Assembly: GCA_002869925.2 (NCBI GenBank)
Contig: NEWT02000036.1
Span: forward strand, 1-64,000
Length of the DNA stretch: 64,000 nucleotides
Reading direction: 5' to 3'
Source: Nitrospira sp. CG24A
Lineage (GTDB): Bacteria > Nitrospirota > Nitrospiria > Nitrospirales > Nitrospiraceae
Positions 1-64,000 of this stretch are shown here, piece after piece. A model generated the notes under the pieces. That model was not told where the DNA came from, ran no database searches, and worked only from the letters and a program-made list of their open reading frames with translations. The translations under genes and the position numbers were made by a program. Numbering within the stretch: position 1 is the first letter of the stretch; the number at the start of each line of letters is the position of its first letter.

Positions 1-1
1 A

Positions 2-249
2 TTGTTGATAGGAGTTCTGTTGCCTCTACCTCTCTATGCACAGGAAACGGAAACGCTTCTGGGTGATAGATTGAGCCTAAAGGTCGGTTATAAAGTTTGG
101 TTTGCATACTGGTCTGCCCCACAGGTTAGCGCCTCACAACTTGATTCGAAGGGCGTTTCAGCACTTAACGGACCGACCGCAACTCTCACGTACAGAATTA
201 GAGAAAATGACTGGCTAAATTCTGCCTTCATCAGTTCGACATGGCTCAA
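2..249 (+). pseudogene. Outer-membrane protein fragment cut by IS3 element
   Basis: The reading frame enters from the left window edge and holds the end of a signal peptide (hydrophobic stretch ending ..LPLYAQ) followed by strand-like segments such as LSLKVGYKVWFAYW and TATLTYRIREND, typical of the first strands of an outer-membrane beta-barrel. The likely left end of an IS3 element begins at about 250, so everything after roughly residue 82 is insertion-sequence DNA read in frame by chance. I do not find the rest of the barrel beyond the insertion. The gene is therefore probably interrupted and dead. The specific barrel family cannot be told from about 80 residues. Confidence 0.5.
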
Positions 250-338
250 TGGTGGTGACGTCTCCCCGGAAAACGACGGCAGGTTGAAACTAGAGTACGA
301 TGGCAGCTTCGGTGGTCTCGCACGAAAGGAGCGGACCC

Positions 339-605
339 ATGAAGCGATCGAAGTTTTCGGAGGAGCAGATCGTGTACGCAATCCGCCAAGCCGAATCTGG
401 CACCCCCGTCGGCGACCTCTGCCGGCAGCTCGGAGTGAGTGACGCCACGTTCTACGCCTGGAAAAAGAAGTATGCCCACCTCGGCGTGAGCGAGTTGCGG
501 CGCCTCCGACAGGTGGAAGAAGAAAATAGCCGACTCAAACGGCTCGTCGCTGACCTCTCGCTCGACAAGCATATGCTGTCGGAGGCCTTGCGAAAAAAAG
601 TCTGA
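339..605 (+). CDS. IS3-family transposase OrfA
   Basis: This 88-residue protein has the helix-turn-helix of IS3 OrfA proteins (KRSKFSEEQIVYAIRQAE, then LCRQLGVSDATFYAWKKKY) followed by a leucine-zipper-like stretch (LRRLRQVEEENSRLKRLVADL). It binds the element's ends and, fused to OrfB, forms the active transposase. The start at 339 is preceded by AAAGGAG at a good distance; an in-frame ATG at 300 has no ribosome site. The gene ends at 603-605, just after the slippery A7 run used for frameshifting into orfB. Confidence 0.9.
   Translation: MKRSKFSEEQIVYAIRQAESGTPVGDLCRQLGVSDATFYAWKKKYAHLGVSELRRLRQVEEENSRLKRLVADLSLDKHMLSEALRKKV
593..600 (+). other. Programmed -1 frameshift site of the IS3 element
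   Basis: The run A-AAA-AAA-G lies at the end of orfA in the zero frame cgA AAA AAA Gtc tga. A -1 slip continues as AGT CTG AGG.. with no stop through 599-740 into the DDE domain, giving an OrfAB protein that includes the ..RRELAAWFYRTFQVSGLRACR region normally found at the start of OrfB. This is the standard IS3 mechanism for making full transposase. Confidence 0.8.
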
Positions 606-739
606 GGCCCGCACGCCGTCGAGAACTGGCCGCCTGGTTTTACAGGACGTTTCAGGTCAGTGGCCTGCGGGCCTGTCGCCTCGCCCAGTTCAGTCGGGCC
701 GCATGGTACCGACGAAGCCGAGCGAAAGATCAGTCCGCG

Positions 740-1459
740 TTGCGGATGCGCATTCGCGATCTGGCCCCTGCCCGCCCGCGGTTTGGGTCTCTGCGGATCT
801 GGGTGCTCTTACGACGCGAAGGCTGGCTCGTGAATCGCAAGCGGGTGCGACGGCTCTATCGACTCGAGGGCTTGCAGCTCCGTATGCGGGTCCGGCGCCG
901 AAAACATATCGCCCTGCACCGAGGCCCGGCGCCCACGCCGATAGGACCGACTGAGCGATGGAGCATGGATTTTGTACATGATACTCTGGCCGACGGGCGG
1001 CCGTTTCGGATTCTGACGGTCGTCGATAACTGGAGTCGTCATAGTCCGTTACTAGAGGTGGGATTTTGGATGTCAGGGAAAACGGTGGGCCAGGCCTTAG
1101 ATCGAGCATTGAACGGTATGGCAGGCCCACGGTCCATCACGGTGGATCATGGGACGGAATTTCAATCGCGCGCCCTTGAAGATTGGGCCTATCGACGGAG
1201 CGTGCAGCTCGATTTCATTCGACCGGGAAAACCCGTGGAAAATGCCTTCATTGAATCCTTTAACGGACGACTGCGAGATGAGTGTTTGAACGTGCACCAG
1301 TTCACCTCGCTCGCCGAGGCCCAGGCCATCATCGAAGCGTGGCGGATGGATTACAATCACCGCCGCCCACATAGCTCACTCGGGCACCTGACCCCGAACG
1401 AGTTTCTCAAACAACGTCAGGGACAACAGATCGCCGAAGAAGCCGTCTGTTCTAGTTAA
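740..1459 (+). CDS. IS3-family transposase OrfB (DDE integrase core)
   Basis: This is the catalytic half of the transposase, an rve-type DDE domain. The three acidic residues are visible in WSMDFVHD, in TVDHGTEF and in ENAFIESFNG, followed by the typical C-terminus RRPHSSLGHLTPNEF. The frame has been open since about 599, so the functional product is the OrfAB frameshift fusion; the ATG at 740 is only the first in-frame ATG. All key motifs are intact and there is no internal stop, so the element may still be active. Confidence 0.9.
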   Translation: MRMRIRDLAPARPRFGSLRIWVLLRREGWLVNRKRVRRLYRLEGLQLRMRVRRRKHIALHRGPAPTPIGPTERWSMDFVHDTLADGRPFRILTVVDNWSRHSPLLEVGFWMSGKTVGQALDRALNGMAGPRSITVDHGTEFQSRALEDWAYRRSVQLDFIRPGKPVENAFIESFNGRLRDECLNVHQFTSLAEAQAIIEAWRMDYNHRRPHSSLGHLTPNEFLKQRQGQQIAEEAVCSS

Positions 1460-1511
1460 GATCTGTCTCAGAATGGGGCCAACGTCAGTGCCAGAAAGTT
1501 CTCCTTATGGA

Positions 1512-1920
1512 CCGTCTCAGATTGGGGGAAGCTTACGCTCCCCATTCAACAACTCATCCCGCAATTTCCCGTTAAAGGACTCGCCGCACCCATTCTCCCA
1601 CGGACTCCCTAGCTTGATGAAGAGCGGCGCGATGGTCAGCATGCCATACCAAGCCCGCAAGGCCCGCGCGATAAATTCTGGGCCGTTGTTCGCTCCGAAC
1701 ATGCGTGGGCAGGCCTCGATGCAAAAACAACTCACTCAAGACCTCCTGCATGTCCCGAGACGTGAGCCGCCGTTGGACCGCAATCGCCGGGCATTCGCGG
1801 GTGTACTCATCCACCACCGTGAACATCTTGAGGGGCCGACCATCCTGGGTGCGCTCCATCCTCGATGGTCCGCAACTGCCCAATGATCTCTTTCGCCATA
1901 TACCGGTTCTGTGCCATGCC
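1512..1920 (-). pseudogene. Decayed IS3-family element with orfA joined to orfB
   Basis: The minus strand holds a second, unrelated IS3-type transposase in pieces. From 1917 it starts MAQNRYMAKEIIGQLRTIE, an OrfA N-terminus with a purine-rich ribosome site. A large internal deletion then puts it out of frame against the OrfB core (DGRPLKMFTVVDEYTREC). A further frame change near 1690-1700 leads to NGPEFIARALRAWYG and ENGCGESFNGKLRDELLNGE. The C-terminal RPHSSLG region is missing. At 1512-1527 a sequence GTCTCAGATTGGGG resembles the inner part of the neighbouring element's right end (1465-1478). The remnant cannot encode an active enzyme. Confidence 0.75.
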
Positions 1921-2040
1921 CCCTCTTTTCGTCAGCCGGAAATCCCAACTCCGGACCTGATCTGGTTTAAAGGCGGCAGATCCGTTGACGAGGGTGAACG
2001 AAAGCTGGTGTGGGCTATCGCTATGGGAAATGAAAGAGTC

Positions 2041-3000
2041 TTATTTGCGCCCGCGGACGGTAGAGAGTAGCTGGCTCTGCTCCAGAGTACCCTTGCTGGC
2101 AGTGGTCAACCCAACGGCTGCTTCGGCCCACTGAGCTGGCTGACCTGGGGTTGCGATGATCTTGATGCCCCGCATTGTGGCGTGAAAGTTATTCAGATAC
2201 GCTTCGCTATCTTCGGATTTTTTGTCTGAAGCCAAGAGTGAATCGAGCTGGTTGGTACTGGCCACAGCTTTGATGGCTTCGGCGCCAAATGGGGCAATGA
2301 CTCTGAAGCCATAACGCGCATGTTTGCCGCCGAACGTGTAGGTCTTACCCGCCTGCACGAAGGCGTCGTCGACAAACATATTTGGAACGAGATGCACGAC
2401 TGTGCCATTGGCCTGATAGTAGTCGACCTTTAAAAACGCATCGCGATTGGAACGAACGGAAACCTCTAGGTCCTCGCCTTCTCTATAGACTTCGCCGGCA
2501 TGTTTGTTCGTCCAAACCTTTAATTCAAAGGAGGAACCCTCTGTCAGTACGGGGATCTGGGCTGCCTCTGCCACTTTCTTGGCTTTGGCCTTCTGCTGGA
2601 TGACTTCATCTAATTTCACGGGGCTGATCTGTGCCGTGATGGATCTGCAGATTTTTTGCCCCTCCTGTGTTTCCTTGTCGATGCGAGTGTGCAGAAGTAT
2701 GCCGGTGCTTGCCGTCGCGACTATGTCCTCCTCAAGTTGGAAATTCTTCACCGTGCTGTAGGACTCGACGAACACATGATGGCTACGAACGGCTTGCTCC
2801 ATGGCGAGGGCTAAGGCTGCTCGTTTGGCGAGCGCCGGGGTTTGATCGTCGCCATAGGTGTAGCAGTCTGTTCCTGACACGGTCTCAAGCGGTTGGGCTG
2901 CCATCGCGCCCTGGCCGCTCATGGCCCAGCTTATGATAGCGACTGCAATGAGAAGCCAGATCCGGGGGAGGTACCTGTCCATTTGAGTGCTATTCCGCAC
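2041..3000 (-). CDS. Secreted DUF4384-domain protein, paralogue 1
   Basis: The protein has an N-terminal signal peptide (LLIAVAIISWAMSGQGAMA), then an LPP20-like segment in which conserved alanines and DCYTYGDDQTPALAKRAA recall proteins that process lipoprotein cargo, and a C-terminal DUF4384 domain (about residues 150-260; FELKVWTNK, LEVSVRSNRDAFLKVDYYQANGTVVHLVPN). DUF4384 proteins are envelope proteins of unknown exact role. The gene lies 5 bp downstream of a clear paralogue (3006-3953), sharing the same domain order and motifs such as RSHHVFVES and VKNFQLEEDL/I. It is probably cotranscribed with it. The first codon at 3000 is GTG; an ATG at 2982 is equally possible because neither has a good ribosome site. 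Confidence 0.8.
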   Translation of the reverse strand: MRNSTQMDRYLPRIWLLIAVAIISWAMSGQGAMAAQPLETVSGTDCYTYGDDQTPALAKRAALALAMEQAVRSHHVFVESYSTVKNFQLEEDIVATASTGILLHTRIDKETQEGQKICRSITAQISPVKLDEVIQQKAKAKKVAEAAQIPVLTEGSSFELKVWTNKHAGEVYREGEDLEVSVRSNRDAFLKVDYYQANGTVVHLVPNMFVDDAFVQAGKTYTFGGKHARYGFRVIAPFGAEAIKAVASTNQLDSLLASDKKSEDSEAYLNNFHATMRGIKIIATPGQPAQWAEAAVGLTTASKGTLEQSQLLSTVRGRK

Positions 3001-3005
3001 GCCTA

Positions 3006-3953
3006 TCAGGGATGTTGTTGTGGGGCCGTGGGCTTGGCGGTCTCTTTCTTGTAGGTGGCTACGGCTTGGCTTTCGGTTGAAATTTCGACGGAGGATGTGG
3101 CTGCCACGACTTTGATGCCGCGGAGTCCGCTCTGGAGATACGTCCGGCTGTCGCTGGTGGGCGGCTCTCCCTCTGTTCCGATGTCGAAGGGACGGACCGC
3201 GACAATTGCCTTGATGGCCTCGGTTCCATAGGGCGGGTTGATGACAAACTGCTCGGGGCTTGTTTCATCGCCGAAGGCATACTTTTTCCCCCCTTTGATG
3301 AAGGCCTGGCCGCGATAGACATTGGGGACGAGATGGACCACGGTTCCGTCTGCCTGAAAATAGTCCAGCTTTAGATAGGCATCTCGATCGGACTGTACGT
3401 AGATGATCAGCTTCTCGTTTTCGTGGAATCGGCCTTCAGGTTTATTGGTCCAGACCTTCAGCCCGAACGTGGGCTGGTTGGGCACGAGTGCGGTTTTGGC
3501 GCTTTGGGCAATCTCTTTGGCGTTGAGCCGCTGCCTGATCATGTCCTCCATCGACACCGGACTGATCTTCGCGGTAATTGTGATACAGATTTCCTGAGCT
3601 TTGCGCTCCTCTTTCTCGATCTGAATCTCCTGCAACATGGCGGCGCTGGCCGTCTGAATCAGATCTTCTTCGAGCTGGAAGTTCTTCACGCGTTGGGAGG
3701 ATTCTACAAAGACGTGATGGCTGCGGATCGCCTGCTCTTGCGCGAGGGACATGGCGCCTCGCCTGGCTTTTGCCGGTGTTTCTTCGTCGCCGAACTTGTA
3801 GCAGCCACTCCCGCGCACTGTTTCGAGGGGCTTGGGCGCATCCTGTCCTGCCATGCTGTAGAGGGAGGGGAGGCAGAGGGCTATGCTACTGAAGACGAGT
3901 GCGTATAGGAAGCCGGTGGTCCGCCATATACGTCTGTCAGGCTGATGTCTCAT
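3006..3953 (-). CDS. Secreted DUF4384-domain protein, paralogue 2
   Basis: This is a tandem duplicate of the preceding gene on the minus strand. It has a signal peptide (residues about 10-35), the shared central part (GCYKFGDEETPAKARRGA, QAIRSHHVFVESSQRVKNFQLEEDL) and a DUF4384 domain (FGLKVWTNKPEGRFHENEKL, RDAYLKLDYFQADGTVVHLVPN). The ATG at 3953 is preceded by AGAGGAAGGGA. The two copies differ throughout, so the duplication is not recent. With the LPP20-like gene at 3999 it forms a three-gene minus-strand group, presumably an envelope assembly or stress module; no enzymatic motif is visible. Confidence 0.8.
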   Translation of the reverse strand: MRHQPDRRIWRTTGFLYALVFSSIALCLPSLYSMAGQDAPKPLETVRGSGCYKFGDEETPAKARRGAMSLAQEQAIRSHHVFVESSQRVKNFQLEEDLIQTASAAMLQEIQIEKEERKAQEICITITAKISPVSMEDMIRQRLNAKEIAQSAKTALVPNQPTFGLKVWTNKPEGRFHENEKLIIYVQSDRDAYLKLDYFQADGTVVHLVPNVYRGQAFIKGGKKYAFGDETSPEQFVINPPYGTEAIKAIVAVRPFDIGTEGEPPTSDSRTYLQSGLRGIKVVAATSSVEISTESQAVATYKKETAKPTAPQQHP

Positions 3954-3998
3954 GGTCCCTTCCTCTTCACAGTATGTGAGTGACCGTATGAATCGATG

Positions 3999-4892
3999 TT
4001 ACTTCGCATCAAGGATGACCAGGACCTTGGCCTGCTTTAGAAACTTAAAGTGTTCGGGCACGCCATGGATCGTCTGCACGTCGGCATCACTCACGACCAG
4101 ATCTGTGTGATTATTTCCGCTGGCCCTCAGTGCTTTGACCAGCAAGGGAGTGTTTGTAACGCGTGGGTTCGCTTGGGCGCTTGGCAAGTCCGGCACATAG
4201 ATGGCAATTCCTTGTTCAGCGACGCCGCGTTGCTCGACGTAGGCAACTGAGTAGGCCTCGTCACCCTGCTCATTTAAAATGCGAGGCGCGAGCGCTGTTT
4301 GTGCACCGGTCCCCCGCGCATCGACCACCAAGCCTGAATAGGACTTCGAAATGGTGTGCCCGTCCACGACGGGTTTCTTGTATTGCGGTAATGGGTCAGT
4401 TCTTGGCGACGACTTCGGGAGTATCACGCCGGAGAAATCGCCGGTCAGCTTCATCTCGACAGTCGTTTCAAATGATCCGTCCGGCATCTCTTGTTCTTTG
4501 ACGAGCTTTGCCCCTTTGACCATCCCTTCAACGCGCGTGCGAACTTCGTCGTTGGTCATGACAAAATTGTTGACCGTCGTCGTTGAATCGACACGCACGC
4601 CTCTCACGACCTCCAAGAGGTTCCGGAGTGCAACAGCCCATGCGGCCGACTTTGCCATTTCTTTTGCTTGAAGCGCGCTTGCAGGGTTCTTCGGTGGAAT
4701 ACCGATGCCTTTGGCGGTGGCTATGCCGGTCGTCCAATCCACCCGTGCATTGGGGGTCACCGTGTCAGTATAGTGGGCAGCTCCTTCACCCGCAGCCTGG
4801 GCAACCATGGGTCCACCGCTGAGAAGAAGTGCCAAGCTGACAACTATTGGCGCAAGCCATTGCCTCAGTATTCTATGCTGTTCCGCGAACAT
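3999..4892 (-). CDS. LPP20-like secreted protein
   Basis: About 297 residues: a signal peptide (LAPIVVSLALLLSGGPMVAQA) and an LPP20-type region with the typical opening VDWTTGIATAKGIGIPPKNP, a run of alanine-spaced helix and NLLEVVRGVRVDSTTTV, followed by a second domain ending in KHFKFLKQAKVLVILDAK-like sequence. The reading frame is open back to 5186, but the ATG at 4892 has a perfect AAAGGAGG eight to nine bases upstream and is directly followed by the signal peptide, so the longer form is rejected. It heads the minus-strand group containing the two DUF4384 genes. Role in the envelope is unknown. Confidence 0.8.
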   Translation of the reverse strand: MFAEQHRILRQWLAPIVVSLALLLSGGPMVAQAAGEGAAHYTDTVTPNARVDWTTGIATAKGIGIPPKNPASALQAKEMAKSAAWAVALRNLLEVVRGVRVDSTTTVNNFVMTNDEVRTRVEGMVKGAKLVKEQEMPDGSFETTVEMKLTGDFSGVILPKSSPRTDPLPQYKKPVVDGHTISKSYSGLVVDARGTGAQTALAPRILNEQGDEAYSVAYVEQRGVAEQGIAIYVPDLPSAQANPRVTNTPLLVKALRASGNNHTDLVVSDADVQTIHGVPEHFKFLKQAKVLVILDAK

Positions 4893-5416
4893 AGTTAAAG
4901 TCCTCCTTTGAGTTAGAGACATCATCGTCATGTCAGAGCTGTATTCAACGTCGTTTCGATGGCGAAGATGGCTCCACGTGAAGAATATCCACCATCGACC
5001 CTTGATGACTATTCCATATTCCGATGGGGCTAGCTGTACGCACACAGCCTGTTGAGGTGAACATAATGCATTCTTTATTCCAAACAACTGAAGAATGCAA
5101 CCCCTTGAAATATCGATGGGATGTAGAGGGCTGTGTCTCCTTTCAGAGAAATCGTCCGATACAAACCGATACAGGGTCTTATCCATTTTGATAACGGCAG
5201 ATCACGCGTACATAGGCTAGGATTTTGAGACTTTAACAATCAACCGCCCGCTCATTGTAAGGGTTGGGCATTTTTCGGTGATTACGGTCGGTTTCATCAG
5301 GCGCCTCCAGGACCGAGAGTTCCTAGATTGAACATAGCGGATACGGGGAGGTAGATTCTTATTTCTATTTCCAGCGCGAGGCACGATCACCACGTAGATG
5401 GAGGAAGGATATCTCT
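4893..5416. other. Divergent intergenic region with a 9-bp inverted repeat
   Basis: This 524-bp gap separates the minus-strand LPP20/DUF4384 group from the plus-strand flavin-type gene and should contain both promoters. A perfect inverted repeat, TGCATTCTT at 5067-5075 and AAGAATGCA at 5091-5099, lies about 175 bp upstream of the LPP20 gene and could be an operator or hairpin. I see no gene in the rest. Confidence 0.4.
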
Positions 5417-5944
5417 ATGGCCATGTCTGACGCGATGTTGAGTGAGGAGGTTCAGGCTGCTTGGGCGAAGCTGACCGAGAAGATTCGTACAGGGGTTCTG
5501 CTGACACTCAGGAACGGTCGGCCGTTTGGGTCGCATGTACCCTATGTGTTTGGCAAGGATTGGACGCGCGCCTATATTCATGTGAGTCGGTTGGCGCTGC
5601 ACACCGAACATCTGTTACGTGACCCTCGTATAGGGCTGTTTGTCTCGGAGCCGGATCGGCCCGGGAAGAACCCCTTGGCTCTACGGCGGATGAATCTACA
5701 GGGTGAGGCGTTGCTGCTGGATGTTAGTGCGCCAGACTATGCCGAAGTGAAGGAGCGTTATCTCGCCCGCTTTCCTCAATCGGCCATGATGTTTGGTTTT
5801 GCAGATTTTGCCCTCTGGGAATTGCGGCTATACGACGCACATTTGGTGTTAGGGTTTGGGCAAGCCTATCTTGCTGATGCGACAACTCCTCTCGTATGGA
5901 CACATCAGAAGCCGAATACGAAGAACGTGAAAAGTGAAACGTAA
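5417..5944 (+). CDS. Pyridoxamine 5'-phosphate oxidase-like (HugZ-type) protein
   Basis: A 175-residue split-barrel flavin/heme-binding fold protein. The N-terminal helix is followed by TGVLLTLRNGRPFGSHVPYVF, HVSRLALHTEHLLRDPRIGLFVSEPD, and LRRMNLQGEALLLD, matching the strand pattern of PNPOx-like/HugZ family proteins, then a segment with ARFPQSAMMFGFADFALWELRLYDAHLVLGFGQ, as in the HugZ-like subgroup. Family members bind FMN or heme; the substrate here cannot be told. The start has GAAGGAT upstream; ATG codons at 5417 and 5423 are both possible. It is a single-gene unit. Confidence 0.75.
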   Translation: MAMSDAMLSEEVQAAWAKLTEKIRTGVLLTLRNGRPFGSHVPYVFGKDWTRAYIHVSRLALHTEHLLRDPRIGLFVSEPDRPGKNPLALRRMNLQGEALLLDVSAPDYAEVKERYLARFPQSAMMFGFADFALWELRLYDAHLVLGFGQAYLADATTPLVWTHQKPNTKNVKSET

Positions 5945-6009
5945 GGCGTGAGAGATTTCAGGAAAAGTCTATCCGTCGTCTCTACATTTCACGTTTTACG
6001 CCTCACCGT

Positions 6010-6225
6010 TCACGGTTCGTTTTGAGCCGAGGATCGGTAGGCGAAATAGAGCGCGATACTCCCGATGAGTGCAATGATCAGGCTGACGGCGAATATGGTG
6101 GAAAAACTCAGTGGAGTAATATAGCGGTGGTAAAGAAGAGGGAGGAGAATTGGCGCTACTACGGCCGCAGCGAGCCCTAGTATGTGACGTTTCAGATAAA
6201 TCGGTTCGCCTGGTTTACGCCGCAT
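6010..6225 (-). CDS. Small two-helix membrane protein
   Basis: This 71-residue protein has a basic N-terminus (MRRKPGEPIYLKRH) and two hydrophobic segments (about residues 13-30 and 40-62) separated by a short YHRYITPLS loop, so it is predicted to be a two-helix inner-membrane protein with a short polar C-terminus. No family was recognised. The gap between it and the convergent gene upstream (5945-6009) holds short repeats of the TTCACGTTT/CGCCTCAC kind. Its function is unknown. Confidence 0.55.
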   Translation of the reverse strand: MRRKPGEPIYLKRHILGLAAAVVAPILLPLLYHRYITPLSFSTIFAVSLIIALIGSIALYFAYRSSAQNEP

Positions 6226-6320
6226 GTCCGATGAGTTCCCTCAGATATTTCCTCCACATTTTTCTACTGTTCCCTTGGGGTAGGCGAGCGCGTCACAATT
6301 CTCTACACTTCTCTCTAAAG

Positions 6321-6586
6321 GAGTGTGCCAAGGCGGCCCTTTACTGCACGCATCGAACGAGCATAGCTTTTCTACCGTCTCTTTTGAGGGCGGGCTAGTA
6401 TGGTCTCCCATTGCGCGTGTCCAACGAGGCCCTTCTGAGGGCGCGCGTTGCTTGAGCACCTTCCAATCCCCTGCCTCTCTTCAGAGGAGCGGCCAAGGGT
6501 GCCCTTTACTGCGCGCATCGAGCGACCACTGTTTTATCGTGGGGGCTCTGCGAGCAAGAAGGGCACCTGGCCGCTCCTCCCCCTTT
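6321..6586. repeat. Intergenic repeat region with a long imperfect hairpin
   Basis: The gap upstream of the small membrane gene holds two related direct repeats, near 6328-6362 and 6491-6527, both built on GCC(C)TTTACTGC(A/G)CGCATCGA(A/G)CGA. The second copy starts a long imperfect inverted repeat, 6485-6506 pairing with 6559-6578 (AGGAGCGGCCA arms), giving a hairpin of about 94 nt. The pattern looks like a decayed REP/MITE-type element. No credible coding sequence lies here. Confidence 0.5.
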
Positions 6587-7060
6587 CTATTTTACGAGAA
6601 ACGGTTTTGAACTTTCTCCTGAGGCGGTGGTGACTGTGAGGAGGACCAGGCCTTTCTTTCCACCACGAGGCACGGTCGTGGCAATGCTGTCATTTGTCTG
6701 ACGAAACTGAGCGGAGTGGCCTGGGCCGAACGAGACACCTCGCATACAGGCTGCTGCACCGAAATTGGTTCCCGTAATCGTTACCTTGTCGCCCGCTTTC
6801 CCTTGGTCAGGTGAGAGCTTGTTGAGTGTTGGTGCCTCACCGAAACAGGATGGAGCTTTTCCGGCGATCTCTGCCGTGGAAAATTTTTTCGCGGGTGTTT
6901 GTGGGGCAGGTGTGCTTGTGTGCCCCTGTGCCGGTTTGCCGGCCTTCTTCTCCTGCTTGACTGGTTCGGCAGCTGAGCTGACGACTGGGGTGATCGCCGC
7001 CAGACCCAGTGCCAGTATTCCGATTGCCATCATCATTCTTGGACCTGTTGCTGGAGACAT
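6587..7060 (-). CDS. Secreted IPT/TIG-domain protein
   Basis: 158 residues: a signal peptide (MMMAIGILALGLAAITPVVSSA), a lysine/proline/threonine-rich linker (about residues 35-70), and a C-terminal IPT/TIG immunoglobulin-like domain (PTLNKLSPDQGKAGDKVTITGTNFG, ending TTASGESSKPFLVK). Two cysteines (CFGEAP and AACMRG) may form a disulfide. TIG domains serve as binding or spacer modules in envelope proteins. The ATG at 7060 has GGAGG six bases upstream; the longer in-frame extension to 7234 is rejected. It follows acs on the same strand by 68 bp. Confidence 0.75.
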   Translation of the reverse strand: MSPATGPRMMMAIGILALGLAAITPVVSSAAEPVKQEKKAGKPAQGHTSTPAPQTPAKKFSTAEIAGKAPSCFGEAPTLNKLSPDQGKAGDKVTITGTNFGAAACMRGVSFGPGHSAQFRQTNDSIATTVPRGGKKGLVLLTVTTASGESSKPFLVK

Positions 7061-7127
7061 GAACAACCTCCGATTGTTTGCTACGCGCACAGATGTCTCA
7101 TCGATCGCCTGGTGTGTTGATGTGTCA

Positions 7128-9017
7128 TCAATCTTCGATTGTGGAAATATCGCCAACGTCCTGCCCGAGCTCTTTCGCTTTGAGCACTCGCCGCATGATT
7201 TTACCGGAACGGGTTTTAGGGAGCGAAGACACAATGTCGATTTCAGACGGCACGGCGATCTTGCCCAATTCCTGCATCACTTGATCCTTAATCGACTGGA
7301 TGAGGGCCGGGCTGTCGACCTGGCCCTGCTTTAAAATGACGAAGGCCTTGATGGACTCGCCGACGAGTTTGTGGGGTTTACCGATCACAGCCGCTTCGGC
7401 CACGGCTGGGTGGCTGACCAACGCGCTTTCGACCTCGGCGGTGCCGAGCCGGTTGCCGGCCACTTTGATCACATCATCGGCGCGACCCATGAACCACATG
7501 TACCCGTCTGCATCTTTGTGGCAGATGTCGCCGGCGGTGTAGCAGTTTGGGATCGTGTTCCAATAGGTCTTGTAGCGCTCCGGATCTTTGTAGATGGTCC
7601 GCATCATCGAAGGCCAGGGCTTTGTGATGACGGCAAATCCGCCGGCGTTGGGAGGGAGACTATTGCCTTCCTTGTCCACCACATCGGCCTCGATGCCGAG
7701 GAAGGGCCTAGTTGCGGAGCCTGGTTTCAAGGGCACGGTTGGCAGGGGAGTAATCAGGATGGCCCCTGTTTCGGTCTGCCACCAGGTGTCCATGATGGGT
7801 TTGTCTCCGCCGGCTGCCCGATGGAACCATTCCCACGCTTCCGGATTGATCGGCTCGCCCACGCTGCCCAGGATGCGGAGGGTGGAGAGATCGTATTTCT
7901 TGGGCCAGTCTTCTCCGTAGCGCATAAGCAGGCGAATGGCGGTTGGGGTTGTATAGAAAATCGAGACGCCATAGCGTTCGATCAAATCCCACCAGCGGCC
8001 AGGATTGGGATAATCCGGCTTGCCTTCAGCTGTGAGGATCGTGGCCCCGTTGAGGAGAGGACCATACACAATATAACTGTGGCCGGTGACCCAGCCTGGG
8101 TCGGCGACACAGAAATAGACATCGTCGTCCTTGAGATCGAAGACGTATTTCGTGGTGATGTAGGTCCCGACCATATAGCCGCCATGGACATGGACCACGC
8201 CTTTGGGTTTCCCGGTCGTGCCGGAGGTATAGAGGATATACAAGGGATGCTCTGCATCAAGAGGCTCGGCTGCGCAGACTGACTTTTCGCCCTTGACCCA
8301 GTCGTGCCAATCGATTTCCTTTGGCGCGGATAAGGCTATTTCAGGCGTTTGACGACGTAAGACCACGACATGTTCGACCGTGGGAGAATTTGCAACGGCT
8401 TGGTCGACCACTGGCTTGAGGTTGAGGATCTTGCCTCGGTCAAATCCCACGTCGGCCGTAATGACCAGTTTGGATTCTGCGTCCTGAATGCGGTTCGCGA
8501 GGGCCGGGGCGCTGAACCCAGAATACACCACACTATGAATGGCGCCGATGCGTGCGCAGGCGAGCATGGCGACAATCTGTTCGGGAACTTTCGGAAGGTA
8601 GATGGTGACTCGGTCACCTTTCGTGAGCCCAAGTTTCTTGAGCGCATTTGCGCAACGATTGACCTGACGGTAGAGTTCGCCGTAAGTAATGACCCGTTCT
8701 TGGTCGTTTTCCCCGACCCAAATGACGGCAACCTTGTTCTTGCGCCAGGTGTTGACGTGACGGTCTAGACAGTTATAGGCAATGTTGCACGTCGCGCCGA
8801 CGAACCACTTGGCCCAGGGATAATTCCATTCCAACACCTTGGTCCAGGGGGAGAACCACTCAAGCTCCTTCGCGACATCGCTCCAGAAGCCTTCAGGGTC
8901 GGCGATGGATTTCTTATAGGCGCTCTCGTAGTCCTGAATATGGGCCACGGCTTTGGTTTCAGGGGTCGGCTGATACACACGACTTTCCTTGAGAAGGGTA
9001 TCGATATTTTCTGCCAT
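7128..9017 (-). CDS. acs: Acetyl-CoA synthetase (AMP-forming)
   Basis: The enzyme activates acetate to acetyl-CoA through acetyl-AMP. At 629 residues it is near the usual ~650. It carries the ANL-superfamily AMP-binding loop YTSGTTGKPKG (263-273), the WWQTETG motif, the hinge region GRADDVIKVAGNRLGTAEVE and the C-terminal PKTRSGKIMRR containing the catalytic lysine (K606) that is the usual acetylation target. Two features differ from textbook Acs: YTAGDICHKDADGY in place of the common FTGDGA.RDEDGY. The ATG at 9017 is followed by MAENIDTLLKES. It appears to be transcribed from the 9018-9617 gap. Confidence 0.95.
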   Translation of the reverse strand: MAENIDTLLKESRVYQPTPETKAVAHIQDYESAYKKSIADPEGFWSDVAKELEWFSPWTKVLEWNYPWAKWFVGATCNIAYNCLDRHVNTWRKNKVAVIWVGENDQERVITYGELYRQVNRCANALKKLGLTKGDRVTIYLPKVPEQIVAMLACARIGAIHSVVYSGFSAPALANRIQDAESKLVITADVGFDRGKILNLKPVVDQAVANSPTVEHVVVLRRQTPEIALSAPKEIDWHDWVKGEKSVCAAEPLDAEHPLYILYTSGTTGKPKGVVHVHGGYMVGTYITTKYVFDLKDDDVYFCVADPGWVTGHSYIVYGPLLNGATILTAEGKPDYPNPGRWWDLIERYGVSIFYTTPTAIRLLMRYGEDWPKKYDLSTLRILGSVGEPINPEAWEWFHRAAGGDKPIMDTWWQTETGAILITPLPTVPLKPGSATRPFLGIEADVVDKEGNSLPPNAGGFAVITKPWPSMMRTIYKDPERYKTYWNTIPNCYTAGDICHKDADGYMWFMGRADDVIKVAGNRLGTAEVESALVSHPAVAEAAVIGKPHKLVGESIKAFVILKQGQVDSPALIQSIKDQVMQELGKIAVPSEIDIVSSLPKTRSGKIMRRVLKAKELGQDVGDISTIED

Positions 9018-9659
9018 GGCGCGTTGACTCCTTCAAAATCACGGTGCAAAGCGAATTGTGCGCATTATGCTGGAGGGGGAGGGGGAACTCAACTATGCCT
9101 TTCGCGCCTAATCCCCGAGGTCGCAACCTTCCTCGCCCGGTATCATTACTACCGCCCGCACTTGGAGTTAGAACTCAAGGAGAATAATGCGGGGTCTATA
9201 CAAAGCACAGAGCGTGAGGGTATCTTCCTCCCTTTTGGAGTGAGGCCCTTGTAGTCCGGCCCTCTTCCGAGGCCTCCTCTCTGCGCCTCTCTAGAGGAAC
9301 CGCCCACCGAGCCAGGAAGCCACGAAAGGCGGTCGAGGAGAAACGCGCGTGCTTCTTTCGTGCTGCGCAGGAAGGGGACGCCACGAAGTCCTCGAAGCGT
9401 CGAATGGCCTGCTGGGTTTTGAGTGGTCTCGCGAGCCGCGAACGTAGGCATCATCGATATGCTCATGCCTGAGATACACGACTTCGAAGTGATGGTGTAG
9501 CTGAATAGGAGTTTTCCCCACGTCAAAGTTGCGATATATCTGGTGGCTTAAAGGGAGCGGGAGGGCTGTCGTGGGCTATATTGGAAATGGACGCCTGGAG
9601 ATTATGCACACCGTGGCTTGGTATGTGACCGCACAGGCCTGGAGATTGGCAAATCTTCC
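9018..9659. other. Divergent intergenic region, repeat-rich, no gene recognised
   Basis: This gap separates acs (minus) from the plus-strand lipoprotein/porin operon. It contains GAATAATGCGGGG at 9182-9194, nearly the same as the terminal repeat of the 40840-41028 element, possibly a solo end, and a stretch (about 9280-9430) rich in short GAGG/CCTC repeats resembling interspersed repeat DNA. Open frames here (for example 9149-9526 minus) have no credible ribosome site or domain. Promoters for both flanking genes should lie here but none is clear. Confidence 0.35.
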
Positions 9660-10277
9660 GTGAGGGCGCCGATCATCAACTGCCCGGCAAACCTGTTTCA
9701 TTGGTTAATTGCCTCGTGCTTCATACTGGTCATTGGCAGTTCTATGTCGTGCGAAACCCATCCGAATCTCATTATTTATCAATCTGAGACTGCATGGGTT
9801 GCCCTCCGAGAGTTACCCCCTGGATATCCATCGCTTGGTCCACATCGTCATCCCTACACCATCACCCCTAAAAAGATGTTGACACTCTTAGAATCTCTCG
9901 AATACCGTGAAAGTTCGTTTTTGCCGTTCACTTCGAGTCGCCCGCGCAGGGTGTTTACTGCAAATCAGGGAAAAATGCTGGCGCAGGAAATCTCGAAGGC
10001 GTTCGGATCGGCTCTTTCGCAGGAAGTGGTGGCCTTCACGATTGCGGATGACGAGACGCCGGATCGACGCACGAAAGGCTTCACGTTCATCGTGAGCGAC
10101 GAGTTGCATCTGATCATCGAAGAGCTACGAAGGCCTGTCTACCAGGGAGAGCAGAATCCGTATCAGCAGCAATTGTTTCAATGGGAGTTACTACCGGCCG
10201 ACCGACAGCGACTCTACACCAGTCGTCCCGGAGGAAAAGGGGTGATCGGCAACTGGATCATCACCCCGCTTCGATAA
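9660..10277 (+). CDS. Putative lipoprotein of unknown function
   Basis: About 205 residues from the GTG at 9660; an upstream TTG at 9618 keeps the frame open but would place 14 polar residues before the hydrophobic N-terminus. The N-terminus (LFHWLIASCFILVIGSSMSC) looks like a lipoprotein signal with cysteine in SSMSC, an imperfect lipobox. The rest contains ITPKKMLTLLESLEYRES, KMLAQEISKAFGSALSQEVVAFTIADDETPD and FTFIVSDELHLIIEELRRP, a mixed alpha/beta pattern I cannot assign. It lies 13 bp upstream of the porin and is probably the first gene of the porin/two-component operon. Confidence 0.6.
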   Translation: MRAPIINCPANLFHWLIASCFILVIGSSMSCETHPNLIIYQSETAWVALRELPPGYPSLGPHRHPYTITPKKMLTLLESLEYRESSFLPFTSSRPRRVFTANQGKMLAQEISKAFGSALSQEVVAFTIADDETPDRRTKGFTFIVSDELHLIIEELRRPVYQGEQNPYQQQLFQWELLPADRQRLYTSRPGGKGVIGNWIITPLR

Positions 10278-10290
10278 GGAGCAGTATGGC

Positions 10291-11592
10291 ATGAGAGAAC
10301 ATCGGCCTCGGTTTCGTAAGCGCACTGATGTGTGGACTTCCATACTGTACAAAGCCGTCTTCGTGGTTCTCCTCCTTTACATGCTTGCTCCAAGCAGGCT
10401 GTTTGCTCAGACCGTCAACCAACCGGCTGTGACGCACAAGGAGGATACGGTCGACAAGCTGAAAGAACGGCTCCAGCAGATTGAGGAACAGCACCAAACA
10501 GAACTGACGGAATTGAAAGACCGCCTCCAACTCGTAGAAAAACAACAGAGCAGCTTGTCGGATCAGCTTGTCCAGAACATCAAAGTAGGCGCCTACGGTG
10601 CCGTCACGTTCGAAAATCTCAAGGACCGGCGCACGACTTATGACGGCAACTTGGAATTACTGATTTCGGGAAATATCCACGACCGAATTCGCATCTACTC
10701 CGAAATTGATCTTGGTCTTCCAAGAGGAAACGCGGAGGCAGAGCAGGCATACGTCGACCTTCTGCTTGCTCAAGCGTTCAACGTTCGTGCCGGTGTATTG
10801 CTGATTCCGTTCGGCAAGTTCAACCTTGATCACTTCGACCCTCGCCGGGACCTCACACGCCCCCCCTCCGTCGCGCGTCTCGTGACCCCCACCAACTGGG
10901 GCGATTTGGGATTCGGCGCGTTCGGTTTCTTACAGGTCTCGGATCACATCAAAGCGACCTACGACATTCAGGTGGTCAACGGGCTGACAGATCAGTTTAT
11001 CGCGGCGCCCGGCAATATCCCGGACCTCGGTCTGCAAAGTGCAAAAACAGGCTTGCGCCCTGATAATAATGGCGATAAGGCGATTGTTGGCCGTGGGACC
11101 TTTAAATTCTTCGACCAGTACGAAATCGGATTTTCGGGATACCGTGGAGCCTATAGGCCCGGCGGCAGCGACAAGATTACCGGTATGGCACTCGATGGGG
11201 AATTCAAGCCTCGAAACGTGAGCATTTTGGAAAATTTTGTGCTCAGAGGCGAATTCGCACGTTTTAATATCGAAGGATCGACGGCGCCGTCGAGTTTGTG
11301 GGGCTACTATGCCCAGCTTACCTACCGCTTCTGGTTTTCTGCCTTGAACTCGACCGTCCTAGGAAGACACTTCAACAACCCAACTTTCGCACTTGTCGGC
11401 CTCATCGGCCATACGAAGACCAATACCACCGCGAGTCCCTCGGGCAGTCTGTCCGGAGATCAGTATATTGTCGGATTCAACTATCGTCCGGTCGAAGATT
11501 ACGTGATCAAGGCGGAGTATCAATTCAATGACGGCCAAGACCCACAGAATCTCTCCGATGGGTTTCTCGCCTCCGTCGCGTGGATTTTCTAA
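10291..11592 (+). CDS. Outer-membrane porin with N-terminal coiled coil
   Basis: 433 residues: signal peptide (VVLLLYMLAPSRLFAQ), a charged coiled coil (about 50-95; DKLKERLQQIEEQHQTEL, LKDRLQLVEKQQS) and a beta-barrel ending in the terminal aromatic VAWIF required for outer-membrane insertion. The barrel has porin features of the phosphate-selective/OprP-like type, for example VRAGVLLIPFGKFNLDHFDP and YDIQVVNGL. The coiled coil probably trimerises or spans the periplasm. It is followed after 10 bp by a phosphate-binding-like protein and then a sensor kinase, suggesting uptake and sensing of one small anion. Substrate specificity is inferred only. Confidence 0.8.
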   Translation: MREHRPRFRKRTDVWTSILYKAVFVVLLLYMLAPSRLFAQTVNQPAVTHKEDTVDKLKERLQQIEEQHQTELTELKDRLQLVEKQQSSLSDQLVQNIKVGAYGAVTFENLKDRRTTYDGNLELLISGNIHDRIRIYSEIDLGLPRGNAEAEQAYVDLLLAQAFNVRAGVLLIPFGKFNLDHFDPRRDLTRPPSVARLVTPTNWGDLGFGAFGFLQVSDHIKATYDIQVVNGLTDQFIAAPGNIPDLGLQSAKTGLRPDNNGDKAIVGRGTFKFFDQYEIGFSGYRGAYRPGGSDKITGMALDGEFKPRNVSILENFVLRGEFARFNIEGSTAPSSLWGYYAQLTYRFWFSALNSTVLGRHFNNPTFALVGLIGHTKTNTTASPSGSLSGDQYIVGFNYRPVEDYVIKAEYQFNDGQDPQNLSDGFLASVAWIF

Positions 11593-11602
11593 CGGCCATA
11601 CC

Positions 11603-12055
11603 ATGAGTCTCTCGCCCCATACAAGACACCGCTGGCCGGAAGTGCTGGCCAGCGCGGCCGCCATCTGGTTGTGCGCTGCCTTCGCCCACGCTGAGTCCAT
11701 CGCCGTCATCGTCAACAAAAATAACTCCTCCGAGCCGTTGCGTGAGGTGGCCGTCGCCAGCATGTATCACGGCGAAACCATCCATTGGCCGAACGGCGAG
11801 AGAATCAAGCTGGTCAATCGAGAAATCTCCGCTCCCATCAGAAAGCAATTTTACGGGCACGTGCTCAACGCCGCATCGGACGAAGTGTTTTATCGCCAGG
11901 GCACGCCGATTCCCGTGCAGAGCGTCATTGAGCGATCCGACGAAACCGTCGTCAGCTTCGTCGCGACCATCGAAGGCGCCATCGGGTATGTCAGCCTGTC
12001 GCACCTGAAAAAGATCGGCAGCAGCCAAGTGAAAGTGGTCCTGATCATTGAATAG
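11603..12055 (+). CDS. Small periplasmic phosphate-binding-like protein
   Basis: 150 residues with a signal peptide (ASAAAIWLCAAFAHA) and a single-lobe version of the phosphate-transporter substrate-binding fold: IAVIVNKNNSSEPLREVAVASMYHGE, WPNGERIKLVNREISAPIRKQFY, and VSFVATIEGAIGYVSLSHL. Full PstS proteins have about 320 residues, so only half of the fold is present. No ABC permease or ATPase is next to it; instead a PAS-rich histidine kinase begins 17 bp downstream. A sensory ligand-binding role is more likely than transport. The ATG at 11603 lies just after the porin stop. Confidence 0.7.
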   Translation: MSLSPHTRHRWPEVLASAAAIWLCAAFAHAESIAVIVNKNNSSEPLREVAVASMYHGETIHWPNGERIKLVNREISAPIRKQFYGHVLNAASDEVFYRQGTPIPVQSVIERSDETVVSFVATIEGAIGYVSLSHLKKIGSSQVKVVLIIE

Positions 12056-12072
12056 CCGCTGAAGGCGCCGGC

Positions 12073-14661
12073 ATGAAGCACTCACTGCTATACAAGTTGA
12101 TGGCTCTCTTCTTTGTCGTATTCTTCTGCGCAGTCGGCGGTCTGACCTATTTTGCCTATACGTCGAGCCGCGACGCCATGCTGCAAGAGTTCAAGATTCG
12201 CGGGCGCTCGCTCGCCAAGGCCATCGCATCCGAGTCGAGAACGTATTACCGCAACCGCGACGTCGAAGGGTTTACCACCCTCCTCCAATCGCTCGGTGAA
12301 ACGGAGGACGTGCTGGCCATTCTCACGTATCGTTCACCCAAAACCCTCTGGATCGAATTTGCGGGTATCGAACTCACTGCTGAAGATCTGTCTTTGAACG
12401 AGACCACAGATACCTGGCAGCAGGACACGGTGCTTGCGAAGGGGCATATCGTGTCGGAATTTGGAAACGCTGTCGCTGACCCTGCGAAAGCGAACCTAGC
12501 CGACAGGCAAGAAGCGGTCTCCCCGGACGGCTGGATCCGTGTGTTCCTGGACCGGCAAGCACTTGAAAGGCGGCTCGACACGCTGGTGATTCGAACCCTG
12601 CTCATCAGCGGCTTGACCGTCATGCTGGGAGGCACCCTCTTTACCTGGTTGCTCCGGCAGTCCCTTCATGTCATCGGCCCTCTCACTGCCGCGACTAAGA
12701 AAGTCGCTCAAGGGGATTTGCGCATCATCGTCCCTGTATCTAGCCACGACGAGCTGGGAGAATTGGCGCAAGGATTCAATAGCATGACCGAGCAGCTGTT
12801 GGCGACCACCGTGTCCAAGAACTACGTGGACAACATCATTCGTTCGATGATCGACACCTTGATCGTCGTCAGTCCTGATGGCGCCATCGCGAGCGTCAAT
12901 CGAGCCGCCTTGGCGCTCCTCGGATACGAAGAACATGAGCTGTTGGGTCAACACATAACTGTCCTCCTCCCACAACATGAACCAGCATCCTCCGAAGCCT
13001 CCCGTGAAGATCTCGTGCTGCAGAACGTGATTGGTCAAGGAGAAACAACGTACCGGACGAAAGACGGACGGGCAATCCCAATGCTTCTTTCCGAAGCCGT
13101 GATGCGGGATGAGGACGGCCGCATCACGGGAGTTGCCCGCGTCGCTAAAGACATGACGGAGCACAAGCAAACGGAGGAGCAACTCCGGCTGCGCGGCGCC
13201 GCGCTCGAATCCGCAGCAAACACGGTGGTCATTACGGACCGGAGAGGACGAATCACCTGGGCCAACCCTTCCTTCGCGGCGCTGACCGGCTATTCCCTTG
13301 AAGAAGCCATCGGCCAGGATCTGCGCAGCCTGAAAGCCGGACAGCACAATCAGGCGTTCGATCAAAATCTGTGGGACACGATCGTCAGCGGAAACGTATG
13401 GCAGGGCGAGGTCATCAATCGAAAGAAGGATGGGAGCCTGTACACGGAAGAGGAGACGATTACCCCGGTGTATGACCAGAACAGGGAAATCAGCCACTTC
13501 ATCAGCATCAAGCAGGACGTGACGGAACGCAAGCAAGCGGAGAAAGCACTCATCGCAAGCAGGGAATACAACCGGACGCTGTTCGATCTCTCGCCGATCG
13601 GATTAGCCCTCTTCGACGTGGATGGATCCATCGTGGATTGCAACGAAGCCTATGCTGAGATGGTGGGGCGACTCCGCAGCGAAGTGTTGGGCATGACGTA
13701 CTGGGAGCTGACACCGAAAACGTATGACGAACAGGCCCGCAAAATCATGGACACCATTATGAAGACGGGATATTTCGAGCATTATGAGAAACACTATATT
13801 CATCGTGATGGGCATTTGGTGCCGGTGCGACTGTTCGGCAATCTGATTGAACGAGATAACGATCTCTATATCTTCTGCAGCGTCGAAGACATTACGGAAC
13901 GCCGGAAAGGCGAAGAAGCGCTCAAGGCGGCTCACCAGAAACTTACGGAATTGAATGAAACGCGATCGGAGTTTCTTGCCAACATCAGTCATGAACTACG
14001 GACGCCGTTGACCGTGATTCGCGGCGAAGCCGAAGTGACCATCCGAGGAAAGGATAAGCCCATTGTTGAATACAAAACCACCCTGGAGCGGATCGTCCAC
14101 TTGACGAACCAGGTCAATCAGCTGGTTGGAGATCTATTGTTTATCTCACGATCCGAGTCGGGTACCATTGAGATCGACAAGCAGCCTACTCCGCTGCCCG
14201 AGATTCTCCTGGAGATGTACCAGGAAGCGCGCGTACTGGCGGAGAAAAAACACATCGCTGTCACGCTGACCAGCCGAAACGCCCCTCCCATCATTGTGAA
14301 CGGGGATTCGCAGCGCCTTCGACAACTGTTCATGATCATCATCACCAACGCGATTAACTATACAAAACCGGAAGGAGCGATCACCGTGAATCTGGACAGC
14401 GACGGGACCTCCACCCGGATCACTGTAGCCGATAACGGCATTGGGATACCGGAGGAGGATCTCCCTCATGTGTTTCAGCGGTTTTATCGTGTGAAACAAA
14501 GACGTCAGGACCTGGTCCGGAGCGGGTCGGGCCTGGGGCTGCCGATCGCCAAATGGATCGCCGAGGCGCACAATGGGACAGTTTCCATTGCAAGTGTCCT
14601 CAATCGGGGGACCACGGTTACCATTGAACTCCCCCTCCACAAACCCCGATCCCCCAGGTAG
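12073..14661 (+). CDS. Hybrid-free sensor histidine kinase with HAMP and three PAS domains
   Basis: 862 residues. Order: membrane helix (7-28), periplasmic sensor region (32-170), second helix (about 172-195), HAMP (199-242), three PAS/PAC units (about 252-365, 372-495, 500-620), HisKA with phospho-acceptor His640 in ISHELRTPL, and HATPase_c with NAINYTKPEG, VADNGIGIPEEDLPHVFQRF and GSGLGLPIAKW. All catalytic boxes are intact. It autophosphorylates and hands phosphate to the OmpR-type regulator encoded about 105 bp downstream. The adjacent small phosphate-binding-like protein and porin suggest that it senses an anion or its binding protein; the PAS domains point to added redox or ligand input. 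Confidence 0.9.
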   Translation: MKHSLLYKLMALFFVVFFCAVGGLTYFAYTSSRDAMLQEFKIRGRSLAKAIASESRTYYRNRDVEGFTTLLQSLGETEDVLAILTYRSPKTLWIEFAGIELTAEDLSLNETTDTWQQDTVLAKGHIVSEFGNAVADPAKANLADRQEAVSPDGWIRVFLDRQALERRLDTLVIRTLLISGLTVMLGGTLFTWLLRQSLHVIGPLTAATKKVAQGDLRIIVPVSSHDELGELAQGFNSMTEQLLATTVSKNYVDNIIRSMIDTLIVVSPDGAIASVNRAALALLGYEEHELLGQHITVLLPQHEPASSEASREDLVLQNVIGQGETTYRTKDGRAIPMLLSEAVMRDEDGRITGVARVAKDMTEHKQTEEQLRLRGAALESAANTVVITDRRGRITWANPSFAALTGYSLEEAIGQDLRSLKAGQHNQAFDQNLWDTIVSGNVWQGEVINRKKDGSLYTEEETITPVYDQNREISHFISIKQDVTERKQAEKALIASREYNRTLFDLSPIGLALFDVDGSIVDCNEAYAEMVGRLRSEVLGMTYWELTPKTYDEQARKIMDTIMKTGYFEHYEKHYIHRDGHLVPVRLFGNLIERDNDLYIFCSVEDITERRKGEEALKAAHQKLTELNETRSEFLANISHELRTPLTVIRGEAEVTIRGKDKPIVEYKTTLERIVHLTNQVNQLVGDLLFISRSESGTIEIDKQPTPLPEILLEMYQEARVLAEKKHIAVTLTSRNAPPIIVNGDSQRLRQLFMIIITNAINYTKPEGAITVNLDSDGTSTRITVADNGIGIPEEDLPHVFQRFYRVKQRRQDLVRSGSGLGLPIAKWIAEAHNGTVSIASVLNRGTTVTIELPLHKPRSPR

Positions 14662-14703
14662 CGGATAGGAACATCGTGATCTCCGAACAAGAACCACCGT
14701 GCA

Positions 14704-14733
14704 TTTACAAAACCCGACTGCATTCGTCAAACG
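14704..14733 (+). promoter_or_regulatory. Conserved motif TTTACAAA-N13-CGTCAAACG, copy 1
   Basis: TTTACAAA at 14704-14711 and CGTCAAACG at 14725-14733 lie 34-63 bp upstream of the response-regulator start. The same two blocks with the same 13-bp spacer recur at 21260-21289 upstream of the polysaccharide operon. Reading TTTACA and TCAAAC as -35/-10-like hexamers gives a 17-bp spacer, so this could be a promoter type or a regulator site. Confidence 0.5.
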
Positions 14734-14766
14734 GATATCAACTTTCCTCTCATAGAGAAAGCATGC

Positions 14767-15453
14767 GTGAGTATCCATATCCTCATAGTTGAAGACGACG
14801 AGCGGATTTCAAGTTTCGTCAAGCGCGGCCTTGAGGCGGAAGGTTACCTCGTGGACCTCGCCCAGGACGGGCATGAAGGCATTCAGAAGGGCATGGACCC
14901 CTATGATGTGATCATCCTTGACCTCCTCCTTCCTGAGAAAAATGGGCACGAGGTCTGCCAGGCCCTGCGCCATGAGCAGATCCAGACCCCAATCTTGATC
15001 CTAACAGCCAAAGAGGCGCTCCAAGACAAGCTCCGCGTCTTCGACTACGGCGCAGACGATTATCTCACCAAACCCTTTGCCTTCGAAGAACTGCTCGCTC
15101 GAATCAAAGCGCTCCTCCGCCGCAAACCGTACAAGGAATCGATTGTGGAGCTGACGGTAGCCGATCTCATGCTGAATCGAGACTCCCGCGAAGTTCGCCG
15201 CGGGGCCAAGGTCATTTCGTTGACCCGGAAGGAGTTCGACCTCCTTGAGTTCTTGATGTCCAACCCCAACAAGGCGTTAAGCCGCGTGTCGATTCTCGAA
15301 CAAGTCTGGGGATATCATTATGACACCCTGACAAATGTCGTTGATGTCTACATCGGCTATCTTCGAAAGAAAGTCGATGCCGGCTCTAAGAAAAAACTGA
15401 TTCAGACAGTGCGAGACTTTGGGTACAAGATCTCCGATAAACAGGCCTCCTAA
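14767..15453 (+). CDS. OmpR/PhoB-family response regulator
   Basis: 228 residues: receiver domain (1-115) with acidic pocket ED10-D11, phospho-acceptor Asp52 in VIILDLLLPEKNG, T80 and K102 (LTKPF), then a winged-helix Trans_reg_C domain (about 128-222; SLTRKEFDLLEFLMSNPNKALSR, VWGYHYD, VVDVYIGYLRKKVD). It is the partner of the upstream histidine kinase. The start is GTG at 14767 (an ATG at 14763 is out of frame) with a weak AGAGAAAG site. OmpR-family proteins bind tandem 11-bp half-sites, so the repeat operators at 15497 and 20685 are natural candidate targets. Confidence 0.9.
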   Translation: MSIHILIVEDDERISSFVKRGLEAEGYLVDLAQDGHEGIQKGMDPYDVIILDLLLPEKNGHEVCQALRHEQIQTPILILTAKEALQDKLRVFDYGADDYLTKPFAFEELLARIKALLRRKPYKESIVELTVADLMLNRDSREVRRGAKVISLTRKEFDLLEFLMSNPNKALSRVSILEQVWGYHYDTLTNVVDVYIGYLRKKVDAGSKKKLIQTVRDFGYKISDKQAS

Positions 15454-15496
15454 CCTCGTTTTCATCGGGACCGTTCACTCCGCTCATTTCACCTAA

Positions 15497-15540
15497 TTCT
15501 TATCAACTTCTCATCTTCTTCTTATCTGGCTCTTATCTAT
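15497..15540 (+). promoter_or_regulatory. Four 11-bp-phased direct repeats, operator A
   Basis: Four contiguous 11-bp units occur: TTCTTATCAAC, TTCTCATCTTC, TTCTTATCTGG, CTCTTATCTAT, with consensus yTCTyATCnnn. They are followed at once by TTCAGATAGGGT, where TAGGGT could be a -10. This geometry is that of PhoB/OmpR boxes, which replace the -35. It lies upstream of a response-regulator remnant and the cytochrome c/porin genes. A closely similar array is at 20685-20728. Confidence 0.65.
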
Positions 15541-15687
15541 TTCAGATAGGGTCACACAGTCCTGGCAGATTGCGGACACACCTCGGTGCTGGCGGTCTCG
15601 TACTGATCGCCCCGATACCTGCCGGGCGTGCGTTGGATGGTCGAAAATGAGATCGTGCGACACGGACCGGGAGAATGGGCTCCGGCC

Positions 15688-15792
15688 ATGTTGCGGATTA
15701 CTGATTTCATGAAACGTGGGCTTGAAGCAGAAGCCTATGAGGTGAGCCTCGCATCGGGAAAGGTTCGAACCTTCGCGCTGCCGAAGCCTACG
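15688..15792 (+). pseudogene. Response-regulator receiver fragment
   Basis: The translation LRITDFMKRGLEAEAYEV, then SLASGKVRTFALPK, matches residues about 10-45 of the intact receiver protein at 20835 (RIANFMQRGLKAEAYEV, DLASGKAQILALTE), and the DNA is alike as well, including the stretch GAAGCCTATGAGGTG. The N-terminal acidic pocket and everything after residue ~45, including the phospho-acceptor, are lost. It sits between operator A and the cytochrome c gene, in the same relation to the operator as the intact gene has to operator B. Confidence 0.7.
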
Positions 15793-15856
15793 TGTAGGAT
15801 ACGGCCATCCCAGTGGATGGCTGTATTCTACGATCAAGCCCCCATAAGGAGGAAAC

Positions 15857-16276
15857 ATGAAAATACTTAGCCTGGGCTTTTTCGTTCTGCTCACGTTGAT
15901 CCTGGGGCATTCTGGAGCCACGCTTGCCACGGAACGCAAGACCCCGATTGCACCGGAAGAGTTTTTGAAGATGAAGAATCCTGTGGCGCTGAGCCCCGAA
16001 GTACTGGAAGAGGCTGCTGACATGTATAAAGACAAATGCGTCAAGTGCCATGGCGCCAGCGGGAATGGCAAGGGGTCCGCCACCAAGGGACTGGATGTGA
16101 AACCAAGAGACTATACGGACAAAACACTGATGGCAAAAATTCCAGATGGACAACTCTGCTGGATTATCCTTAACGGGAGCGACCTGGATACAACAGATAT
16201 GGAGGGGTATAAGAAAAAATTTACGGAAGAGCAGGTGTGGAAACTGGTGCACTATATCCGAGCATTCGCGCCGTAA
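15857..16276 (+). CDS. Periplasmic monoheme cytochrome c
   Basis: 139 residues: signal peptide (LSLGFFVLLTLILGHSGATLA), one heme-binding motif CVKCH (61-65) and a candidate distal methionine at M115 in TTDMEGYKKKF. The C-terminal helix EEQVWKLVHYIRAF is typical of class I cytochromes c of the c6/cbb3-diheme-like type. It is an electron carrier in the periplasm. The start has AAGGAGG upstream. It lies 29 bp upstream of the cytochrome-barrel gene, so the two are probably cotranscribed and may pass electrons to each other. Confidence 0.85.
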   Translation: MKILSLGFFVLLTLILGHSGATLATERKTPIAPEEFLKMKNPVALSPEVLEEAADMYKDKCVKCHGASGNGKGSATKGLDVKPRDYTDKTLMAKIPDGQLCWIILNGSDLDTTDMEGYKKKFTEEQVWKLVHYIRAFAP

Positions 16277-16305
16277 ATGTGTACGGCCTAACAAGGGGAG
16301 GTATC

Positions 16306-17541
16306 ATGCGTTTTCGGTTAATGATGTATGCGGTCATGCTGAGCATAGCTGCCGGGGGATTGTCGGCGCTAGTCGCGCCACAGGAGGCAGAAGCCATTCC
16401 CGCGTTTAGCAGGCAGACGGAAAAGTCTTGTTCGACCTGCCATAGTGCCTTCCCTAAACTCAACCAAACTGGGCAAAATTTTCGCACGAACGGATTCCGA
16501 TTTCCGGAAGATAAGGAGTGGAAGGACGTACAGGATCTGAAACATGTCCCGCTCTCGGCTGAGATCGAAGTTGAAGCTGAATTTAACAAAGATCGGTCTG
16601 GGAATGGAGGTTCGAATGCGAATAATTCCCAAAATTCACTCCTGAAAATCGATGAAATTGAACTGTTGGCCGGCACTCCGCTTGGGAAGACCGGAAGAGC
16701 TTCTGGCTACGGAGTTGTAAATTTCGCGGAAGGCAATGTCGGCATCGGTCAGGCCTACGCCCAAATCAACGACCTCCTAGGGGCGACAGGACATGGCCTG
16801 CTCAACGTCAAAGCCGGCCAGTTCGACATCGCACTGCCTTTTCTCTCCCACTCACAACGGGTGATTAAACAGCGATACTATGCCCAAAGCCAACTCGGCA
16901 TACTCGGTGCTCGCGATAGAGGAACGGTTGGTGACGAGAGCGAAGCGCAGGAATTTTACAACACGGCAATTGAGATCAACGGGCAAATGGTCGGGGAAGA
17001 GTCAAAGGACCTCACTCATCGGTACGCTGTGGGGGTCTTTCAACCTCAAGGTCTAAATCCCACAAACAATGCAAATCTCACAAACAGACTAGGGGACCCT
17101 GGCTTCTATGCAACCTATGCCCTTAACTTTTTTGAGAACTTTAACATTGGAGCCATCTATAAACGAGATGTGGTGAATAACGCGACTCTGGGCGTCCCTG
17201 ATGCCAAGAAGGCCTTAGACAAGTTCGGCGTAGCAGGTGAGGCGAAAGTCGGACCATTTATTGCCACCCTGGGGTATTTCAGATCTGAAGCTGTCAATGC
17301 GCGAGATCTCCAAAATTATATGGGCGAAGTTCTGTTCATACCCGACAAACAGTGGGTCGTCGGAGCCCGGGTGGATCACATCGATCAGGAGTTAGCACAA
17401 TCAGGCACCAGAACCACTGCCATGGGACGGTATAATATTACCCCCAGCGTCTTCGTCCAGGCGGAATGGAGAGTGACTGATGGCTTAAACCAAAGCACTG
17501 ACCAATTGCGGGGACGGGCATTTCTCGTGGCCCTCTTCTGA
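16306..17541 (+). CDS. Outer-membrane beta-barrel with N-terminal c-type heme motif
   Basis: 411 residues: signal peptide (MLSIAAGGLSALVAPQEAEA), then right after the cleavage site IPAFSRQTEKSCSTCHSAFP with the heme motif CSTCH (42-46), then KLNQTGQNFRTNGFRF and a long beta-barrel (DLLGATGHGLLNVKAGQFDIALPF, FFENFNIGAIYKRD, ending FLVALF). This cytochrome-then-barrel arrangement is known from Nitrospira- and Geobacter-type outer-membrane proteins. It may place one heme at the barrel mouth for electron passage across the outer membrane; that role is inferred. Start ATG 16306 with GGGGAGG upstream. A 5'-fragment paralogue lies at 19159. Confidence 0.8.
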   Translation: MRFRLMMYAVMLSIAAGGLSALVAPQEAEAIPAFSRQTEKSCSTCHSAFPKLNQTGQNFRTNGFRFPEDKEWKDVQDLKHVPLSAEIEVEAEFNKDRSGNGGSNANNSQNSLLKIDEIELLAGTPLGKTGRASGYGVVNFAEGNVGIGQAYAQINDLLGATGHGLLNVKAGQFDIALPFLSHSQRVIKQRYYAQSQLGILGARDRGTVGDESEAQEFYNTAIEINGQMVGEESKDLTHRYAVGVFQPQGLNPTNNANLTNRLGDPGFYATYALNFFENFNIGAIYKRDVVNNATLGVPDAKKALDKFGVAGEAKVGPFIATLGYFRSEAVNARDLQNYMGEVLFIPDKQWVVGARVDHIDQELAQSGTRTTAMGRYNITPSVFVQAEWRVTDGLNQSTDQLRGRAFLVALF

Positions 17542-17584
17542 TCCCAGATTCCGTGCGATGATTTTGGGAATTCTTTGCTTCGAC

Positions 17585-17622
17585 GGGACAGGGGCTGGCT
17601 CGTGAGAGCTGGCTCCTGTCCC
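17585..17622 (+). terminator. Strong hairpin after the cytochrome-porin gene
   Basis: A 17-bp stem (17585-17601 with 17606-17622, beginning GGGACAGG) with three G-U wobbles closes a GTGA loop 44 bp after the stop codon. It lacks a T-run, so it may act as a transcript-end stabiliser or a weak terminator. Confidence 0.5.
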
Positions 17623-17701
17623 AGCAACCGTACTCTTCTACGACTCTCCGAGCACTGTGTACACTATCGTGCAACCAATGGCTTCTGCATTGCATCATCT
17701 C

Positions 17702-18019
17702 ATGAAACGAATCCGGCTCAGTGTTCCAGCCCTCGCGAATACTGATGGTCCGCGAGGCGCAGTGTCTCTCCAAAGTGTGGAGGACTCGTGGTTCAAGACC
17801 GCCCACCCATTGTTCGTAAGTCCGGTCTTGTTCACGCACGTATTGCGTGGTGTCGTGGCGTGGGGCCATGCCAAACGTACAGGCAATGCGCACAGGCTAC
17901 TGCAGCAGGGTGAACGCCTGGAACCGCGCATGGCCGCGCAGCTTGCTGCAGTTGGCACCAATTCCAAACTGGTGCGCTCGCTCTTCAGACACCCGAGTGC
18001 CGCCTATATTTCTGACTGA
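17702..18019 (+). pseudogene. Truncated copy of the lipoprotein gene at 19703
   Basis: From the ATG at 17702 the product starts MKRIRLSVPALA and continues NTDGPRGAVSLQSVEDSW, FKTAHPLFVSPVLFTHVLRG, closely matching the intact lipoprotein at 19703. About 14 codons are deleted just where the lipobox should be, so export is lost. Homology stops near 17860 and the frame runs on into unrelated sequence to 18019. It lies downstream of an intact cytochrome-porin, whereas the copy at 19703 follows a broken one. Confidence 0.75.
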
Positions 18020-18038
18020 TGAGTAAGAAAGTATTCTC

Positions 18039-18983
18039 ATGATGTCATGCGCCCTTTGCGGGACAAATATTCTCTCGACAGTGTCTACGGTGGATGCTAA
18101 ATCCAGGGGAAATTTACATGTTGTACTATGCAACGGCTGTGGGCTTATACAGCAGGATCCTATTCCTTCGGAGCAGGACCTTCATGACTTCTATGCTCAT
18201 CACTATAGGGCCGATTACAAAAAGACGTATACACCGAAGCCCAAACATATCTACAGGGCCGGCATGGCTGCCCTTGATCGACTCAGGTTTCTAAAACGTA
18301 ACGGACTCATGGGTGGCAAGCTGCTCGATGTTGGAGCAGGTGGCGGCGAATTCATATATCTTTCCAAGCGCAGTGGCTACCAATCCGTAGGTGTGGAGCC
18401 AAATATTGGCTATTCAGAGTTCGCGCGGAGCCAATATGGTGTGGATGTCAGGACCGGCGATGTTAGGAAAGTCAGCGATACCTATCACGTCATTAGCATG
18501 TTCCATGTCCTAGAGCATCTCGCTAAGCCGGTACAGGTTTTTAAGACACTGTGGGCCCTCGTTGATGCGGGAGGGTACGTCTTTATAGAAGTCCCCAATA
18601 TCCATGCAGCGAATGCATCCCCTCACAACACATATTTCAAGGCACACATATTCTATTTCAGTTCCGCTTCTCTCATTGCTTGTGCAAGCCCATATTTTGA
18701 GCCGATCAAAATTGACGAGAGTGCAAATCTACGAGTCCTGTTTAAAAGAAAGCCTCAAGAGTCGCCCATGAGCCTTCCTGTAAGAGAGGAGATAGCTCAT
18801 ACAACTAAGAGGCTCCTGAAAAAAGGATGGCTTGAATACCTCTTCATTGGTGGTGGAATATTCAAAGGCATATTGAAATTGAAACGATTCGCTCAGGAGG
18901 CACACTTCCGCCACAAGAATGCTCAAACAATATTGCATGGCATTGAAATGCGTTACCGCCCACATACTAATCAAGAATGGTAA
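18039..18983 (+). CDS. Class I SAM-dependent methyltransferase with N-terminal zinc motif
   Basis: 314 residues. The N-terminus has CALCG and CNGCG, a zinc-ribbon-like pair, and GLIQQDPIPSEQDLHDFY, common in methyltransferases of sugar and polysaccharide loci. The SAM-binding core is GKLLDVGAGGGEFIYL (about 93-108), GVEPNIGYSEFA, and FHVLEHLAKP, with the post-core VFIEVPN. The substrate is unknown; a glycan sugar is plausible given the polysaccharide locus 3 kb away. The gene is visibly more AT-rich than its surroundings and sits between two decayed module copies, which suggests insertion by transfer. ATG at 18039 or 18042. Confidence 0.8.
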   Translation: MMSCALCGTNILSTVSTVDAKSRGNLHVVLCNGCGLIQQDPIPSEQDLHDFYAHHYRADYKKTYTPKPKHIYRAGMAALDRLRFLKRNGLMGGKLLDVGAGGGEFIYLSKRSGYQSVGVEPNIGYSEFARSQYGVDVRTGDVRKVSDTYHVISMFHVLEHLAKPVQVFKTLWALVDAGGYVFIEVPNIHAANASPHNTYFKAHIFYFSSASLIACASPYFEPIKIDESANLRVLFKRKPQESPMSLPVREEIAHTTKRLLKKGWLEYLFIGGGIFKGILKLKRFAQEAHFRHKNAQTILHGIEMRYRPHTNQEW

Positions 18984-19158
18984 GTAAGCCAGAATACGGG
19001 CACTTAGTAAGAATCTGCCCGTACTACTTCATACAGCGTCGGCACATAACGTGAGGCTCCACTGATGAAGACGGAACCTTTTTCAAACAACCGAGGCCAC
19101 CTCTGTACATCCGATCATGTGCCCCGTCACACCCTCGGAGGGAGAAATCGAGTTCGCC

Positions 19159-19440
19159 ATGTGTCCACGAATGTTATTGGGTACAGTCATACTGAGCGTT
19201 GCGGTCTCGGGGTGGTTGGCGATCATGGCGCCTGAGAAGGCGGAAGCGATTCCTGCGTTTAGCCGACAGACGGGGAAGCCTTGTTCGACCTGCCACAGTG
19301 TGGTCCCTAAACTCAACCAAACGGGGCAAAATTTTCGCATGAACGGATTCCGATTTCCAGAAGACACGGAGCGGAAAGCGTTACAAGATCTGAAACATGT
19401 CCCACGTTCAGCTGAGATCGAGGTTGAGGCTGAATGTCAA
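19159..19440 (+). pseudogene. 5' fragment of a cytochrome-porin gene
   Basis: The product begins with a signal peptide (LLGTVILSVAVSGWLAIMA, PEKAEA), then IPAFSRQTGKPCSTCHSVVP, KLNQTGQNFRMNGFRF, and DLKHVPRSAEIEVEAE, matching the first ~90 residues of the intact gene at 16306 including the heme motif. After EVEAE (about 19435) the homology stops abruptly; the frame continues to 19533 in unrelated DNA. The whole barrel is missing. It is the damaged counterpart of the intact porin, upstream of the intact lipoprotein. Confidence 0.8.
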
Positions 19441-19465
19441 AATGAGGCTGAGTGTCACCACGATC

Positions 19466-19620
19466 CTAGCGAAAGAGTTGGTACAGGGTATGGAGGAGCT
19501 GCTGGTTCAGGATCTTCCGAGGCTGATCGTTGAGCCGCACCGGCGCCCGCTTGATCTCGGCGGACGACAGCCGAGTGTCTCGGGTGAGTTTGGGAACGAG
19601 CTGCCGCCACAGCCCGATCA
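19466..19620 (-). pseudogene. Possible transposase C-terminal remnant (IS30-like)
   Basis: The minus strand reads LWRQLVPKLTRDTRLSSAEI then KRAPVRLNDQPRKILNQQL and stops at 19466. The LNxxPRKxL pattern recalls the end of IS30-family transposases. It starts exactly where homology of the truncated cytochrome-porin stops, so an insertion may have caused the truncation. The match is short and by eye only. Confidence 0.3.
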
Positions 19621-19702
19621 CTATCACCACGCTCTGTACACGATTTTCAGAGCGGTGTGATACAGTGCCGCGTCACCGAGGGTTGTTCCATTGTCTCCTC
19701 CC

Positions 19703-20641
19703 GTGAAACATATTCGACTCAGTCTTCCAGTCCTCGCGGGCGCGTTGTGCCTGCTTGTCAGTGCCTGCACCACTTCCCACAAGGCTGTGGATACCGTGTT
19801 CGCTGATGGGCCACGAGGCGCGGTCTCGCTTCAGAGTGTGGAGGATTCGTGGTTCAAGACGGCCCACCCATTGTACGTGAGCCCAGTGTTGCTCACGCAG
19901 ATGTTGCGTGGCGTCCAGATGCAGATGCTCCCAGAGGACAAGACCACCGCGGTGCGCATCTTTTCTGATGAAGATGCTGAGTTCCTCAGCCCTTTGATGA
20001 GTCGAGCGTTGTCTGAAGCGGCGAAAGACCAGCTCGTGGGATTCCGTGTCGTCCGCAGCATCGGCGCGGCGAGTGATAGCACTGGAGGGGTGCTCTACAT
20101 ACAGGGACGTGTGCTGCATCTCGCCCTCACTCACTACCGCGCAAATCTAGAAGGGCATGACCCAGGCTTCAAGCCGGATCGTCAGTCTCGCAACCCGAGA
20201 GGGTTGGAGTTTGATCAGATTGGATTTATTCCAGAAACGGCAAGGCGGTCGAGCTTGAATCAACAGCCGGACTTGCTCAATCCACCTCCTCTTGCCACAC
20301 TCGCCATTGATTACGAATTGCTGGCCAGCGGGGTAAAGACCCCGGCATCAGGACCAGGGGCGTCTCAACCGTTGTATTCAGATTCTCCAGCCGTCATTTC
20401 TCGTGATGTTCCTCCTTCCATCAAATCGGCCAACATCGAGGGCATCTCTCACGAGACGCACCCGACGCAGGCCGAAGAAATGCGCGCGCTCAAAGCACTG
20501 CTTATGGAGCAATCGACAGCGCTCTCTACCTTGAATGAAGATGTGCACGCGATGCAGCGCCGACTCGCCGAGCTTGAGGTCGACGTAGAAAAGATGAAGA
20601 AGCGTCAATCGGTCTCGCCTCAGCGGAAGTCTGTTCCCTAG
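19703..20641 (+). CDS. Outer-membrane lipoprotein with C-terminal coiled coil
   Basis: 312 residues. Signal peptide with lipobox GALCLLVSAC, then a domain of about 170 residues (DGPRGAVSLQSVEDSWFKTA, YVSPVLLTQMLRGVQMQML, FRVVRSIGAASDSTGGVLYI), a proline-rich linker and a C-terminal coiled coil (about 265-300; EEMRALKALLMEQSTALSTL, MQRRLAELEVDVEKMKKRQ). The family is not recognised. GTG at 19703 is preferred because it places the charged KHIR next to the hydrophobic core. A decayed copy exists at 17702. It probably works with the cytochrome-porin, because both copies of the module place them together. Confidence 0.7.
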   Translation: MKHIRLSLPVLAGALCLLVSACTTSHKAVDTVFADGPRGAVSLQSVEDSWFKTAHPLYVSPVLLTQMLRGVQMQMLPEDKTTAVRIFSDEDAEFLSPLMSRALSEAAKDQLVGFRVVRSIGAASDSTGGVLYIQGRVLHLALTHYRANLEGHDPGFKPDRQSRNPRGLEFDQIGFIPETARRSSLNQQPDLLNPPPLATLAIDYELLASGVKTPASGPGASQPLYSDSPAVISRDVPPSIKSANIEGISHETHPTQAEEMRALKALLMEQSTALSTLNEDVHAMQRRLAELEVDVEKMKKRQSVSPQRKSVP

Positions 20642-20672
20642 CCTCGGTTTCCTTAAGACCGCTCTCGAACCG

Positions 20673-20728
20673 TTCTTATTCCATTTCTTATCAACTTCTC
20701 ATCTCCTCCTCATCCGCCTTTCACCTTT
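20673..20728 (+). promoter_or_regulatory. Four 11-bp-phased direct repeats, operator B
   Basis: Units TTCTTATCAAC (20685), TTCTCATCTCC, TCCTCATCCGC and CTTTCACCTTT follow each other at exact 11-bp phase, preceded by TTCTTATTCCA (20673) one base out of phase. They are followed by CTCGGGTAGGCT, with TAGGCT as a possible -10. The first 19 bases equal those of operator A. The intact receiver gene begins 107 bp downstream. An OmpR-type regulator such as that encoded at 14767 is the likely binder. Confidence 0.65.
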
Positions 20729-20834
20729 CTCGGGTAGGCTACCTTCACGAACGAGGTGGAAGGTGCAAAGACGGGAGCGTTCTGAAATCTGCACGGATGG
20801 CGGATGGGCTCTTGCGATAGAAGGGAGCGAGACG

Positions 20835-21230
20835 ATGCGCATCCTGCTGGTGGAAGACGATGAGCGAATTGCCAATTTTATGCAACGCGGGCTCAAAGCT
20901 GAAGCCTATGAGGTGGATCTCGCGTCGGGAAAGGCCCAGATCCTCGCGCTAACTGAAGCCTCCGCCTACGACATCATTATCTTGGATATCTTTCTCGGGT
21001 CGGATGACGGATTGGATATCTGCCGGGTTCTTCGGCAGCGATCGGTGAGAACCCCTATTTTGATTATGACGGCCAAGGATTCTTCAGAAACCAGACAGGC
21101 AAGCGAGGCAGCCGGCGCCGACGCTTATTTTTCGAAGCCATTTCCGTTCGAAGATCTCTTGAGGGCGATCATACGTCTTCACGAGTCTTATGTAGGCTCT
21201 GATTCCTTGAAAGGAACCCGGGCAGGATGA
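20835..21230 (+). CDS. Stand-alone receiver-domain response regulator
   Basis: 131 residues, a single receiver domain with no output domain. Acidic pocket ED8-D9, phospho-acceptor Asp51 (IIILDIFLGSDDG), T79 and K101 (FSKPFP) are intact. The first half of alpha1 (VEDDERIANFMQRGLKAEAY) resembles the OmpR regulator at 14767, so it could be a truncated relative that retained only the receiver and competes for phosphate from the same kinase. ATG at 20835 with AAGGGAG upstream. It is the last gene before the polysaccharide operon (147 bp gap). Confidence 0.8.
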   Translation: MRILLVEDDERIANFMQRGLKAEAYEVDLASGKAQILALTEASAYDIIILDIFLGSDDGLDICRVLRQRSVRTPILIMTAKDSSETRQASEAAGADAYFSKPFPFEDLLRAIIRLHESYVGSDSLKGTRAG

Positions 21231-21259
21231 CCCTATTCTCCAGAGAAGAAGGAACGACG

Positions 21260-21289
21260 TTTACAAATCCGTGTGTGCGCCGTCAAACG
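21260..21289 (+). promoter_or_regulatory. Conserved motif TTTACAAA-N13-CGTCAAACG, copy 2
   Basis: TTTACAAA at 21260-21267 and CGTCAAACG at 21281-21289 repeat, with the same 13-bp spacer, the blocks upstream of the response regulator at 14767. It lies 89 bp upstream of the first gene of the polysaccharide locus and may be its promoter or a regulator site linking the two operons. Confidence 0.5.
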
Positions 21290-21377
21290 AACATGGGCTC
21301 ATTGGGAACGCACAGAGCGGATATTTCGGTTTTCACCAAGAGCTCTTTGAGCATCCCTACAGGATAAAGGAGCGGGC

Positions 21378-22589
21378 ATGAAGCGACTACTTATCTATTC
21401 CCACGACACCTTCGGCCTCGGCAATATCCGACGCATCATGAATATTGCCACCTATTTACACCGGGCTATCCCGGACATATCTATCCTCATCGTCACCGGA
21501 TCTCCCATGATCCAGAGTTTTCGCATCCCCAAGGGGATCGATTACATCAAGCTCCCGTGCCTCAGCCGGACGGCGCGCGATGGGTACTCGGCAAAGTACC
21601 TCGATTCAACAATCGGGGACGTGATTCGACTGAGGTCCGATCTCATCCTTTCAGCTGTGCTCAATTTCAAGCCCGACGTGATGCTCGTCGACAAGAAGCC
21701 CTACGGGGTCAAGCACGAATTGCGCGAAACGCTGAATCTGGTGAAGGGCTATCTGCCTAAAACCAGAACCATCCTTCTGCTTCGAGACATCCTCGATGCG
21801 CCGGCAACGACCACCAAGGTATGGGAGGACAACGCGTACTTTGAGGCGGTGAATTCCGTCTACGACCTCGTGCTGGTATTGGGCACACCGGAAATCTTCG
21901 ACCCACGGGCCGAATACGGCTTTCCAGTTTCCACCGCTGAAAAAGTTGAGTTCTGCGGGTATATCGAGCCGCAGTCTCTCGTCAGAGACCGGGACACCAT
22001 CAGAGCAGAGCTGCACATTGAGAGGGATGAGCGGCTCATCCTGGTGACACCGGGCGGCGGAGAAGACGGAAACGCTCTGGTGCGAACCTATATCCAGGCC
22101 TTGCAACACATGCCGGTCGGCGCGCATGTCCGCAGCCTGATCGTCACCGGACCGGAGATGTCGGAGCCGCAACGAAATCTTTTACATCAGTCGGCGCTAC
22201 GGTTTCCAAGCGTCAAAACGCTCGACTTCACGAATGACCTGCCCAGCTACATGAACGCCTCCGATCTGGTGGTGTCGATGGGAGGCTACAACACGGTGTG
22301 TGAAATCCTCAGCTTGAAAAAGCGCGCGATTATTGTTCCTCGCGTCAGGCCGGTGGAGGAGCAATGGATTAGAGCAGAACGGATGGCTCGCTTAGGCCTC
22401 TTGACGACCATTCATCCGGATTCACTGACACCCCAAGACTTGCTTCGCACCGTTCTCATGGAGCTCGAGTCAGATCAGTCTCTGCGCCCGACGCTGGATC
22501 TCACTGCGCTCCCCACGCTCACGAGTCATGTCTCTATGTTGCTCGATGACACGTATGAACCGGTGCCCCTAGAGCACCTGTCCCGTTGA
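21378..22589 (+). CDS. MurG-like glycosyltransferase (COG4671 type)
   Basis: 403 residues with the GT-B fold pattern of predicted glycosyltransferases of the COG4671 group: MKRLLIYSHDTFGLGNIRR at the N-terminus (donor/acceptor lobe), LLLRDILDAP, then ILVTPGGGEDGNAL and the nucleotide-sugar lobe LPSYMNASDLVVSMGGYNT, VCEILSLKKRAIIVPR. It is cytoplasmic with no signal or membrane helix. It opens the polysaccharide operon; the downstream gene overlaps its stop. A related domain occurs in the fusion protein at 33695. The sugar transferred is unknown. RBS AAAGGAG upstream of 21378. Confidence 0.8.
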   Translation: MKRLLIYSHDTFGLGNIRRIMNIATYLHRAIPDISILIVTGSPMIQSFRIPKGIDYIKLPCLSRTARDGYSAKYLDSTIGDVIRLRSDLILSAVLNFKPDVMLVDKKPYGVKHELRETLNLVKGYLPKTRTILLLRDILDAPATTTKVWEDNAYFEAVNSVYDLVLVLGTPEIFDPRAEYGFPVSTAEKVEFCGYIEPQSLVRDRDTIRAELHIERDERLILVTPGGGEDGNALVRTYIQALQHMPVGAHVRSLIVTGPEMSEPQRNLLHQSALRFPSVKTLDFTNDLPSYMNASDLVVSMGGYNTVCEILSLKKRAIIVPRVRPVEEQWIRAERMARLGLLTTIHPDSLTPQDLLRTVLMELESDQSLRPTLDLTALPTLTSHVSMLLDDTYEPVPLEHLSR

Positions 22590-25252
22590 TGGCTATGCGC
22601 GACACGAATGTGAAACGGCAGACGGTAGGATATCTCCTGAAAACCTATCCAAAGGTTTCTGAGACATTCATCCTCCAGGAAATTCTCGATCTCGAAGCGC
22701 TCGGGCTGGACCTTGAGATTTTTTCCCTCCAGCGGCCGACCGATACCATCATGCCCAGCCAGGCCAAGCATGTCCTGGCTCCTGTGACCTATCTTCCGAA
22801 GTCCATGGGGGAACGGCAGGGCTGCCCACTGATGAGCCATCTTTGGCTGTTCGCCACACACCCGCTGCGATATGTGAATGCGCTCCGATTTTTACGGCAA
22901 CGACGGGAGGGGCCGTCGTGGTCGGAGTTTATCCAAGGCGGTTGTCTGGCATGGCTGCTCTTACAGTCAGGCATCCGCCATCTCCACGCGCATTTCGCCA
23001 CTGAGCCGGCCGGGACAGCTGAGCTAGTTCATCGTTTTACAGGGATCCCGTACAGCCTCACCTGCCATGCAAAGGACATTTTCCTTTCCTCGCCCGAGGG
23101 GCTCAGCCGGAAGATGCGTCACGCCACGTTTGTCGTCACCTGCACGGAAGCGAACCGTTCGTATCTTCAACGCATAGCCGACAACGGCATACCGATCCAC
23201 CGGATCTACCACGGATTAAACCTGGCGCGGTTCGATGGATTGCGCAAGACCGATTCATCCGCTGACACCGGCATCCTCACGATCCTCAGTGTGGGCCGAT
23301 TCCGTGAGAAGAAAGGTTTTCTGACGTTGATTCGCGCCTGCAGGATCTTAGTGGACGCGGGACATCGGTTCCGTTGCCAGATCGTCGGCTATGGGCCACT
23401 CCAGCCGGAGATGGAAGGACTGATCCGTACGCTCGACCTAAATAAAACGCTGTCGCTTTGCGGGAAGAAAACATTGGAAGAGGTCGTGGACCTCTACCGC
23501 CACGCGGCCATCTTCGCCCTTCCCTGCCAGGTGGCGGATGACGGGGATCGAGATGGCATTCCCAATGTGTTTATGGAAGCGATGGCGATGGGACTTCCGG
23601 TCGTGTCGACCGACGTATCAGGCATTCCTGAACTGATTCACCACAATCAAAACGGCCTCCTCGTTCCACAACAAGACGTCGAGTCGCTCGCCAAGGCGCT
23701 GGGCCGACTGCTCGAGAATCCGGAACTGAGACACAGGCTCGGCCGGGCCGGGCGCGAGACCATCGTGAAGAATTTTGTGTCCGAGCAGTCGAGCCGGCAG
23801 CTCAAAGAACTGTTCTCCGAGACGATGCACACCCGGCCGACGAGGGTCGAATCCCGCGAGTCCCTGGCCGCCGCGCCCGCCTGGCATGAACCAGGACCGG
23901 CTGCGGCGACAGCTCGTGGAGGGCAGGGAACGATCGGGTACATTTTAAAAGGCTTTCCTCGCAATTCAGAAGCCTTTATTACGAACGAGATCTATCTTTT
24001 GGAACGGATGGGGCTCAAGCTCCGTCTGTTTTCGGCCTTTCAGGGTGACAGCACACGCACCGGGTCTCGTGTCCAGGCTCTCTCATCGCAACTGACCTAT
24101 CTCCCCGAATGCGACGAGGCCAAGGACGGCGGGTTTACCCCCTGGTTGCTCTCAAATCTCCCGCGATACCTTCCCAGCCATCTCCACGTGCTGCAAACCG
24201 CACCACGCCGATATCTCCGGACGCTGTTCGAGGCGCTGCGGCTGAGTGTTCATTGTCGGGCAGGAGTCTTCCGGTGGCCCAAGAAAGTGTTTTACAAAGA
24301 CTTCCTCCGCTCAGGCTTTATTGCCTGTCAGGTCAACGAGGCTGGTGACATCCGCCATCTGCATGCGCATTTCTGCCACGGCTCGACCACGATGGCCATG
24401 TTCGCCGGCATGCTGACCGGACTTCCGTTCAGTTTCACAGCCCATGCCAAGGATATCTATCTCTCGAAGCTGAATCCCGGCAACCTCTTACAAATTAAAA
24501 TGCGACGAGCCCGGTTTGTCGCGACCTGCACCGGCTCCAACAAGCAATACTTGGAGGAGGCCTGTCCTGACGGAGCGCCTGTCCACAGGATCTACCATGG
24601 CGTCGACACAGATCGGTTTCGCCCCTCACCGGACGGTGCGCCTGATCGGCCGGTGATTCTCTCCGTCGGACGATTTGTTGAAAAAAAAGGGTTCCCGTTC
24701 CTGGTGGAGGCCTGTGGAATTCTGAGAGACCACGGGCATCAATTTCATTGTCGGATCGTCGGTGAGCCGGATGAGCAAACGGATCTCGTTCGGCACATGA
24801 TCTTTCGGGCTTCCCTTGAAGACAGGATTACCATCGAGCCTGGCGTGACCCAGGACGAACTACAAGCCTTGTATCAAGAGGCCACGCTGTTCGTCCTGCC
24901 TTGCCAGATCGTCGGGAACGGAGATCGCGACGGCATCCCGAATGTCCTGGCCGAAGCCATGGCGACGGGCTTGCCAGTCGTCACGACGGACATATCGGGG
25001 ATTCCGGAGCTGGTGACTCACCGTGAGAACGGCCTGTTGGTCTCTCAACGGGATGCGCATGCCCTCGCCAAGGCCATGGAAGAGTTGCTGGCCGACGTTC
25101 ATCTGCGACAGAGGTTGGGACAGGCCGGGCGAGACACAATCTGCCGCATCTTCAACTCAGCCACGACCACCAGGCAACTGTGCTCATTATTCGACTCGCT
25201 GGCGTGCGATCACGCGATCGCTCAGAAGGAATCTCATGCCGCTTGCTGTTGA
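22589..25252 (+). CDS. Double GT4 glycosyltransferase (tandem-domain fusion)
   Basis: About 887 residues made of two complete GT4-type glycosyltransferases. Module 1 (about 10-410) and module 2 (about 450-880) each start with the same opening (TVGYLLKTYPKVSETFI; TIGYILKGFPRNSEAFI), contain LTCHAKDIFLS / FTAHAKDIYLS, ILSVGRFREKKGF / ILSVGRFVEKKGF and end with the donor-binding EX7E motif (RDGIPNVFMEAMAMGLP; RDGIPNVLAEAMATGLP). Both look active. WcaL/colanic-acid-type enzymes are the nearest recognisable kind. The ATG at 22589 overlaps the previous stop. The fusion could add two sugars in turn to the growing repeat unit. Confidence 0.85.
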   Translation: MAMRDTNVKRQTVGYLLKTYPKVSETFILQEILDLEALGLDLEIFSLQRPTDTIMPSQAKHVLAPVTYLPKSMGERQGCPLMSHLWLFATHPLRYVNALRFLRQRREGPSWSEFIQGGCLAWLLLQSGIRHLHAHFATEPAGTAELVHRFTGIPYSLTCHAKDIFLSSPEGLSRKMRHATFVVTCTEANRSYLQRIADNGIPIHRIYHGLNLARFDGLRKTDSSADTGILTILSVGRFREKKGFLTLIRACRILVDAGHRFRCQIVGYGPLQPEMEGLIRTLDLNKTLSLCGKKTLEEVVDLYRHAAIFALPCQVADDGDRDGIPNVFMEAMAMGLPVVSTDVSGIPELIHHNQNGLLVPQQDVESLAKALGRLLENPELRHRLGRAGRETIVKNFVSEQSSRQLKELFSETMHTRPTRVESRESLAAAPAWHEPGPAAATARGGQGTIGYILKGFPRNSEAFITNEIYLLERMGLKLRLFSAFQGDSTRTGSRVQALSSQLTYLPECDEAKDGGFTPWLLSNLPRYLPSHLHVLQTAPRRYLRTLFEALRLSVHCRAGVFRWPKKVFYKDFLRSGFIACQVNEAGDIRHLHAHFCHGSTTMAMFAGMLTGLPFSFTAHAKDIYLSKLNPGNLLQIKMRRARFVATCTGSNKQYLEEACPDGAPVHRIYHGVDTDRFRPSPDGAPDRPVILSVGRFVEKKGFPFLVEACGILRDHGHQFHCRIVGEPDEQTDLVRHMIFRASLEDRITIEPGVTQDELQALYQEATLFVLPCQIVGNGDRDGIPNVLAEAMATGLPVVTTDISGIPELVTHRENGLLVSQRDAHALAKAMEELLADVHLRQRLGQAGRDTICRIFNSATTTRQLCSLFDSLACDHAIAQKESHAACC

Positions 25253-27233
25253 TCGACCATTGGTTTCCACGACTGCGGCATACCGAAACCTGTTCCGCGC
25301 TCCATACGACGCCTGGACCCCGAGCCAACTCCTCCGTCATTTCCAAACAAGGACGTCGCCGCGCTATTTTCCTGTTGTGGATCCCATCGAATCCGCACGG
25401 GAAAAGATCGAGCATATTCTCAACAGCCGGTTTGAGTTTAATCAGGAATCCCATATCGTGCCGGCGCCGATCCGATGGACCGTGAATTCCAGTCACGATC
25501 GTGAATGGCTGATACTCCTCCACAAGTTCTACTACGCCGTCGGACTAGGGACGGCATATGACGAGACCAAGGCTTCTTGTTACGCCGAGAAGTGGGTCGA
25601 TCTCACGACATCCTGGATCGAAACAGTTCCACTGGATTTCCTGCCCAGCGACGTAGCCGGCCGGCGCATCCAAAATTGGATATTCGCGCACTACTATTTT
25701 GTGACGCTCCATCAACCAGCCGCCATTGATTCCCACTTCTACATGCGGTTCCTCGGATCGCTGCATCGTCAGATTTGCTATCTGCGTGAGCACCTCACAC
25801 CGGCGAGAAACCACCGCACCTTGGAGCTCTGCGCGATCTTTCTAACGGCCGTGGTGTTTCCGGAATTTGTCGAGGCGGAGGACTGGCTCGCGTTTTCTAC
25901 ACGTGAGCTGTCGAGCAATATTCAAACTGACTTCCTGCCGGATGGAGTCCATTGCGAACTCTCCACCGATTACCATCATCTCGTCCTTAAGAATTACCTC
26001 TGGATCCGTAAGCTGGCTCATCTCAACCATATCGACATGCCGGAATCGATAGACGACGGGATCAAGAAGGCTCTTGAGTTCTCCGTCTATTCACATAGGC
26101 CTGACGGCGCAATTCCATCGCTGAGCGATGGAGATAGCCGGAGTTTCCTTGACCTGCTGGAGCAGGGCTACGAACTCTACGGCAGTGAGCACTTCAAGTA
26201 CGTTGCGTCTCAAGGGATGACTGGAACGCCTCCCGGAGACCGATCGCGTAGATTTACCGCCGGCGGGTATTTCATTCTCCGGAGTGGCTGGGGCGATCAA
26301 GGGGAGTCGTTTCAGGATCAGCGGTATTTGATCTTCGACTGTGGCCCTGTCGGCGCGGGGAACCATGGGCATCTCGATCTCTTAAATTTCGAGATGGCGG
26401 CCTATGGCCGCCCGTTGATCGTCGATCCTGGGCGCTATACCTACGACGAATCCGGCGCGACCAATTGGCGGGCGCTCTTCCGAGGGACCGCCTACCACAA
26501 TACTGTGCTCGTGGACGGCAAGAATCAAACGCGGTACGAGTGGAAGAAAAACCGATTCAAGATTTCCGGACCTGAGCCGGAGCGGGAATTGAAGGCGTTC
26601 GTCAGCCACCAAGGACTCGACTATCTGCACGGGGTAGCCCGGAGCCACGAGTACCCCGTGGTTCACGAGCGGAAGGTGGCGTTCATCAACGGGGAATACT
26701 GGGTCATTGTTGATATCCTGAGAGCCACTGAGCCCCATACCTACGACCTGTTGTTCCACCTGTCGCCTTCGGCGCAGGGTCAGGTCTCAGCTATGGTGTC
26801 GGACGACACACTGTCGATCCATTCGCCACAGCTTATTCTTGCACAGCCGCTCCTTCCGAATGTGCGCCCATCTATCCAGGAAGGCTTCGTGTCCAGCTCA
26901 TACGGCGAAAAACAGCGTGCTCCGATCGTGCGGCTGACTCAACGAGACTCAAGCGCCTGTTTCCTCACCGTTGTGTATCCATACAAAGACACTGAGCCGA
27001 ACATCTCCGTTGTCACGCTGGAACCAGACAGCGGACCTCAGGCCCTCCTCTTGGGCGAACGGGCGCCGGTTCGCATCACCATTGAGCGCGCTGGAGAACG
27101 GTATCGCGACGACCTGCTGTTTACGAGTCAGACCGCCTCGCTCATCGGAATGGCTGATGCGCCATCTTCTACACATGTACGCGTATCGAGAACGGACCGC
27201 CATGGCCGGCTTCTGTTCCGGCATGAGGTGTGA
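25236..27233 (+). CDS. Cytoplasmic heparinase II/III-like protein
   Basis: 665 residues without signal peptide. The N-terminal half is an alpha/alpha toroid (WLILLHKFYYAVGLGTAYDE, EHLTPARNHRTLELCAIFLT, CELSTDYHHLVLKNYLWI) and the C-terminal half carries the Hepar_II_III signature FDCGPVGAGNHGHLDLLNF, then GRPLIVDPGRYTYDES and YHNTVLVDG. Such proteins are polysaccharide lyases or, in exopolysaccharide loci, intracellular modifying enzymes. The ATG at 25236 has AAGGA upstream and overlaps the preceding gene by 17 bp. A truncated paralogue is at 28753. Activity on the locus product is inferred. Confidence 0.85.
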   Translation: MPLAVDRPLVSTTAAYRNLFRAPYDAWTPSQLLRHFQTRTSPRYFPVVDPIESAREKIEHILNSRFEFNQESHIVPAPIRWTVNSSHDREWLILLHKFYYAVGLGTAYDETKASCYAEKWVDLTTSWIETVPLDFLPSDVAGRRIQNWIFAHYYFVTLHQPAAIDSHFYMRFLGSLHRQICYLREHLTPARNHRTLELCAIFLTAVVFPEFVEAEDWLAFSTRELSSNIQTDFLPDGVHCELSTDYHHLVLKNYLWIRKLAHLNHIDMPESIDDGIKKALEFSVYSHRPDGAIPSLSDGDSRSFLDLLEQGYELYGSEHFKYVASQGMTGTPPGDRSRRFTAGGYFILRSGWGDQGESFQDQRYLIFDCGPVGAGNHGHLDLLNFEMAAYGRPLIVDPGRYTYDESGATNWRALFRGTAYHNTVLVDGKNQTRYEWKKNRFKISGPEPERELKAFVSHQGLDYLHGVARSHEYPVVHERKVAFINGEYWVIVDILRATEPHTYDLLFHLSPSAQGQVSAMVSDDTLSIHSPQLILAQPLLPNVRPSIQEGFVSSSYGEKQRAPIVRLTQRDSSACFLTVVYPYKDTEPNISVVTLEPDSGPQALLLGERAPVRITIERAGERYRDDLLFTSQTASLIGMADAPSSTHVRVSRTDRHGRLLFRHEV

Positions 27234-27236
27234 ACG

Positions 27237-28739
27237 ATGATGAATCATGCTGTCATCGATGGAGCTGCCGCACTTGGTCGTCCCGAGACCCTTGCCGGTC
27301 GCGAAATTCCGACGGATGTCCTGCTTCCACAGCTCGCAATGATCCTGGAACCCGAGGCGATGAAAGAGAGACTACAAGAACAGATATTTAGCTCTCTCCA
27401 AGAGCGGGAACGTTTCCGTATACGCGCCTGCGAAATCCCCCAAATCCGATACAAGCCGGAATCCTCCTGCATGGTGACGTATCGTCTTGACATCGAGGAT
27501 ATGACGACCCGAAAAACAGGAGAACTAGCGCTCTGTGGTCTCGCATACCCCGAGGGACGGTCTCAATCACACTGGGAAAAGGCTCGTGGGCGCGCCGTGG
27601 TTCAACCTCGGTTCGGGAAGCCCGTGGTGTATCTGCCCGATCTGGAGATGTTGCTCTGGAGTTTTCCTAATGATCCTAAGCTCAGAGGTTTGCCGTACAT
27701 GACCGATCTTTCCATGCTGCGGAGAGAGGTCATGCCGGAGGTGATCGCCAACACGTTTGGCTCAGATTGGCACATACGACACATCGCGCATGCGATGATT
27801 CGTTACAAAATAGGACACACCTGCATCGTGCGAGTGCGACTGCACCTGCGGCATGGGTCCACCGGGAAGAAACGGTCTGCGGTGTTATACGGCAAAACGT
27901 ATGACAATGAGGATGGCGCGGAAACCTATCGGAATATGCGCCGATTGTGGGAGGGCGAGGCCAGAACGCTTGGCCAACTCGGGATGGCACAGCCGGTCGC
28001 CTACCAAGCCGAAAGTAAGAGTCTCTGGGTCACGGCCTTAGCAGGCAAGACGCTCTCAGCGTACACGATGACACAACCGAAATTTCTTGCACTGTTGAAA
28101 CAAGCGGCCGTTACCGTATCAGCACTGCATCAATCACCTGTATCATGTTCGGGCATAATCACCACCACGGGCGTGATGGCCGCGTTACAGGATGCGGAAA
28201 CAATCATCGGGCGTGCCATCCCGTCTTTCAGTCGCACGCTGCAACGCATTGTCAAGAACCTGATCCTCCAGTCCCAAGGGTTCGGAACACGTCCCCTCGC
28301 AACCTTGCACCATGACTTGCACCTCAAGAACATGTACGCGCGGTCAGGAAAGGTCGCCTTAATCGATCTCGACAACCTCTGCCTAGGCGACCCTCTCTAT
28401 GACATTGGCAGATTTATCGCCAGCATTCATACGTACGGCCTCATGCAGAATCTGCCGGAGCGGCGCGTGAAACAGGTCAACGACGCCTTTGTCCACGCGT
28501 ACCGCAGCCATGTGCCGTGGGAGGTCCCGCAGCAATTGGTCGACTGGCACGTCACGACCGCACTCATCGTCAAGAATGCCATGCGCTGTGCAAAGCGACT
28601 CCAGTCGGGCCCCCTGAGAGAGTTGGCAGATCTCATCGAGCGTGTGAGTCGAGACGCTGTCGTGATGGATGAATTGAATCCTCCCTCCGAGCGCTCGACC
28701 TGCGTCAACTCGCAGGCTGCCCTGCAACTGAACGGGTAA
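27237..28739 (+). CDS. APH-fold kinase 1 of the polysaccharide locus
   Basis: About 500 residues with a C-terminal aminoglycoside-phosphotransferase-like kinase domain: HHDLHLKNM (catalytic Asp360, Asn365) and the metal-binding IDLDNLCLGDPLYD (Asp377, Asp379). The first 200 residues contain a second alpha/beta region with IRYKPESSCMVTYRL, a pattern also seen in kinases at 32287 and 37902, and may be a degenerate kinase lobe. It probably phosphorylates a sugar or polyol. It lies 3 bp after the heparinase-like gene and belongs to the operon. A fragment of a related kinase remains at 30003. Confidence 0.75.
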   Translation: MMNHAVIDGAAALGRPETLAGREIPTDVLLPQLAMILEPEAMKERLQEQIFSSLQERERFRIRACEIPQIRYKPESSCMVTYRLDIEDMTTRKTGELALCGLAYPEGRSQSHWEKARGRAVVQPRFGKPVVYLPDLEMLLWSFPNDPKLRGLPYMTDLSMLRREVMPEVIANTFGSDWHIRHIAHAMIRYKIGHTCIVRVRLHLRHGSTGKKRSAVLYGKTYDNEDGAETYRNMRRLWEGEARTLGQLGMAQPVAYQAESKSLWVTALAGKTLSAYTMTQPKFLALLKQAAVTVSALHQSPVSCSGIITTTGVMAALQDAETIIGRAIPSFSRTLQRIVKNLILQSQGFGTRPLATLHHDLHLKNMYARSGKVALIDLDNLCLGDPLYDIGRFIASIHTYGLMQNLPERRVKQVNDAFVHAYRSHVPWEVPQQLVDWHVTTALIVKNAMRCAKRLQSGPLRELADLIERVSRDAVVMDELNPPSERSTCVNSQAALQLNG

Positions 28740-28752
28740 GCATGTGGGTACC

Positions 28753-30002
28753 ATGGAAAAACTGAACGATATTCAGATCCAAGACTTTCTGAAGGCGCCG
28801 TATGCGTCTATGTCGTCGAATGAGCTATTGGGCCACTTCCAAACCAGGAACGGCGTCCAGTACCTGCCGCTATCCCGCGGAACCCACTTGCACGTGGAAC
28901 GAGCCGAGAAGATCTTGAAACATGAGTTCGACTTCAATAACGAGGTCTACCAGCTACCGGAGAACTTCGACTGGAAGGCGAACCCAAGTCTCGACATCGA
29001 GTGGTTGATTCTCCTGCACAAATTTTATTACGCGAAGGATCTCGCCGGCGCCTACGACTATACAGGAGACGACACATACACGAGAAAATGGATGGAGCTG
29101 GTTTCTTCCTGGATACGAAACGTGCCGGATGGCTTTATCAATAGCCAGGTCACGGGCAGGCGACTGCAGCAGTGGCTGTCAGCCTATCACTACTTCGTTC
29201 CCGGGAAGCGTTCCGCTGCCATTACGCCGTCGTTTCTTGTGGAGTTGTTCCGCTCGGTTCACTCACAGACCCTGTACTTGTGCGAGCATCTGACACCGGA
29301 AGGCAACCACCGTACCATTGAGCTGTATTCCATCTTCTTGGTGGCTGTGGTCTTTCACGAGCTGCAAGAGTCGGCCTGGCTACTGGAGTTCGCGAAGCAG
29401 GAGTTACTGAAGAACTTGGAGCAGGACCTGCTCGAGGATGGCGTACATCGCGAGCTGTCTACCGATTACCATCATACGGTGCTCAAGAACCATCTGCGCG
29501 TGCGGTCGTTGGCCGCCCTGAACGGGATTGCGCTCTCGCCGAGATTCGACGAAATGATGAACAAGGCTTTGGAGTTTTCCATGTACGTCCACAAGCCTGA
29601 CGGACTGATTCCTGCGATCAATGATGGAGACAGCAACAGCTACCTATCTCTTTTAAAGAAGGCATGCTCGCACTATCCCAACGAACAGTTTCTCTACGTG
29701 GTCTCCAAAGGCAAAAAAGGCACACCACCAGGTGCGCGTTCAAAAGGATTCCCGGACAGCGGGTACTATGTGCTTCGTGGGAGCTGGACCCACCAACCGT
29801 ATGAAGACGGGCTGTATTTGTTGTTTGACTGCGGGCCGCTGGGATTCGGCAGTCACGGGCACTATGACTTACTGAGTTTCGAGGCCGCCGCCTACGGTCA
29901 TTCACTCATCGTCGATCCCGGCAGGTATACATACAGTGATGAGAGCGCGGAAGGCATCAAATGGCGGCAACTGTTCAAGAGCACGGCCTACCACAATACT
30001 GT
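28753..30002 (+). pseudogene. Heparinase II/III-like gene truncated by deletion
   Basis: About 416 residues parallel the N-terminal part of the protein at 25236 (ELLGHFQTRNGVQYLPLSR, WLILLHKFYYAKDLAGAYD, ELSTDYHHTVLKN, FDCGPLGFGSHGHYDLLSF, LIVDPGRYTY, TAYHNTV). Homology stops at TACCACAATACTGT (30002); the paralogue continues GCTCGTGGACGG there. The next base starts kinase sequence in another frame and translation ends at 30036. About 250 C-terminal residues are lost. The toroid and the HGHxD motif remain, so a partial protein could be made, but it is probably inactive. Confidence 0.8.
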
Positions 30003-30619
30003 CCGACCGTCGCTTCGATCTGACCGACATCAATGAGTCTCTCATAGACACCATTGCAGCGGCCAGGCAAGCGTATCCGGACATTGAAGGTCGCATTGCG
30101 GCACTGGTGAACACCTTGTTGTCGCAACGCCGCTCCATGGGTTGGTCAGAAACCCTCACCACTCCGATTCATCATGATCTCAAGATGCGCAATTTCCTGA
30201 TCGATGGGGAACGCATTACGCTCATCGACATGGACTGTGTCTGTCTCGGCGACCCCTTCAGCGACCTCGGCAGTCTGATCGCGAATTTCTATCTCAATGG
30301 AATTCGAGCCGGATGTCATCAGGACAGGATTCGAGAGGCCGTGGACGTGTTCTGCCGCACCTACGCCGAATGCGTTCCCTGGAGCCCATCCTGGCCACAG
30401 GTCGACTGGCACACGGCTGCAGCGTTTATCCATGAGGTGACGCGTCGGAGCATTCGACAACTGGACGGCCAGCGTGTGACGCACATCCGCGAATACCTCG
30501 ACCTCTGTGAACGTTTGCTATCCGGCGAATCTGTTATATCGAACGAACGGAATTCACTACACCATGGATCCAAACAGGATGTGGCCCGTAAGGCATCAGA
30601 CGTCCAGAACGTGTCGTGA
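30003..30619 (+). pseudogene. C-terminal half of an APH-fold kinase (deletion remnant)
   Basis: The frame open from 29936 gives, after the junction at 30002/30003, SDRRFDLTDINESLIDTI, then HHDLKMRNFLIDG and LIDMDCVCLGDPFSDLGSL, the catalytic and metal-binding motifs of an APH kinase like that at 27237 (same ..VPW..VDWH.. region later). The N-lobe with the ATP-binding loop is missing, removed by the same deletion that cut the heparinase gene. It is 37 bp upstream of the next operon gene. Confidence 0.8.
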
Positions 30620-30656
30620 ACGCTGACTGATCGATTACGAACACTGAGAAGACACC

Positions 30657-32279
30657 ATGGCTACGGTCCGAGACAAGAATGCTGCAATAGAAGGTCGATG
30701 CATCGCGCTGTATCCGGGTGCTTTTCGGCCACCCCATGCGGCGCATCTTACGGCAGTCCTCGATCTTGCCGGGAGACCGGATGTCGACCAAGTCGTCGTG
30801 ATCATTTCCAATCGATGCCGGAATATACCAGGAACGACACAGGCGCTTGACGCTGATGTCGCTCGGCGGATTTGGTCGATCTATTTGCACGGTATCCCAA
30901 AGATCCGGATTGAGGTGGCCCCTCACACGTCTGTGAAACATGCGCTCGGCTACTTTGACCGCGTTGAAACCGGCGACACCCTGCTCTTCTGCATCGGAGA
31001 GGCAGACGCCGAGCAGGGGGATGAACGGTTCGAACAGATTGAAGATCTTTCAAACCGCACCGGGATTTCGGCCCGCCTTGTTCCCGCTCCTACCGGTTCC
31101 ATCACCATCCGGGCGACCGATTTGAGAACGATGTTGGGTCGTGGGGAAGCAGGGCGAGACGCGTTTACATCCACACTTCCAGCGCATTTGAATGCTGCCC
31201 AGCGTGCAGACGTCTGGGATGTCTGCCTCGACGGCATGAGAGAAACAGGCGACATTATTCAGATGAAGGTACGGAAGATCCTCGAGACGCACAACTTAGG
31301 CGACATACATGAGATTCACAGCTTGTGCGGCGGCAAGCTGGATCAGGTCTACCGTGTGTCGTTCAAAGACGGCCGACGTTATTTTGCAAAGTATGCCGGC
31401 GATACAGTCGGGGCAGAATCTGTGGGGGAGAAATTACGGTTCAAGCCGAGGAGACGTCTTTCTGCCGAACGGCGCGCCCTAAACAGATTGCGCGATAACG
31501 GGATTGATGAGGTCGATCTCCCCGACGTGGTTCTTTTCGATAAAGAAACCTTGACGCTTGTGTTGACAGAGATATGCCCGGGTGGAACACCTCTGCTGAA
31601 CGATCTCAAGAAGGGCCTGTTCGATCCGAAGATCGCAGGTCAGGCAAGCCATTTTCTGGCACGGTGCCATACCTTGGCCGCGCCCATTGCTCCCGTGTGG
31701 GGTGACCGAGACACCGACCGGCTCCATTGGCACACGATGCTCGCGTTACGGACGGTGGGGATCAAGACAGACGCGGTCTCTGAGCCAATCCGGAACGATT
31801 TAGCGGTGCTGAAGCAGGCAAGTGAAGCGGCGAGCGAGCAGACGGGTGAAAACAGTCTTTTGATACTGGACGACATTTCCCAAAATATCCTTCTGGGCAC
31901 ACAGAGAATCGGCGTCATCGATTTTGAACTCTGCTCAAGTAGTGGAGATCCTGCGTATGACCTTGGTCTGTTCCTGGGAGACTACATTCTTTTTGGTCTG
32001 ATCACCGGGTCCGGTGATTCCGGTCAGATCGCTCTTGGGGAAGCGCTGAATGCCTATCGACAAAGAGTCGGAAACCGATGGATGACGATGCGTTCGCGCG
32101 TGGTGTCGTTCGCAGGCGCAGCCATGCTGTATCACCTCATGGGCCCTCGCCGAATGGTTGTTCAATCATTCGAGCCTCGCGTCGTTCACACGGCAGCCGC
32201 ATTACTCTCGTCCGGGCTTGGGGAAGTAGAAGAGATAGACTCGATACTTGGCAGCGCCATTTCGGGTCGATTCGCATAG
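30657..32279 (+). CDS. Nucleotidyltransferase-APH kinase fusion
   Basis: 540 residues. The N-terminal domain (about 10-165) is a cytidylyltransferase-like nucleotidyltransferase: YPGAFRPPHAAH with the H-x-x-H motif (27, 30) in HxGH position, and ITIRATDLRTML (about 148-160) as the ISSTxxR motif. The C-terminal domain (about 205-530) is APH/methylthioribose-kinase-like: HSLCGGKLDQVYRVSFKDGR, LLILDDISQNILL (Asp405, Asn410; the His of HxD is replaced by Ile) and GVIDFELCSSSGDPAYDLG. The pair could phosphorylate and then nucleotidylate one sugar, analogous to bifunctional sugar-activating enzymes with other domain orders. The substrate is unknown. Confidence 0.8.
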   Translation: MATVRDKNAAIEGRCIALYPGAFRPPHAAHLTAVLDLAGRPDVDQVVVIISNRCRNIPGTTQALDADVARRIWSIYLHGIPKIRIEVAPHTSVKHALGYFDRVETGDTLLFCIGEADAEQGDERFEQIEDLSNRTGISARLVPAPTGSITIRATDLRTMLGRGEAGRDAFTSTLPAHLNAAQRADVWDVCLDGMRETGDIIQMKVRKILETHNLGDIHEIHSLCGGKLDQVYRVSFKDGRRYFAKYAGDTVGAESVGEKLRFKPRRRLSAERRALNRLRDNGIDEVDLPDVVLFDKETLTLVLTEICPGGTPLLNDLKKGLFDPKIAGQASHFLARCHTLAAPIAPVWGDRDTDRLHWHTMLALRTVGIKTDAVSEPIRNDLAVLKQASEAASEQTGENSLLILDDISQNILLGTQRIGVIDFELCSSSGDPAYDLGLFLGDYILFGLITGSGDSGQIALGEALNAYRQRVGNRWMTMRSRVVSFAGAAMLYHLMGPRRMVVQSFEPRVVHTAAALLSSGLGEVEEIDSILGSAISGRFA

Positions 32280-32286
32280 GGCGGGA

Positions 32287-33678
32287 ATGACGCATGTATG
32301 GAATTTCTCTCTCAAGGGAATGGGAATGCTTCACGTAACCAAATTTGCCGATCCGTCTGTCATGAAGGCCCTGCTCTCGGAGCGCCTCCCGCTACTTTGC
32401 CCTGAGGGTGAGGCTATTACGAGTTGCCACGTCCAGCATGTGCGGTATTCCCCAAAGAAGAAGCCGGAACACGCGAGCCTGGCCGCCTGCTACCACCTGA
32501 GAGTCAGAGGCAGAGATTCCCAACGCGAGCAGCTCATGATCCTGTACGGAAAAGCATTTCGAAACGGAAGAAGCCAGAGAGAACTCGACACCATGGCCGG
32601 TCACAGAATCGGCGCCCATGCTTCCCCCGGCATGCCGCTCCACTTCCGCGACCTTGATCTGCTCCTGTGGGTGTTCCCGGAAGATCCGGCGATCCCGCAT
32701 CTGCCGGAAGTGATCGATCCGGAACGGGTCATGGCCTATCTTCCCTATGCATCCCTTCCGAAGGGTCTTGATGGGACGGGCGACATCAGGTCGGTCGACG
32801 TGTCGGTCATACACTATCGCCCCGAGATACGGTGCACGACCCGGTACGATCTTCGCTGGGGAGCGATCGATCAGCCTCAGCGTCTCACCATTTTCGGCAA
32901 GACGTTTCGAAGCGCTGAGGGGCATGACGTCTTCGCCAGGAGTGAATACTTGTGGAATCGTTGCTCTGGAGTAGAGGAGAACGTGCTCTTCGCGCAACCA
33001 CTCGGGTACACGTCTGCGGTACACACTCTATGGCAACTCGGCGTGGAGGGGATTCCACTCTGTTGCGCGATCGGGGAAAACAATTGCGATTCCTATCTTC
33101 GGACGGTCGCTAAGGGATTGGCGATGATTCATCACAGCGACTTGGAGGGTCTCCCGAAATGGACTCTGGGCGAACACCTGACTGAAGTTGAGAAGAAGAT
33201 TGAAAAGCTACGCCGGGCGATGCCGTCGCTGGTTGAAGAACTGAACCTCCTCGCACAGCGTATCCAACGCGACGCGCCAATCCCGTCCGACATCCCGCTT
33301 CGACCGATGTATTGGGATTTCCACGTCGATCAGCTCTTGGCCCAAGACGGGAAAGTGGCTTTCTTCGATTTTGACGAGCTCGCCCTCGGAGATCCCTTAC
33401 AGAATCTCGCGAACTTTATCGTGGACCTGCACTTCCGTGAGTTGAGCCCATTGCTGGCTCAACAGATGGCAAAGTCGTTGTACCACCACTATCAATCTCA
33501 GGTGACGTGGGAGGTCCCGGTCGATCGTGTCAGATGGCACGCGAGGGTTCAGTTCATCAATAAAGCTTACAGAGTTTACATTTCACAGCCTCCTGACGTC
33601 AAAGAGACGGTGAGGGGCATCATCCATATGGCTGCCGAGGAAACGATGTTGGGCTGGCTCGACAACGCGATCGGCTGA
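32287..33678 (+). CDS. APH-fold kinase 2 of the polysaccharide locus
   Basis: About 463 residues. C-terminal kinase core: PMYWDFHVDQLLAQDGKVAF (catalytic Asp344) and FFDFDELALGDPLQNL. The residue five after the catalytic Asp, usually Asn, is Gln, as in maltokinase-type enzymes (HGDLHLGQ). The N-terminal region again has RYSPKKKPEHASLAACYHLRV and a similar second HYRPEIRCTTRYDLRW, two related blocks suggesting an internal repeat or degenerate N-lobe. Starts at 32287 or 32320 are possible. It lies 7 bp after the fusion gene; sugar phosphorylation is inferred. Confidence 0.75.
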   Translation: MTHVWNFSLKGMGMLHVTKFADPSVMKALLSERLPLLCPEGEAITSCHVQHVRYSPKKKPEHASLAACYHLRVRGRDSQREQLMILYGKAFRNGRSQRELDTMAGHRIGAHASPGMPLHFRDLDLLLWVFPEDPAIPHLPEVIDPERVMAYLPYASLPKGLDGTGDIRSVDVSVIHYRPEIRCTTRYDLRWGAIDQPQRLTIFGKTFRSAEGHDVFARSEYLWNRCSGVEENVLFAQPLGYTSAVHTLWQLGVEGIPLCCAIGENNCDSYLRTVAKGLAMIHHSDLEGLPKWTLGEHLTEVEKKIEKLRRAMPSLVEELNLLAQRIQRDAPIPSDIPLRPMYWDFHVDQLLAQDGKVAFFDFDELALGDPLQNLANFIVDLHFRELSPLLAQQMAKSLYHHYQSQVTWEVPVDRVRWHARVQFINKAYRVYISQPPDVKETVRGIIHMAAEETMLGWLDNAIG

Positions 33679-33694
33679 CCGAGGAAATATCGCG

Positions 33695-35710
33695 ATGAAA
33701 AAACGGATACTCATATATTGCCAACATGTTCTTGGAATGGGGCATCTCGTAAGAAGCCTGGAGATCGTTCGGGCGCTGACAGACTGGGACGTCACGTTTC
33801 TGAACGGCGGCGATCTTTGCCCCGGCATGGAATTTCCCCCTCAGACGAAGATCGTGAATCTCCCGCCGATCAAATCGGAATCGGACTTCAAGACCATCAT
33901 CGCTGCAGAACATGGTCAGGACCTGGACGTAGTGAAACGGACTCGCGCAAGTCGACTCCAAGCAGAGTTTGCCCGTATCCAGCCTGATGTCTTTCTCATC
34001 GAAATGTTTCCGTTTGGACGCAAACACTTTGCGTTCGAGTTGGTGCCGGTCTTAGAACAAATCCGGCTTAAAAAAATGCCGACGGCCGTGGTCTGCAGCC
34101 TCCGCGACATCTTGGTCAATAATAAGCGGAATCAGGCGCAGCATAACGAACGGGCGATCACGCTCATGAATCGGTACTTCGACCTGCTCTTGGTGCACGC
34201 AGATCCGCGATTCCAAACTCTCGATGAAACGTTTCCGCAGGTCCGGGAGCTTCGATGCGAGATCAGATATACGGGATTTGTTTCGCAAGAGGCTCCGCAG
34301 CAGCGCCTGGATGTGGCGACACATCGCTCTTCGGACCAACCCATGATCCTCGTGAGCATCGGAGGAGGCCGAGTCGGCTATGAACTGGTGGAATGTGCCC
34401 TGCAAGCATCGGCACAGCTTCGAACACACTTCCCGCACCGCATGATGATGTTGACGGGGCCCTATATGCCGGAGGAGCAGTTTCAAGCGCTCCTCACATC
34501 GGCGGCGATGCAGAAGCAGGTGACGATCTCGCGATACACCCCCGATTTTCTCTCCTACTTACGGGAGGCCTCTCTCTCAATCAGCATGGCCGGCTACAAC
34601 ACCTGCATGAATTTATTGACCACTGGCACCAAGGCATTGGTCATGCCGTTTACCGGTGGAGGCAATACCGAGCAAACCATCCGTGCAGAAAAGCTGGCTC
34701 AACTTGGAGTCGTCGGCGTACTCAGCGAATCGCCGTTGCGACCCGGCTACCTGGCAGAACGAATGATTCAGGCGCTCCGAACTCCGTCCTCGGCGCACAG
34801 GCTCTCCCTCGATCACGATGGTGCCAAGAAGACCGCGACATGCCTGGAAGAGCTGGCCGCGAGGAAGAAGCCTGTATCGAACCATCTGGTCCCTGGTTCC
34901 TTCTCGCTTCTGAACGGGAAACACCGAACCGCTTGGCAAACAGAATTGCGTGGAAGCCTTGAGTTGATTCAGGCTGAGGGGAAGGAAGTCCGGATCTTCT
35001 TCCGAGACGACGACATCGACGAAGATGAAGAGTCTCTTCTACGGTTGCTCGACTTGTTCCTGGCCCACGGGGCGCCGCTGAACTTGGCGATCATACCCAA
35101 CCTCCTCTCGGATGCCACCGTGAGACAGCTTCTCATGAGAGAACTATGGATTCCGGAGTCTCTCGGGCTGATTCAGCACGGATGGAGGCACACCAACCAT
35201 GAGCCAGCAGGACGGAAATGCGAGTTTGGAATCAGCCGTTCGCTGGCTGACAAATTTCACGATATAGCACGTGGAAAAATTCGGCTGGAAGAAGCCTTCG
35301 GCCCGCGATTCTATCCGGCCTTCACACCTCCCTGGAATCGCTGCACGCAGGATACGTTTGGCGTGTTGGACGAGCTTGGATTTATGGTCTTTTCCAAAGA
35401 TCAGGGGAAGGAATCCGTCGAAGGCCATCGATTCCAGGAAATTTCTACCACACTGGATCTCTATCGCTGGAAAGGCGGGGCGACGCTCCAACCTCCCGAT
35501 ATCACTACGAAGACCTTGATCAGCCAGCTATGGGAACTCGACACGATTGGAATTCTCTTGCACCATAAAGTCATGGACGACACGGCATTCACATTTCTCG
35601 ATCAACTGTTGAAGGAGCTGCGGCATTGCCCCCAGGTACGGTTCCACACGCTCAAAACCCTCAGCCAACAGATCGAAGCAGCGCAAGCAGCGTCACAGTC
35701 GTACACATGA
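33695..35710 (+). CDS. Glycosyltransferase-polysaccharide deacetylase fusion
   Basis: 671 residues. Residues 1-400 resemble the COG4671-type glycosyltransferase at 21378 (KRILIYCQHVLGMGHLVRS, VCSLRDILV, MILVSIGGGRVGYELVE, ASLSISMAGYNTCMNLL). Residues ~425-660 form a NodB-like deacetylase: FFRDDDIDEDEE (Asp438-440, metal site), QHGWRHTNH with the HxxxH pair His495/His499, and FTPPWNR. The protein lacks a signal peptide, so deacetylation would be cytoplasmic. It may transfer and then deacetylate an amino sugar. Start ATG 33695 with GAGGAAA upstream; the ABC gene overlaps its stop. Confidence 0.85.
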   Translation: MKKRILIYCQHVLGMGHLVRSLEIVRALTDWDVTFLNGGDLCPGMEFPPQTKIVNLPPIKSESDFKTIIAAEHGQDLDVVKRTRASRLQAEFARIQPDVFLIEMFPFGRKHFAFELVPVLEQIRLKKMPTAVVCSLRDILVNNKRNQAQHNERAITLMNRYFDLLLVHADPRFQTLDETFPQVRELRCEIRYTGFVSQEAPQQRLDVATHRSSDQPMILVSIGGGRVGYELVECALQASAQLRTHFPHRMMMLTGPYMPEEQFQALLTSAAMQKQVTISRYTPDFLSYLREASLSISMAGYNTCMNLLTTGTKALVMPFTGGGNTEQTIRAEKLAQLGVVGVLSESPLRPGYLAERMIQALRTPSSAHRLSLDHDGAKKTATCLEELAARKKPVSNHLVPGSFSLLNGKHRTAWQTELRGSLELIQAEGKEVRIFFRDDDIDEDEESLLRLLDLFLAHGAPLNLAIIPNLLSDATVRQLLMRELWIPESLGLIQHGWRHTNHEPAGRKCEFGISRSLADKFHDIARGKIRLEEAFGPRFYPAFTPPWNRCTQDTFGVLDELGFMVFSKDQGKESVEGHRFQEISTTLDLYRWKGGATLQPPDITTKTLISQLWELDTIGILLHHKVMDDTAFTFLDQLLKELRHCPQVRFHTLKTLSQQIEAAQAASQSYT

Positions 35711-37569
35711 TGAACGTACAACGACAGAGCCGATTCAAAGAGATTGTTTTCCGTCACCTGCTGAGAATGAAGGGACGCCTTTCCTTGGCGGCTGTGTGCC
35801 TCGTGGGGTACACAGCCTTCGAACTGCTGAAACCCTGGCCCCTCAAAGTCCTGTTCGACTACGTGTTGCTGCAGCAGCCGCTCCCGGCTTCCCTGTCTCT
35901 TCTCCAGGACGTGCTCCACAACGGTATGCTGCTGTCGCTGGGCCTTGTCGCCGGCGCGATTATCGGCATCAGCATCCTGAGCGGCGTCTTTTCCTATGGA
36001 CAGTTGTACCTGACGTCGAAAGTCGGTTTCCTGCTCAGCGCCACACTCCGGAATGAACTGTTCTCTCGCTTGCAACGCCTCTCGCTGTCGTTTCACAACC
36101 ACGCGAAGTCCGGCGAACTGCTCATCAAAGTGTCGAGCGACACGGCTGCACTCCGTGATGTCTTCGCCGAGTGGTCGCTGACGATGGCCGGTCATGGCCT
36201 GACGCTGCTCGGCATGATGGCGATCATGTTTGTGTTGAACTGGAAATTGGCCCTTGTCGCCATGGTGACCCTACCGGTTATGGGCACTCTCCTCTTCGTC
36301 CTGATCCGGAAGGTCAAGGCCACGGCCCAGAAACAGCGGAAACACGAAGGGGCGATAGCCTCTCACGTGAATGAAGTCTTGGGGGCCATCTCCCTCGTCC
36401 AGGCATTCGGACGGGAAGAGCATGAAGAATCGCGGCTCCAGAAGTACAGCGACCACCACGTGGAACAAGGCATTCACACGGCGAGACTCACCGCTTCTGT
36501 CTCCAGAATGGTCCATGTCGTGGAAGCGCTCGGAACCGCCGGGATTGTTCTCTTTGGAGGCTGGTTGGTCCTAGAAAAACAGATGACGCCGGGGGATCTG
36601 CTCATTTTTCTCTCGTATGGCCACTCGCTCTACAAACCGCTGCGGAATTTGAGCAGTCTGTCGGTCAAATTCTCCCGGGCAATGGTCAGCGCGAAACGTG
36701 TCGCGGATATCCTCGACATGGAGCCGGAGATCCGCGATCTGCCTGACGCACGACAGGCCACGGCCCTGCAGGGAGACATCGCATTTCATCAAGTCACGTT
36801 CGGCTATGAGCGCGACACCAATGTGTTGCACGAAGTGTCCTTTCACATCGAGACCGGCCAGAAGGTGGCATTGGTCGGCTCCTCTGGAGCCGGAAAGTCG
36901 ACGATCGTCAGTCTGATTCTTCGTCTCTACGAACCACAAACCGGCTCCATCGTGATCGACGGAATCGACAGCGCCCAATACAACCGGGAATCTCTCCGGC
37001 AGCACATCGGCATCGTCCTGCAAGATACGGTGTTATTCGGCGCGAGTATCGCAGAAAACATTTCCTACGGGAAACCCGATGCGACACACGATGAGATTGA
37101 ACGAGCAGCGAGGCTCGCCTATGCCCACGACTTCATTACTGCTCTCTCCAATGGCTACGACACCATTCTCGGCGAAAGGGGAAACACACTGTCCGGAGGA
37201 CAACGGCAGCGGATCTGCTTGGCGCGCGCCATTATCAAACAGCCCTCGATCCTCATCCTTGACGAACCGACATCCGCCGTGGATCCCGTGTCAGCCGCGC
37301 TGATTCGCGACACCGTGGCCCGTCTCCAGACAGGCAAGACGACCCTCGTCATTGCGCATCAATTCTTTGCGATGGATCAGTTCGATCAGATTCTGGTCCT
37401 TGAGAATGGCCGCGTCGTCGAACAAGGCAGGCACATCGACCTCATGGCTCGAAAAGGCCGTTATTGCGATCTGCTTGCGCACCAGATGCGCGAGAAGCAA
37501 TGGGAAGATGTCGGTGCATCGAATCCGCTCCATCCTGACACTGAAGGGGAAGCTGAAACATATGCTTAA
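35707..37569 (+). CDS. ABC exporter, fused membrane and ATPase domains
   Basis: 620 residues, an MsbA/lipid-flippase-type half transporter. Six membrane helices (about 15-300) precede the ATPase domain with Walker A GSSGAGKST (391-399), signature LSGGQRQR (~495), Walker B ILILDEPTSAVD and the H-loop IAHQ. ATGA overlap with the preceding deacetylase fusion supports cotranscription. It most likely flips a lipid-linked glycan or glycolipid made by the locus. A fragment of a MacB-like permease begins in its last codons (37562). Confidence 0.9.
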   Translation: MMNVQRQSRFKEIVFRHLLRMKGRLSLAAVCLVGYTAFELLKPWPLKVLFDYVLLQQPLPASLSLLQDVLHNGMLLSLGLVAGAIIGISILSGVFSYGQLYLTSKVGFLLSATLRNELFSRLQRLSLSFHNHAKSGELLIKVSSDTAALRDVFAEWSLTMAGHGLTLLGMMAIMFVLNWKLALVAMVTLPVMGTLLFVLIRKVKATAQKQRKHEGAIASHVNEVLGAISLVQAFGREEHEESRLQKYSDHHVEQGIHTARLTASVSRMVHVVEALGTAGIVLFGGWLVLEKQMTPGDLLIFLSYGHSLYKPLRNLSSLSVKFSRAMVSAKRVADILDMEPEIRDLPDARQATALQGDIAFHQVTFGYERDTNVLHEVSFHIETGQKVALVGSSGAGKSTIVSLILRLYEPQTGSIVIDGIDSAQYNRESLRQHIGIVLQDTVLFGASIAENISYGKPDATHDEIERAARLAYAHDFITALSNGYDTILGERGNTLSGGQRQRICLARAIIKQPSILILDEPTSAVDPVSAALIRDTVARLQTGKTTLVIAHQFFAMDQFDQILVLENGRVVEQGRHIDLMARKGRYCDLLAHQMREKQWEDVGASNPLHPDTEGEAETYA

Positions 37570-37768
37570 GCTTGAGTGGCCACTCGGAATCCTCACTCTT
37601 GCCAGCGCGTACGGCCCGTCGGTCGCCGCCGGCTGGCCGACCATAATCACGTCACGTTCCATTCTGTTGGCCGTCTCTTTATCGATGGCCGCGGGATTGT
37701 TCTTTGGCCTGTACCCGGCCAATGGAACAGCTCGACTCAACCCGATCGCAGCCCTGCGCTACGAGTAG
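37562..37768 (+). pseudogene. C-terminal fragment of a MacB/FtsX-type permease
   Basis: In a frame overlapping the end of the ABC exporter, 68 codons encode AAGWPTIITSRSILLAVSLS, MAAGLFFGLYPANGTARLNP and IAALRYE, the characteristic C-terminus of MacB/LolE-type permeases (..GLxFGLYPAxxAAxLxPIEALRYE). The rest of that permease and its ATPase are absent, so this is a relic of an earlier gene or rearrangement. Confidence 0.65.
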
Positions 37769-37901
37769 TCTGTGGCGTGAGATGATCGCGGGCAGACGAG
37801 ACTCCGGACGGGTGCGAGCGGGGCGTCGGTATCGCTAAGGTAGCAACCAGGCAGAGACCGCTGAACACGAACCGCGTTTCGAAGGGAACAGACTCTTGCG
37901 C

Positions 37902-39266
37902 ATGACAGCACGGCAAGCCATTGAGACCCTGGAACGCTACACCGATTGTGCACATATGCAAAGACGCTTGCAGGCTCATGCGATGCAACTGCTGGGCGAC
38001 AATCTGACGATCCTGGGTTGTCGGATCGTTGAGTCGCGGCTCAAAACTTTCCGGAATCCTGAGTCATGGCACAAGGCGAGCCTGAACGTGTGTTACGAGC
38101 TGGATGTGGAAGGATTCACCATGCCGCAAATCCTGCACGCACACGTGTTCTTGCAAGGGCGTAGCGACGCCGAATACCGGGAATGTTGCGCACGGGCGAA
38201 ATCGGACGCAATCCCTCAACATGTGCCGGATCTCGGCATGGTCGTCTGGCGTTTTCCACTGGATCCAGCGATAGATCAGTTGTCGACTCTCTGGGACATG
38301 GACTGGCCTCTGGCCAATCTCCCGCTCGGCCAGGTGCCCCAGGACTGTGTGGAATCCTGCGCCAGTCTGGAGCGCGTGGATCGACGCGTCGTCAAGTACA
38401 GCCCGGAGAGGAGCTGTGTCATCCGTTTTGATCTGCCTCGGCGCGCCGGGACACAGACACGGTCGGCCCGCGCGCTCTACGCCAAGGTCTACGCAGGCCG
38501 GGACGGAGAACTCGCGTATGAACGACAGAGGTTTTTCAATAAGCCGCCATCGCCGGACAATTCAGGGTTGGCGATCCGTACCGCTCCCGCGTTGGCATAC
38601 GACCAGTCGTTACGAATATTCTGGCAAGGGGAAGCCGCCGGGGATTCCCTGGATTCGGTGCTGGCTCATGGCAACGAGGCTCCGTATCTCGATCAGGTCG
38701 GCCGTGGTTTGGCATCCGTGCACGCGAGCGGCCTGGGCGGCACGTCGGTCGTGAAACTGGAACACCGGGTCTTCGAATGTTCGAAGAAAATTTCCAAGCT
38801 TGTGCCTGCCTTTCCATCGTGCGCTACACAGCTCAAGGCCATCAGCAAAATGCTCGAACGTGCGACCGCAACCTATGCAACGCCAGTGGCGGCGGAAGAC
38901 CCCGTCTCGTTGTACGGCGATTTTCACCCTCGACAAATGCTCATCGCGGACGGCGAGGTATGCTTCCTGGATTTCGATTTAATGGTTCAGGGAGACCCCG
39001 AGTCCGATTTGGCGGAATTCTTCGTGGCGTTGTTGGATCTTGGGTTACAACCGGAACGGGTACGGGAGGCAGTCGCGCACATCCTGATGGCCTACCAGCG
39101 TGACGCCACAAGACCGATCTGTCACGAATTATTGCGGCTCTATACGCGTATTGAATACATAGAGCATGCCTATCGGCTCTTCCTAAGGCTGGACCCCGGT
39201 TGGCGTGAAACCTTCCAGAATGCGCTCGATCGGTTCCCGCAACTACAGGATGTTTTTCCAGATTGA
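37902..39266 (+). CDS. APH-fold kinase 3 of the polysaccharide locus
   Basis: 454 residues. The kinase core is SLYGDFHPRQMLIADGEVCF (catalytic Asp340, Gln345 in place of Asn) followed by FLDFDLMVQGDPESDLAEFF. Other shared blocks are VVKYSPERSCVIRFDL (~160-175) and LYAKVYAGRDGELAYERQRF. The domain layout equals that of kinases at 27237 and 32287. The gap before it (37769-37901) carries only the relic of a permease and possibly a promoter. It probably phosphorylates a sugar for the locus. Start ATG at 37902. Confidence 0.75.
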   Translation: MTARQAIETLERYTDCAHMQRRLQAHAMQLLGDNLTILGCRIVESRLKTFRNPESWHKASLNVCYELDVEGFTMPQILHAHVFLQGRSDAEYRECCARAKSDAIPQHVPDLGMVVWRFPLDPAIDQLSTLWDMDWPLANLPLGQVPQDCVESCASLERVDRRVVKYSPERSCVIRFDLPRRAGTQTRSARALYAKVYAGRDGELAYERQRFFNKPPSPDNSGLAIRTAPALAYDQSLRIFWQGEAAGDSLDSVLAHGNEAPYLDQVGRGLASVHASGLGGTSVVKLEHRVFECSKKISKLVPAFPSCATQLKAISKMLERATATYATPVAAEDPVSLYGDFHPRQMLIADGEVCFLDFDLMVQGDPESDLAEFFVALLDLGLQPERVREAVAHILMAYQRDATRPICHELLRLYTRIEYIEHAYRLFLRLDPGWRETFQNALDRFPQLQDVFPD

Positions 39267-39327
39267 CGGACCAATGGGTTGCGATTGAATACCACAACTA
39301 TGGCCTTCTCAACCGAACACGACTGAG

Positions 39328-40839
39328 ATGAAATATCTACATCATTCAACATTCAATCAATGCCGTCGAGAAGGAGCGCTCCGAACAAAGGGTGCATCCT
39401 GCAACATTCTCCATGTCGGCATTGTGATCGTTCTCATGCATGTGCCCTTTGCCGGCCCGGCGCAGGCCGCAGCTGAATTGAAGGAGGGGCCTGCGAGCCG
39501 CGCAACGCCATCATCAACCGATGCGTCGTTAACAAAACCGCCCGTTGCACAACCTCTTGACCCAAATACACCATCGAACCCTACCACACCCGATGCTCCG
39601 GCTCTCGAGCCTTTTGACCCGAATGCACCACCGAGAGCTACCATCCCCATCGGCCCCAATCTATTCTTTGGTGGCTATGTATCGCTCGATGGAGAAAGCA
39701 ATCGAAACTATAGCCTCTCCTCCCATCTAGGCAAAGCCGACAGCATCTTAACCACGAACCTTGCCCCCGCGTTCGCCTATGAGCCCAATCAATACCTTCA
39801 GCTCTACCTGAATCCTATTCTCGAGATACCAGTCACCGTGGAGAAAACCGAAGATACGTCGAAAAGGACCGAGTTGAACATGAACCTGGCGTTTCTCACG
39901 CTGAAAAATGTTGTCCCAGGAGCCAAACTGCAAGTCGGCAGACAGCGTTTCATCGACTCCAGACGATGGCTCTTCAATGAAAACATGGACGCAATCAGGT
40001 TAGGTTACCAGTATGAAAGTTTTTCCGTGGAGGTGTCGGCCAGCCAACTGAATCTGGTTCAGCGAAATGTATTGAGACGAGAGGCAGAGGAGGACGAGGA
40101 AAGGCTTCTCAATTATTACGCATATGCCGATTATAAATTCGGCAAGAACAAGAAGAGTCACGTCGGCATATTTGCACTCTATCAGGATCAGCAACGACTC
40201 GGCACGGCGCAACCTATTTATGTCGGCCTCCAGTTAGGAGGGAGACTCTTCGGGGATTTGAAATACTGGCTGCAAACAGCTGTTGTCCGTGGCACAGATG
40301 ACGCCAAGACCATTCGAGGCGAGGCCATCGATGTGGGGTTGACGCAACGCTTTGGCGGATCCTGGCAACCGTCCATTACAGTCGGGTACGCCTACGGCAC
40401 CGGAGACAGAAATCCCGACGATAATGTCGATCGATCCTTTCGACAGACCGGCTTTCAAGGCAATTCCGATAAATTCAATGGCGTCGCGCGGTTCAAATAT
40501 TACGGGGAAGTGCTGGATCCCAGGCTGACGAATCTTATGGTCTTTACCGGCGGGGTCGGCATCCAACCTTTCGAAAAGACCTCATTCGACGTGGTCTACC
40601 ACTATTATCTACAAGACCATGCGTCCACACGCCTTCGTGGCTCTGATTTCACAATTGGCCCTACCGGTCTGAGTAAACATGTAGGAAGTGAAGTCGATTT
40701 TATAGCGGGATATCAAGGCATACCGAACCTGCAAACAAAGTTTGTCCTCGGTTATTTTTTACCTGGCAACGCTTTTGCCGACACGTCCCGTGACGGCGCG
40801 TTCTTAGCCAGCATACTATTCCGGTACAACTTCTACTAA
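39328..40839 (+). CDS. Alginate-export (AlgE)-type outer-membrane porin
   Basis: 503 residues: a signal peptide (ILHVGIVIVLMHVPFAGPAQA), a disordered proline/aspartate-rich linker with two related units (PLDPNTPSNPTTPDAP; PFDPNAPPRATIP), then an AlgE-family barrel (VGRQRFIDSRRWLFNENMDA, IRLGYQYESFSVEVSAS, HVGSEVDFIAGYQG) ending FRYNFY. AlgE exports anionic polysaccharide. As the last gene of the locus it presumably forms the outer-membrane exit for the product made upstream. It begins 61 bp after kinase 3. Confidence 0.85.
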   Translation: MKYLHHSTFNQCRREGALRTKGASCNILHVGIVIVLMHVPFAGPAQAAAELKEGPASRATPSSTDASLTKPPVAQPLDPNTPSNPTTPDAPALEPFDPNAPPRATIPIGPNLFFGGYVSLDGESNRNYSLSSHLGKADSILTTNLAPAFAYEPNQYLQLYLNPILEIPVTVEKTEDTSKRTELNMNLAFLTLKNVVPGAKLQVGRQRFIDSRRWLFNENMDAIRLGYQYESFSVEVSASQLNLVQRNVLRREAEEDEERLLNYYAYADYKFGKNKKSHVGIFALYQDQQRLGTAQPIYVGLQLGGRLFGDLKYWLQTAVVRGTDDAKTIRGEAIDVGLTQRFGGSWQPSITVGYAYGTGDRNPDDNVDRSFRQTGFQGNSDKFNGVARFKYYGEVLDPRLTNLMVFTGGVGIQPFEKTSFDVVYHYYLQDHASTRLRGSDFTIGPTGLSKHVGSEVDFIAGYQGIPNLQTKFVLGYFLPGNAFADTSRDGAFLASILFRYNFY

Positions 40840-41028
40840 CCCGCATTATTCACAAGGGTTCGTGACGAAACCGCCGAGACGCCACGCGAGACGGGCGCAC
40901 GGAGCCGCGAGGGAGGGACGCATACTTGAACAATATGTTGACCGACTGAACAGCGAGCCCGCCCGCCGTCAGGCCTGTCGTAGCGGCGTATCGACGGTTG
41001 CAGTAGAAGCCTTCATGAATAATGCGGG
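40840..41028. repeat. MITE-like element with 13-bp terminal inverted repeats
   Basis: Perfect inverted repeats CCCGCATTATTCA (40840-40852) and TGAATAATGCGGG (41016-41028) bound 189 bp without coding capacity, starting immediately after the AlgE-type stop codon. A near-match to the end sequence occurs alone at 9182-9194. The size and ends fit a non-autonomous element mobilised by a transposase encoded elsewhere. Confidence 0.6.
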
Positions 41029-41149
41029 CTGGGAGCCTGTCCGACATTCTGAAGGAAATCCTCATGGATGCTGATGTTCGTTTCACTATTTACCTTTCCT
41101 TGGATCACCCGTCTAACCCATCAGACGCAGACAGAAGGAGGGTATTATT

Positions 41150-41560
41150 ATGCGACAGGTTCATTCAAAGATCTCTATGGTTCTTCTTTCGATCGCACTG
41201 CTCCTATCGGGGTGCACGTCGACGTTGGTGCGCGACGATGTGAAGCGGACAACGGGGCTGGACGGCCACTGTGGTGGGAGCGAGTGGGCCGACAATTCTT
41301 CGCTGGCCGTGTTGCCTGTGCCGGTCGTCGCGTTCTTCGTGCCCCACTTCGATCTACACAAAGTTTCCAGTGAGCCTTATTTGCATCGGTGCGGTGAGAG
41401 CACACGCGTCGTCAATCGCGATGTGTCGGTCAACACGACGGCCTGTATCCCAGCTGGTCTCACGCGGATTGTGACACTGGGTGTCTGGCAGTGGTGCCCG
41501 GCACGTGTGGCTTGGTCGGCAGATGTGTTGGCAGATGGACGAAGGACAACGACCGACTGA
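41150..41560 (+). CDS. Bor-like small lipoprotein
   Basis: 136 residues. Lipoprotein signal with lipobox LLLSGC, then DGHCGGSEWADNSSLAVLPV, a hydrophobic patch, and VVNRDVSVNTTACIPAGLTR followed by VTLGVWQWCPARVAWSA. The last part resembles the end of Bor/Iss-type lipoproteins (FITLGIYTPLEARVYC) but the overall match is weak. Four cysteines after the lipid anchor suggest disulfides. A strong AGAAGGAGGG site precedes the ATG at 41150. The next gene starts 69 bp downstream. Confidence 0.6.
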   Translation: MRQVHSKISMVLLSIALLLSGCTSTLVRDDVKRTTGLDGHCGGSEWADNSSLAVLPVPVVAFFVPHFDLHKVSSEPYLHRCGESTRVVNRDVSVNTTACIPAGLTRIVTLGVWQWCPARVAWSADVLADGRRTTTD

Positions 41561-41629
41561 GGCGCTCGGTTGTGGTGTGGCGTGAAGCGGAACTCGAAGA
41601 CTCGCTGTCACTCGATGAGGAGGAACACT

Positions 41630-42562
41630 ATGTGGTATATGGTACGACGATCAACAGCAGTCTGGTTCTTGAGTGGGTCGGCAGTGCTGCTGGCCAGTCC
41701 CGCGTGGGCACAGACCGTTCCTATCGTTCAGAATGGGCAGGTGGAAATCTTCGGAGCCTTGCCACGGACGACGAGCGGCGAGGTGAATGCCGACGCGCTG
41801 AGGCAAACGATTCAAACGCAGTTTGCTCGGCCAGGGGTGCAGGAGATTCAATTTCGCAATGTTTCTCTGACAGAGGCAGAGCAGCGGGCATTATTTCTGA
41901 GTGGCGACCCGGACAAGAATCTACTTCGGCAAGTCTCGATTGCTGTGCCGTCGTCGAACGGGACGGAGCGACACGTCACCTTTCGTGGTTCGGACTTTCG
42001 TGCGAAGGTCGGGCGGGAAGAGGGGCAGTTACGGGCCAAGATCGAGGGCATCGATCAATCACAGTTGACGGAAACCGAGCGACAGAGTCTGCGAGCACAA
42101 TTCGACCGATTGCGTCTCGAAGTGGCCAACGATCGGGGCGGTAATCAGGCTAACAATCGTGGGGGTCGTGGCGGAGGTGACAACAACGGTCGCGGCTCTG
42201 GAAATAGCGGGCATGGCTCCGACAACAGCGGGTTGGGTCGCGATGGCGATAACATTGGGCGTGGTGGGTGGGACGATGTCCGCAATGTGATTGATGATCG
42301 GCGTGGAGATCGGCGAGAAGACAGTCAACTGAATCGCCGAGAGGATCGGCGTGAGGACCGGCAGGCCGATCGGCGGGAAAATCGCAGGTCGAACGAGGGC
42401 GGTGAAATCCGGGGGCTCAATCGGGCAGATCAGATGGCCGGTGAACATGGCCGACAGGGGCGAGATCATGACCAGATGATCCAAATGGATCGACCGAACA
42501 GACCGGAGCGGCTGGAACGATCAGAACATTCCGAGAACTCGGGACATTCCGGTCGGAACTAG
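41630..42562 (+). CDS. Secreted protein with Asp/Arg-rich tail
   Basis: 310 residues. Signal peptide (TAVWFLSGSAVLLASPAWA), a folded part of about 140 residues (VEIFGALPRTTSGEVNADAL, VREEGQLRAKIEGIDQSQLT), then a low-complexity tail: glycine/asparagine repeats followed by alternating Asp/Arg (RREDRREDRQADRRENRR) and a histidine/serine end. The polyampholyte tail is like those in the proteins at 45426 and 46729. The family is unknown; a role in envelope or matrix binding is possible but not shown. ATG at 41630 has GAGGAGGAA upstream. Confidence 0.65.
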   Translation: MWYMVRRSTAVWFLSGSAVLLASPAWAQTVPIVQNGQVEIFGALPRTTSGEVNADALRQTIQTQFARPGVQEIQFRNVSLTEAEQRALFLSGDPDKNLLRQVSIAVPSSNGTERHVTFRGSDFRAKVGREEGQLRAKIEGIDQSQLTETERQSLRAQFDRLRLEVANDRGGNQANNRGGRGGGDNNGRGSGNSGHGSDNSGLGRDGDNIGRGGWDDVRNVIDDRRGDRREDSQLNRREDRREDRQADRRENRRSNEGGEIRGLNRADQMAGEHGRQGRDHDQMIQMDRPNRPERLERSEHSENSGHSGRN

Positions 42563-42715
42563 GTGGTTTCGGCCAGGGAGTGCGTAGCGACGCCGGGGAT
42601 GTCTCCGGCGCCGTTGTGCTATCAATCTCTGCGGTCTCAGAAGTGTTGTACTCCCTCGAGTCTATAAATAAGGTGGGGAGATGGGATAGGCGCGAACTGC
42701 AGGAGGGAATGAGAA

Positions 42716-43618
42716 ATGATGATGGGGAAATGGGTGAAGGCGCTGGTGGGCGTGGTGGTGGTTATTGGGTTATCGGGAACAGGGGGTTATGCGGCGGACA
42801 AGACCGATCTAGGACCACCTCCGTCCGAACAGAATTGGCAGGTTGGCTTTACCCCGAGCTATAGCAGTGGGAATTACGGAACGAATACAACCAGTTCGTT
42901 TTTTTACGCTCCAATTTCGATCCGTCGTTTCTTCAAAGACGGTGATGTCTCCCTGGTGATTCCGTTCGTCACGACGACAACGGACGGTGCGGTTACCCTG
43001 GTTGGTGGGCAACCTACTCAAACCCTGCCTGACAGTTGTTTTAGCAATAGTGGTTCAGGGAATGCTGAAGACAGGCCAGAGTGCCAAGGGACCGGGGGGG
43101 CGACGGGTGGTGTCCAGGGTCAGAAGGTAACGACATCCGGCCTTGGCGACATCATTCTCAGGGGCCGTTACTATCTCGTTGAGGAGAAGGATTGGGTTCC
43201 CCTCATTGCGATCACGGGTCGTGTGAAGCTACCGACTGCCGATGAGTCGCGCGGGCTCGGGACGGGCAAGATGGATGAGGGAGTTGGAGCAGAAGTTTCC
43301 AAGCGTTTGGGGGACAACTGGATTACATTTCTCGACGGGGGCTTCAATATCATCGGTCGACCGGAAGGCCGGAATCTCAGAAACCAGTGGTGGTATGACG
43401 TTGGAGGGGGATATTACTTCACGAAGGACTTGCTTGGCAGCGTCTACTTCGAGGAATACCGGTCGCTCGTTTCCGGAAGCCAAAACATCCGCGACGTCTT
43501 TTTCGGCATGAACTATCGGGCTTCCTCAGCGTGGCGTTTTAATGGCGGAGCCGCCGTGGGTCTCTCCAACGGGGCTCCCGACTATACGCTGTCAGTCGGC
43601 ACCAGTTACCGTTTCTAG
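42716..43618 (+). CDS. Outer-membrane beta-barrel of the phenol-degradation/transporter type
   Basis: 300 residues. Signal peptide (VKALVGVVVVIGLSGTGGYA), then repeated amphipathic strands (WQVGFTPSYSSGNYG, VSLVIPFVTTTTDGAV, GDIILRGRYYLVEEKDWVPL, GYYFTKDLLGSVYFEEYRS) and the C-terminal phenylalanine of VGTSYRF. The pattern matches the PF13557-type MetA-pathway barrel. It lies 154 bp after the Asp/Arg-tail gene and 97 bp before the sigma factor. It probably takes up small molecules; substrate unknown. ATG at 42716 or 42719. Confidence 0.7.
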   Translation: MMMGKWVKALVGVVVVIGLSGTGGYAADKTDLGPPPSEQNWQVGFTPSYSSGNYGTNTTSSFFYAPISIRRFFKDGDVSLVIPFVTTTTDGAVTLVGGQPTQTLPDSCFSNSGSGNAEDRPECQGTGGATGGVQGQKVTTSGLGDIILRGRYYLVEEKDWVPLIAITGRVKLPTADESRGLGTGKMDEGVGAEVSKRLGDNWITFLDGGFNIIGRPEGRNLRNQWWYDVGGGYYFTKDLLGSVYFEEYRSLVSGSQNIRDVFFGMNYRASSAWRFNGGAAVGLSNGAPDYTLSVGTSYRF

Positions 43619-43714
43619 CCCTTTCGAGGCGTTTACTACCGGCCTAACTTTTCGTCCAATGATACAGATACGCAGCATAAGCAGGCGCGTGATGGTCATG
43701 CCGGATCAGCGAGC

Positions 43715-44299
43715 ATGGCCATGCCGATAGAGCACCGTGAATCGTCGGATGAAGCCAAACTGATTGCGCGGAGCCTGGCGCAGGATCCCGACGCTTTTGG
43801 GCAATTAGTCGAACGATACGCGACGGTCATTGTGAACCTAGCCTATCGCATGGTAGGTGACCGCACTGAGGCTGAGGATCTGGCTCAGGAAACGTTTGTC
43901 GCAGCATTCAAGTCGCTGCCGGCGTTCAGGGCTGAGTCGAAGTTTTCCACGTGGCTCTACCGGATTGCCGCGAACAAATGTAAGGATTGGCTCCGAGCCA
44001 AACGACCGGGGCAGGCGGTCTATGATGTCGATGTTGAGGATGTGCTCGATGACCGAGTGGTGGAAGAGCGAACCCCGGAACGGCTGTTATCACAGCAGCA
44101 AGTCGCTGAGCAGTTGGGTGGGGCGATTCAACGGTTGCCGCCGCTCTATCGAGAAGCCTTTGTGCTGAAACATGTCGAGGGATTAAGTTACGAGGAGATG
44201 CAGGAGATTCTCGGCGTGAAGACGGATACGTTGAAAATGCGTGTCTATAAGGGCCGTCTGCAGCTGAGCCGGGAGTTGGCAGAACTGAAAGAAGTGTAG
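43715..44299 (+). CDS. ECF RNA polymerase sigma factor
   Basis: 194 residues with sigma region 2 (FGQLVERYATVIVNLAYRMV, EAEDLAQETFVAAFKSLPAF, WLYRIAANKCKDWLRAKRPG) and region 4 (LPPLYREAFVLKHVEGLSYE, EEMQEILGVKTDTLKMRVYK). It directs RNA polymerase to envelope-stress-type promoters. The next gene begins one base after the stop and encodes its likely membrane anti-sigma factor. No autoregulatory promoter could be identified by eye. Start ATG 43715. Confidence 0.9.
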   Translation: MAMPIEHRESSDEAKLIARSLAQDPDAFGQLVERYATVIVNLAYRMVGDRTEAEDLAQETFVAAFKSLPAFRAESKFSTWLYRIAANKCKDWLRAKRPGQAVYDVDVEDVLDDRVVEERTPERLLSQQQVAEQLGGAIQRLPPLYREAFVLKHVEGLSYEEMQEILGVKTDTLKMRVYKGRLQLSRELAELKEV

Positions 44300-44300
44300 G

Positions 44301-44987
44301 ATGGATGAGCAAGACCTACTGATCCAACGCTTTCTCGACGACGATTTAACACCGGAGGAGCGAGTGGCCTTTCTCCAAGCGGTGGATACGGATCCGTTGT
44401 TGCGGCGGCGCTGGCTGAATCTGGAACTGGTCGTGGCCGAGACGGCGCAGTTGCCCCGTTTCGCCCCGTCGTCGCGATTCGTTGCCCAGGTGTTGGCCAA
44501 GTTAGCCCCCGCGTCCATCAGCCCCTGGGATCGACTCCGCGCGGCGATGACGGTGCCACGGATCCTGGAATGGAATCTCGCAGGCGCGATGGCAATGGTG
44601 TGTGTCGCTGTGGTGGCGGTCGTGGGCCTGTTGCGGTTTGTGCCGGACCGCATCGTGGAAGTGCCGGTGCCTGTTGCTGGAAGTCAGGCGCAGACGGCGT
44701 CGCTCGCGCCAGGGCAAGGGGCCAAGGTATTTGTGCGGTTCATGCTGCTTCAGCCTGGTGCTCGGTCTGTCTCGGTGGCCGGTGACTTCAATGGCTGGGA
44801 TCCAGGGCAAACCAAGCTAGAACAGTCCGAGGGTGGCGTATGGACGGCGATGATCGCACTGAAGCCTGGCCGGTATCAGTACATGTTCGTGATTGACGGC
44901 AAGCAGTGGATCCCCGATCCGCTGGCGATAGATGGGGCGGGTGATGGATTTGGAGCGCAGAATGCAGTACTCGATGTCGCCATCTGA
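44301..44987 (+). CDS. Membrane anti-sigma factor with periplasmic CBM48 domain
   Basis: 228 residues. The N-terminal cytoplasmic part (1-70; QRFLDDDLTPEERVAFLQAV) resembles anti-sigma domains and is encoded 1 bp after the sigma gene. A membrane helix spans about 92-112 and the rest lies outside, carrying an AMPK1/glycogen-binding CBM48 module (~142-228) with GDFNGWDPGQTKLE, LKPGRYQYMFVIDGKQWIPD. CBM48 modules bind alpha-glucans. The architecture suggests that glycan binding outside releases the sigma factor inside; this is inferred. The following gene encodes a related CBM48 lipoprotein. Confidence 0.8.
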   Translation: MDEQDLLIQRFLDDDLTPEERVAFLQAVDTDPLLRRRWLNLELVVAETAQLPRFAPSSRFVAQVLAKLAPASISPWDRLRAAMTVPRILEWNLAGAMAMVCVAVVAVVGLLRFVPDRIVEVPVPVAGSQAQTASLAPGQGAKVFVRFMLLQPGARSVSVAGDFNGWDPGQTKLEQSEGGVWTAMIALKPGRYQYMFVIDGKQWIPDPLAIDGAGDGFGAQNAVLDVAI

Positions 44988-45040
44988 TTCTCCATGCCGA
45001 TCTCTTGCAACGAGTCGAGGTACTGAGTACTCTCTCGTGC

Positions 45041-45421
45041 ATGGGAACACCGCCTATAGGGTTCAGCCGTCTCCTGCAAGCCATGATGGTCGCGTGCATG
45101 GTCGTCGGCCTGTCGGCTTGTGCGCAGACCTTGAAACCGGAATTTCCCAAGCTGGTGGTCAGCGGCGTGCGGTTCACATTGTTGGAGCCAAAAGCCAAGC
45201 AGGTGTCGCTCGTGGGTTCCTTTAACGGGTGGGCCAAAGAGGCGACCCCGATGAAGGTTCGCGATGGGACAGGTCTCTGGTCGGTGGATATGCCGTTGCA
45301 AGAGGGAGAATACACCTTCATGTATGTGGTTGATGAGAAGAGATGGGTGACGCCTCCGATGGCTGAGGATTTTGTGACGGATGGATTCGGACACACAAAC
45401 GGGGTCCTGATTGTCCACTAA
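45041..45421 (+). CDS. CBM48 lipoprotein
   Basis: 126 residues. Lipoprotein signal with lipobox VVGLSAC (MVACMVVGLSACAQTLK) and one CBM48 module (about 35-126): VRFTLLEPKAKQVSLVGSFN, GWAKEATPMK, EGEYTFMYVVDEKRWVTPPM. It is a close relative of the CBM48 part of the anti-sigma factor 54 bp upstream. The ATG at 45041 puts the lipobox at the proper place. It may present glycan to, or compete with, the anti-sigma sensor. The following gene begins 4 bp after its stop. Confidence 0.75.
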   Translation: MGTPPIGFSRLLQAMMVACMVVGLSACAQTLKPEFPKLVVSGVRFTLLEPKAKQVSLVGSFNGWAKEATPMKVRDGTGLWSVDMPLQEGEYTFMYVVDEKRWVTPPMAEDFVTDGFGHTNGVLIVH

Positions 45422-45425
45422 GACT

Positions 45426-46304
45426 ATGTCTACGCGTATCAGCAGACCAGTATTGTTCCTCGCCCTCACCTTGTGGCTGCCCGTTGTTCCAGCCTTGGCG
45501 GAGCCACTCTCGTCGCAGGATCGGGAGGCGATCGATCGGTTGCGTACGGCGCGGGGCCATTCGGCTGGAGAGGTCAATCAATTAATGGAACAAGTGAACA
45601 GGGCCGGCGAAAAAGGCCTTCCGACCGAGGCGTTAGCGAACAAGGTGAAAGAGGGTTTGGCCAAGGGTGTGGAGCCGAGGCGAATCGATCCGGTGCTGAA
45701 ACAGATGGTGGGGAACTTCGAGTCGGCCCGAGAGGTGTTGCAAGAATCGGTGGCGAAGGGGATGATCGATCAAGGGCAGGGGAATCGTGAGCGAGCCATG
45801 GAGTCGTTGGCCGAAGCATTTAGCCGCGGCGCGACGGCAGATGAGGTGCGTGATTTGGCGCGTAGCGGTCAACACCAAGGGCAAAGAATGAGTCCTGACA
45901 TGCTGGGAGTCGGTGCGAAAAGTTTGGCGGTGATTAAGGAAGCCAGCATCCCCTCGAAAGACGGCGCAGCGGTTGTGGCGGAGGGTATGAGGCAGGGCTT
46001 TCGTCCATCCGAGCTGGCGGATCTGGCGCGTGATATAAAACGGCATGGAAAAGATTTTCAGGAGGGGCGTCTGACAACGGAATCCATTCGCGACCAGATT
46101 TCGAGAGGTGAGCGGGGCGATCGACTGTTTCGCGATGAGGATCACAGTGGGTCCGGTGGTGGAGATCGGATGGATCGGGGCAAAGACTCGGATCGCGGAG
46201 GGCGGGATGATCGAGGTGATCGTTCTGACCGTAGTGGTGGCCGTGACGACCGTGGTAGACAGGATGATCGTGGCGGTGGCGGCCACGGTGGTCGTGACCA
46301 TTAG
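45426..46304 (+). CDS. Secreted helical protein with Asp/Arg-rich tail
   Basis: 292 residues. Signal peptide (VLFLALTLWLPVVPALA), then helical repeats of about 30-40 residues (AGEVNQLMEQVNRAGEKGLP, LANKVKEGLAKGVEPRRIDP, VADEVRDLARS-like, ..GMRQGFRPSELADLARDI) reminiscent of small alpha-repeat domains, and a C-terminal polyampholyte tail (RGGRDDRGDRSDRSGGRDDR). It is the last gene of the sigma operon. The family is not recognised. The ATG at 45426 is 4 bp after the preceding stop; a TTG at 45411 is unlikely. Confidence 0.6.
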   Translation: MSTRISRPVLFLALTLWLPVVPALAEPLSSQDREAIDRLRTARGHSAGEVNQLMEQVNRAGEKGLPTEALANKVKEGLAKGVEPRRIDPVLKQMVGNFESAREVLQESVAKGMIDQGQGNRERAMESLAEAFSRGATADEVRDLARSGQHQGQRMSPDMLGVGAKSLAVIKEASIPSKDGAAVVAEGMRQGFRPSELADLARDIKRHGKDFQEGRLTTESIRDQISRGERGDRLFRDEDHSGSGGGDRMDRGKDSDRGGRDDRGDRSDRSGGRDDRGRQDDRGGGGHGGRDH

Positions 46305-46432
46305 CGCAGCCTGTGTACGGCCGGCGTATTCTGTTCCGTGCCTCACGCAGTCTTTCTGATATCCTTAACAGTGCAGATCTTTCCCATTGAGCTTGATGAA
46401 TACATCTGTGCTCTATTCTCCTTCGCCGAATA

Positions 46433-46494
46433 CCCCGTAGCTTGCGGCCTTCGCAGCCGAAGCGACTGCTTCGGTGGAGTAGGCTGCTACGGGG
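46433..46494. repeat. Palindromic hairpin element
   Basis: Outer arms CCCCGTAGC (46433-46441) and GCTACGGGG (46486-46494) enclose an inner perfect stem CCGAAGC-GACT-GCTTCGG (46457-46474), with a further GCAGCC/GGCTGC pairing possible. The structure resembles a REP-type intergenic element and could also end transcription of the sigma operon, although no T-run follows. Confidence 0.5.
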
Positions 46495-46541
46495 AGCTTC
46501 ATCTTGGGCCGCCTTGATCATTCAGGGTAAAATATATTGGC

Positions 46542-46646
46542 ATGATGACGGAAAACGAGCAGGCGAGCATTATCGCGTCACTTGAGCGTGCCTCACGGCA
46601 TCTCGCACACGAGAAGCATGATCGCCAAGGTAAGCGGCATCGCTGA
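46542..46646 (+). CDS. Possible 34-residue small protein
   Basis: An ATG at 46542 opens a frame of 34 codons, MTENEQASIIASLERASRHL then AHEKHDRQGKRHR. A TAAAATATAT box lies just upstream but no ribosome site is visible. There is no recognisable domain. It may be an unused frame in an intergenic region; kept only as a candidate. Confidence 0.2.
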   Translation: MMTENEQASIIASLERASRHLAHEKHDRQGKRHR

Positions 46647-46668
46647 TTGCTGAACCGGCAGAGGGTCA

Positions 46669-46710
46669 GAGAGGAGGCGCGCGCGATAGATGTTGCGAGC
46701 GCCTCCTCTC
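46669..46710 (-). terminator. 12-bp stem hairpin after the Asp/Arg-repeat gene
   Basis: GAGAGGAGGCGC (46669-46680) pairs perfectly with GCGCCTCCTCTC (46699-46710) around an 18-nt loop, beginning 19 bp after the stop codon of the minus-strand gene at 46729. There is no T-run on either strand, so termination is likely but not certain. Confidence 0.5.
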
Positions 46711-46728
46711 ATGTCGAGACCGATTCGT

Positions 46729-47055
46729 TTAGCGGCCGTGGCCACCGTGATCGCCCCGTTGATCCACATGCCGCTCTGCACGTTGATCGAACTGACGGTC
46801 TTCTCTTCGGTCCATCTGCCGGTCATCTTGGCGATCAGCTCGCCGATCCAGTTGTCGATCCTCACGCCGATCTTCCCGGCGATCGAGTTGCCGATCTTCT
46901 CGTCGGTCTTCCCGTCTATCCAATTGCCGATCCACCCTTCGATCTTCTTGTCGGATATCCGTCTGTGCAAATACCACATTGGGTAGGACGGCAGGGGCTG
47001 CCATGGCCATGACCAAGCTGGCAATCGTTCCGGCTTTTAAGAGGCTGTGCTTCAT
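46729..47055 (-). CDS. Secreted Asp/Arg tetrapeptide-repeat protein
   Basis: 108 residues: a signal peptide (SLVMAMAAPAVLPNVVFAQ) and then almost only a DRRxDRQx repeat (DRQLDRREDRREDRQLDRR and further units) followed by a histidine/glycine end. Every four residues the pattern DR(Q/R)x returns, giving a mixed-charge helix or disordered chain. The frame is open to 47154 but the ATG at 47055 starts the signal peptide. Two neighbouring plus-strand proteins (41630, 45426) have related tails. Function unknown. Confidence 0.65.
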   Translation of the reverse strand: MKHSLLKAGTIASLVMAMAAPAVLPNVVFAQTDIRQEDRRVDRQLDRREDRREDRQLDRREDRREDRQLDRRADRQDDRQMDRREDRQFDQRAERHVDQRGDHGGHGR

Positions 47056-47494
47056 GATGCGTGCTCTTTCTGAGAGAGGGTAATATGTGCGAGTTGCGGC
47101 TGATATTGGGCGGGGACGAACCAGCTCTCTCATCTGGAGGCCTGCTCCAATCAACCTGTCACTAAGTAAGACGGTGGGAAGAGAATATGGTAAATGACCT
47201 CATACCAGTGCCTGAAATATATGAGCCATCAGGGGAAGGATTTTGGTGTCGCCACACTGAGGGGAATCAGTCGAGTAGACCGCGCGGTATGCCTACAATC
47301 GCCCGTCGTGTCGTGAAAGAGGACCGAAGTAGAAAAGCCTCTCCCTCGCGATGCGACCAACGCTATGGACACCTCTGACATAGGAGCATGGACTATCGGA
47401 TTTCCACGGAGAATAATGCCGTTTCTTGACAGTGGTGCTGAGGCGAGAGTACGGTAAATTTATTACGCATCACACACTGAGACTGGTTTAACTG
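47056..47494. other. Divergent intergenic region
   Basis: This 439-bp gap separates the minus-strand Asp/Arg-repeat gene from the plus-strand caspase-like gene. It holds the candidate promoter at 47426-47455; I see no gene, and the short frames present lack ribosome sites. Confidence 0.4.
47426..47455 (+). promoter_or_regulatory. Candidate sigma-70-type promoter of the caspase-like gene
   Basis: TTGACA (47426-47431), 18-bp spacer, TACGGT (47450-47455), 39 bp upstream of the ATG at 47495. The -35 is consensus; the -10 matches TAnnnT only. Confidence 0.4.
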
Positions 47495-48877
47495 ATGTTG
47501 CCGATCGCCTGCCGACGACTGCAGCTCTTCCTGTTCGCGTTTCTTACCTGCTTGCTGGTGGTGCCGTTCTGTGCGCCAGTGGCATTCGCACAATTGGGCA
47601 AGCCAGAAGGGCTGTACTATAAGTCGTGGGCCATTGTGATCGGAGTGGAAAACTATCTCCTCGCTCCGAAAATTCCAGGCGCGATCGAAGATGCCAAAAG
47701 AGTAGCCCAGGCGTTTCGCCAATTGGGTTTCGACGAGGTTGTCGAACTCTACGACAAGGATGTGAGTGCTCGCCGTCTGCAGCAGACATTGTCAGATTTT
47801 TTGCCCCGCAAGGTTGGCCGCTATGATCGGCTCGTGATCTATTTCGCCGGACATGCCGGTGTCACTCAGGATCTTGACGGCAATGAACTCGGATATCTCG
47901 TTCCCTGGGATGCGCAGAGAGAGAATGTCTCTAAATCCCTCACGTTCGAACACCTCAAAGAATTCAGTCGGCGTAGCGCATCCAAACATACCCTTTTCCT
48001 CTTGAATGCTGCCGTTCGCGGGTGGGAGGTGAGTACGATTCAACCGTTGGCTCTGGAAGGGCGATTGGCCCCGGAAGACGAAACAGAACGGCGCGCTGTG
48101 CAAGTGTTGACGGCGGGTGATAAAGGCGAGTCGTTGAGTCAGGAGAATGGGAAAAGCTTGTTTGTGCAGGCGTTGGTGAATGGACTGAGCGGTACGGCTG
48201 ATCGCAATAAAAATGGATGGCTCATGGCCTCGGAAATTGGAGTGTATATACAGCAACAAGTTCTGGAGCAGTCGAAAGGCGCTCAGCATCCCCTCTTTGT
48301 GCAGCTTGAGGGGGAAGGGGATACGGTGTTGATGGAGGGGCGAAAGGCTGCCTTTACTCACGGAGCCGAGCCCCAGTCACCAGCTGAACGACGACAGGCT
48401 GCCAAGATGCAATATGAACGAGCGTTCGCACTTCTTCAAACCGAGAAGTCACCGGAGGAAGCGTTGGAGAGATTGGATAAAGCGCTGGAATACGACCCCA
48501 CGTTCGGCGACGCCTATGTGCTCAAGAGCTATGTGCGGTTGGAAGTGCTGCCAAATCTTGAGGACGCGTTATCTGCGGCAACGCTGGCGGTACAGTATGC
48601 CCCGAAGAACCCTGATGCGCAGTATACCCTCGGGTTGATTCACGAAAAACGTGGGCAGTATACCGAGGCAGAACATGCCATGCGAGAGGCGCTGGTGGTC
48701 AATCCCAACTATGTGGATGTGTATTTCTCGCTGGGCCTCCTCTATGCCGACAAGCTAATGGATCAATCGAAATCGGTCGAGGCCTTCAGGCGCTATCTCG
48801 AACTCGGCGGAAACCATGCCCGTGCCAGGACTGCTGTTGCGCAACAGTCACCAACTGCCGCTCCCTTGAAGCCGTAG
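47495..48877 (+). CDS. Secreted caspase-like (C14) pseudopeptidase with TPR repeats
   Basis: 460 residues. Signal peptide (FAFLTCLLVVPFCAPVAFAQ), a caspase-fold domain (about 40-270: WAIVIGVENY, AIEDAKRVAQAFRQLGF, LVIYFAGHAGV with His120) and TPR repeats (about 300-450: AFALLQTEKSPEEALERLDK, NPDAQYTLGLIHEKRGQYTE). At the place of the catalytic DACFSG it has LLNAAVRG, so the nucleophile Cys is Ala173 and the preceding Asp is Asn171. It is therefore probably a non-catalytic, binding or scaffold member. A promoter candidate lies 39 bp upstream; the ribosome site is poor. Confidence 0.8.
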   Translation: MLPIACRRLQLFLFAFLTCLLVVPFCAPVAFAQLGKPEGLYYKSWAIVIGVENYLLAPKIPGAIEDAKRVAQAFRQLGFDEVVELYDKDVSARRLQQTLSDFLPRKVGRYDRLVIYFAGHAGVTQDLDGNELGYLVPWDAQRENVSKSLTFEHLKEFSRRSASKHTLFLLNAAVRGWEVSTIQPLALEGRLAPEDETERRAVQVLTAGDKGESLSQENGKSLFVQALVNGLSGTADRNKNGWLMASEIGVYIQQQVLEQSKGAQHPLFVQLEGEGDTVLMEGRKAAFTHGAEPQSPAERRQAAKMQYERAFALLQTEKSPEEALERLDKALEYDPTFGDAYVLKSYVRLEVLPNLEDALSAATLAVQYAPKNPDAQYTLGLIHEKRGQYTEAEHAMREALVVNPNYVDVYFSLGLLYADKLMDQSKSVEAFRRYLELGGNHARARTAVAQQSPTAAPLKP

Positions 48878-48956
48878 CACGCTGTGGAGAAACCGTTTTG
48901 GCATGCGGAGCTTTGATCGTCAGTACCTGTATGGGCATAGCAGGTATTTCTCCCGC

Positions 48957-49077
48957 AGGATGCTCAAAAAGGCTGTCAGCAAGACCGCAGCGAGCGAAGA
49001 TCCGAGGGCGTACCCTTGGGGTACGTTGAGGGTCTGAGCGATGCGAGAACGCAGCTGGCGGCTTTTTTCAGCATCCT
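48957..49077. repeat. 121-bp palindromic MITE-like element
   Basis: The ends AGGATGCTCAAAAAGG.. (48957-48980) and ..CCTTTTTTCAGCATCCT-like (49054-49077) are inverted repeats matching at 20 of 24 positions. Inside, CGTACCC-TTG-GGGTACG (49009-49025) forms a perfect 7-bp stem and further partly palindromic flanks surround it. The whole could fold into one cruciform. This looks like a dispersed non-autonomous repeat and separates the caspase-like gene from a small minus-strand gene. Confidence 0.6.
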
Positions 49078-49080
49078 GCA

Positions 49081-49251
49081 CTAGGCTCGTTCGCCGCCCT
49101 TAAGATACCCCAGCCCAATCTTGACGGCCTTCCGCGTGATTTCTGCCCAGCGGGCTTGAGGATATTCGGCGAGGACTGCGGCGGCTTTAGGATCTTGAAC
49201 TTCCAGACTAAGAATCTTAATGATGCCGTCATCGATCTGAACGTCTGCCAC
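49081..49251 (-). CDS. 56-residue conserved-looking small protein
   Basis: On the minus strand a GTG at 49251 with GGAGG just upstream opens VADVQIDDGIIKILSLEVQD, PKAAAVLAEYPQARWAEITR, KAVKIGLGYLKGGERA, ending at the TAG (49081-49083) next to the palindromic repeat. Composition and amphipathic helix pattern (AVLAEYPQARWAEITRKAVKI) look like a real small protein, and the ribosome site is good. The family is not recognised. A small DNA-binding or toxin-antitoxin-type role is possible but unsupported. Confidence 0.5.
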   Translation of the reverse strand: MADVQIDDGIIKILSLEVQDPKAAAVLAEYPQARWAEITRKAVKIGLGYLKGGERA

Positions 49252-49304
49252 TGGTATCCTCCATTAGGGGAACAACAAGACGGTCATCACTGGTCGTCGT
49301 TTCG

Positions 49305-49333
49305 TTGACTGGATTAGGGGTGCATGTTAGCAT
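49305..49333 (+). promoter_or_regulatory. Candidate promoter of the lipoprotein operon
   Basis: TTGACT (49305-49310), a 17-bp spacer and TAGCAT (49328-49333) lie about 70 bp upstream of the LPP20 gene start. Both hexamers and spacing are close to the sigma-70 consensus. Confidence 0.5.
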
Positions 49334-49403
49334 GATTTTGTGTGAATTCTCGAGCCATCGACAGCGTTTCACTTTCCTGATCATCACCTAAGGAGGCATG
49401 CGC

Positions 49404-49970
49404 ATGAATAGGGTACTGGGATTCAAGTCGAGACTGGTCGGGGGAGGAGTGGCGGTTGCCCTGATGATCGGACTTGTTGCCTGCGGCGGGCCTCCAAAAT
49501 GGGTGAAGCAAGGATCAGGGGCATTCAACGAAAAAGACAGTAAGGCCTTCTATGGTGTCGGATCGGTGTCCGGCATGCGAAATGAGCCGCTCGCTTGGGA
49601 CACCGCTGAAAATCGTGCTAGAGCGGAGATCGCCAAGACGTTTGAAACCTATACCGGTTACTTGATGCGTGACTATGCCGCCTCTACAACGGCTGGAGAC
49701 TTTACCAGAAACACGGAAGAGCAGAATGTCGAGCGGGCGATTAAGACGGTGACGACGACGACCCTAAGCGGCGTGCGGCCCATGGAGCGTTACAAGGATG
49801 AAAAAACCGGCACGTATTATGTATTAACCAAGCTGAACCTCGATGACATGAAGGACAATCTCGAAAAGGCAAAGGAACTGAATGCGCAGGTTCGCGATTA
49901 CGTCAGAAAGAATGCGGATAAGCTCTTTGAGCGGCTTGAAAAAGAAGAAGAGAAGCGGGAGCAACGCTAA
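49404..49970 (+). CDS. LPP20-family lipoprotein
   Basis: 188 residues. Lipoprotein signal with lipobox IGLVACGG, then an LPP20 region: WVKQGSGAFNEKDSKAFYGV, GSVSGMRNEPLAWDTAENRA, RAEIAKTFETYTGYL and KTVTTTTLSGVRPMERYKDE, ending in a charged helix. Start ATG 49404 has GGAGG seven bases upstream; the ATG two codons earlier is too close. It is first in a lipoprotein cluster with an LpoB-like, a COG3014-like and another LPP20 gene, a set often found together in Gram-negative bacteria and linked with peptidoglycan synthesis regulation. Confidence 0.8.
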   Translation: MNRVLGFKSRLVGGGVAVALMIGLVACGGPPKWVKQGSGAFNEKDSKAFYGVGSVSGMRNEPLAWDTAENRARAEIAKTFETYTGYLMRDYAASTTAGDFTRNTEEQNVERAIKTVTTTTLSGVRPMERYKDEKTGTYYVLTKLNLDDMKDNLEKAKELNAQVRDYVRKNADKLFERLEKEEEKREQR

Positions 49971-50023
49971 GGTTTCCCACTGAGTGACCGCCAATGGCAG
50001 TATCTGTGAGGAGGTATCCGGTG

Positions 50024-50632
50024 ATGGTAAGGGACAGATGGCGGATTGGGTTTGTGGCGTTGGCGCTGTTGTCGCTGGTCGGCTGTGCTCAGGAGACGAG
50101 AATTACGAGGGTCGACTCCGGGGTTGTTACGGATCTGAGCGGCCGTTGGAACGATACCGATTCCAGGATCGTCGCAGAGTCCATGGTCAAAGAGGCGTTG
50201 GAGTTTCCGTGGCTCAATAATTTTTCCAGCTCGAAGCGGCGTCAGCCGGTGGTTGTTGTCGGAACCATTCAGAACAGCAGCCATGAGCATATCAACGTTA
50301 ACACGTTTGTGACCGATCTTGAGCGTGAACTGACGAACTCACAAAAAGTAACGTTTGTGGCAGGAAAAGGAGATCGCGAAGAGCTTCGCACCGAACGCAA
50401 AGAGCAAGCGATGTATGCGCGGGAAGATACGCAGAAAGCGCCGGGAAAAGAGATCGGCGCCGACTATATGATGAAGGGTACGATTGCGACGATCCTCGAT
50501 GAGGCTGATGGAACAAAGGCGGTGTTCTACCAGGTTGATTTGCAGATGGTGGATTTGGAAAATAATGCCAAGGTGTGGTACGGCCAAAAGAAGATTAAGA
50601 AAGTCGTCGAAAAGAAACGTTCAATCTTTTAG
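50024..50632 (+). CDS. LpoB-like penicillin-binding protein activator lipoprotein
   Basis: 202 residues. Lipobox LLSLVGCAQ, then the PF13036 pattern: VTDLSGRWNDTDSRIVAESM, VVVVGTIQNSSHEHINVNTF, ERELTNSQKVTFVAGKGDRE and YQVDLQMVDLENNAKVWYGQ. LpoB anchors in the outer membrane and stimulates the peptidoglycan synthase PBP1b through the periplasm. Start ATG 50024 lies nine bases after GGAGG. A strong terminator follows (50665-50703), so this gene ends the transcript that begins near 49340, with readthrough needed for the next gene. Confidence 0.8.
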   Translation: MVRDRWRIGFVALALLSLVGCAQETRITRVDSGVVTDLSGRWNDTDSRIVAESMVKEALEFPWLNNFSSSKRRQPVVVVGTIQNSSHEHINVNTFVTDLERELTNSQKVTFVAGKGDREELRTERKEQAMYAREDTQKAPGKEIGADYMMKGTIATILDEADGTKAVFYQVDLQMVDLENNAKVWYGQKKIKKVVEKKRSIF

Positions 50633-50647
50633 GCTCCTCGATATCCG

Positions 50648-52141
50648 TTGAGCCCTCTTGTCTCAAGCCCCACCGCCTCTATTCCGGCACGGTGGGGCTT
50701 TTTCATTTCCATTCAGGTTCTCTTTGCTGCGCTGGCGGTTGTGCTGCTCGCCGGATGCGGCCCCTCGGTCAACCGGTATCTCCTCATCGACGCAAGTCTG
50801 CGCGCCCATGACGCGAAGGGCGCCGATGCCATTGTGCAGCAGGCCGAGAAGGAATATGGCGGGGGAAGCCGTGTCCTCTATGGTATGGATCGAGGGATGA
50901 CGCTTCAACTCGTCGGTGACTATCAGCAGAGCAACGCAGTCTTGGAACTGGCAGAGGAAGAACTTGATCGTCTCTATACGCGAAAGATCCGAACGGAGGC
51001 GCTCGCGTTCATGACGAATGATACGGCGCTCCCGTACGAGGGCGATCCGTACGAACAGGTGTTGATCAATGTCTTGAAGGCCCTCAACTATGCGGTGCTG
51101 GGCCAGTGGCAGGACGCGCTGGTCGAAGCCCGTCGTATCGATCATCGGCTCAATGTCCTGTCGGATCGAACACAGGAGAAGAATGCCTATCGAGACGATG
51201 GATTTGCGCGTTATCTGAGCGGCATTCTCTACGAAAGCACCGGCGATGTGAATAATGCGTTTATCGCCTATCGCAAGGCCTATGAGACCTTTGATGCCAC
51301 CCGCGCATGGTCGCACACGGCTGTTCCGTCTCAGTTGAGGGAAGATTTGTTACGAACGTCCGAGGCCATGCATTTCGCTCAGGAATTGGCCGAATATCGG
51401 CGACTGTTTCCTGATACGAAATGGGAAACGAATCAATCGTTACAACAGCTCGCTCAAGTTGTTGTGATCAGCTATAATGGCCGCGCGCCACGCAAGGAGG
51501 ATCAGTTTCTTGACCTGCCGATTAGTCTCAACGCACTCCAGTTGGTGCTCCTCAACCGCGGGATTGTGCAGCAGAACCGACGGTCCAATCGGGCGATGGA
51601 TACGGTCTTGTACGGGCTGAACGGACGCGTCGTTCGAGTGGCGTTACCAAGACTCATTCCGCAAAAGACACAGGTGTCTGTCGATATGGTAAGCCTTATT
51701 CCTGACAATGGTGCGCGGGTGACTGTGAACACTGAATTGGTGCATAACGTGACCGCCTTGGCGGAGAAGGCGCTCTCAGAACGAATGGCCGGTATTACGG
51801 CGAAAGCTCTTGCCCGCGCCGCGACAAAGTTTGCGTTTGCCGAGGGGGCGACGAGAGGGGCTCAGCATGCAGCAGGGAGAGATGCAGCGCCTTGGGTGGG
51901 TTTACTCGTCGGGCTGCTGACAAAAGGACTGGCGGTGGCATCGGAAGAAGCCGACACACGAAGTTGGCAGACGTTGCCTGATGAAATTCATCTCGCTCGG
52001 GTGTGGGTTCCACCAGGCCGCTATCAGGTTCAGAGCGAGCCAATCGGAGGGCTTCATGACCCGTTACAGCCTGAGACCATGCGGACTCTGTCCCTCGGGC
52101 CGGGCGAGACTGCGGTGCTTCTTCAGCGTGTGATGCCATGA
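50648..52141 (+). CDS. COG3014-like lipoprotein
   Basis: About 497 residues from a TTG at 50648. The signal peptide has lipobox VVLLAGCGP. The body has alpha-helical TPR-like regions (YGMDRGMTLQLVGDYQQSNA, LNYAVLGQWQDALVEARRID, YRDDGFARYLSGILYESTGD) and a C-terminal domain (LPDEIHLARVWVPPGRYQVQ), the pattern of COG3014 lipoproteins found beside LpoB. An unusual point is the strong terminator within its first 20 codons (50665-50703), so the start is uncertain; no other in-frame ATG or GTG precedes the signal peptide. The next gene overlaps its stop. Confidence 0.7.
   Translation: MSPLVSSPTASIPARWGFFISIQVLFAALAVVLLAGCGPSVNRYLLIDASLRAHDAKGADAIVQQAEKEYGGGSRVLYGMDRGMTLQLVGDYQQSNAVLELAEEELDRLYTRKIRTEALAFMTNDTALPYEGDPYEQVLINVLKALNYAVLGQWQDALVEARRIDHRLNVLSDRTQEKNAYRDDGFARYLSGILYESTGDVNNAFIAYRKAYETFDATRAWSHTAVPSQLREDLLRTSEAMHFAQELAEYRRLFPDTKWETNQSLQQLAQVVVISYNGRAPRKEDQFLDLPISLNALQLVLLNRGIVQQNRRSNRAMDTVLYGLNGRVVRVALPRLIPQKTQVSVDMVSLIPDNGARVTVNTELVHNVTALAEKALSERMAGITAKALARAATKFAFAEGATRGAQHAAGRDAAPWVGLLVGLLTKGLAVASEEADTRSWQTLPDEIHLARVWVPPGRYQVQSEPIGGLHDPLQPETMRTLSLGPGETAVLLQRVMP
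50665..50703 (+). terminator. Intrinsic terminator after the LpoB-like gene
   Basis: An 11-bp stem, AAGCCCCACCG (50665-50675) with CGGTGGGGCTT (50690-50700), a 14-nt loop, then TTTTTC. It stands 33 bp after the LpoB-like stop and inside the first codons of the following reading frame, so it may act as an attenuator between the two. Confidence 0.8.
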
Positions 52142-53301
52142 GAGGCAGATGGATGTTCGTCTCTCGCGCCGGGATGCTGCTGATGGGGTTGGCTGCACTG
52201 TCCGGCTGTGCATGGGTTGGAGGGCACACACAACCAGACTGGATTGAAGGGGTGAGTGCGGCGTATCCGTCCGGGCAATATCTCGTTGGCGTGGGTCAGG
52301 CGGAGAGTCGGGCGGTCGCTGAGGATCGTGCCTATGCAGCAGTGGCTCGCATTTTTAAAGCTGAGGTGAGTGCGCATGCAAAGGACTGGGAGTCGTATCT
52401 GGTGATCGAGCAGCGCGGGCAGAGCAGTGCGGAGCGGCGATTAACGCTCGACAATCTGACCCGTGTGTCGACCGATAAAGTATTGGAGAATGTTCAGATC
52501 GTCGATCGATGGATCGATGTGCAGAAAGGACTGCATTATGCCTTGGCGGGGATGCATCGGCCTCAGGCGGAGACCTCGTTCATGGAACGGATTACCGATC
52601 TCGACCGATCGATCAGCGATGATGTCGAGGAGGCCCATCGTTCTTCGGATAAGCTGGGAAAAGTCAGAGCACTGAGACGAGCTGCGAGGAATCTGGTGCT
52701 ACGGGAGACGTATAACACCGATCTTCGTGTGATTCGCACGAGCGGGCAGGGTACCGCCGCGTCCTACCGTGTGAGTGAACTCGCGCATGAACTCGAACAG
52801 TTCCTTGCCACGAATCTGGTGCTGGCGGTTACGATGGCCGGCGATCAGGCTGAACCGATGCAACGTGCCGTGACGGAGGGATTGTTGAAAGAAGGGCTCA
52901 CCGTGACGAGTCGGGCGTGGGAAGGGGATCGGTCGATGAACGGTGATTCAGGCGGGTCTTTCCCTGAGCTGCTCGTGCGGGGTGTCGTGCGTGTATGGCC
53001 GATCGATGTGCGTGATCCGCAATTCAAGTTTATGCGGTGGTGCAGCGATTTCGAAGTTGTGGATGTAACCAGCCGGCGAGTGGTCGGCGCGTTGTCAACG
53101 GGTGGAAAGGAGGGCCATCTATCGGAGCGTGAAGCGATAGCCAAAGTTGTGCGTGTCATGCAGGAGACATTATCGACTCATGTGGCAAAGGCTATAGCGG
53201 GCCATGTGTACGGAGAGGTAGAACTACCGGTACGGGCAAGCCTGCCTGCGGGATGTCCCCGGGACGGATTGGCCTCTACGCCGGCATCAGCACCGCACTA
53301 A
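52138..53301 (+). CDS. LPP20-type lipoprotein, long form
   Basis: 387 residues. Lipoprotein signal with lipobox LAALSGCAW, then an LPP20-like domain (PDWIEGVSAAYPSGQYLVGV, GQAESRAVAEDRAYAAVARI, DNLTRVSTDKVLENVQIVDR, HYALAGMHRP) and a second domain about 200-370 (LVLAVTMAGDQAEPMQRAV, DFEVVDVTSRRVVGALSTGG). The ATG overlaps the COG3014-like stop (ATGA), so the two are translated together. The protein probably works with the other lipoproteins of the cluster in envelope maintenance. The following gene, a likely antitoxin, is 18 bp away. Confidence 0.75.
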   Translation: MRGRWMFVSRAGMLLMGLAALSGCAWVGGHTQPDWIEGVSAAYPSGQYLVGVGQAESRAVAEDRAYAAVARIFKAEVSAHAKDWESYLVIEQRGQSSAERRLTLDNLTRVSTDKVLENVQIVDRWIDVQKGLHYALAGMHRPQAETSFMERITDLDRSISDDVEEAHRSSDKLGKVRALRRAARNLVLRETYNTDLRVIRTSGQGTAASYRVSELAHELEQFLATNLVLAVTMAGDQAEPMQRAVTEGLLKEGLTVTSRAWEGDRSMNGDSGGSFPELLVRGVVRVWPIDVRDPQFKFMRWCSDFEVVDVTSRRVVGALSTGGKEGHLSEREAIAKVVRVMQETLSTHVAKAIAGHVYGEVELPVRASLPAGCPRDGLASTPASAPH

Positions 53302-53319
53302 TTCAGAGAGAGGGAGGAT

Positions 53320-53598
53320 ATGGCCAAATCGAAGTTGGAAGCAGCACAGACATCAACTCGTGCGCCACGCAGTCGTGGTCGCGGATTGACGGTGACGCAA
53401 CAGCGGGTTCCCAGTAGCTTGGCGAAACGCCGACTGAATGATCGACTCAAGAACGACACGGCCTCGTTTAATCTGGGCAACCTCACCGACAAGTTTCGCA
53501 AGGAGGGCTACGACGAGCTACCTCTGGATGAACTCCAAGATCGGCTCTCGAAACTGTCCGGTCCCTTGGCGGCCATCATTCTGAAGGGGAGAGTGTGA
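53320..53598 (+). CDS. Putative antitoxin of a PIN-type toxin-antitoxin pair
   Basis: 92 residues, strongly basic N-terminus (TSTRAPRSRGRGLTVTQQRV) followed by SSLAKRRLNDRLKNDTASFN and a C-terminal helix (YDELPLDELQDRLSKLSGPL). No known DNA-binding fold is evident, but size and charge fit an antitoxin. It has GAGGGAGGAT upstream and ends 4 bp before a PIN-domain gene, the usual arrangement of VapBC-type systems. It would neutralise the PIN protein. Confidence 0.6.
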   Translation: MAKSKLEAAQTSTRAPRSRGRGLTVTQQRVPSSLAKRRLNDRLKNDTASFNLGNLTDKFRKEGYDELPLDELQDRLSKLSGPLAAIILKGRV

Positions 53599-53602
53599 TC
53601 GT

Positions 53603-54046
53603 ATGCCATACTACTATTTTGACTCAACGGCGCTGGTGAAACGATATAGCATGGAACGCGGTACACGCATCATCGGCAGACTGATGGTGAAGCGGGGTAA
53701 AGTGGCGATTGTCTCGACGTGGTCTGTGACGGATTTGTATACAGTCCTCGCCAATCGGGCTCACCATGGGGAAATCACCAGAGACGATTGCTACTCGGTG
53801 ATCCATAAGTTTGAAAGGGATTCTCAGGAAGGCCTCTATAAGTTCATTGCGCCGACGATGCAGACGTTTTTAGCGACCAAAGAGCTTGCGCTGGAGTATC
53901 CTGCGCTCCGATCCCCACAGGTCCTACATTTGGCGCTCGCGTTGGAGCTGAAGCCCTTGCGGCTGACCGTTGTCAGTGCAGACACACAATTACTGACGGC
54001 CTCTCGCTCGGCGGGACTTCATATCATTAATCCGGAAGAGGATTGA
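53603..54046 (+). CDS. PIN-domain ribonuclease, VapC-like toxin
   Basis: 147 residues, PIN fold. The N-terminal strand YYYFDSTALVKRY holds the first acidic residue (Asp7), TWSVTDLYTVLANR supplies Asp44, and TVVSADTQLL supplies Asp127. The expected acidic residue in the D-A-x-H-L-A motif is Gln106 (SPQVLHLALAL), so one of four metal-binding residues is changed, and activity may be reduced or altered. It is the second gene of a two-gene unit with the antitoxin at 53320. Substrate RNA unknown. Confidence 0.75.
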   Translation: MPYYYFDSTALVKRYSMERGTRIIGRLMVKRGKVAIVSTWSVTDLYTVLANRAHHGEITRDDCYSVIHKFERDSQEGLYKFIAPTMQTFLATKELALEYPALRSPQVLHLALALELKPLRLTVVSADTQLLTASRSAGLHIINPEED

Positions 54047-54585
54047 TGGGCATGCGCAGGAGCGTCGGCTCAATAGCCGGCGATTATTGTGTCGATGACG
54101 GTCATGGAATCAGTGGCGGCGTACAGAAGCGCAGGGCATTATTCTAGACACGAGTACCGACAGTGACGGATTGACCTTGTGTTCCCAGATGGGGTGATAG
54201 GGGCCGTGGCTCTATGTCGGTGCATGTGTTAAGGATGACTTCCGAAAAGAACCTGTTCGGCCTTGTGGTCCGTTTCTTCCTCTAGATTTGAAGGGACTTC
54301 TTCGTCTGGTCCGGTCGAGCGAAGAGCAGAGTTTCACTGCGTAGCATTTCTCAACGCAGTGCAGAGTCGGCGCCGTCATCCTCCCGTCCCGCCAGGAGCG
54401 GATAAGAACGACTCGGTACGACCCGCATTGTTCGTTCTTCAATTTTTCAGAACCGAAGACTTCGTCATAGATGTCATGATGGGTGCACACGTGTTCAAGC
54501 CCTGGCCGAAGAGGGCGACGATCCCTGGTATGGCCGCAAGCGCTGTGGCACACTACGATGAAACGGTTCCGCTGTCGGAGTTGAC
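54047..54585. other. Intergenic region before the trehalose genes
   Basis: About 540 bp without a recognisable gene. The longest frame (54263-54685 plus) has no domain, no ribosome site and overlaps the treZ remnant. Promoters of the trehalose genes may lie here but none was identified. Confidence 0.35.
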
Positions 54586-55221
54586 ATGGCGACACAAGAA
54601 CTGTGGCAATTACATCTGGGAGCATGGCCTATCGGTCCGTCCAAGATTCATTTTCGGGTGTGGGCTCCTTATGCCAAGCGGGTGACGGTCGATCTTGTTA
54701 GTCCACCGCAGTTAGCGAGAAACCAACCCATTCAGCTGAAACCGTGCGAGCATGGATACTTTGAAGCCACGGTGTGCGGGATCGAACCAGGCGCTCGGTA
54801 TCGCTATGTATTAGACGGCACTGAAGGAAGGGTTTGTCTATTCTGGGCAACGATCCACGTTTCGTCGTCGCCGCCATGGGGGGTCGTCGATTTCCCGCCC
54901 TCCCCACAATGTATCGTCTATTCTCAAAACCACGATCAGGTCGGGAACCCCACAGAGGGAGGACGTCTCAGCACCGTAGTTCCCCGCGACGCGCTGAAAG
55001 TGGCGGTCGCAGCCTGTCGCTTGGCGCCGAATATTCCGCTGCTGTTCATGGGTGAAGAATACGGAGAGACCACGCCGTTTCTGTACTTTTTGGAGAACAC
55101 GAACAAACCATTTCTGTCCCGGCTTTCAGCGTGGCGATCTACCTGGAATGCATCCCGTCAACGTAACAATGGCACCAATGAGCCACCTCACTCAGTTGGA
55201 AGCATGAGAGCGGTGGGTTGA
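54586..55221 (+). pseudogene. treZ: Gutted treZ (maltooligosyl-trehalose trehalohydrolase)
   Basis: The frame starts like TreZ (LWQLHLGAWPIGPSKIHFRV, then WAPYAKRVTVDL: the N-terminal beta domain), then after ~80 residues jumps from LDGTEGR through unrelated VCLFWATIHVSSSPPWGVVD to the end of the catalytic barrel (IVYSQNHDQVGNPTEGGRLS, TVVPRDALKVAVAACRL, PLLFMGEEYGETTPFLYFLE). About 300 central residues with the nucleophile and acid/base are gone and only the NHDQ aspartate remains. The C-terminus is also changed. The product cannot hydrolyse the TreY product. Confidence 0.8.
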
Positions 55222-55515
55222 TCCGCAAAGATCAATCGGTGTTTGGTCATCCCTTACGGGAGGCGTTGCGCAATGCTGCATGTCGCTTGCCAGAACATTT
55301 CTGTCGCTATTTTACCCGCGGTATCTTCTCTTATAGCCTCTCGACTTGCGTGGTGGCGGTGGAGGTGAGGGTTTACTCAACTGTGACCCCCAAGGAGTGG
55401 TTGACTTTGCTTAGGCGTGACTGACAAGGTTGACAGATCTGGGACGCCGGAACTCCATCTGAAAATGTTCGCGGATGGACGCTTCAAACAATCCGAGAAC
55501 CTGCCTGAGAATACA

Positions 55516-58431
55516 ATGAACCTCAAGGTCTCTCACCCAAAGATTCCTGCTGCGACGTACCGGCTTCAGTTTAACAATACCTTCACATTTGTTGATGCCG
55601 CCCATATTGTGCCGTATCTGCATGCGTTAGGCATTACGGATTGTTACGCATCATCCTACTTGATGGCCGTACCCGGGAGTCTGCACGGCTATGATATTGT
55701 CGATCCGACGACCTTGAACCCAGACCTTGGAACCGAACAGAACTTTCAAATCTTTGCTGACTCGCTCGCACAGCACGACATGGGGCAGATTCTGGATGTC
55801 GTGCCTAATCATATGGGCATCTCAAAATCGTGTAACGCCTGGTGGCAGGATGTCCTGGAGAACGGCCCTAGTGCGCATTACGCATCGTTCTTCGACATTG
55901 ATTGGCGCCCTGTCAAGGCCGAGCTGGAAGGAAAAGTGCTTCTGCCGATTTTGGGGGAGCAGTATGGAACCGTCGTGGAGAACCAGGAGATCATCCTGGA
56001 ATACGATGAAGGACGGTTCTTCTTCCGTTACTTCGATCACCAGCTTCCCGTTGACCCAAAGTACTCAGCGATGATCCTCGCCCTGCGGTTGGATGAGTTG
56101 ATCAGCCGGACGCAGTCGGAAGATCTGCATGTGCAGGAGCTGCAGAGTATCCTGACCGCTCTTCAGCATCTGCCTGATCGTAATAAGGCGGATCCCGCCC
56201 AGGTTGCAGAGCGTTATCGGGAGAAGGAGATTATCAGGCGGCGACTCTCACGCATCATGAACGAGAGCCAGACTGTCCAGAAGTTTATTCACGATAATGT
56301 CGCAATCTATAACGGGACAAAAGGAGACTCGAAAAGCTTCGATCTGCTGGATCAACTCCTGAGCCACCAGGTGTATCGACTTGCCTATTGGCGTGTTGCT
56401 TCAGAAGAAATCAACTATCGGCGTTTCTTCGATATCAATGAGCTGGCAGCTGTTCGCATGGAGGATCCTGCCGTATTCCTCTCCTCTCACGAACTCATTC
56501 TTCAGCTCTTAAAGAATGGAGCGGCCACCGGATTGCGTATCGATCATGTCGATGGCTTGTACGATCCCAGCGCCTACCTTGGGCAATTACAGGCGTGGGC
56601 CAAAGCAAACCTTGCTCCTTTCGCAGGGGAGGTCGAGCGGCCGCTGTTTCTTGTCGTCGAAAAAATCCTCACAAGGGAAGAGACGCTGCCTGTTCAATGG
56701 CCTGTCTATGGTACGACAGGGTATGACTTCCTCTCCCTGGTCAACGGGCTGTTTGTGGACGGGTCACATGAACAGGCGTTCAATCGACTCTATGCCCGTT
56801 TTATCGGCAATCACCTTTCCTTTGAAGACTGTGCCTATGAAAGCAAGCAGCTGATTATGCGAGCGTCCATGTCGAGCGAGATCAACGTGCTGGGGTATCA
56901 GCTTAATCATCTCTCTGAAATGAACCGACGATTCAGAGATTTCACGCTGAACAGCCTGATTCACGCCATTCGTGAGATTATCGCCTGTTTTCCTGTCTAC
57001 AGGACGTATGTGACTCCGGGCGAGGAACCGGTGATGGATCGGGATCGGTCCTATATCCGGCTTGCAGTCTCTAAGGCCAAGCGTAAGAATCCTGCGCTAA
57101 GCGGTCTTGTATTCGACTTTGTTCAGGATATTCTGCTCAAGCAGGCCAGTTATCATCACGAGCGGGAGCGCCTTGATCAGCTCAGGTTTGCGATGAAGTT
57201 TCAGCAGATCACGGGCACGGTCATGGCGAAGGGGGCCGAAGACACGGCCTTTTACGTGTATAACCGTCTTGCCTCACTGAACGAGGTCGGCGGCGATCCT
57301 CTGCAATTCGGGATTTCAGTCCACACCTTTCACGAACGCATGCGTCAGCGTCGGGCCCATTGGCCGGCGAGTATGTGCACGACTTCGACTCACGACACGA
57401 AACGTAGCGAAGATGTGCGAGCCAGGATCAATGTCCTTTCAGAAATCCCGCAAGGCTGGAAGGCTCGTATTCTTCGATGGAGCGCACTCAACAAAGGGTA
57501 TAAAACAGAAGTGGACGGGATGCTCGCTCCTGATCGCAACGAGGAATACTTGCTCTATCAAACCTTAATCGGTGCCTGGCCGTTTCATGCAATGGACGAA
57601 GACCAATACAAAAGCTTCAGTGATCGAATTCAGGCCTATATGGCAAAAGCCTTGAAGGAGGCCAAGATTCATACGAGCTGGGTTAATCCAAACCATGCGT
57701 ATGACCAAGCTGTGCGTGATTTCATTGAACGTATTCTGGTGCGTGAGTCGCCCAACCCGTTCTTGGCGGATTTCCTTCCCTTTCAACAAGTGATCGCGCG
57801 TCACGGTGTCTATAACTCGCTTTCGCAAGTGCTTCTCAAAATTGCAGCGCCCGGCATTCCGGATTTTTACCAGGGCGCTGAATTGTGGGATTTCAGCCTG
57901 GTCGATCCGGACAACCGTCGGCCGGTGGACTATAAGATGCGAGCCCGCTTCTTGGCTGATTTTCAGTCGACCCGCGGAATACAAGGATCCGATCAGCGTC
58001 AGCTCGTTCAGGAGTTGCTCGCGACGGTTTCAGACGGGCGGATCAAGCTGTACATCACAATGGCAGGTCTGCACTATCGTCGGGCACACACTTCTTTGTT
58101 CTCAAGCGGTGAATATGTTCCGCTCAAGGTCGAAGGAACGAAGAAGCAGCATGTCTGCGCGTTTGCCAGGATTTATGAGGATCGGGCCGTCGTCGCGATC
58201 GTTCCGGTTTTGATCAGTGGACTGTGCCAAGAGACCGAATCCTTTCCGTTCGATCCAAGTCTATGGGAGGACACATGGGTAATCGTGCCATCTTGGAGAC
58301 CAGCCTCCTGTTATCAGAACCTATTAACCGGGGAAATTCTCTCCTCGACCGAGACCGAGGGCAAACAGAGCCTTCGCCTGGCTGAGGTCTTGGGCTCCTG
58401 TCCGGTCGCACTACTCGAGCGGATGACATGA
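55516..58431 (+). CDS. treY: Maltooligosyl trehalose synthase
   Basis: About 971 residues from the ATG at 55516, ten residues before the conserved IPAATYRLQFNN; the frame extends back to a GTG at 55417. TreY isomerises the reducing end of maltooligosaccharides to a trehalose unit. GH13 motifs are visible: DVVPNHMGIS, LRIDHVDGL (nucleophile Asp ~343 from this start), LVVEKIL (acid/base Glu), and CTTSTHDTKRSEDVRARI. The size is longer than many TreY (~700-850) with a helical insert around 56100-56300 region. It sits right after a broken treZ, so its usual partner is missing here. Confidence 0.9.
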   Translation: MNLKVSHPKIPAATYRLQFNNTFTFVDAAHIVPYLHALGITDCYASSYLMAVPGSLHGYDIVDPTTLNPDLGTEQNFQIFADSLAQHDMGQILDVVPNHMGISKSCNAWWQDVLENGPSAHYASFFDIDWRPVKAELEGKVLLPILGEQYGTVVENQEIILEYDEGRFFFRYFDHQLPVDPKYSAMILALRLDELISRTQSEDLHVQELQSILTALQHLPDRNKADPAQVAERYREKEIIRRRLSRIMNESQTVQKFIHDNVAIYNGTKGDSKSFDLLDQLLSHQVYRLAYWRVASEEINYRRFFDINELAAVRMEDPAVFLSSHELILQLLKNGAATGLRIDHVDGLYDPSAYLGQLQAWAKANLAPFAGEVERPLFLVVEKILTREETLPVQWPVYGTTGYDFLSLVNGLFVDGSHEQAFNRLYARFIGNHLSFEDCAYESKQLIMRASMSSEINVLGYQLNHLSEMNRRFRDFTLNSLIHAIREIIACFPVYRTYVTPGEEPVMDRDRSYIRLAVSKAKRKNPALSGLVFDFVQDILLKQASYHHERERLDQLRFAMKFQQITGTVMAKGAEDTAFYVYNRLASLNEVGGDPLQFGISVHTFHERMRQRRAHWPASMCTTSTHDTKRSEDVRARINVLSEIPQGWKARILRWSALNKGYKTEVDGMLAPDRNEEYLLYQTLIGAWPFHAMDEDQYKSFSDRIQAYMAKALKEAKIHTSWVNPNHAYDQAVRDFIERILVRESPNPFLADFLPFQQVIARHGVYNSLSQVLLKIAAPGIPDFYQGAELWDFSLVDPDNRRPVDYKMRARFLADFQSTRGIQGSDQRQLVQELLATVSDGRIKLYITMAGLHYRRAHTSLFSSGEYVPLKVEGTKKQHVCAFARIYEDRAVVAIVPVLISGLCQETESFPFDPSLWEDTWVIVPSWRPASCYQNLLTGEILSSTETEGKQSLRLAEVLGSCPVALLERMT

Positions 58432-58609
58432 GCCTCGGCACATTGACTGCGCCCCTGGAAATCTCTACGTCACTGCGTCATCATTGACTGCGGCGTTCAA
58501 ATGTGAAGCGGCCAGCCAAAAGCCTCCCATAATTTCCGCTTGGATGGTAGGATGGCGGCCTCTGAAGCGTATTAGTTAGGTGGAGATTGGAACGGTAAGG
58601 AGGAGAGTT
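58432..58609. other. Short gap, nothing recognised
   Basis: About 178 bp between treY and the DUF5752 gene; no clear promoter, terminator or small gene is visible. Confidence 0.3.
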
Positions 58610-59278
58610 GTGCGCAAAGCTGACAAACCGTTTTGTTTTACCGGGTCAAGCGAGCTGCGAGAGAGTTTAGGGAAGGAAGCGGAGGATGAAAAGCGGTTGG
58701 TCGAATTGCTCGAAGAGGTCCCGCTCGACTCGATCTATTATCATACCCACACCTGTTTTCTACGGCACAGTCAGGTCGAACAACTGTATCCCAATGACTT
58801 TGCCCAGTGGGTGGCGATGGAAGTCCGAGATCATGTCCTCGGTGAGCGGCTTGCCGTCATCGACCCATTCGAATTTCAAGGGCTTGAGCTGTTACGGGAA
58901 GAGCTTATTTCAGTCATCGATGATCACTTGTCACGCACACCGATTGTGCCTCGAGTGATATTCGGCAAGCCGTTCAGTTTCAATCAGTCCAGAATTTTAG
59001 AGGTGTCCACGGGTCTGGCGGCTTGGACCTTACACGAATTCCGGAATGCGTTATCTGAGGTAGATGTGAGCGCGATCTATTATCATATGTTTGAAGCTCG
59101 TCGCCGTCTCAGCAAGCAGGAGGGCGACTTTTCAGCCTGGATCGAGGAGAGTCTGGATATGCCGGAGTTGGCTGGTAAGTTTCGCGCGATCAATCCGTAT
59201 CGAGGAAGTCTTGAGCGGCACAGATCCGCGCTCTTAACCGTGTGTGATGAGTTTCTCGCGAAGCATTCCGACTCGTAG
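58610..59278 (+). CDS. DUF5752-family protein
   Basis: 222 residues with two similar halves: first [49 protein letters not shown]; second [43 protein letters not shown]. The repeat pattern Y-Y-H...DF..W....L....LA..I.P matches DUF5752. GTG at 58610 has AAGGAGGAG at good distance; the frame extends to 58580. It is encoded between trehalose genes, so it may help alpha-glucan or trehalose metabolism. No catalytic motif is evident; the repeated YYH could bind a ligand or metal. Confidence 0.75.
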
Positions 59279-59295
59279 AGACGAGGATATTTGCT

Positions 59296-60975
59296 GTGAC
59301 TAACGTCGACCCGCTGTGGTTTAAAGATGCCGTGTTTTACGAGCTGCACGTCAAAGCGTTTTGCGACAGCAATGACGATGGGATTGGAGATTTCCGCGGC
59401 CTGACAGCGAAACTTGATTATCTTGAGTGGTTAGGGGTCACCTGCCTTTGGCTCTTGCCATTTTTCCCTTCTCCGTTGCGCGATGATGGCTATGATGTCG
59501 CGGACTATCGCGGCGTGTTTCCGGATTACGGTTCACTCGAAGATCTCCGAACCTTTCTTGATGAAGCACATCGGCGCGGAATTCGCGTCATCGCAGATCT
59601 CGTACTCAACCATACGTCCGATCAGCACGCATGGTTTCAAGAGGCGAGACGATCTCCCGAATCGCCCCTGCGCAGCTTTTATGTTTGGAGCGACAGTGAG
59701 AAAAAATATGGGAAGGCCCGAATCATTTTTATCGATACAGAGCGATCCAACTGGACCTGGGACCCCGTCGCAAAACAATATTATTGGCATCGGTTTTTCA
59801 GTCATCAGCCTGACCTGAACTATGACAATCCTGAGCTGCGTAAGGCGATGCTGGAGGTCATGGCCTTTTGGCTGGATCAAGGACTGGATGGGTTCCGGTG
59901 CGATGCCGTGCCGTATCTGATTGAGCGCGAGGGTACGATATGCGAGAACTTGCCGGAGACACACGAGTATTTGAAGGATATTCGCAAGTGGATCGATGAG
60001 CGCTACCCAGGGCGCATTCTGCTGGCAGAAGCGAATCAATGGCCGGCCGATGTCCGTCCCTATTTCGGCGAGAACAATGAATGTCACATGGCGTTTCATT
60101 TTCCGTTGATGCCAAGACTATTCATGGGCGTGCGAAGCGAGGATTGGCATCCGATTGTCGACATGTTCACGCACACGCCGGCCATTCCCGATGCGTGTCA
60201 GTGGTGTTTGTTCCTGCGCAACCACGATGAACTGACGTTAGAGATGTGTTCCGGTGAGGAACGGGACTACATGTACTATGCGTATGCTCGGGATCCTCAG
60301 ATGCGGCGCAATATCGGCATCGCGCGTCGTCTCGCGCCCTTGCTTGAAAATGATCGACGCAAAATCGAGCTCCTAAATAGCCTCGTGTTTACGCTACCTG
60401 GCAGTCCGATCATTTATTATGGGGACGAGATCGGGATGGGAGATAACGTGCATTTAGGGGATCGTAACGGTGTGCGCACACCGATGCAGTGGAACGTCGA
60501 CCGGAATGCGGGGTTTTCCAAGGCCGATCCCGCGAGATTGTATCTTCCTGTCATCACCGATTCGATCTATGGATATCAAGCGACCAACGTGGAAGCCCAG
60601 CTCCAAACGCCCTATTCCCTGGCGCACTGGATGAAAAGCATGATCGCCATCCGAAAAAAGCATCCGGCATTCGGGCGCGGGACGATCGAGTTTCTCCGTC
60701 CGCGAAACGACAAGGTGCTGGTCTATCTCCGGCAATACCGGGATGAGACGCTCCTCATGGTCCAAAATCTGGGCGGGTCTGCGCAAGCGGTGGAGTTGGA
60801 TCTCGTAAAGTTCGCCGGGGCTGTGCCGGTCGAATTATTCGGGGAGACGCGGTTTCCATCGATCGGTGATAGACCCTATATGTTGAGCCTTGCGCCGTAC
60901 GGATATTACTGGTTTAAGTTACGTCAGGCGCCTTCTGAGGAAACCGCCTACGGAATCGAGGGAAGTGTGATTTAA
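59296..60975 (+). CDS. treS: GH13 trehalose synthase-like enzyme
   Basis: 559 residues. TreS interconverts maltose and trehalose. GH13 motifs: [30 protein letters not shown] (nucleophile Asp203), [13 protein letters not shown] (acid/base Glu), [11 protein letters not shown], and [17 protein letters not shown]. The length suits unfused TreS; a separate maltokinase-like piece follows 2.6 kb later. Start GTG at 59296, 17 bp after the DUF5752 stop. It could also be a related alpha-amylase, but the [11 protein letters not shown] and NEN/NHDELT features fit TreS best. Confidence 0.75.
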
Positions 60976-60982
60976 TGGGTGC

Positions 60983-62203
60983 ATGATGGGGGGCGAAACG
61001 AAAGCTATGCGACTGGAGTTGGATGACTATCGGGATAGCGCGACGAAGGGGACGGTTGATTTTCTGTATCGGCTGAGTGATTTGGTCAAAGGGCGAAGCT
61101 TTTTGCAGATCAATGCTGTCCGGTACGGGGGCGGTATGGCGGAGGTGTTACGTCGTCTTGTGCCGATGTTGACATCGTTGGGAGTCGATGCCCGTTGGGA
61201 AGTCCTTGCCGGCGACCAGGAGTTTTTTGACGTCAGCAAGCGGATCAGCAACGCGCTGCAAGGCCAGGAGCAAGTGTTTACTGAACAGATGTCCCAAGTC
61301 TATCTCAAGATCAATCGTCAAAATGCCCAAGTGCTCAATCTCGATGCCGACCTTGTGATGGTCCATGATCCTGGGCCTGCAGCACTGATCGAACACCGTA
61401 AGGGCGGGAAATGGATCTGGCGGTGCTATCTGGACCTTTCGCAGCCTCAGCGCCGCGCCTGGAGCTTCCTCCGCCATTTTGTGATCCGCTATGACGCCGC
61501 CATTTTTTCCGTCACCGGATTTGCCCAACGGCTTCCGATTCCCAAGTTCCTCATCTATCCATCGATCGATCCGTTAAGCGAAAAAAACCGCGAGTTATCA
61601 CGAGCAGAAGTGTCCCACACGCTGGATCGCCTTGGGATTCCAAGAGACAAGCCGATTCTGTTGCAGGTGGCGCGTTTCGATCGCTTCAAGGATCCGGTCG
61701 GAGCCATCAAGGCCTATCGGATGGTCAAAAAACATTACGATTGTCGCCTGATTCTGGCTGGCGGAGGCGTGGCAAACGATCCGGAAGGAGAAGCGGTGTT
61801 GGCAGATGTGAATACCGCTGCCGGATCCGACGCCGACATCCATGTGTTGCAGTTGCCTCCTGAAGCGGATCGGGAGATCAATGCGCTCCAGAGAGGCGCG
61901 ACGATTGTCCTTCAGAAATCCATTAAAGAGGGGTTCGGTTTGGCGGTCTCAGAGGCGATGTGGAAAGGCAAGCCGGTAGTCGGTGGAACGGCCGGAGGAA
62001 TTGCCGATCAGATTATCGATGGTGTAACCGGCTATACGGTACATTCTATAGAAGGGGCTGCATTCAGGGTCAGGCATCTTCTGAATAATCCCGGTTTGAG
62101 TCAGCGCATGGGAGGCGCAGCCCGAGAGCATGTGCGGCGAAACTTTCTCATCACGCGACACCTGGCGGATTATTTGACGCTCTTGAAGATATTCACGCAG
62201 TGA
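60983..62203 (+). CDS. treT: Trehalose-forming glycosyltransferase, TreT
   Basis: About 406 residues of GT4 type. TreT joins glucose from a nucleotide donor (ADP- or UDP-glucose) to glucose to give trehalose in one step. N-terminal domain: INAVRYGGGMAEVLRRLVPM; C-terminal domain: ILLQVARFDRFKDPVGAIKA, LAGGGVANDPEGEAVLADVN, KEGFGLAVSEAMWKGKPVVG with the EX7E motif. It starts 7 bp after treS (ATGs at 60983, 60986 and 61007 are possible). It provides a trehalose route that does not need treZ. Confidence 0.85.
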   Translation: MMGGETKAMRLELDDYRDSATKGTVDFLYRLSDLVKGRSFLQINAVRYGGGMAEVLRRLVPMLTSLGVDARWEVLAGDQEFFDVSKRISNALQGQEQVFTEQMSQVYLKINRQNAQVLNLDADLVMVHDPGPAALIEHRKGGKWIWRCYLDLSQPQRRAWSFLRHFVIRYDAAIFSVTGFAQRLPIPKFLIYPSIDPLSEKNRELSRAEVSHTLDRLGIPRDKPILLQVARFDRFKDPVGAIKAYRMVKKHYDCRLILAGGGVANDPEGEAVLADVNTAAGSDADIHVLQLPPEADREINALQRGATIVLQKSIKEGFGLAVSEAMWKGKPVVGGTAGGIADQIIDGVTGYTVHSIEGAAFRVRHLLNNPGLSQRMGGAAREHVRRNFLITRHLADYLTLLKIFTQ

Positions 62204-62258
62204 TGGCGAGATGGCGACTGTCAGATTCACAGCGTGCCGGCGTGGATAATGAGTCGCG

Positions 62259-63542
62259 ATGACGATGACCAAAACGGTGTTGAGCCAGGTTCGCCAGCAA
62301 GTAGGAGACATCGAAAAGGTCGAAGTGCTGGTGGGAATCCCCACGTTCAATAACGCGGCAACGGTGGGGTCGGTGGTGAATGCGGTCATGGCTGGCATAC
62401 GCAAGGTGTGCCCCCAGGCGTCTGTTCTCGTGGTGAATGCAGATGCTGGCTCACAAGACGGCACACCGGAAACCATCACGCGCACGATAGGGTCCGATCT
62501 TTCGACCGTGTGTATCCAGCACTTGGAAGGCGGTGTGTTTCCGAGTCCGATCGCCCTTCAGGCGCTGTCTGAGTCGGGGGTGCCCGGTCGCGAGCATGCC
62601 TTTCGAGCGTTTTTTACGATCACGGAAGCGTTGCAGGCAAGAGCCTGTGTCGTGATCGATGCCAATCTTCGCTCCTTTACGCCCGATTGGTTGGATGTCT
62701 TGCTTCACCCTATCCTTGAAAAGGATGTCGACTATGTCGCCCCGCTCTTTCGTCGGGCGAAATATGAAGGCAGCTTGACGAATTGCATCATCTATCCCCT
62801 CAATCGGGCGCTCTATGGCAAACAGATCCGTTATCAGAGTGGCGGTGGTTATGGCTTCTCCGGAAAGCTTGCGAGTCTCTACTTGGCGAGGAATGTATGG
62901 GAGGGCGTGGGAGCGCGGTATGGGATCGATAGCTGGTTGACTACCGTTGCCGTTGCCGAAGGATGTGAAGTCTCTCAAAGTTTTTTGGGAGACAGGGTTC
63001 AAGATATCAAATTGACCGGAGTCGAACTCTCAGTGGTGCTTGCCCAAGCTGTGGGGGGACTGTTTTATCTCATGGAATCGTATCAGGACGTGTGGGAAGG
63101 CAGAGTGGGGTCTGTGCCGATTCCGCAATATGGTTTTCCCTATGAGCCCGGACCAGTAGGTGGCGCAATCAATGTTGAACGGATGGTGAGAGGCTTCCGA
63201 CAGGGGTTGCGAGATCTTCTGCCTATCTGGGAGATCATTCTGGCGCCTGAGACGCTGGCCGGAATCCTTGCCTTGGGCGTAGTCGAAGAGGAAGAGTTCC
63301 GTTTTCCTGAGGCGCTATGGGTCCAGACCATTTACGATTTCGCATTGGCTTACCATGAGAAGGCGCTCCATCGCGAACACTTGCTCAAGTCTCTGACCCC
63401 TTTGTACCTCGGGCAAACCGCCTCACTTGTCCTGAGGACCAGGGATGGACTGCCAGAGGATGTCGAGCGCGCCATCGAAGCACTGTGTAGGACCTTTGAG
63501 AGCATGAAACCGTATTTGACGCAGCGATGGCGATTTCTGTGA
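62259..63542 (+). CDS. GT2/GT81-like glycosyltransferase
   Basis: 427 residues. The donor domain begins VEVLVGIPTFNNAATVGSVV, and has VNADAGSQDGT, CVVIDANLRSFTPDWL (the D-A-N metal-binding position) and IRYQSGGGYGFSGKLASLYL. The C-terminal helical part (LVLAQAVGGLFYLMESYQD, ..LSPLYLGQTASLVL-like) matches mannosylglycerate/glucosyl-phosphoglycerate-type synthases. It probably makes a compatible-solute-related glycoside, with 3-phosphoglycerate or another acceptor, but specificity is not determinable. It starts 56 bp after treT and precedes the maltokinase-like piece. Confidence 0.65.
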   Translation: MTMTKTVLSQVRQQVGDIEKVEVLVGIPTFNNAATVGSVVNAVMAGIRKVCPQASVLVVNADAGSQDGTPETITRTIGSDLSTVCIQHLEGGVFPSPIALQALSESGVPGREHAFRAFFTITEALQARACVVIDANLRSFTPDWLDVLLHPILEKDVDYVAPLFRRAKYEGSLTNCIIYPLNRALYGKQIRYQSGGGYGFSGKLASLYLARNVWEGVGARYGIDSWLTTVAVAEGCEVSQSFLGDRVQDIKLTGVELSVVLAQAVGGLFYLMESYQDVWEGRVGSVPIPQYGFPYEPGPVGGAINVERMVRGFRQGLRDLLPIWEIILAPETLAGILALGVVEEEEFRFPEALWVQTIYDFALAYHEKALHREHLLKSLTPLYLGQTASLVLRTRDGLPEDVERAIEALCRTFESMKPYLTQRWRFL

Positions 63543-63618
63543 GCCGACTGTGCCAGGGAGCCATTGATCGTGATGCGGAGCCTTTTGCGCGCGTCGAGGT
63601 CGCCCATAGGGAACACAT

Positions 63619-64000
63619 GTGACGGGAGTCAGGATTGAAAGGGAGCTGACGTTCGCTGGGTCGATTCTGGAAACAGCACAGGTAGACAATCCTCTTGTCG
63701 CACGTGAATGTATCGGTCCGTATTTGGACTCAATCTCCCTATTAGGCCAGCGTACTGCCGAACTTCATGTCGTACTGGTGACCGTTCACGATAACCCTGA
63801 CTTCATGCTCGAGCCGTTCTCGTTGGAATACCATCGATCGCGCTATGAGTCCATAGGCAGGTTGGTTTCGCAAACCTGTTCGCTGTTAAGGAGTCGACTC
63901 AACGATTTGCCTTCGACCACGGAGCAGAAGGCGCGACGAGTACTGAACAATGAGCCTCGAATGCAGAATCGATTTCGAGCATTTTCTGAGTTAGAAACCT
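63619..64000 (+). pseudogene. Maltokinase-like C-lobe, N-lobe missing, cut by window end
   Basis: From a GTG at 63619 the frame encodes VRIERELTFAGSILETAQVD, then LLGQRTAELHVVLVTVHDNP, FMLEPFSLEYHRSRYESIGR, the helical region that precedes the HGDLHLGQ site in maltokinases (Mak/Pep2). About 170 residues with the ATP-binding lobe should come first, but the preceding sequence has an in-frame TAG at 63607 and no kinase-like residues. The gene is either 5'-truncated or starts unusually; the rest lies beyond the window. Normally maltokinase makes maltose-1-phosphate from TreS product. Confidence 0.6.

Follow-up and report, generated by a model that had tools for sequence, protein, structure and literature searches.

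Kinases that act on ABC-exported glycans have precedents in the WbdA/WbdD system of E. coli O9a and in Klebsiella O7, where a polymerase with several glycosyltransferase (GT) domains builds the glycan; the part of PMC11231755 available to us describes the combination of multi-GT polymerase, cytoplasmic glycan kinase and ABC export for O9a and for Klebsiella O3/O7. Alginate (alg) loci export their polymer through an AlgE-type outer-membrane barrel. In the excerpts used of PMC4306142 and PMC6520443, maltokinase and glucosamine kinase have an APH/eukaryotic-like fold with an N-terminal cap, which in maltokinase comprises 88 residues and has been compared with cystatins. In titles and abstract openings, mostly outside subscription journals, we found no published description of the gene set analyzed here.

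This gene set lies in an ammonia-oxidising Nitrospira. The window, by which we mean the whole stretch of 64,000 nucleotides that was analyzed, holds it at 21378-40839 (19.5 kb) with all genes on the + strand, and the gene content and coordinates assigned by an earlier note on this DNA are correct. The features of the locus and its upstream side are as follows.

12073-14661, +, PAS/HAMP histidine kinase (Pfam), a possible upstream regulator
14767-15453, +, OmpR-type response regulator (Pfam), a possible upstream regulator
20763-21230, +, receiver-domain protein (PF00072), opening the block conserved with congeners
21378-22589, +, GT28a, a GT28-like glycosyltransferase (PF04101, 1.6e-13), query of the cross-phylum search
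22586-25252, +, double-domain glycosyltransferase, a GT4-GT4 fusion
25236-27233, +, Hep1, heparinase III-like (PL12-type), 665 aa, ATG at 25236 (PF16889 and PF07940)
27237-28739, +, APH1, N-clade kinase with a double N-lobe, the sole untruncated member of that clade in the window
28753-30036, +, Hep2, remnant of a second heparinase, homology ending at ~30003
30003-30619, +, N-clade kinase remnant comprising just the C-lobe part, with 30003 the deletion junction
30657-32279, +, fusion of a nucleotidyltransferase-like domain (~residues 1-200) with an APH-type kinase (PF01636, 5e-10)
32320-33678, +, APH2, Q-clade kinase with a double N-lobe and with Gln at the metal position of the catalytic loop; its start (~32320) is set by the lengths of relatives and alternative starts are possible
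33695-35710, +, fusion of a GT28-like glycosyltransferase with a DUF2334/polysaccharide-deacetylase-like domain
35707-37569, +, MsbA-type ABC exporter, a fused TMD-NBD half-transporter (PF00664 and PF00005)
37902-39266, +, APH3, divergent double-N-lobe kinase of the Q clade, between exporter and barrel
39328-40839, +, Alginate_exp outer-membrane barrel (PF13372, 2.8e-33)

The earlier note had described an exopolysaccharide locus, and its inventory largely stands. Pfam and the alignment to genome G135 bear out the intact heparinase II/III-like gene and the broken second one; the nucleotidyltransferase-kinase fusion, three further APH-fold kinases and a fragment correspond to four untruncated kinase domains plus the piece at 30003-30619; and the ABC exporter and AlgE-type barrel are recovered by their Pfam families. 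The two GT genes and the GT-deacetylase fusion are likewise present, but the second GT gene encodes two fused GT4 domains, which brings the locus total to four GT domains. The tight spacing claimed for the genes holds as overlaps and short gaps up to 37.57 kb, with the exporter ATG (35707) overlapping the stop of the GT28-deacetylase-like gene; between the exporter gene and APH3 there is a gap of ~330 bases. The note had also proposed a protein-family search, which places the kinases in PF01636 and identifies the GT fusion as GT28-like plus DUF2334-like. The deacetylase-like part matches DUF2334 weakly in the window (0.0036) but more strongly among relatives (6/6, best 1.6e-8), Polysacc_deac_1 matches this domain in 1/6, and PDB sequence searches with the deacetylase-like domain and with P0007 alone returned no relative. 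Against the NCBIfam MsbA model the exporter gives 1.8e-128, which is under that model's cut-off. Rfam and tRNA scans gave no matches.

The locus type is neither alginate nor Wzx/Wzy and resembles ABC-exporter glycan systems. Its frame consists of the four GT domains, the MsbA-type exporter and the Alginate_exp barrel. An alginate locus was rejected since only the barrel fits: the inner-membrane export differs, and Alg8-type GT2 synthase, AlgG, AlgK and AlgX domains are absent from the locus genes (Pfam, E 0.001), in agreement with the earlier remark that no alginate synthase or epimerase could be seen. With the WbdA/WbdD systems the locus shares a multi-GT protein, a presumed cytoplasmic kinase and ABC export. 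However, Wzm/Wzt is a separate permease and ATPase, with a carbohydrate-binding module where terminated chains are exported, whereas the fused half-transporter here combines ABC_membrane and ABC_tran in a single protein with no extra non-ATPase domain (Pfam). The WbdD systems pair an extra exporter domain with a coiled-coil ruler; the exporter here has no further Pfam domain, and no coiled coil was noticed in the kinases on casual inspection. The locus genes also lack a methyltransferase domain (Pfam) and add a heparinase, an outer-membrane barrel and several kinases. The twisted-stalk (sfz) locus of iron oxidisers, which carries GT2 and BcsB-like domains in the part of PMC8250860 consulted, differs in gene content and was set aside.

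The kinases are concentrated in this locus. A PF01636 search of the whole genome (3.36 Mb) gave 7 matches, of which 4 fall inside the locus (fragment included), and missed the nucleotidyltransferase-kinase fusion, which hmmscan recovers; having 5/8 such kinase genes within 19.5 kb corresponds to p ~2e-9 under uniform placement. The earlier note had seen the anomaly in the presence of five kinases, but these are not an expansion confined to this locus: besides three double-N-lobe kinases the window has a fused kinase with a single N-lobe and a dead fragment, and related loci hold 1-3 double-N-lobe kinases in distinct clades (among the best 80 of 543 GT28a relatives). Recent local amplification was rejected because the tree clades are common to several phyla. 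Kinases with a duplicated N-lobe are regular members of this locus type.

These tandem-type kinases (the family of APH1) break the one-N-lobe rule of APH enzymes, with the N-lobe duplicated ahead of a single C-lobe. Profile comparison detects the repeat with an hhalign probability of 99.1 (E 1.2e-18), where 50 column shuffles give at most 3.4, and in an AlphaFold model (pLDDT 90.5) the order helix, three strands, helix, two strands occurs twice. PF01636 matches 30/30 of these proteins, and catalytic Asp 360 and metal-binding Asp 377 are kept in 99% and 100%, respectively, of 72 double-N-lobe kinases. The catalytic N-lobe lysine is Lys in 26/30; the matching column of the first N-lobe has Arg in 16/30 and Lys in 9/30, so "dead pseudo-lobe" is too simple a label. 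A tree of 70 rows, from a quick search without bootstrap and with L126 and the ORF L095:18062 (Ser for the catalytic Asp) removed from the initial 72, places 27 rows in an N clade and 25 in a Q clade (Gln in 21, Asn in 4), each supported by SH-aLRT 99. APH3 sits on an end branch of 1.52. A kinase between exporter and barrel is found only in the window among the heparinase-bearing Nitrospirota loci compared, and is the usual position in heparinase-free loci.

The fold matches of the double-N-lobe kinases point to no particular substrate: with Z 23.0-20.6 they include homoserine kinase, maltokinase, PsiK, Rv3168, LxmK, GlcN kinase and choline kinase; the top Foldseek match is maltokinase, yet with TM 0.42/0.46 and rmsd 13.7, and its Z is nearly tied with many families. 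Maltokinase and glucosamine kinase likewise combine the APH/eukaryotic-like fold with an extra N-terminal subdomain; by profile comparison the extra part here is an N-lobe repeat, an origin that the published caps may share. Membership in the GlcN kinase (SjGlcNK) family was rejected, as the signature Q-x2-RE-x2-YA-x3-LP-x-W occurs in 0/72 double-N-lobe kinases and not in P0007.

Hep1 has both heparinase domains (Hepar_II_III N, 1.1e-38; C, 1.1e-39; Pfam), and among solved structures it is most closely related to heparinase III proteins (PDB 4mmi, 6e-26). It belongs to the same sequence family as the PL12 heparinase III enzymes 4mmh, 5jmd and 4fnv and has the same catalytic N/Y/H, but differs from them in showing no signal peptide by eye, in lying in a biosynthetic operon and in having a kinase alongside. 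Residues N263, Y317 and H448 (P0003 numbering) are equivalent to heparinase III Asn240, Tyr294 and His424, whose roles are tabulated in the portion of PMC12088678 consulted. The triad is invariant in 35/35 heparinase sequences, the Hep2 remnant included, and the heparinase-like gene of the earlier note encodes a lyase-like protein with intact active-site residues. Judged by sequence, Hep1 is lyase-like, and the triad cannot tell a lyase from an epimerase. Hep2 has lost most of its C-terminal domain; both of the genome's Hepar_II_III_C matches fall in the locus. Window positions 28786-30003 align with L043 8912-10130 and positions 30003-30637 with L043 11864-12497, 1733 bases of genome G135 being missing from the window. 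Because the two alignment blocks meet at 30003, the broken Hep2 and the kinase fragment reflect one deletion event.

In the sampled loci, a heparinase III-like protein with intact catalytic residues is accompanied by a single N-clade kinase. The sample, which rests on the best 80 of 543 GT28a relatives, has 42 kinase-bearing loci, 28 with a heparinase and 14 without; exactly one N-clade kinase lies directly 3' of a heparinase in 28/28 of the former, and an N-clade kinase occurs in 0/14 of the latter. The 28 are the heparinase loci with downstream sequence, leaving out L051 and L105, which end inside the heparinase; they include L112, whose kinase is cut by the contig end, L113, whose kinase matches over 317 residues only, and both L093 and L094, which come from the same MAG. 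Seven duplicates or near-duplicates were removed (L052, L053, L101, L103, L104, L109, L126). The window is counted despite its additional N-clade fragment, and conforms to the pattern because that second kinase is dead. The clades were defined by the tree, and the loci scored had themselves served to train the clade models, save the Candidatus Manganitrophus plasmids; four loci from these plasmids, outside model training, repeat the pairing. The idea that each heparinase has its own kinase is ruled out by six loci with two heparinases yet one N-clade kinase (G036, G043, G135, G159, L054, L093). On the GT28a tree the pairing gives 3 independent contrasts, all concordant (sign test p 0.25), in a test that took 38/42 loci (without G159, G193, G159b and L110) and used one table for both traits, which are identical across the 38. 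The phylogenetic independence of the pairing is weak, with few independent events behind the 28 and 0.

The synteny comparison that the earlier note had suggested shows the gene order to be shared with 10 further loci of Nitrospirota, of which two lack their left part because the contig or the fetched stretch ends there. The window aligns to G135 and G197 from position 20637 onward and to L054 from 20792 onward. Among the best 80 of 543 relatives, related loci also occur in Chloroflexota, Pseudomonadota, Acidobacteriota, Myxococcota, Zixibacteria and Krumholzibacteria. In Candidatus Manganitrophus, a manganese oxidiser, the locus can lie on 34-37 kb plasmids, and the culturable Motiliproteus sediminis carries a heparinase-free version. 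The Alginate_exp barrel also closes the locus in relatives; outside Nitrospira, loci with a heparinase or kinase usually have two separate GT4 genes in place of the GT4-GT4 fusion. The same GT and exporter core is found in cyanobacterial GT28a-GT28p-GT4-GT2-ABC-phosphatase-OprB loci and in rhizobial plasmid GT28a-GT4-GT28p-ABC loci (two stretches, out of 271 plasmid records), both without a double-N-lobe kinase or a heparinase by the models used. A gene set common to several phyla is a system and not a curiosity, and the earlier proposal of a glycan assembly and export locus gains support, with the kinases as a fixed component.

The reading that we prefer, though we give it slightly less than an even chance, is that a lyase- or epimerase-like enzyme, together with a kinase, modifies a glycan that has been built in the cytoplasm, and that the ABC transporter then exports it. 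The GTs would assemble a uronate-containing glycan at the cytoplasmic face. Before export, the heparinase-like enzyme would work on it in one of two ways, through beta-elimination, by which the chain is trimmed or released, or through the related chemistry of C5-epimerisation, and the N-clade kinase would phosphorylate the product of this step at a chain end or a glycan sugar. Q-clade kinases might phosphorylate a second position or terminus, and the glycan would exit via the ABC exporter and then the barrel, the nucleotidyltransferase-kinase fusion being an optional module. A UDP-glucose-dehydrogenase-like gene in the fetched flanks of 8 loci (Pfam-checked in L127 only) fits a uronate. These are four cyanobacterial, kinase-free loci, two Zixibacterial loci, one unclassified near-twin of the latter and one from Nitrosomonadales; 0/8 have a heparinase, so the gene was rejected as a mark of heparinase loci and there is no linkage tie between uronate and heparinase. 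It is not in the window's locus, and two above-cut-off matches lie elsewhere in the genome. A more specific version is a two-step end-processing device, in which the heparinase-fold enzyme cuts or epimerises a uronate glycan in the cytoplasm and the phosphate that its obligate double-N-lobe kinase adds to the new end or residue licenses export via the MsbA-type exporter and the barrel; we regard this version as unlikely.

The kinases might instead convert free sugars or alcohols to sugar-phosphates for nucleotide donors, with the nucleotidyltransferase fusion taking the next step and the glycan itself unphosphorylated. We consider this doubtful. Sugar kinases with the APH fold exist, and two of them (maltokinase, GlcN kinase) appear in the list of fold matches; nucleotidyltransferase-like and kinase domains share one polypeptide in 5 genomes, in each of the four other loci inspected the fusion has an APH kinase on either side, and a histidine phosphatase often lies between two kinases in related loci. 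The nucleotidyltransferase-like domain, a candidate member of the HIGH-type superfamily (H-x-x-H motif), conserves PPHxxH; it matches CTP_transf_like in 5/6 members, at best at 0.0037 (0.22 for the window member), and the NadD profile weakly at 0.0012, and an AlphaFold model of the fusion, from a 2-row alignment, has pLDDT 35.7. Against this role for the kinases, the fusion was found in only 6/395 phylum genomes, so that most loci are without the nucleotidyltransferase, and the catalytic-loop Asp of the fused kinase, kept in the window, is Asn in 2/4 homologues (Asp in 3/5 overall). The constant association with a polymer-active enzyme type also suggests a polymer-associated kinase substrate. 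The same rarity of the nucleotidyltransferase, set against the constancy of the heparinase/N-clade kinase association, weakens a salvage or quality-control role, an idea of the earlier note, in which a cytoplasmic lyase would degrade un-exported polymer and kinases would phosphorylate the freed sugars for reuse. The intact lyase residues, the apparent lack of a signal peptide on Hep1, the kinases adjoining the heparinase and the fusion in the window would all suit salvage, yet unsaturated uronate products need extra enzymes, none of which was recognised in the locus, and in 14 loci of the best-80-of-543 sample kinases occur without any heparinase; we regard this role as quite unlikely.

Heparinase-fold epimerases exist, dermatan sulfate epimerase being an example, and the heparinase-like proteins could be uronyl C5-epimerases that act together with the deacetylase-like domain to give a modified glycosaminoglycan-like polymer. 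The position in a biosynthetic operon next to that domain is in keeping with such a role, as are the heparinase III proteins as closest solved relatives; but the sequence family is that of heparinase III, a lyase, and the triad alone fits a lyase as well as an epimerase, which leaves this possibility distinctly improbable. MsbA-type exporters transport lipids, and the product might also be a small glycolipid or secondary metabolite tailored by the kinases and transported by exporter and barrel. No polymerase, Wzx/Wzy or initiating transferase was recognised among the locus genes; the product may be a short glycan. The initiating transferase family PF02397 (Bac_transf) has 0 matches in the genome, which is 95% complete (a control matched 9/14 genomes). 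A small product is nevertheless very unlikely, as the heparinase III-like enzyme and the outer-membrane barrel are conserved together and the cyanobacterial relatives have an OprB-type porin at their end, identified with Pfam in L061 and through blastp relatives in 14 loci.

If the preferred reading of modification before export is correct, the loci would add to the ABC-exported glycans a class that spans phyla and has its own kinases of unusual architecture, in carriers that include comammox-like Nitrospira and Candidatus Manganitrophus, whose matrix chemistry is, to our knowledge, poorly characterised; in the latter the locus can be plasmid-borne. The export-licensing version, if true, would provide a new means to set and mark the chain length of ABC-exported glycans, spread over several phyla and small plasmids. 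The plasmid records label these genes "aminoglycoside phosphotransferase", "alginate lyase family" and "alginate export", and such blurred annotations would become a testable pathway, with glycans, not antibiotics, as possible kinase substrates. Parts of 12073-15453 align with sequence upstream of the corresponding locus in G135 and G197, and judging from its position only, the histidine kinase and response regulator pair may belong to the system.

The locus described in the earlier note, with glycosyltransferases (GTs), heparinase genes, kinases, an exporter and a barrel on one strand, is real, and all of its genes lie on the plus strand within 21378-40839:

Genes of the locus, in order (all within 21378-40839)
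1, +: GT28-like glycosyltransferase (GT28a)
2, +: GT4-GT4 double glycosyltransferase
3, +: heparinase III-like gene (Hep1), likely start 25236
4, +: APH-type kinase (APH1)
5, +: truncated heparinase
6, +: kinase fragment
7, +: nucleotidyltransferase-like/kinase fusion
8, +: second kinase (APH2)
9, +: GT28-like/DUF2334 fusion
10, +: MsbA-type ABC exporter
11, +: third kinase (APH3)
12, +: Alginate_exp barrel

A receiver-domain gene (20763) belongs to the block kept in congeners. When synteny with other Nitrospirota genomes was compared, as that note had proposed, the gene order was found repeated in 10 loci beyond the window (two of them, G193 and G159, truncated on the left side). G139, and G159 in a second locus, have a reduced version made up of GTs, kinases, exporter and barrel. 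Within the family, 12 of 118 genomes, in 2 of 22 genera, have the GT28-DUF2334 fusion (E up to 1e-60). The kinase query P0004 matches 30 of 198 phylum genomes; 12 matches reach E 2e-28 or better, and 18 are weak, with E from 5.9e-6 upward. The window's genome has one match to AMO (PF02461) and is therefore comammox-like. Downstream of the locus lie an ECF sigma factor (43715-44299), a CBM48-like protein (44301-44987) and two alpha-amylase-family proteins (55417-58431 and 59296-60975); a caspase-TPR protein is encoded at 47495-48877.

The system is widespread. A GT28a alignment was scanned against one genome per species, and the best 80 of 543 relatives, kept as loci, come from Nitrospirota, Cyanobacteria, Pseudomonadota, Chloroflexota, Acidobacteriota, Myxococcota, Zixibacteria, Krumholzibacteria and others; Nitrospira MAGs carry the nearest named loci among them. 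Three neighbourhood types were seen in the sample that includes these 80. Type I loci have a heparinase and an N-clade kinase, usually joined by a Q-clade kinase and by a GT28-like gene that may include DUF2334, and end 3' in exporter and barrel wherever the contig extends far enough. Type II loci have kinases and lack the heparinase. Among the best 80 of 543, Type III loci are cyanobacterial, often include a histidine phosphatase, have an OprB relative in 14 cases and yield no kinase with our kinase models.

Classical APH enzymes have an Asn in the catalytic loop. Among 72 double-domain kinases from related loci, this position is Gln, Asn or His, with the catalytic Asp present in 99% and the metal-binding Asp in 100%. 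On a 70-row kinase tree the labels Q, N and H require 3 changes where 2 is the least possible, and 0 of 200 shuffles were as low. The N clade (27 rows) and the Q clade (25 rows, 4 with Asn) each have an SH-aLRT of 99; both span Nitrospirota, Chloroflexota and Pseudomonadota, and the N clade also Acidobacteriota and Myxococcota. APH1 belongs to the N clade, and APH2 and APH3, the latter on a long branch, to the Q clade. The AlphaFold model of APH1 (30-row alignment, pLDDT 90.5) has the order helix, three strands, helix, two strands twice, followed by a single C-lobe, and when the profile of residues 28-150 is compared with that of 150-276 the probability is 99.1 (E 1.2e-18), where 50 shuffles reached at most 3.4 and the C-lobe 0.3; the N-lobe is therefore duplicated. 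At the ATP-lysine column of the first N-lobe, 25 of the 30 rows have Arg or Lys, and the lobe's end is marked by P144 and D146, both invariant (30/30). Fold and profile matches are spread over many APH-fold enzymes and single out no substrate.

Hep1 is closest to heparinase III (4mmi, 6e-26), for which a table in PMC12088678 lists Tyr294, His424 and Asn240 as catalytic. The aligned residues Y317, H448 and N263 are invariant in 35 of 35 locus homologues, including the remnant. The protein has 665 residues from its likely ATG, and no signal peptide was seen by eye. Around the second heparinase (Hep2), window 28786-30003 aligns at 91% to one part of the related G135 locus and window 30003-30637 at 89% to another, with 1733 bases between the two parts. 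This 1733-base difference may be an assembly error; no direct repeats of at least 20 bases were found in 27000-31500.

In the sampled loci the heparinase is paired with one kinase clade. Of 42 loci that bear such kinases, 28 carry a heparinase and the remaining 14 lack it. By best-scoring model, exactly one N-clade kinase lies directly 3' of a heparinase in 28/28 (in the window an extra kinase fragment follows the broken heparinase, the L112 kinase runs off its contig and the L113 match spans only 317 residues), and clade models found neither N- nor Q-clade kinases in the 14 heparinase-free loci. Four plasmid loci of Ca. Manganitrophus, outside the training set, all have a heparinase followed by an N-clade and a Q-clade kinase, one of each and in this order; we take the splitting of several of their ORFs as sequencing errors. 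The GT28a tree of 38 loci offers only 3 independent contrasts, all agreeing, so the statistical case for pairing is weak, though it spans phyla. Six loci have two heparinases yet one N-clade kinase. In G135, Hep1, Hep2 and the kinase that follows Hep2 are present and APH1 is missing; G197 has Hep1 and APH1, without the Hep2 part; the window has both heparinases and both kinases, with the second pair dead. From this we read one N-clade kinase per locus as needed and as enough.

The nucleotidyltransferase-kinase fusion is found in 6 of 395 phylum genomes (split over two contigs in one) and sits between two APH kinases in four loci fetched beyond the window. Matches of its nucleotidyltransferase-like domain are weak but consistent, with a conserved PPHxxH motif. 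In the kinase half, the metal-binding Asp and the Asn are conserved in 5/5; its catalytic-loop Asp, present in the window, is Asn in 2/5, so activity of this half is uncertain.

The glycan would be assembled in the cytoplasm, the N-clade kinase may share its substrate with the heparinase-like enzyme, and a phosphorylated product would leave via the MsbA-type protein and the barrel. The nearest working precedent is polymerase-terminator O-antigen assembly, which combines phosphorylation of the chain end by a kinase with export through an ABC transporter (PMC11231755). Compared with it, the window's system lacks that exporter type and adds the heparinase. UDP-glucose-dehydrogenase-like genes lie near eight of the sampled heparinase-free loci and, in the window's genome, outside the locus; uronate is therefore possible, short of proof. 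No description of the gene set as a named system was found in the literature searched, and it is best filed under ABC-exporter-dependent glycan assembly, as a new variant. What is unusual about it is the double N-lobe of the kinases and their association with the heparinase; the raw number of five kinases, which the earlier note had thought unusual, is not.

Whole loci are carried on circular Manganitrophus (Nitrospirota) plasmids of 34, 37, 238 and 329 kb (L137, L140, L141 and L142), and isolate GAC2 has two separate small plasmids that each bear the locus. Three of the four plasmid loci, L137 (at 22081-23052), L141 and L142, encode a radical SAM protein in the interval from the N-clade kinase to a histidine phosphatase, where L140 lacks it. 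Two rhizobial plasmid stretches, from Sinorhizobium meliloti pSymB (L139) and Rhizobium leguminosarum pSK02 (L138), have a kinase-free GT core adjoined by adenylate/guanylate cyclase-domain genes, a cyclic-nucleotide-binding or Crp-type gene and a large ABC exporter, with a polysaccharide lyase in addition in S. meliloti. A plasmid search with P0001 tallied a GT28a relative in ten Escherichia records. Upstream of GT28a in locus L111 lie a CHAT-TPR caspase-like protein (5292-8177) and, beside it, a secreted-looking protein of ~440 aa (8327-9652). Relatives of the latter occur in nine or ten further loci. The single MAG ACE_NIT7 has two locus versions (L093 and L094) with identical GT28a rows and different middles, Hep-Hep-kinase and Hep-kinase. 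The kinases and GT28a of L095, from a genome labelled Nitrosospira (isolate 'CMX'), nest inside Nitrospira; this is perhaps a mislabelled comammox MAG.

Follow-up and report, generated by a model that had tools for sequence, protein, structure and literature searches.

A conserved sigma/anti-sigma gene set with CBM48 domains in Nitrospira and its predicted extracellular matrix regulon

Background

Outer carbohydrate-binding modules on anti-sigma or sigma factors are already known from RsgI (PMC6056542) and from the ECF52 group (PMC5826349). In the SigI-RsgI systems of Clostridium thermocellum, an autoregulated sigma operon encodes a membrane anti-sigma factor with an extracytoplasmic sensory module and has a tie to polysaccharides, as in the locus presented here. 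However, SigI does not count as a canonical ECF factor, the genes in its regulons are for enzymes of polysaccharide degradation, and that source is not known to describe a CBM48 sensor, a CBM48 lipoprotein or a solenoid partner (PMC6056542). The ECF52 proteins, e.g. SCO4117, also resemble our locus in joining an ECF sigma factor, an anti-sigma-like part, a membrane helix and an outer carbohydrate-binding domain, and release upon ligand binding has been proposed for them; they differ in being single polypeptides, found in Actinobacteria only, whose CBM is of a different type and which include a zinc finger, and in having no CBM lipoprotein or solenoid (PMC5826349). A third likeness is with AlgU-MucA-MucB of Pseudomonas, where, according to PMC7400510, an ECF sigma factor, a membrane anti-sigma factor and a periplasmic partner control an exopolysaccharide, although MucB answers to lipids. 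Finally, the glycogen-binding domain of AMPK beta (PMC2642990) is a regulatory glycan sensor with the same CBM fold and Trp/Trp/Asn platform as the domain described below, but it belongs to a cytosolic kinase subunit and carries K126, whereas ours is the periplasmic part of an anti-sigma factor and carries Met.

Here we describe a gene set of Nitrospira sp. CG24A that combines an ECF sigma factor with CBM48 proteins. It lies in a window of 64,000 nucleotides (the whole stretch of DNA analysed, from contig NEWT02000036.1); coordinates are those of the window, and features are on the forward strand unless stated.

Results

The initial annotation had read positions 43715-45421 as a sigma factor, a membrane anti-sigma factor with a CBM48 domain and a CBM48 lipoprotein, and this is confirmed here by profiles, topology and structural modelling. 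The sigma factor gene (43715-44299), kept in 40 Nitrospira-type loci, encodes a protein of 194 residues that matched the Pfam profiles Sigma70_r2 (E=4.7e-22) and r4_2 (E=1.6e-14), both above cut-off, as was TIGR02937, and shows the ECF layout of regions 2 and 4 only in about 200 residues. Directly 3' of it, 44301-44987 encodes a predicted anti-sigma factor of 228 residues with an N-terminal helical domain of the sigma-binding type, a single hydrophobic segment (approximately residues 93-115) and a C-terminal domain above the gathering cut-off for both AMPK1_CBM (6.8e-10) and CBM_48 (1e-9; residues 145-226). This arrangement of a cytoplasmic helical domain, one membrane helix and an outer domain is that of membrane anti-sigma factors. 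In the AlphaFold model, residues 3-68 form N-terminal helices and residues 87-113 a long helix, and the CBM is modelled with confidence (pLDDT of about 90); we place the periplasmic CBM48/AMPK-beta-type domain at residues 142-226. The N-terminus resembles the NCBIfam model NF052375 'anti-sigma factor' with an E value (2.5e-6) that falls under the cut-off of that model, and the HxxxCxxC motif of zinc anti-sigma factors is absent from this domain (zf-HC2, E=0.096 only).

The next gene (45005-45421) encodes a lipoprotein with a lipobox (LSAC) recognized by inspection and a second CBM48 domain (CBM_48, 5.9e-11; AMPK1_CBM, 3.8e-9). These two proteins account for the only two AMPK1_CBM matches in the whole 3.36-Mb genome, whose nearest named relatives are Nitrospira. 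On the sequence evidence, the gene at 45411-46304 is the fourth member of the module, overlooked in the initial annotation. Its product, conserved alongside the other three in different phyla, bears a signal peptide (by inspection), a predicted all-helical solenoid fold (pLDDT above 90 in the core) and a disordered Gly/Arg/Asp-rich tail. It matched no Pfam family, and a Foldseek comparison of the model with solved structures yielded nothing at E<=0.001, a result that does not prove the fold new.

We compared these proteins with the systems outlined above. The anti-sigma factor gave no RsgI match in Pfam or NCBIfam and its sigma factor fits the ECF profile, which sets the pair apart from the RsgI family. 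It is likewise distinct from ECF52, as sigma and anti-sigma factors are encoded by separate genes and there is no zinc finger. None of the module proteins matched MucA or MucB in Pfam or NCBIfam, and no sequence relation was found between the sensor parts.

The order sigma, anti-sigma, lipoprotein, proposed at the outset as something to look for in other genomes, was retained in no fewer than 14 genomes of the same genus and in the majority of Nitrospira loci, and the grouping is therefore not due to chance. Among the best 80 loci of the genome collection, 56 carried the sigma factor, the CBM anti-sigma factor, a second CBM protein and the solenoid together, and 14 further loci the sigma factor, anti-sigma factor and solenoid. 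Most of these loci were from Nitrospira, N. defluvii included, and the other carrier records were named as other Nitrospirota, Vicinamibacterales, Acidobacteriota, Rokubacteria, Atribacteria, Gemmatimonadota, Aliifodinibius, Deltaproteobacteria and Spirochaetota. At least the sigma factor, anti-sigma factor and solenoid were present in the records named Acidobacteriota, Gemmatimonadota, Rokubacteria, Atribacteria and others, these non-Nitrospira carriers being mostly metagenome-assembled, with single cases that could be misbinned. Two gene orders occur across the loci, that of the deep Nitrospirota being lipoprotein, sigma, anti-sigma, solenoid. A strict lipobox expression matched 27 of the 53 short partners, and most of the others have, by inspection, a Cys at the end of a hydrophobic stretch. 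Gemmatimonadota and Aliifodinibius carry the second CBM at the end of a larger exported protein, beta-rich in appearance and possibly barrel-like.

Some loci showed particular arrangements. A Rokubacteria contig (L109:3880-5118) has sigma factor, anti-sigma factor, membrane helix and CBM48 in a single open frame that resembles the ECF52 layout and may represent either a genuine fusion or an error in sequencing. One locus of the deep Nitrospirota (L101:5318-6772) has a sensor histidine kinase directly 5' of the module, and the GTTTAC promoter described below was not found there; in this case the module may be under two-component control. An open frame of 893 codons in a Candidatus Cloacimonadota record (L128:792-3470) contains three CBM48-type domains in tandem.

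The model of the anti-sigma CBM matched the AMPK glycogen-binding domain with a Z of about 12 and an rmsd of 1.5, and fitted the CBM48 of amylases, branching enzymes and feruloyl esterases (one of the latter solved with xylobiose) about equally well, the best single match being an archaeal amylase CBM. In rat AMPK beta1, residues W100, K126, W133, L146, T148 and N150 contact the carbohydrate (PMC2642990, PMC4032982), and mutation of K126 lowered glycogen binding (PMC2642990); the key residues of the beta1 sequence used for this numbering were checked against both sources. Across 72 anti-sigma CBMs, the W100 equivalent was W in 100%, W133 was W in 98% and N150 was N in 98%, while K126 was replaced by M in 90% and L146 by F in 95%, and T148 was variable. 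The 68 partner CBMs displayed a similar picture (W100, W in 100%; W133, W in 95%; N150, N in 94%; K126, M in 60%; L146, F in 76%; T148 variable). The window anti-sigma CBM has the W100, W133 and N150 equivalents and Met at K126. Since the stacking platform is kept and the lysine is not, we read this domain as a likely sugar binder, for which a carbohydrate ligand is plausible and the specificity may be other than that for glycogen.

Alignment of the 40 Nitrospira-type loci disclosed a conserved block 5' of the sigma factor gene, amid diverged surrounding DNA, with the form of an ECF-type promoter (GTTTAC-N16/17-CGTC(T)AA). It was exact in 32 loci and had one change in 6 more (38 of 40 in total), 69-88 nt before the sigma start. 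In the window it reads GTTTAC-N16-CGTCCAA (43631-43659) and is the predicted promoter of the sigma operon. A search of the genome with GTTTACN{16,17}CGTCNAA yielded four exact sites against none with the reversed control, and three of them (43631, 21259 and 33574) fall within the window; the fourth (C33:25991) is inside a coding gene and was taken as chance. The site at 21259-21287 is 5' of the first exopolysaccharide (EPS) gene and has an equivalent in the compared relatives having that gene, and the one at 33574-33603, with a 17-nt spacer, lies 5' of the genes for the second GT28-type enzyme and for the ABC exporter and is near-identical in genomes G007 and G008. Sites with one mismatch were found at 41088-41116, 5' of a small lipoprotein gene (many relatives have an exact site in this position), and at 14703-14731, 5' of an OmpR-type response regulator gene, and in G067 an exact site precedes a regulator gene of OmpR type; outside the window, one-mismatch matches were at control level (10 in all vs 13). 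A site on the reverse strand with two mismatches (47167-47195) is 5' of an Arg/Asp-rich secreted protein gene and has equivalents before R/D/Q-rich proteins in relatives (e.g. loci L063, L068, L071, L077, L087, L093 and L095); two-mismatch sites are by themselves at chance level, and relatives carry exact or near-exact sites at the same places.

The number of sites followed the presence of the module. Same-genus genomes with the module carried 42 sites in 14 genomes (4 control matches), and those without it 5 sites in 15 genomes (4 control matches), a difference with a Mann-Whitney p of 3.4e-6, not corrected for phylogeny. In relatives, sites lie 5' of the same genes (those for EPS, the lipoprotein, the regulator and R/D-rich proteins), also on other contigs: unlinked copies of the small lipoprotein gene have them, and they are still present in five genomes (G002, G003, G007, G120 and G201) where the EPS cluster and the sigma operon are on different contigs. 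In deep Nitrospirota and other phyla, neither this pattern nor simple dyad counting revealed a promoter motif before the module. We discarded a GTTTACACTTTGGCTCATAACTCGTC site that recurs in genomes similar to that of N. defluvii, as no convincing exported gene follows it and a genome with no AMPK1_CBM matches has it too.

The EPS cluster (21378-40839) has an exact site at both of its transcription units. It encodes a GT28-type glycosyltransferase (21378-22589), a double GT4 glycosyltransferase similar to EpsE (22586-25252), two heparinase II/III proteins (25023-27233 and 28744-30036) with an APH-family kinase between them (27237-28739), three further APH-family kinases (29936-33678), a second GT28-type glycosyltransferase (33695-35710), an MsbA/HepA-type ABC exporter (35626-37569), another APH-family kinase (37896-39266) and an outer-membrane porin of the alginate-export family (39328-40839; Alginate_exp, E=2.8e-33). 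The latter recalls AlgU-MucA-MucB, although the cluster is not the alginate operon. The EPS marker gene was found in 6 of 32 same-genus genomes, all of them module carriers (Fisher p=0.0055), and was missing from 9 of the 15 same-genus carriers, several of these genomes being incomplete. EPS is thus not the constant output; the regulon seems to have a constant core, made up of the sigma operon and the genes for surface proteins, to which some lineages have added EPS.

Among the surface proteins, the 41088 site heads an operon of a small conserved lipoprotein (41150-41560), a secreted Gly/Arg/Asp-rich protein (41570-42562) and an outer-membrane barrel of the Phenol_MetA_deg family (42716-43618), the first two being predicted regulon members and the barrel gene being conserved 5' of sigma and also adjoining the module in loci L093-L096. 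On the reverse strand, 46729-47055 encodes a secreted Arg/Asp-rich protein with DRREDRQ repeats (likely ATG at 47055; the ORF is listed to 47154), and R/D/Q-rich proteins with a 5' ECF-type site recur among relatives. Both this protein (46729-47154) and that at 41570-42562 consist largely of Arg/Asp/Gln repeats (DRREDRQ). A further predicted member is the OmpR-type response regulator (14767-15453), and directly 5' of this gene lies that of a large PAS-HAMP histidine kinase (12073-14661). The region also encodes a TPR-repeat protein of caspase-like (Peptidase_C14) type whose N-terminus resembles a signal peptide (47495-48877).

The trehalose/alpha-glucan group noticed about 10 kb away is indeed present: genes for a TreZ-like fragment, TreY, TreS and TreT are at 54586-62203, some 9 kb from the module. 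Beside TreY, TreS and TreT, the frame at 54586-55221 joins CBM_48 directly to a TreZ C-terminal stretch (model 364-435), and seems to be a TreZ without its catalytic middle or a frameshifted gene. The supposed link of these genes to the switch was not supported, because the motif scan of the genome disclosed no exact promoter site before them and only one of the nine relatives looked at had trehalose genes no more than about 20 kb 3' of the module.

Discussion

We believe that, on balance, these data favour an ECF sigma/anti-sigma switch that spans the membrane, senses a carbohydrate polymer on the outer side of the cytoplasmic membrane and controls the extracellular matrix of the cell. The N-terminal helices of the anti-sigma factor would hold the sigma factor, and its CBM48 domain, displayed in the periplasm, would sample a carbohydrate polymer there. 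From the outer membrane, the lipoprotein with its CBM48 could act as a partner, together with the periplasmic solenoid, in presenting the ligand, competing for it or relaying it, a role that in other phyla might be taken by the CBM48 at the end of the larger, barrel-like exported protein. Upon a change in the ligand state, the anti-sigma factor would let go of the sigma factor, which could then transcribe its own operon, the EPS synthesis and export cluster, the small lipoprotein/outer-membrane protein operon and the genes of the Arg/Asp-rich secreted proteins. We infer the pairing of this sigma factor with this promoter, the binding of a glycan by the CBM and the direction of the response; the glycan would be the signal, most simply the EPS of the cell itself or a related envelope glycan acting as feedback. 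The replacement of K126 by Met and the variable T148, the 9 of 15 carriers in which the EPS marker is missing and the lack of the motif in other phyla count against this reading. A broader proposal, which we put forward tentatively and with less than even confidence, is that of a widespread four-protein transmembrane glycan-sensing system, including a new family of solenoids, by which bacteria of many phyla would monitor the polysaccharide of their own envelope or matrix and adjust matrix production.

CBM48/E-set domains can make protein contacts instead of binding sugars. The main alternative, possible though we consider it unlikely, is that the module is an envelope-stress switch in the manner of RseA-RseB or MucA-MucB, in which the CBM48 domains have given up sugar binding and bind each other or the solenoid. 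The signal would then come from outer-membrane proteins or lipoproteins that are misfolded or mislocalised, with EPS as one of the outputs. The presence of two CBM48 proteins and a third periplasmic protein in one operon, the abundance of outer-membrane proteins and lipoproteins in the predicted regulon and the loss of K126 agree with this, as does the action of MucA-MucB via a periplasmic partner (PMC7400510). However, the stacking Trp pair and the Asn are near-invariant in anti-sigma and partner CBMs across phyla, beyond the needs of a pure protein-binding scaffold, and several predicted regulon members make or export glycans.

The initial annotation had seen in this locus a signal path from an extracellular or periplasmic alpha-glucan to ECF-controlled genes, and part of it stands: there is an ECF switch with a periplasmic domain of glycan-binding type, and the predicted regulon, made up of the EPS cluster and secreted and outer-membrane proteins, is glycan related. 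Its alpha-glucan and trehalose part is not supported, the predicted output being the extracellular matrix rather than alpha-glucan metabolism. CBM48 usually accompanies enzymes of alpha-glucans, an amylase domain gave the best single match among structures and the trehalose genes are nearby, but the absence of an exact promoter site before these genes, their proximity to the module in a single relative, the replaced K126 and the comparable match of the feruloyl-esterase CBM48s make a sensor controlling alpha-glucan or trehalose metabolism improbable. We give similarly little weight to the idea that a different ECF sigma factor uses this promoter, the sigma/anti-sigma pair being only one target with an unrelated regulon of its own. 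A motif before the sigma factor gene is no proof of autoregulation, and a few genomes lacking the module carry one or two sites; against this, the number of sites tracks the module (42 in 14 genomes vs 5 in 15, with a background of 4 in each group).

We found no description of a CBM48/AMPK1_CBM domain combined with an anti-sigma or sigma factor in the openly accessible literature, which omits most subscription papers. In that literature, the CBM48 sensor, its second CBM48 partner, the solenoid family, the cross-phylum spread and the matrix regulon were not found described either. How bacteria sense the condition of their own extracellular matrix is largely an open question, and here a sensor domain, its partners, a promoter and target genes are all named, which makes the ligand and the regulon directly testable. 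The module is also a recognisable one to seek in Gemmatimonadota, Acidobacteriota and other little-studied phyla. Nitrospira, which are key nitrifiers, grow in flocs and biofilms, and the switch proposed here, if true, would explain how EPS and surface proteins are controlled in them.
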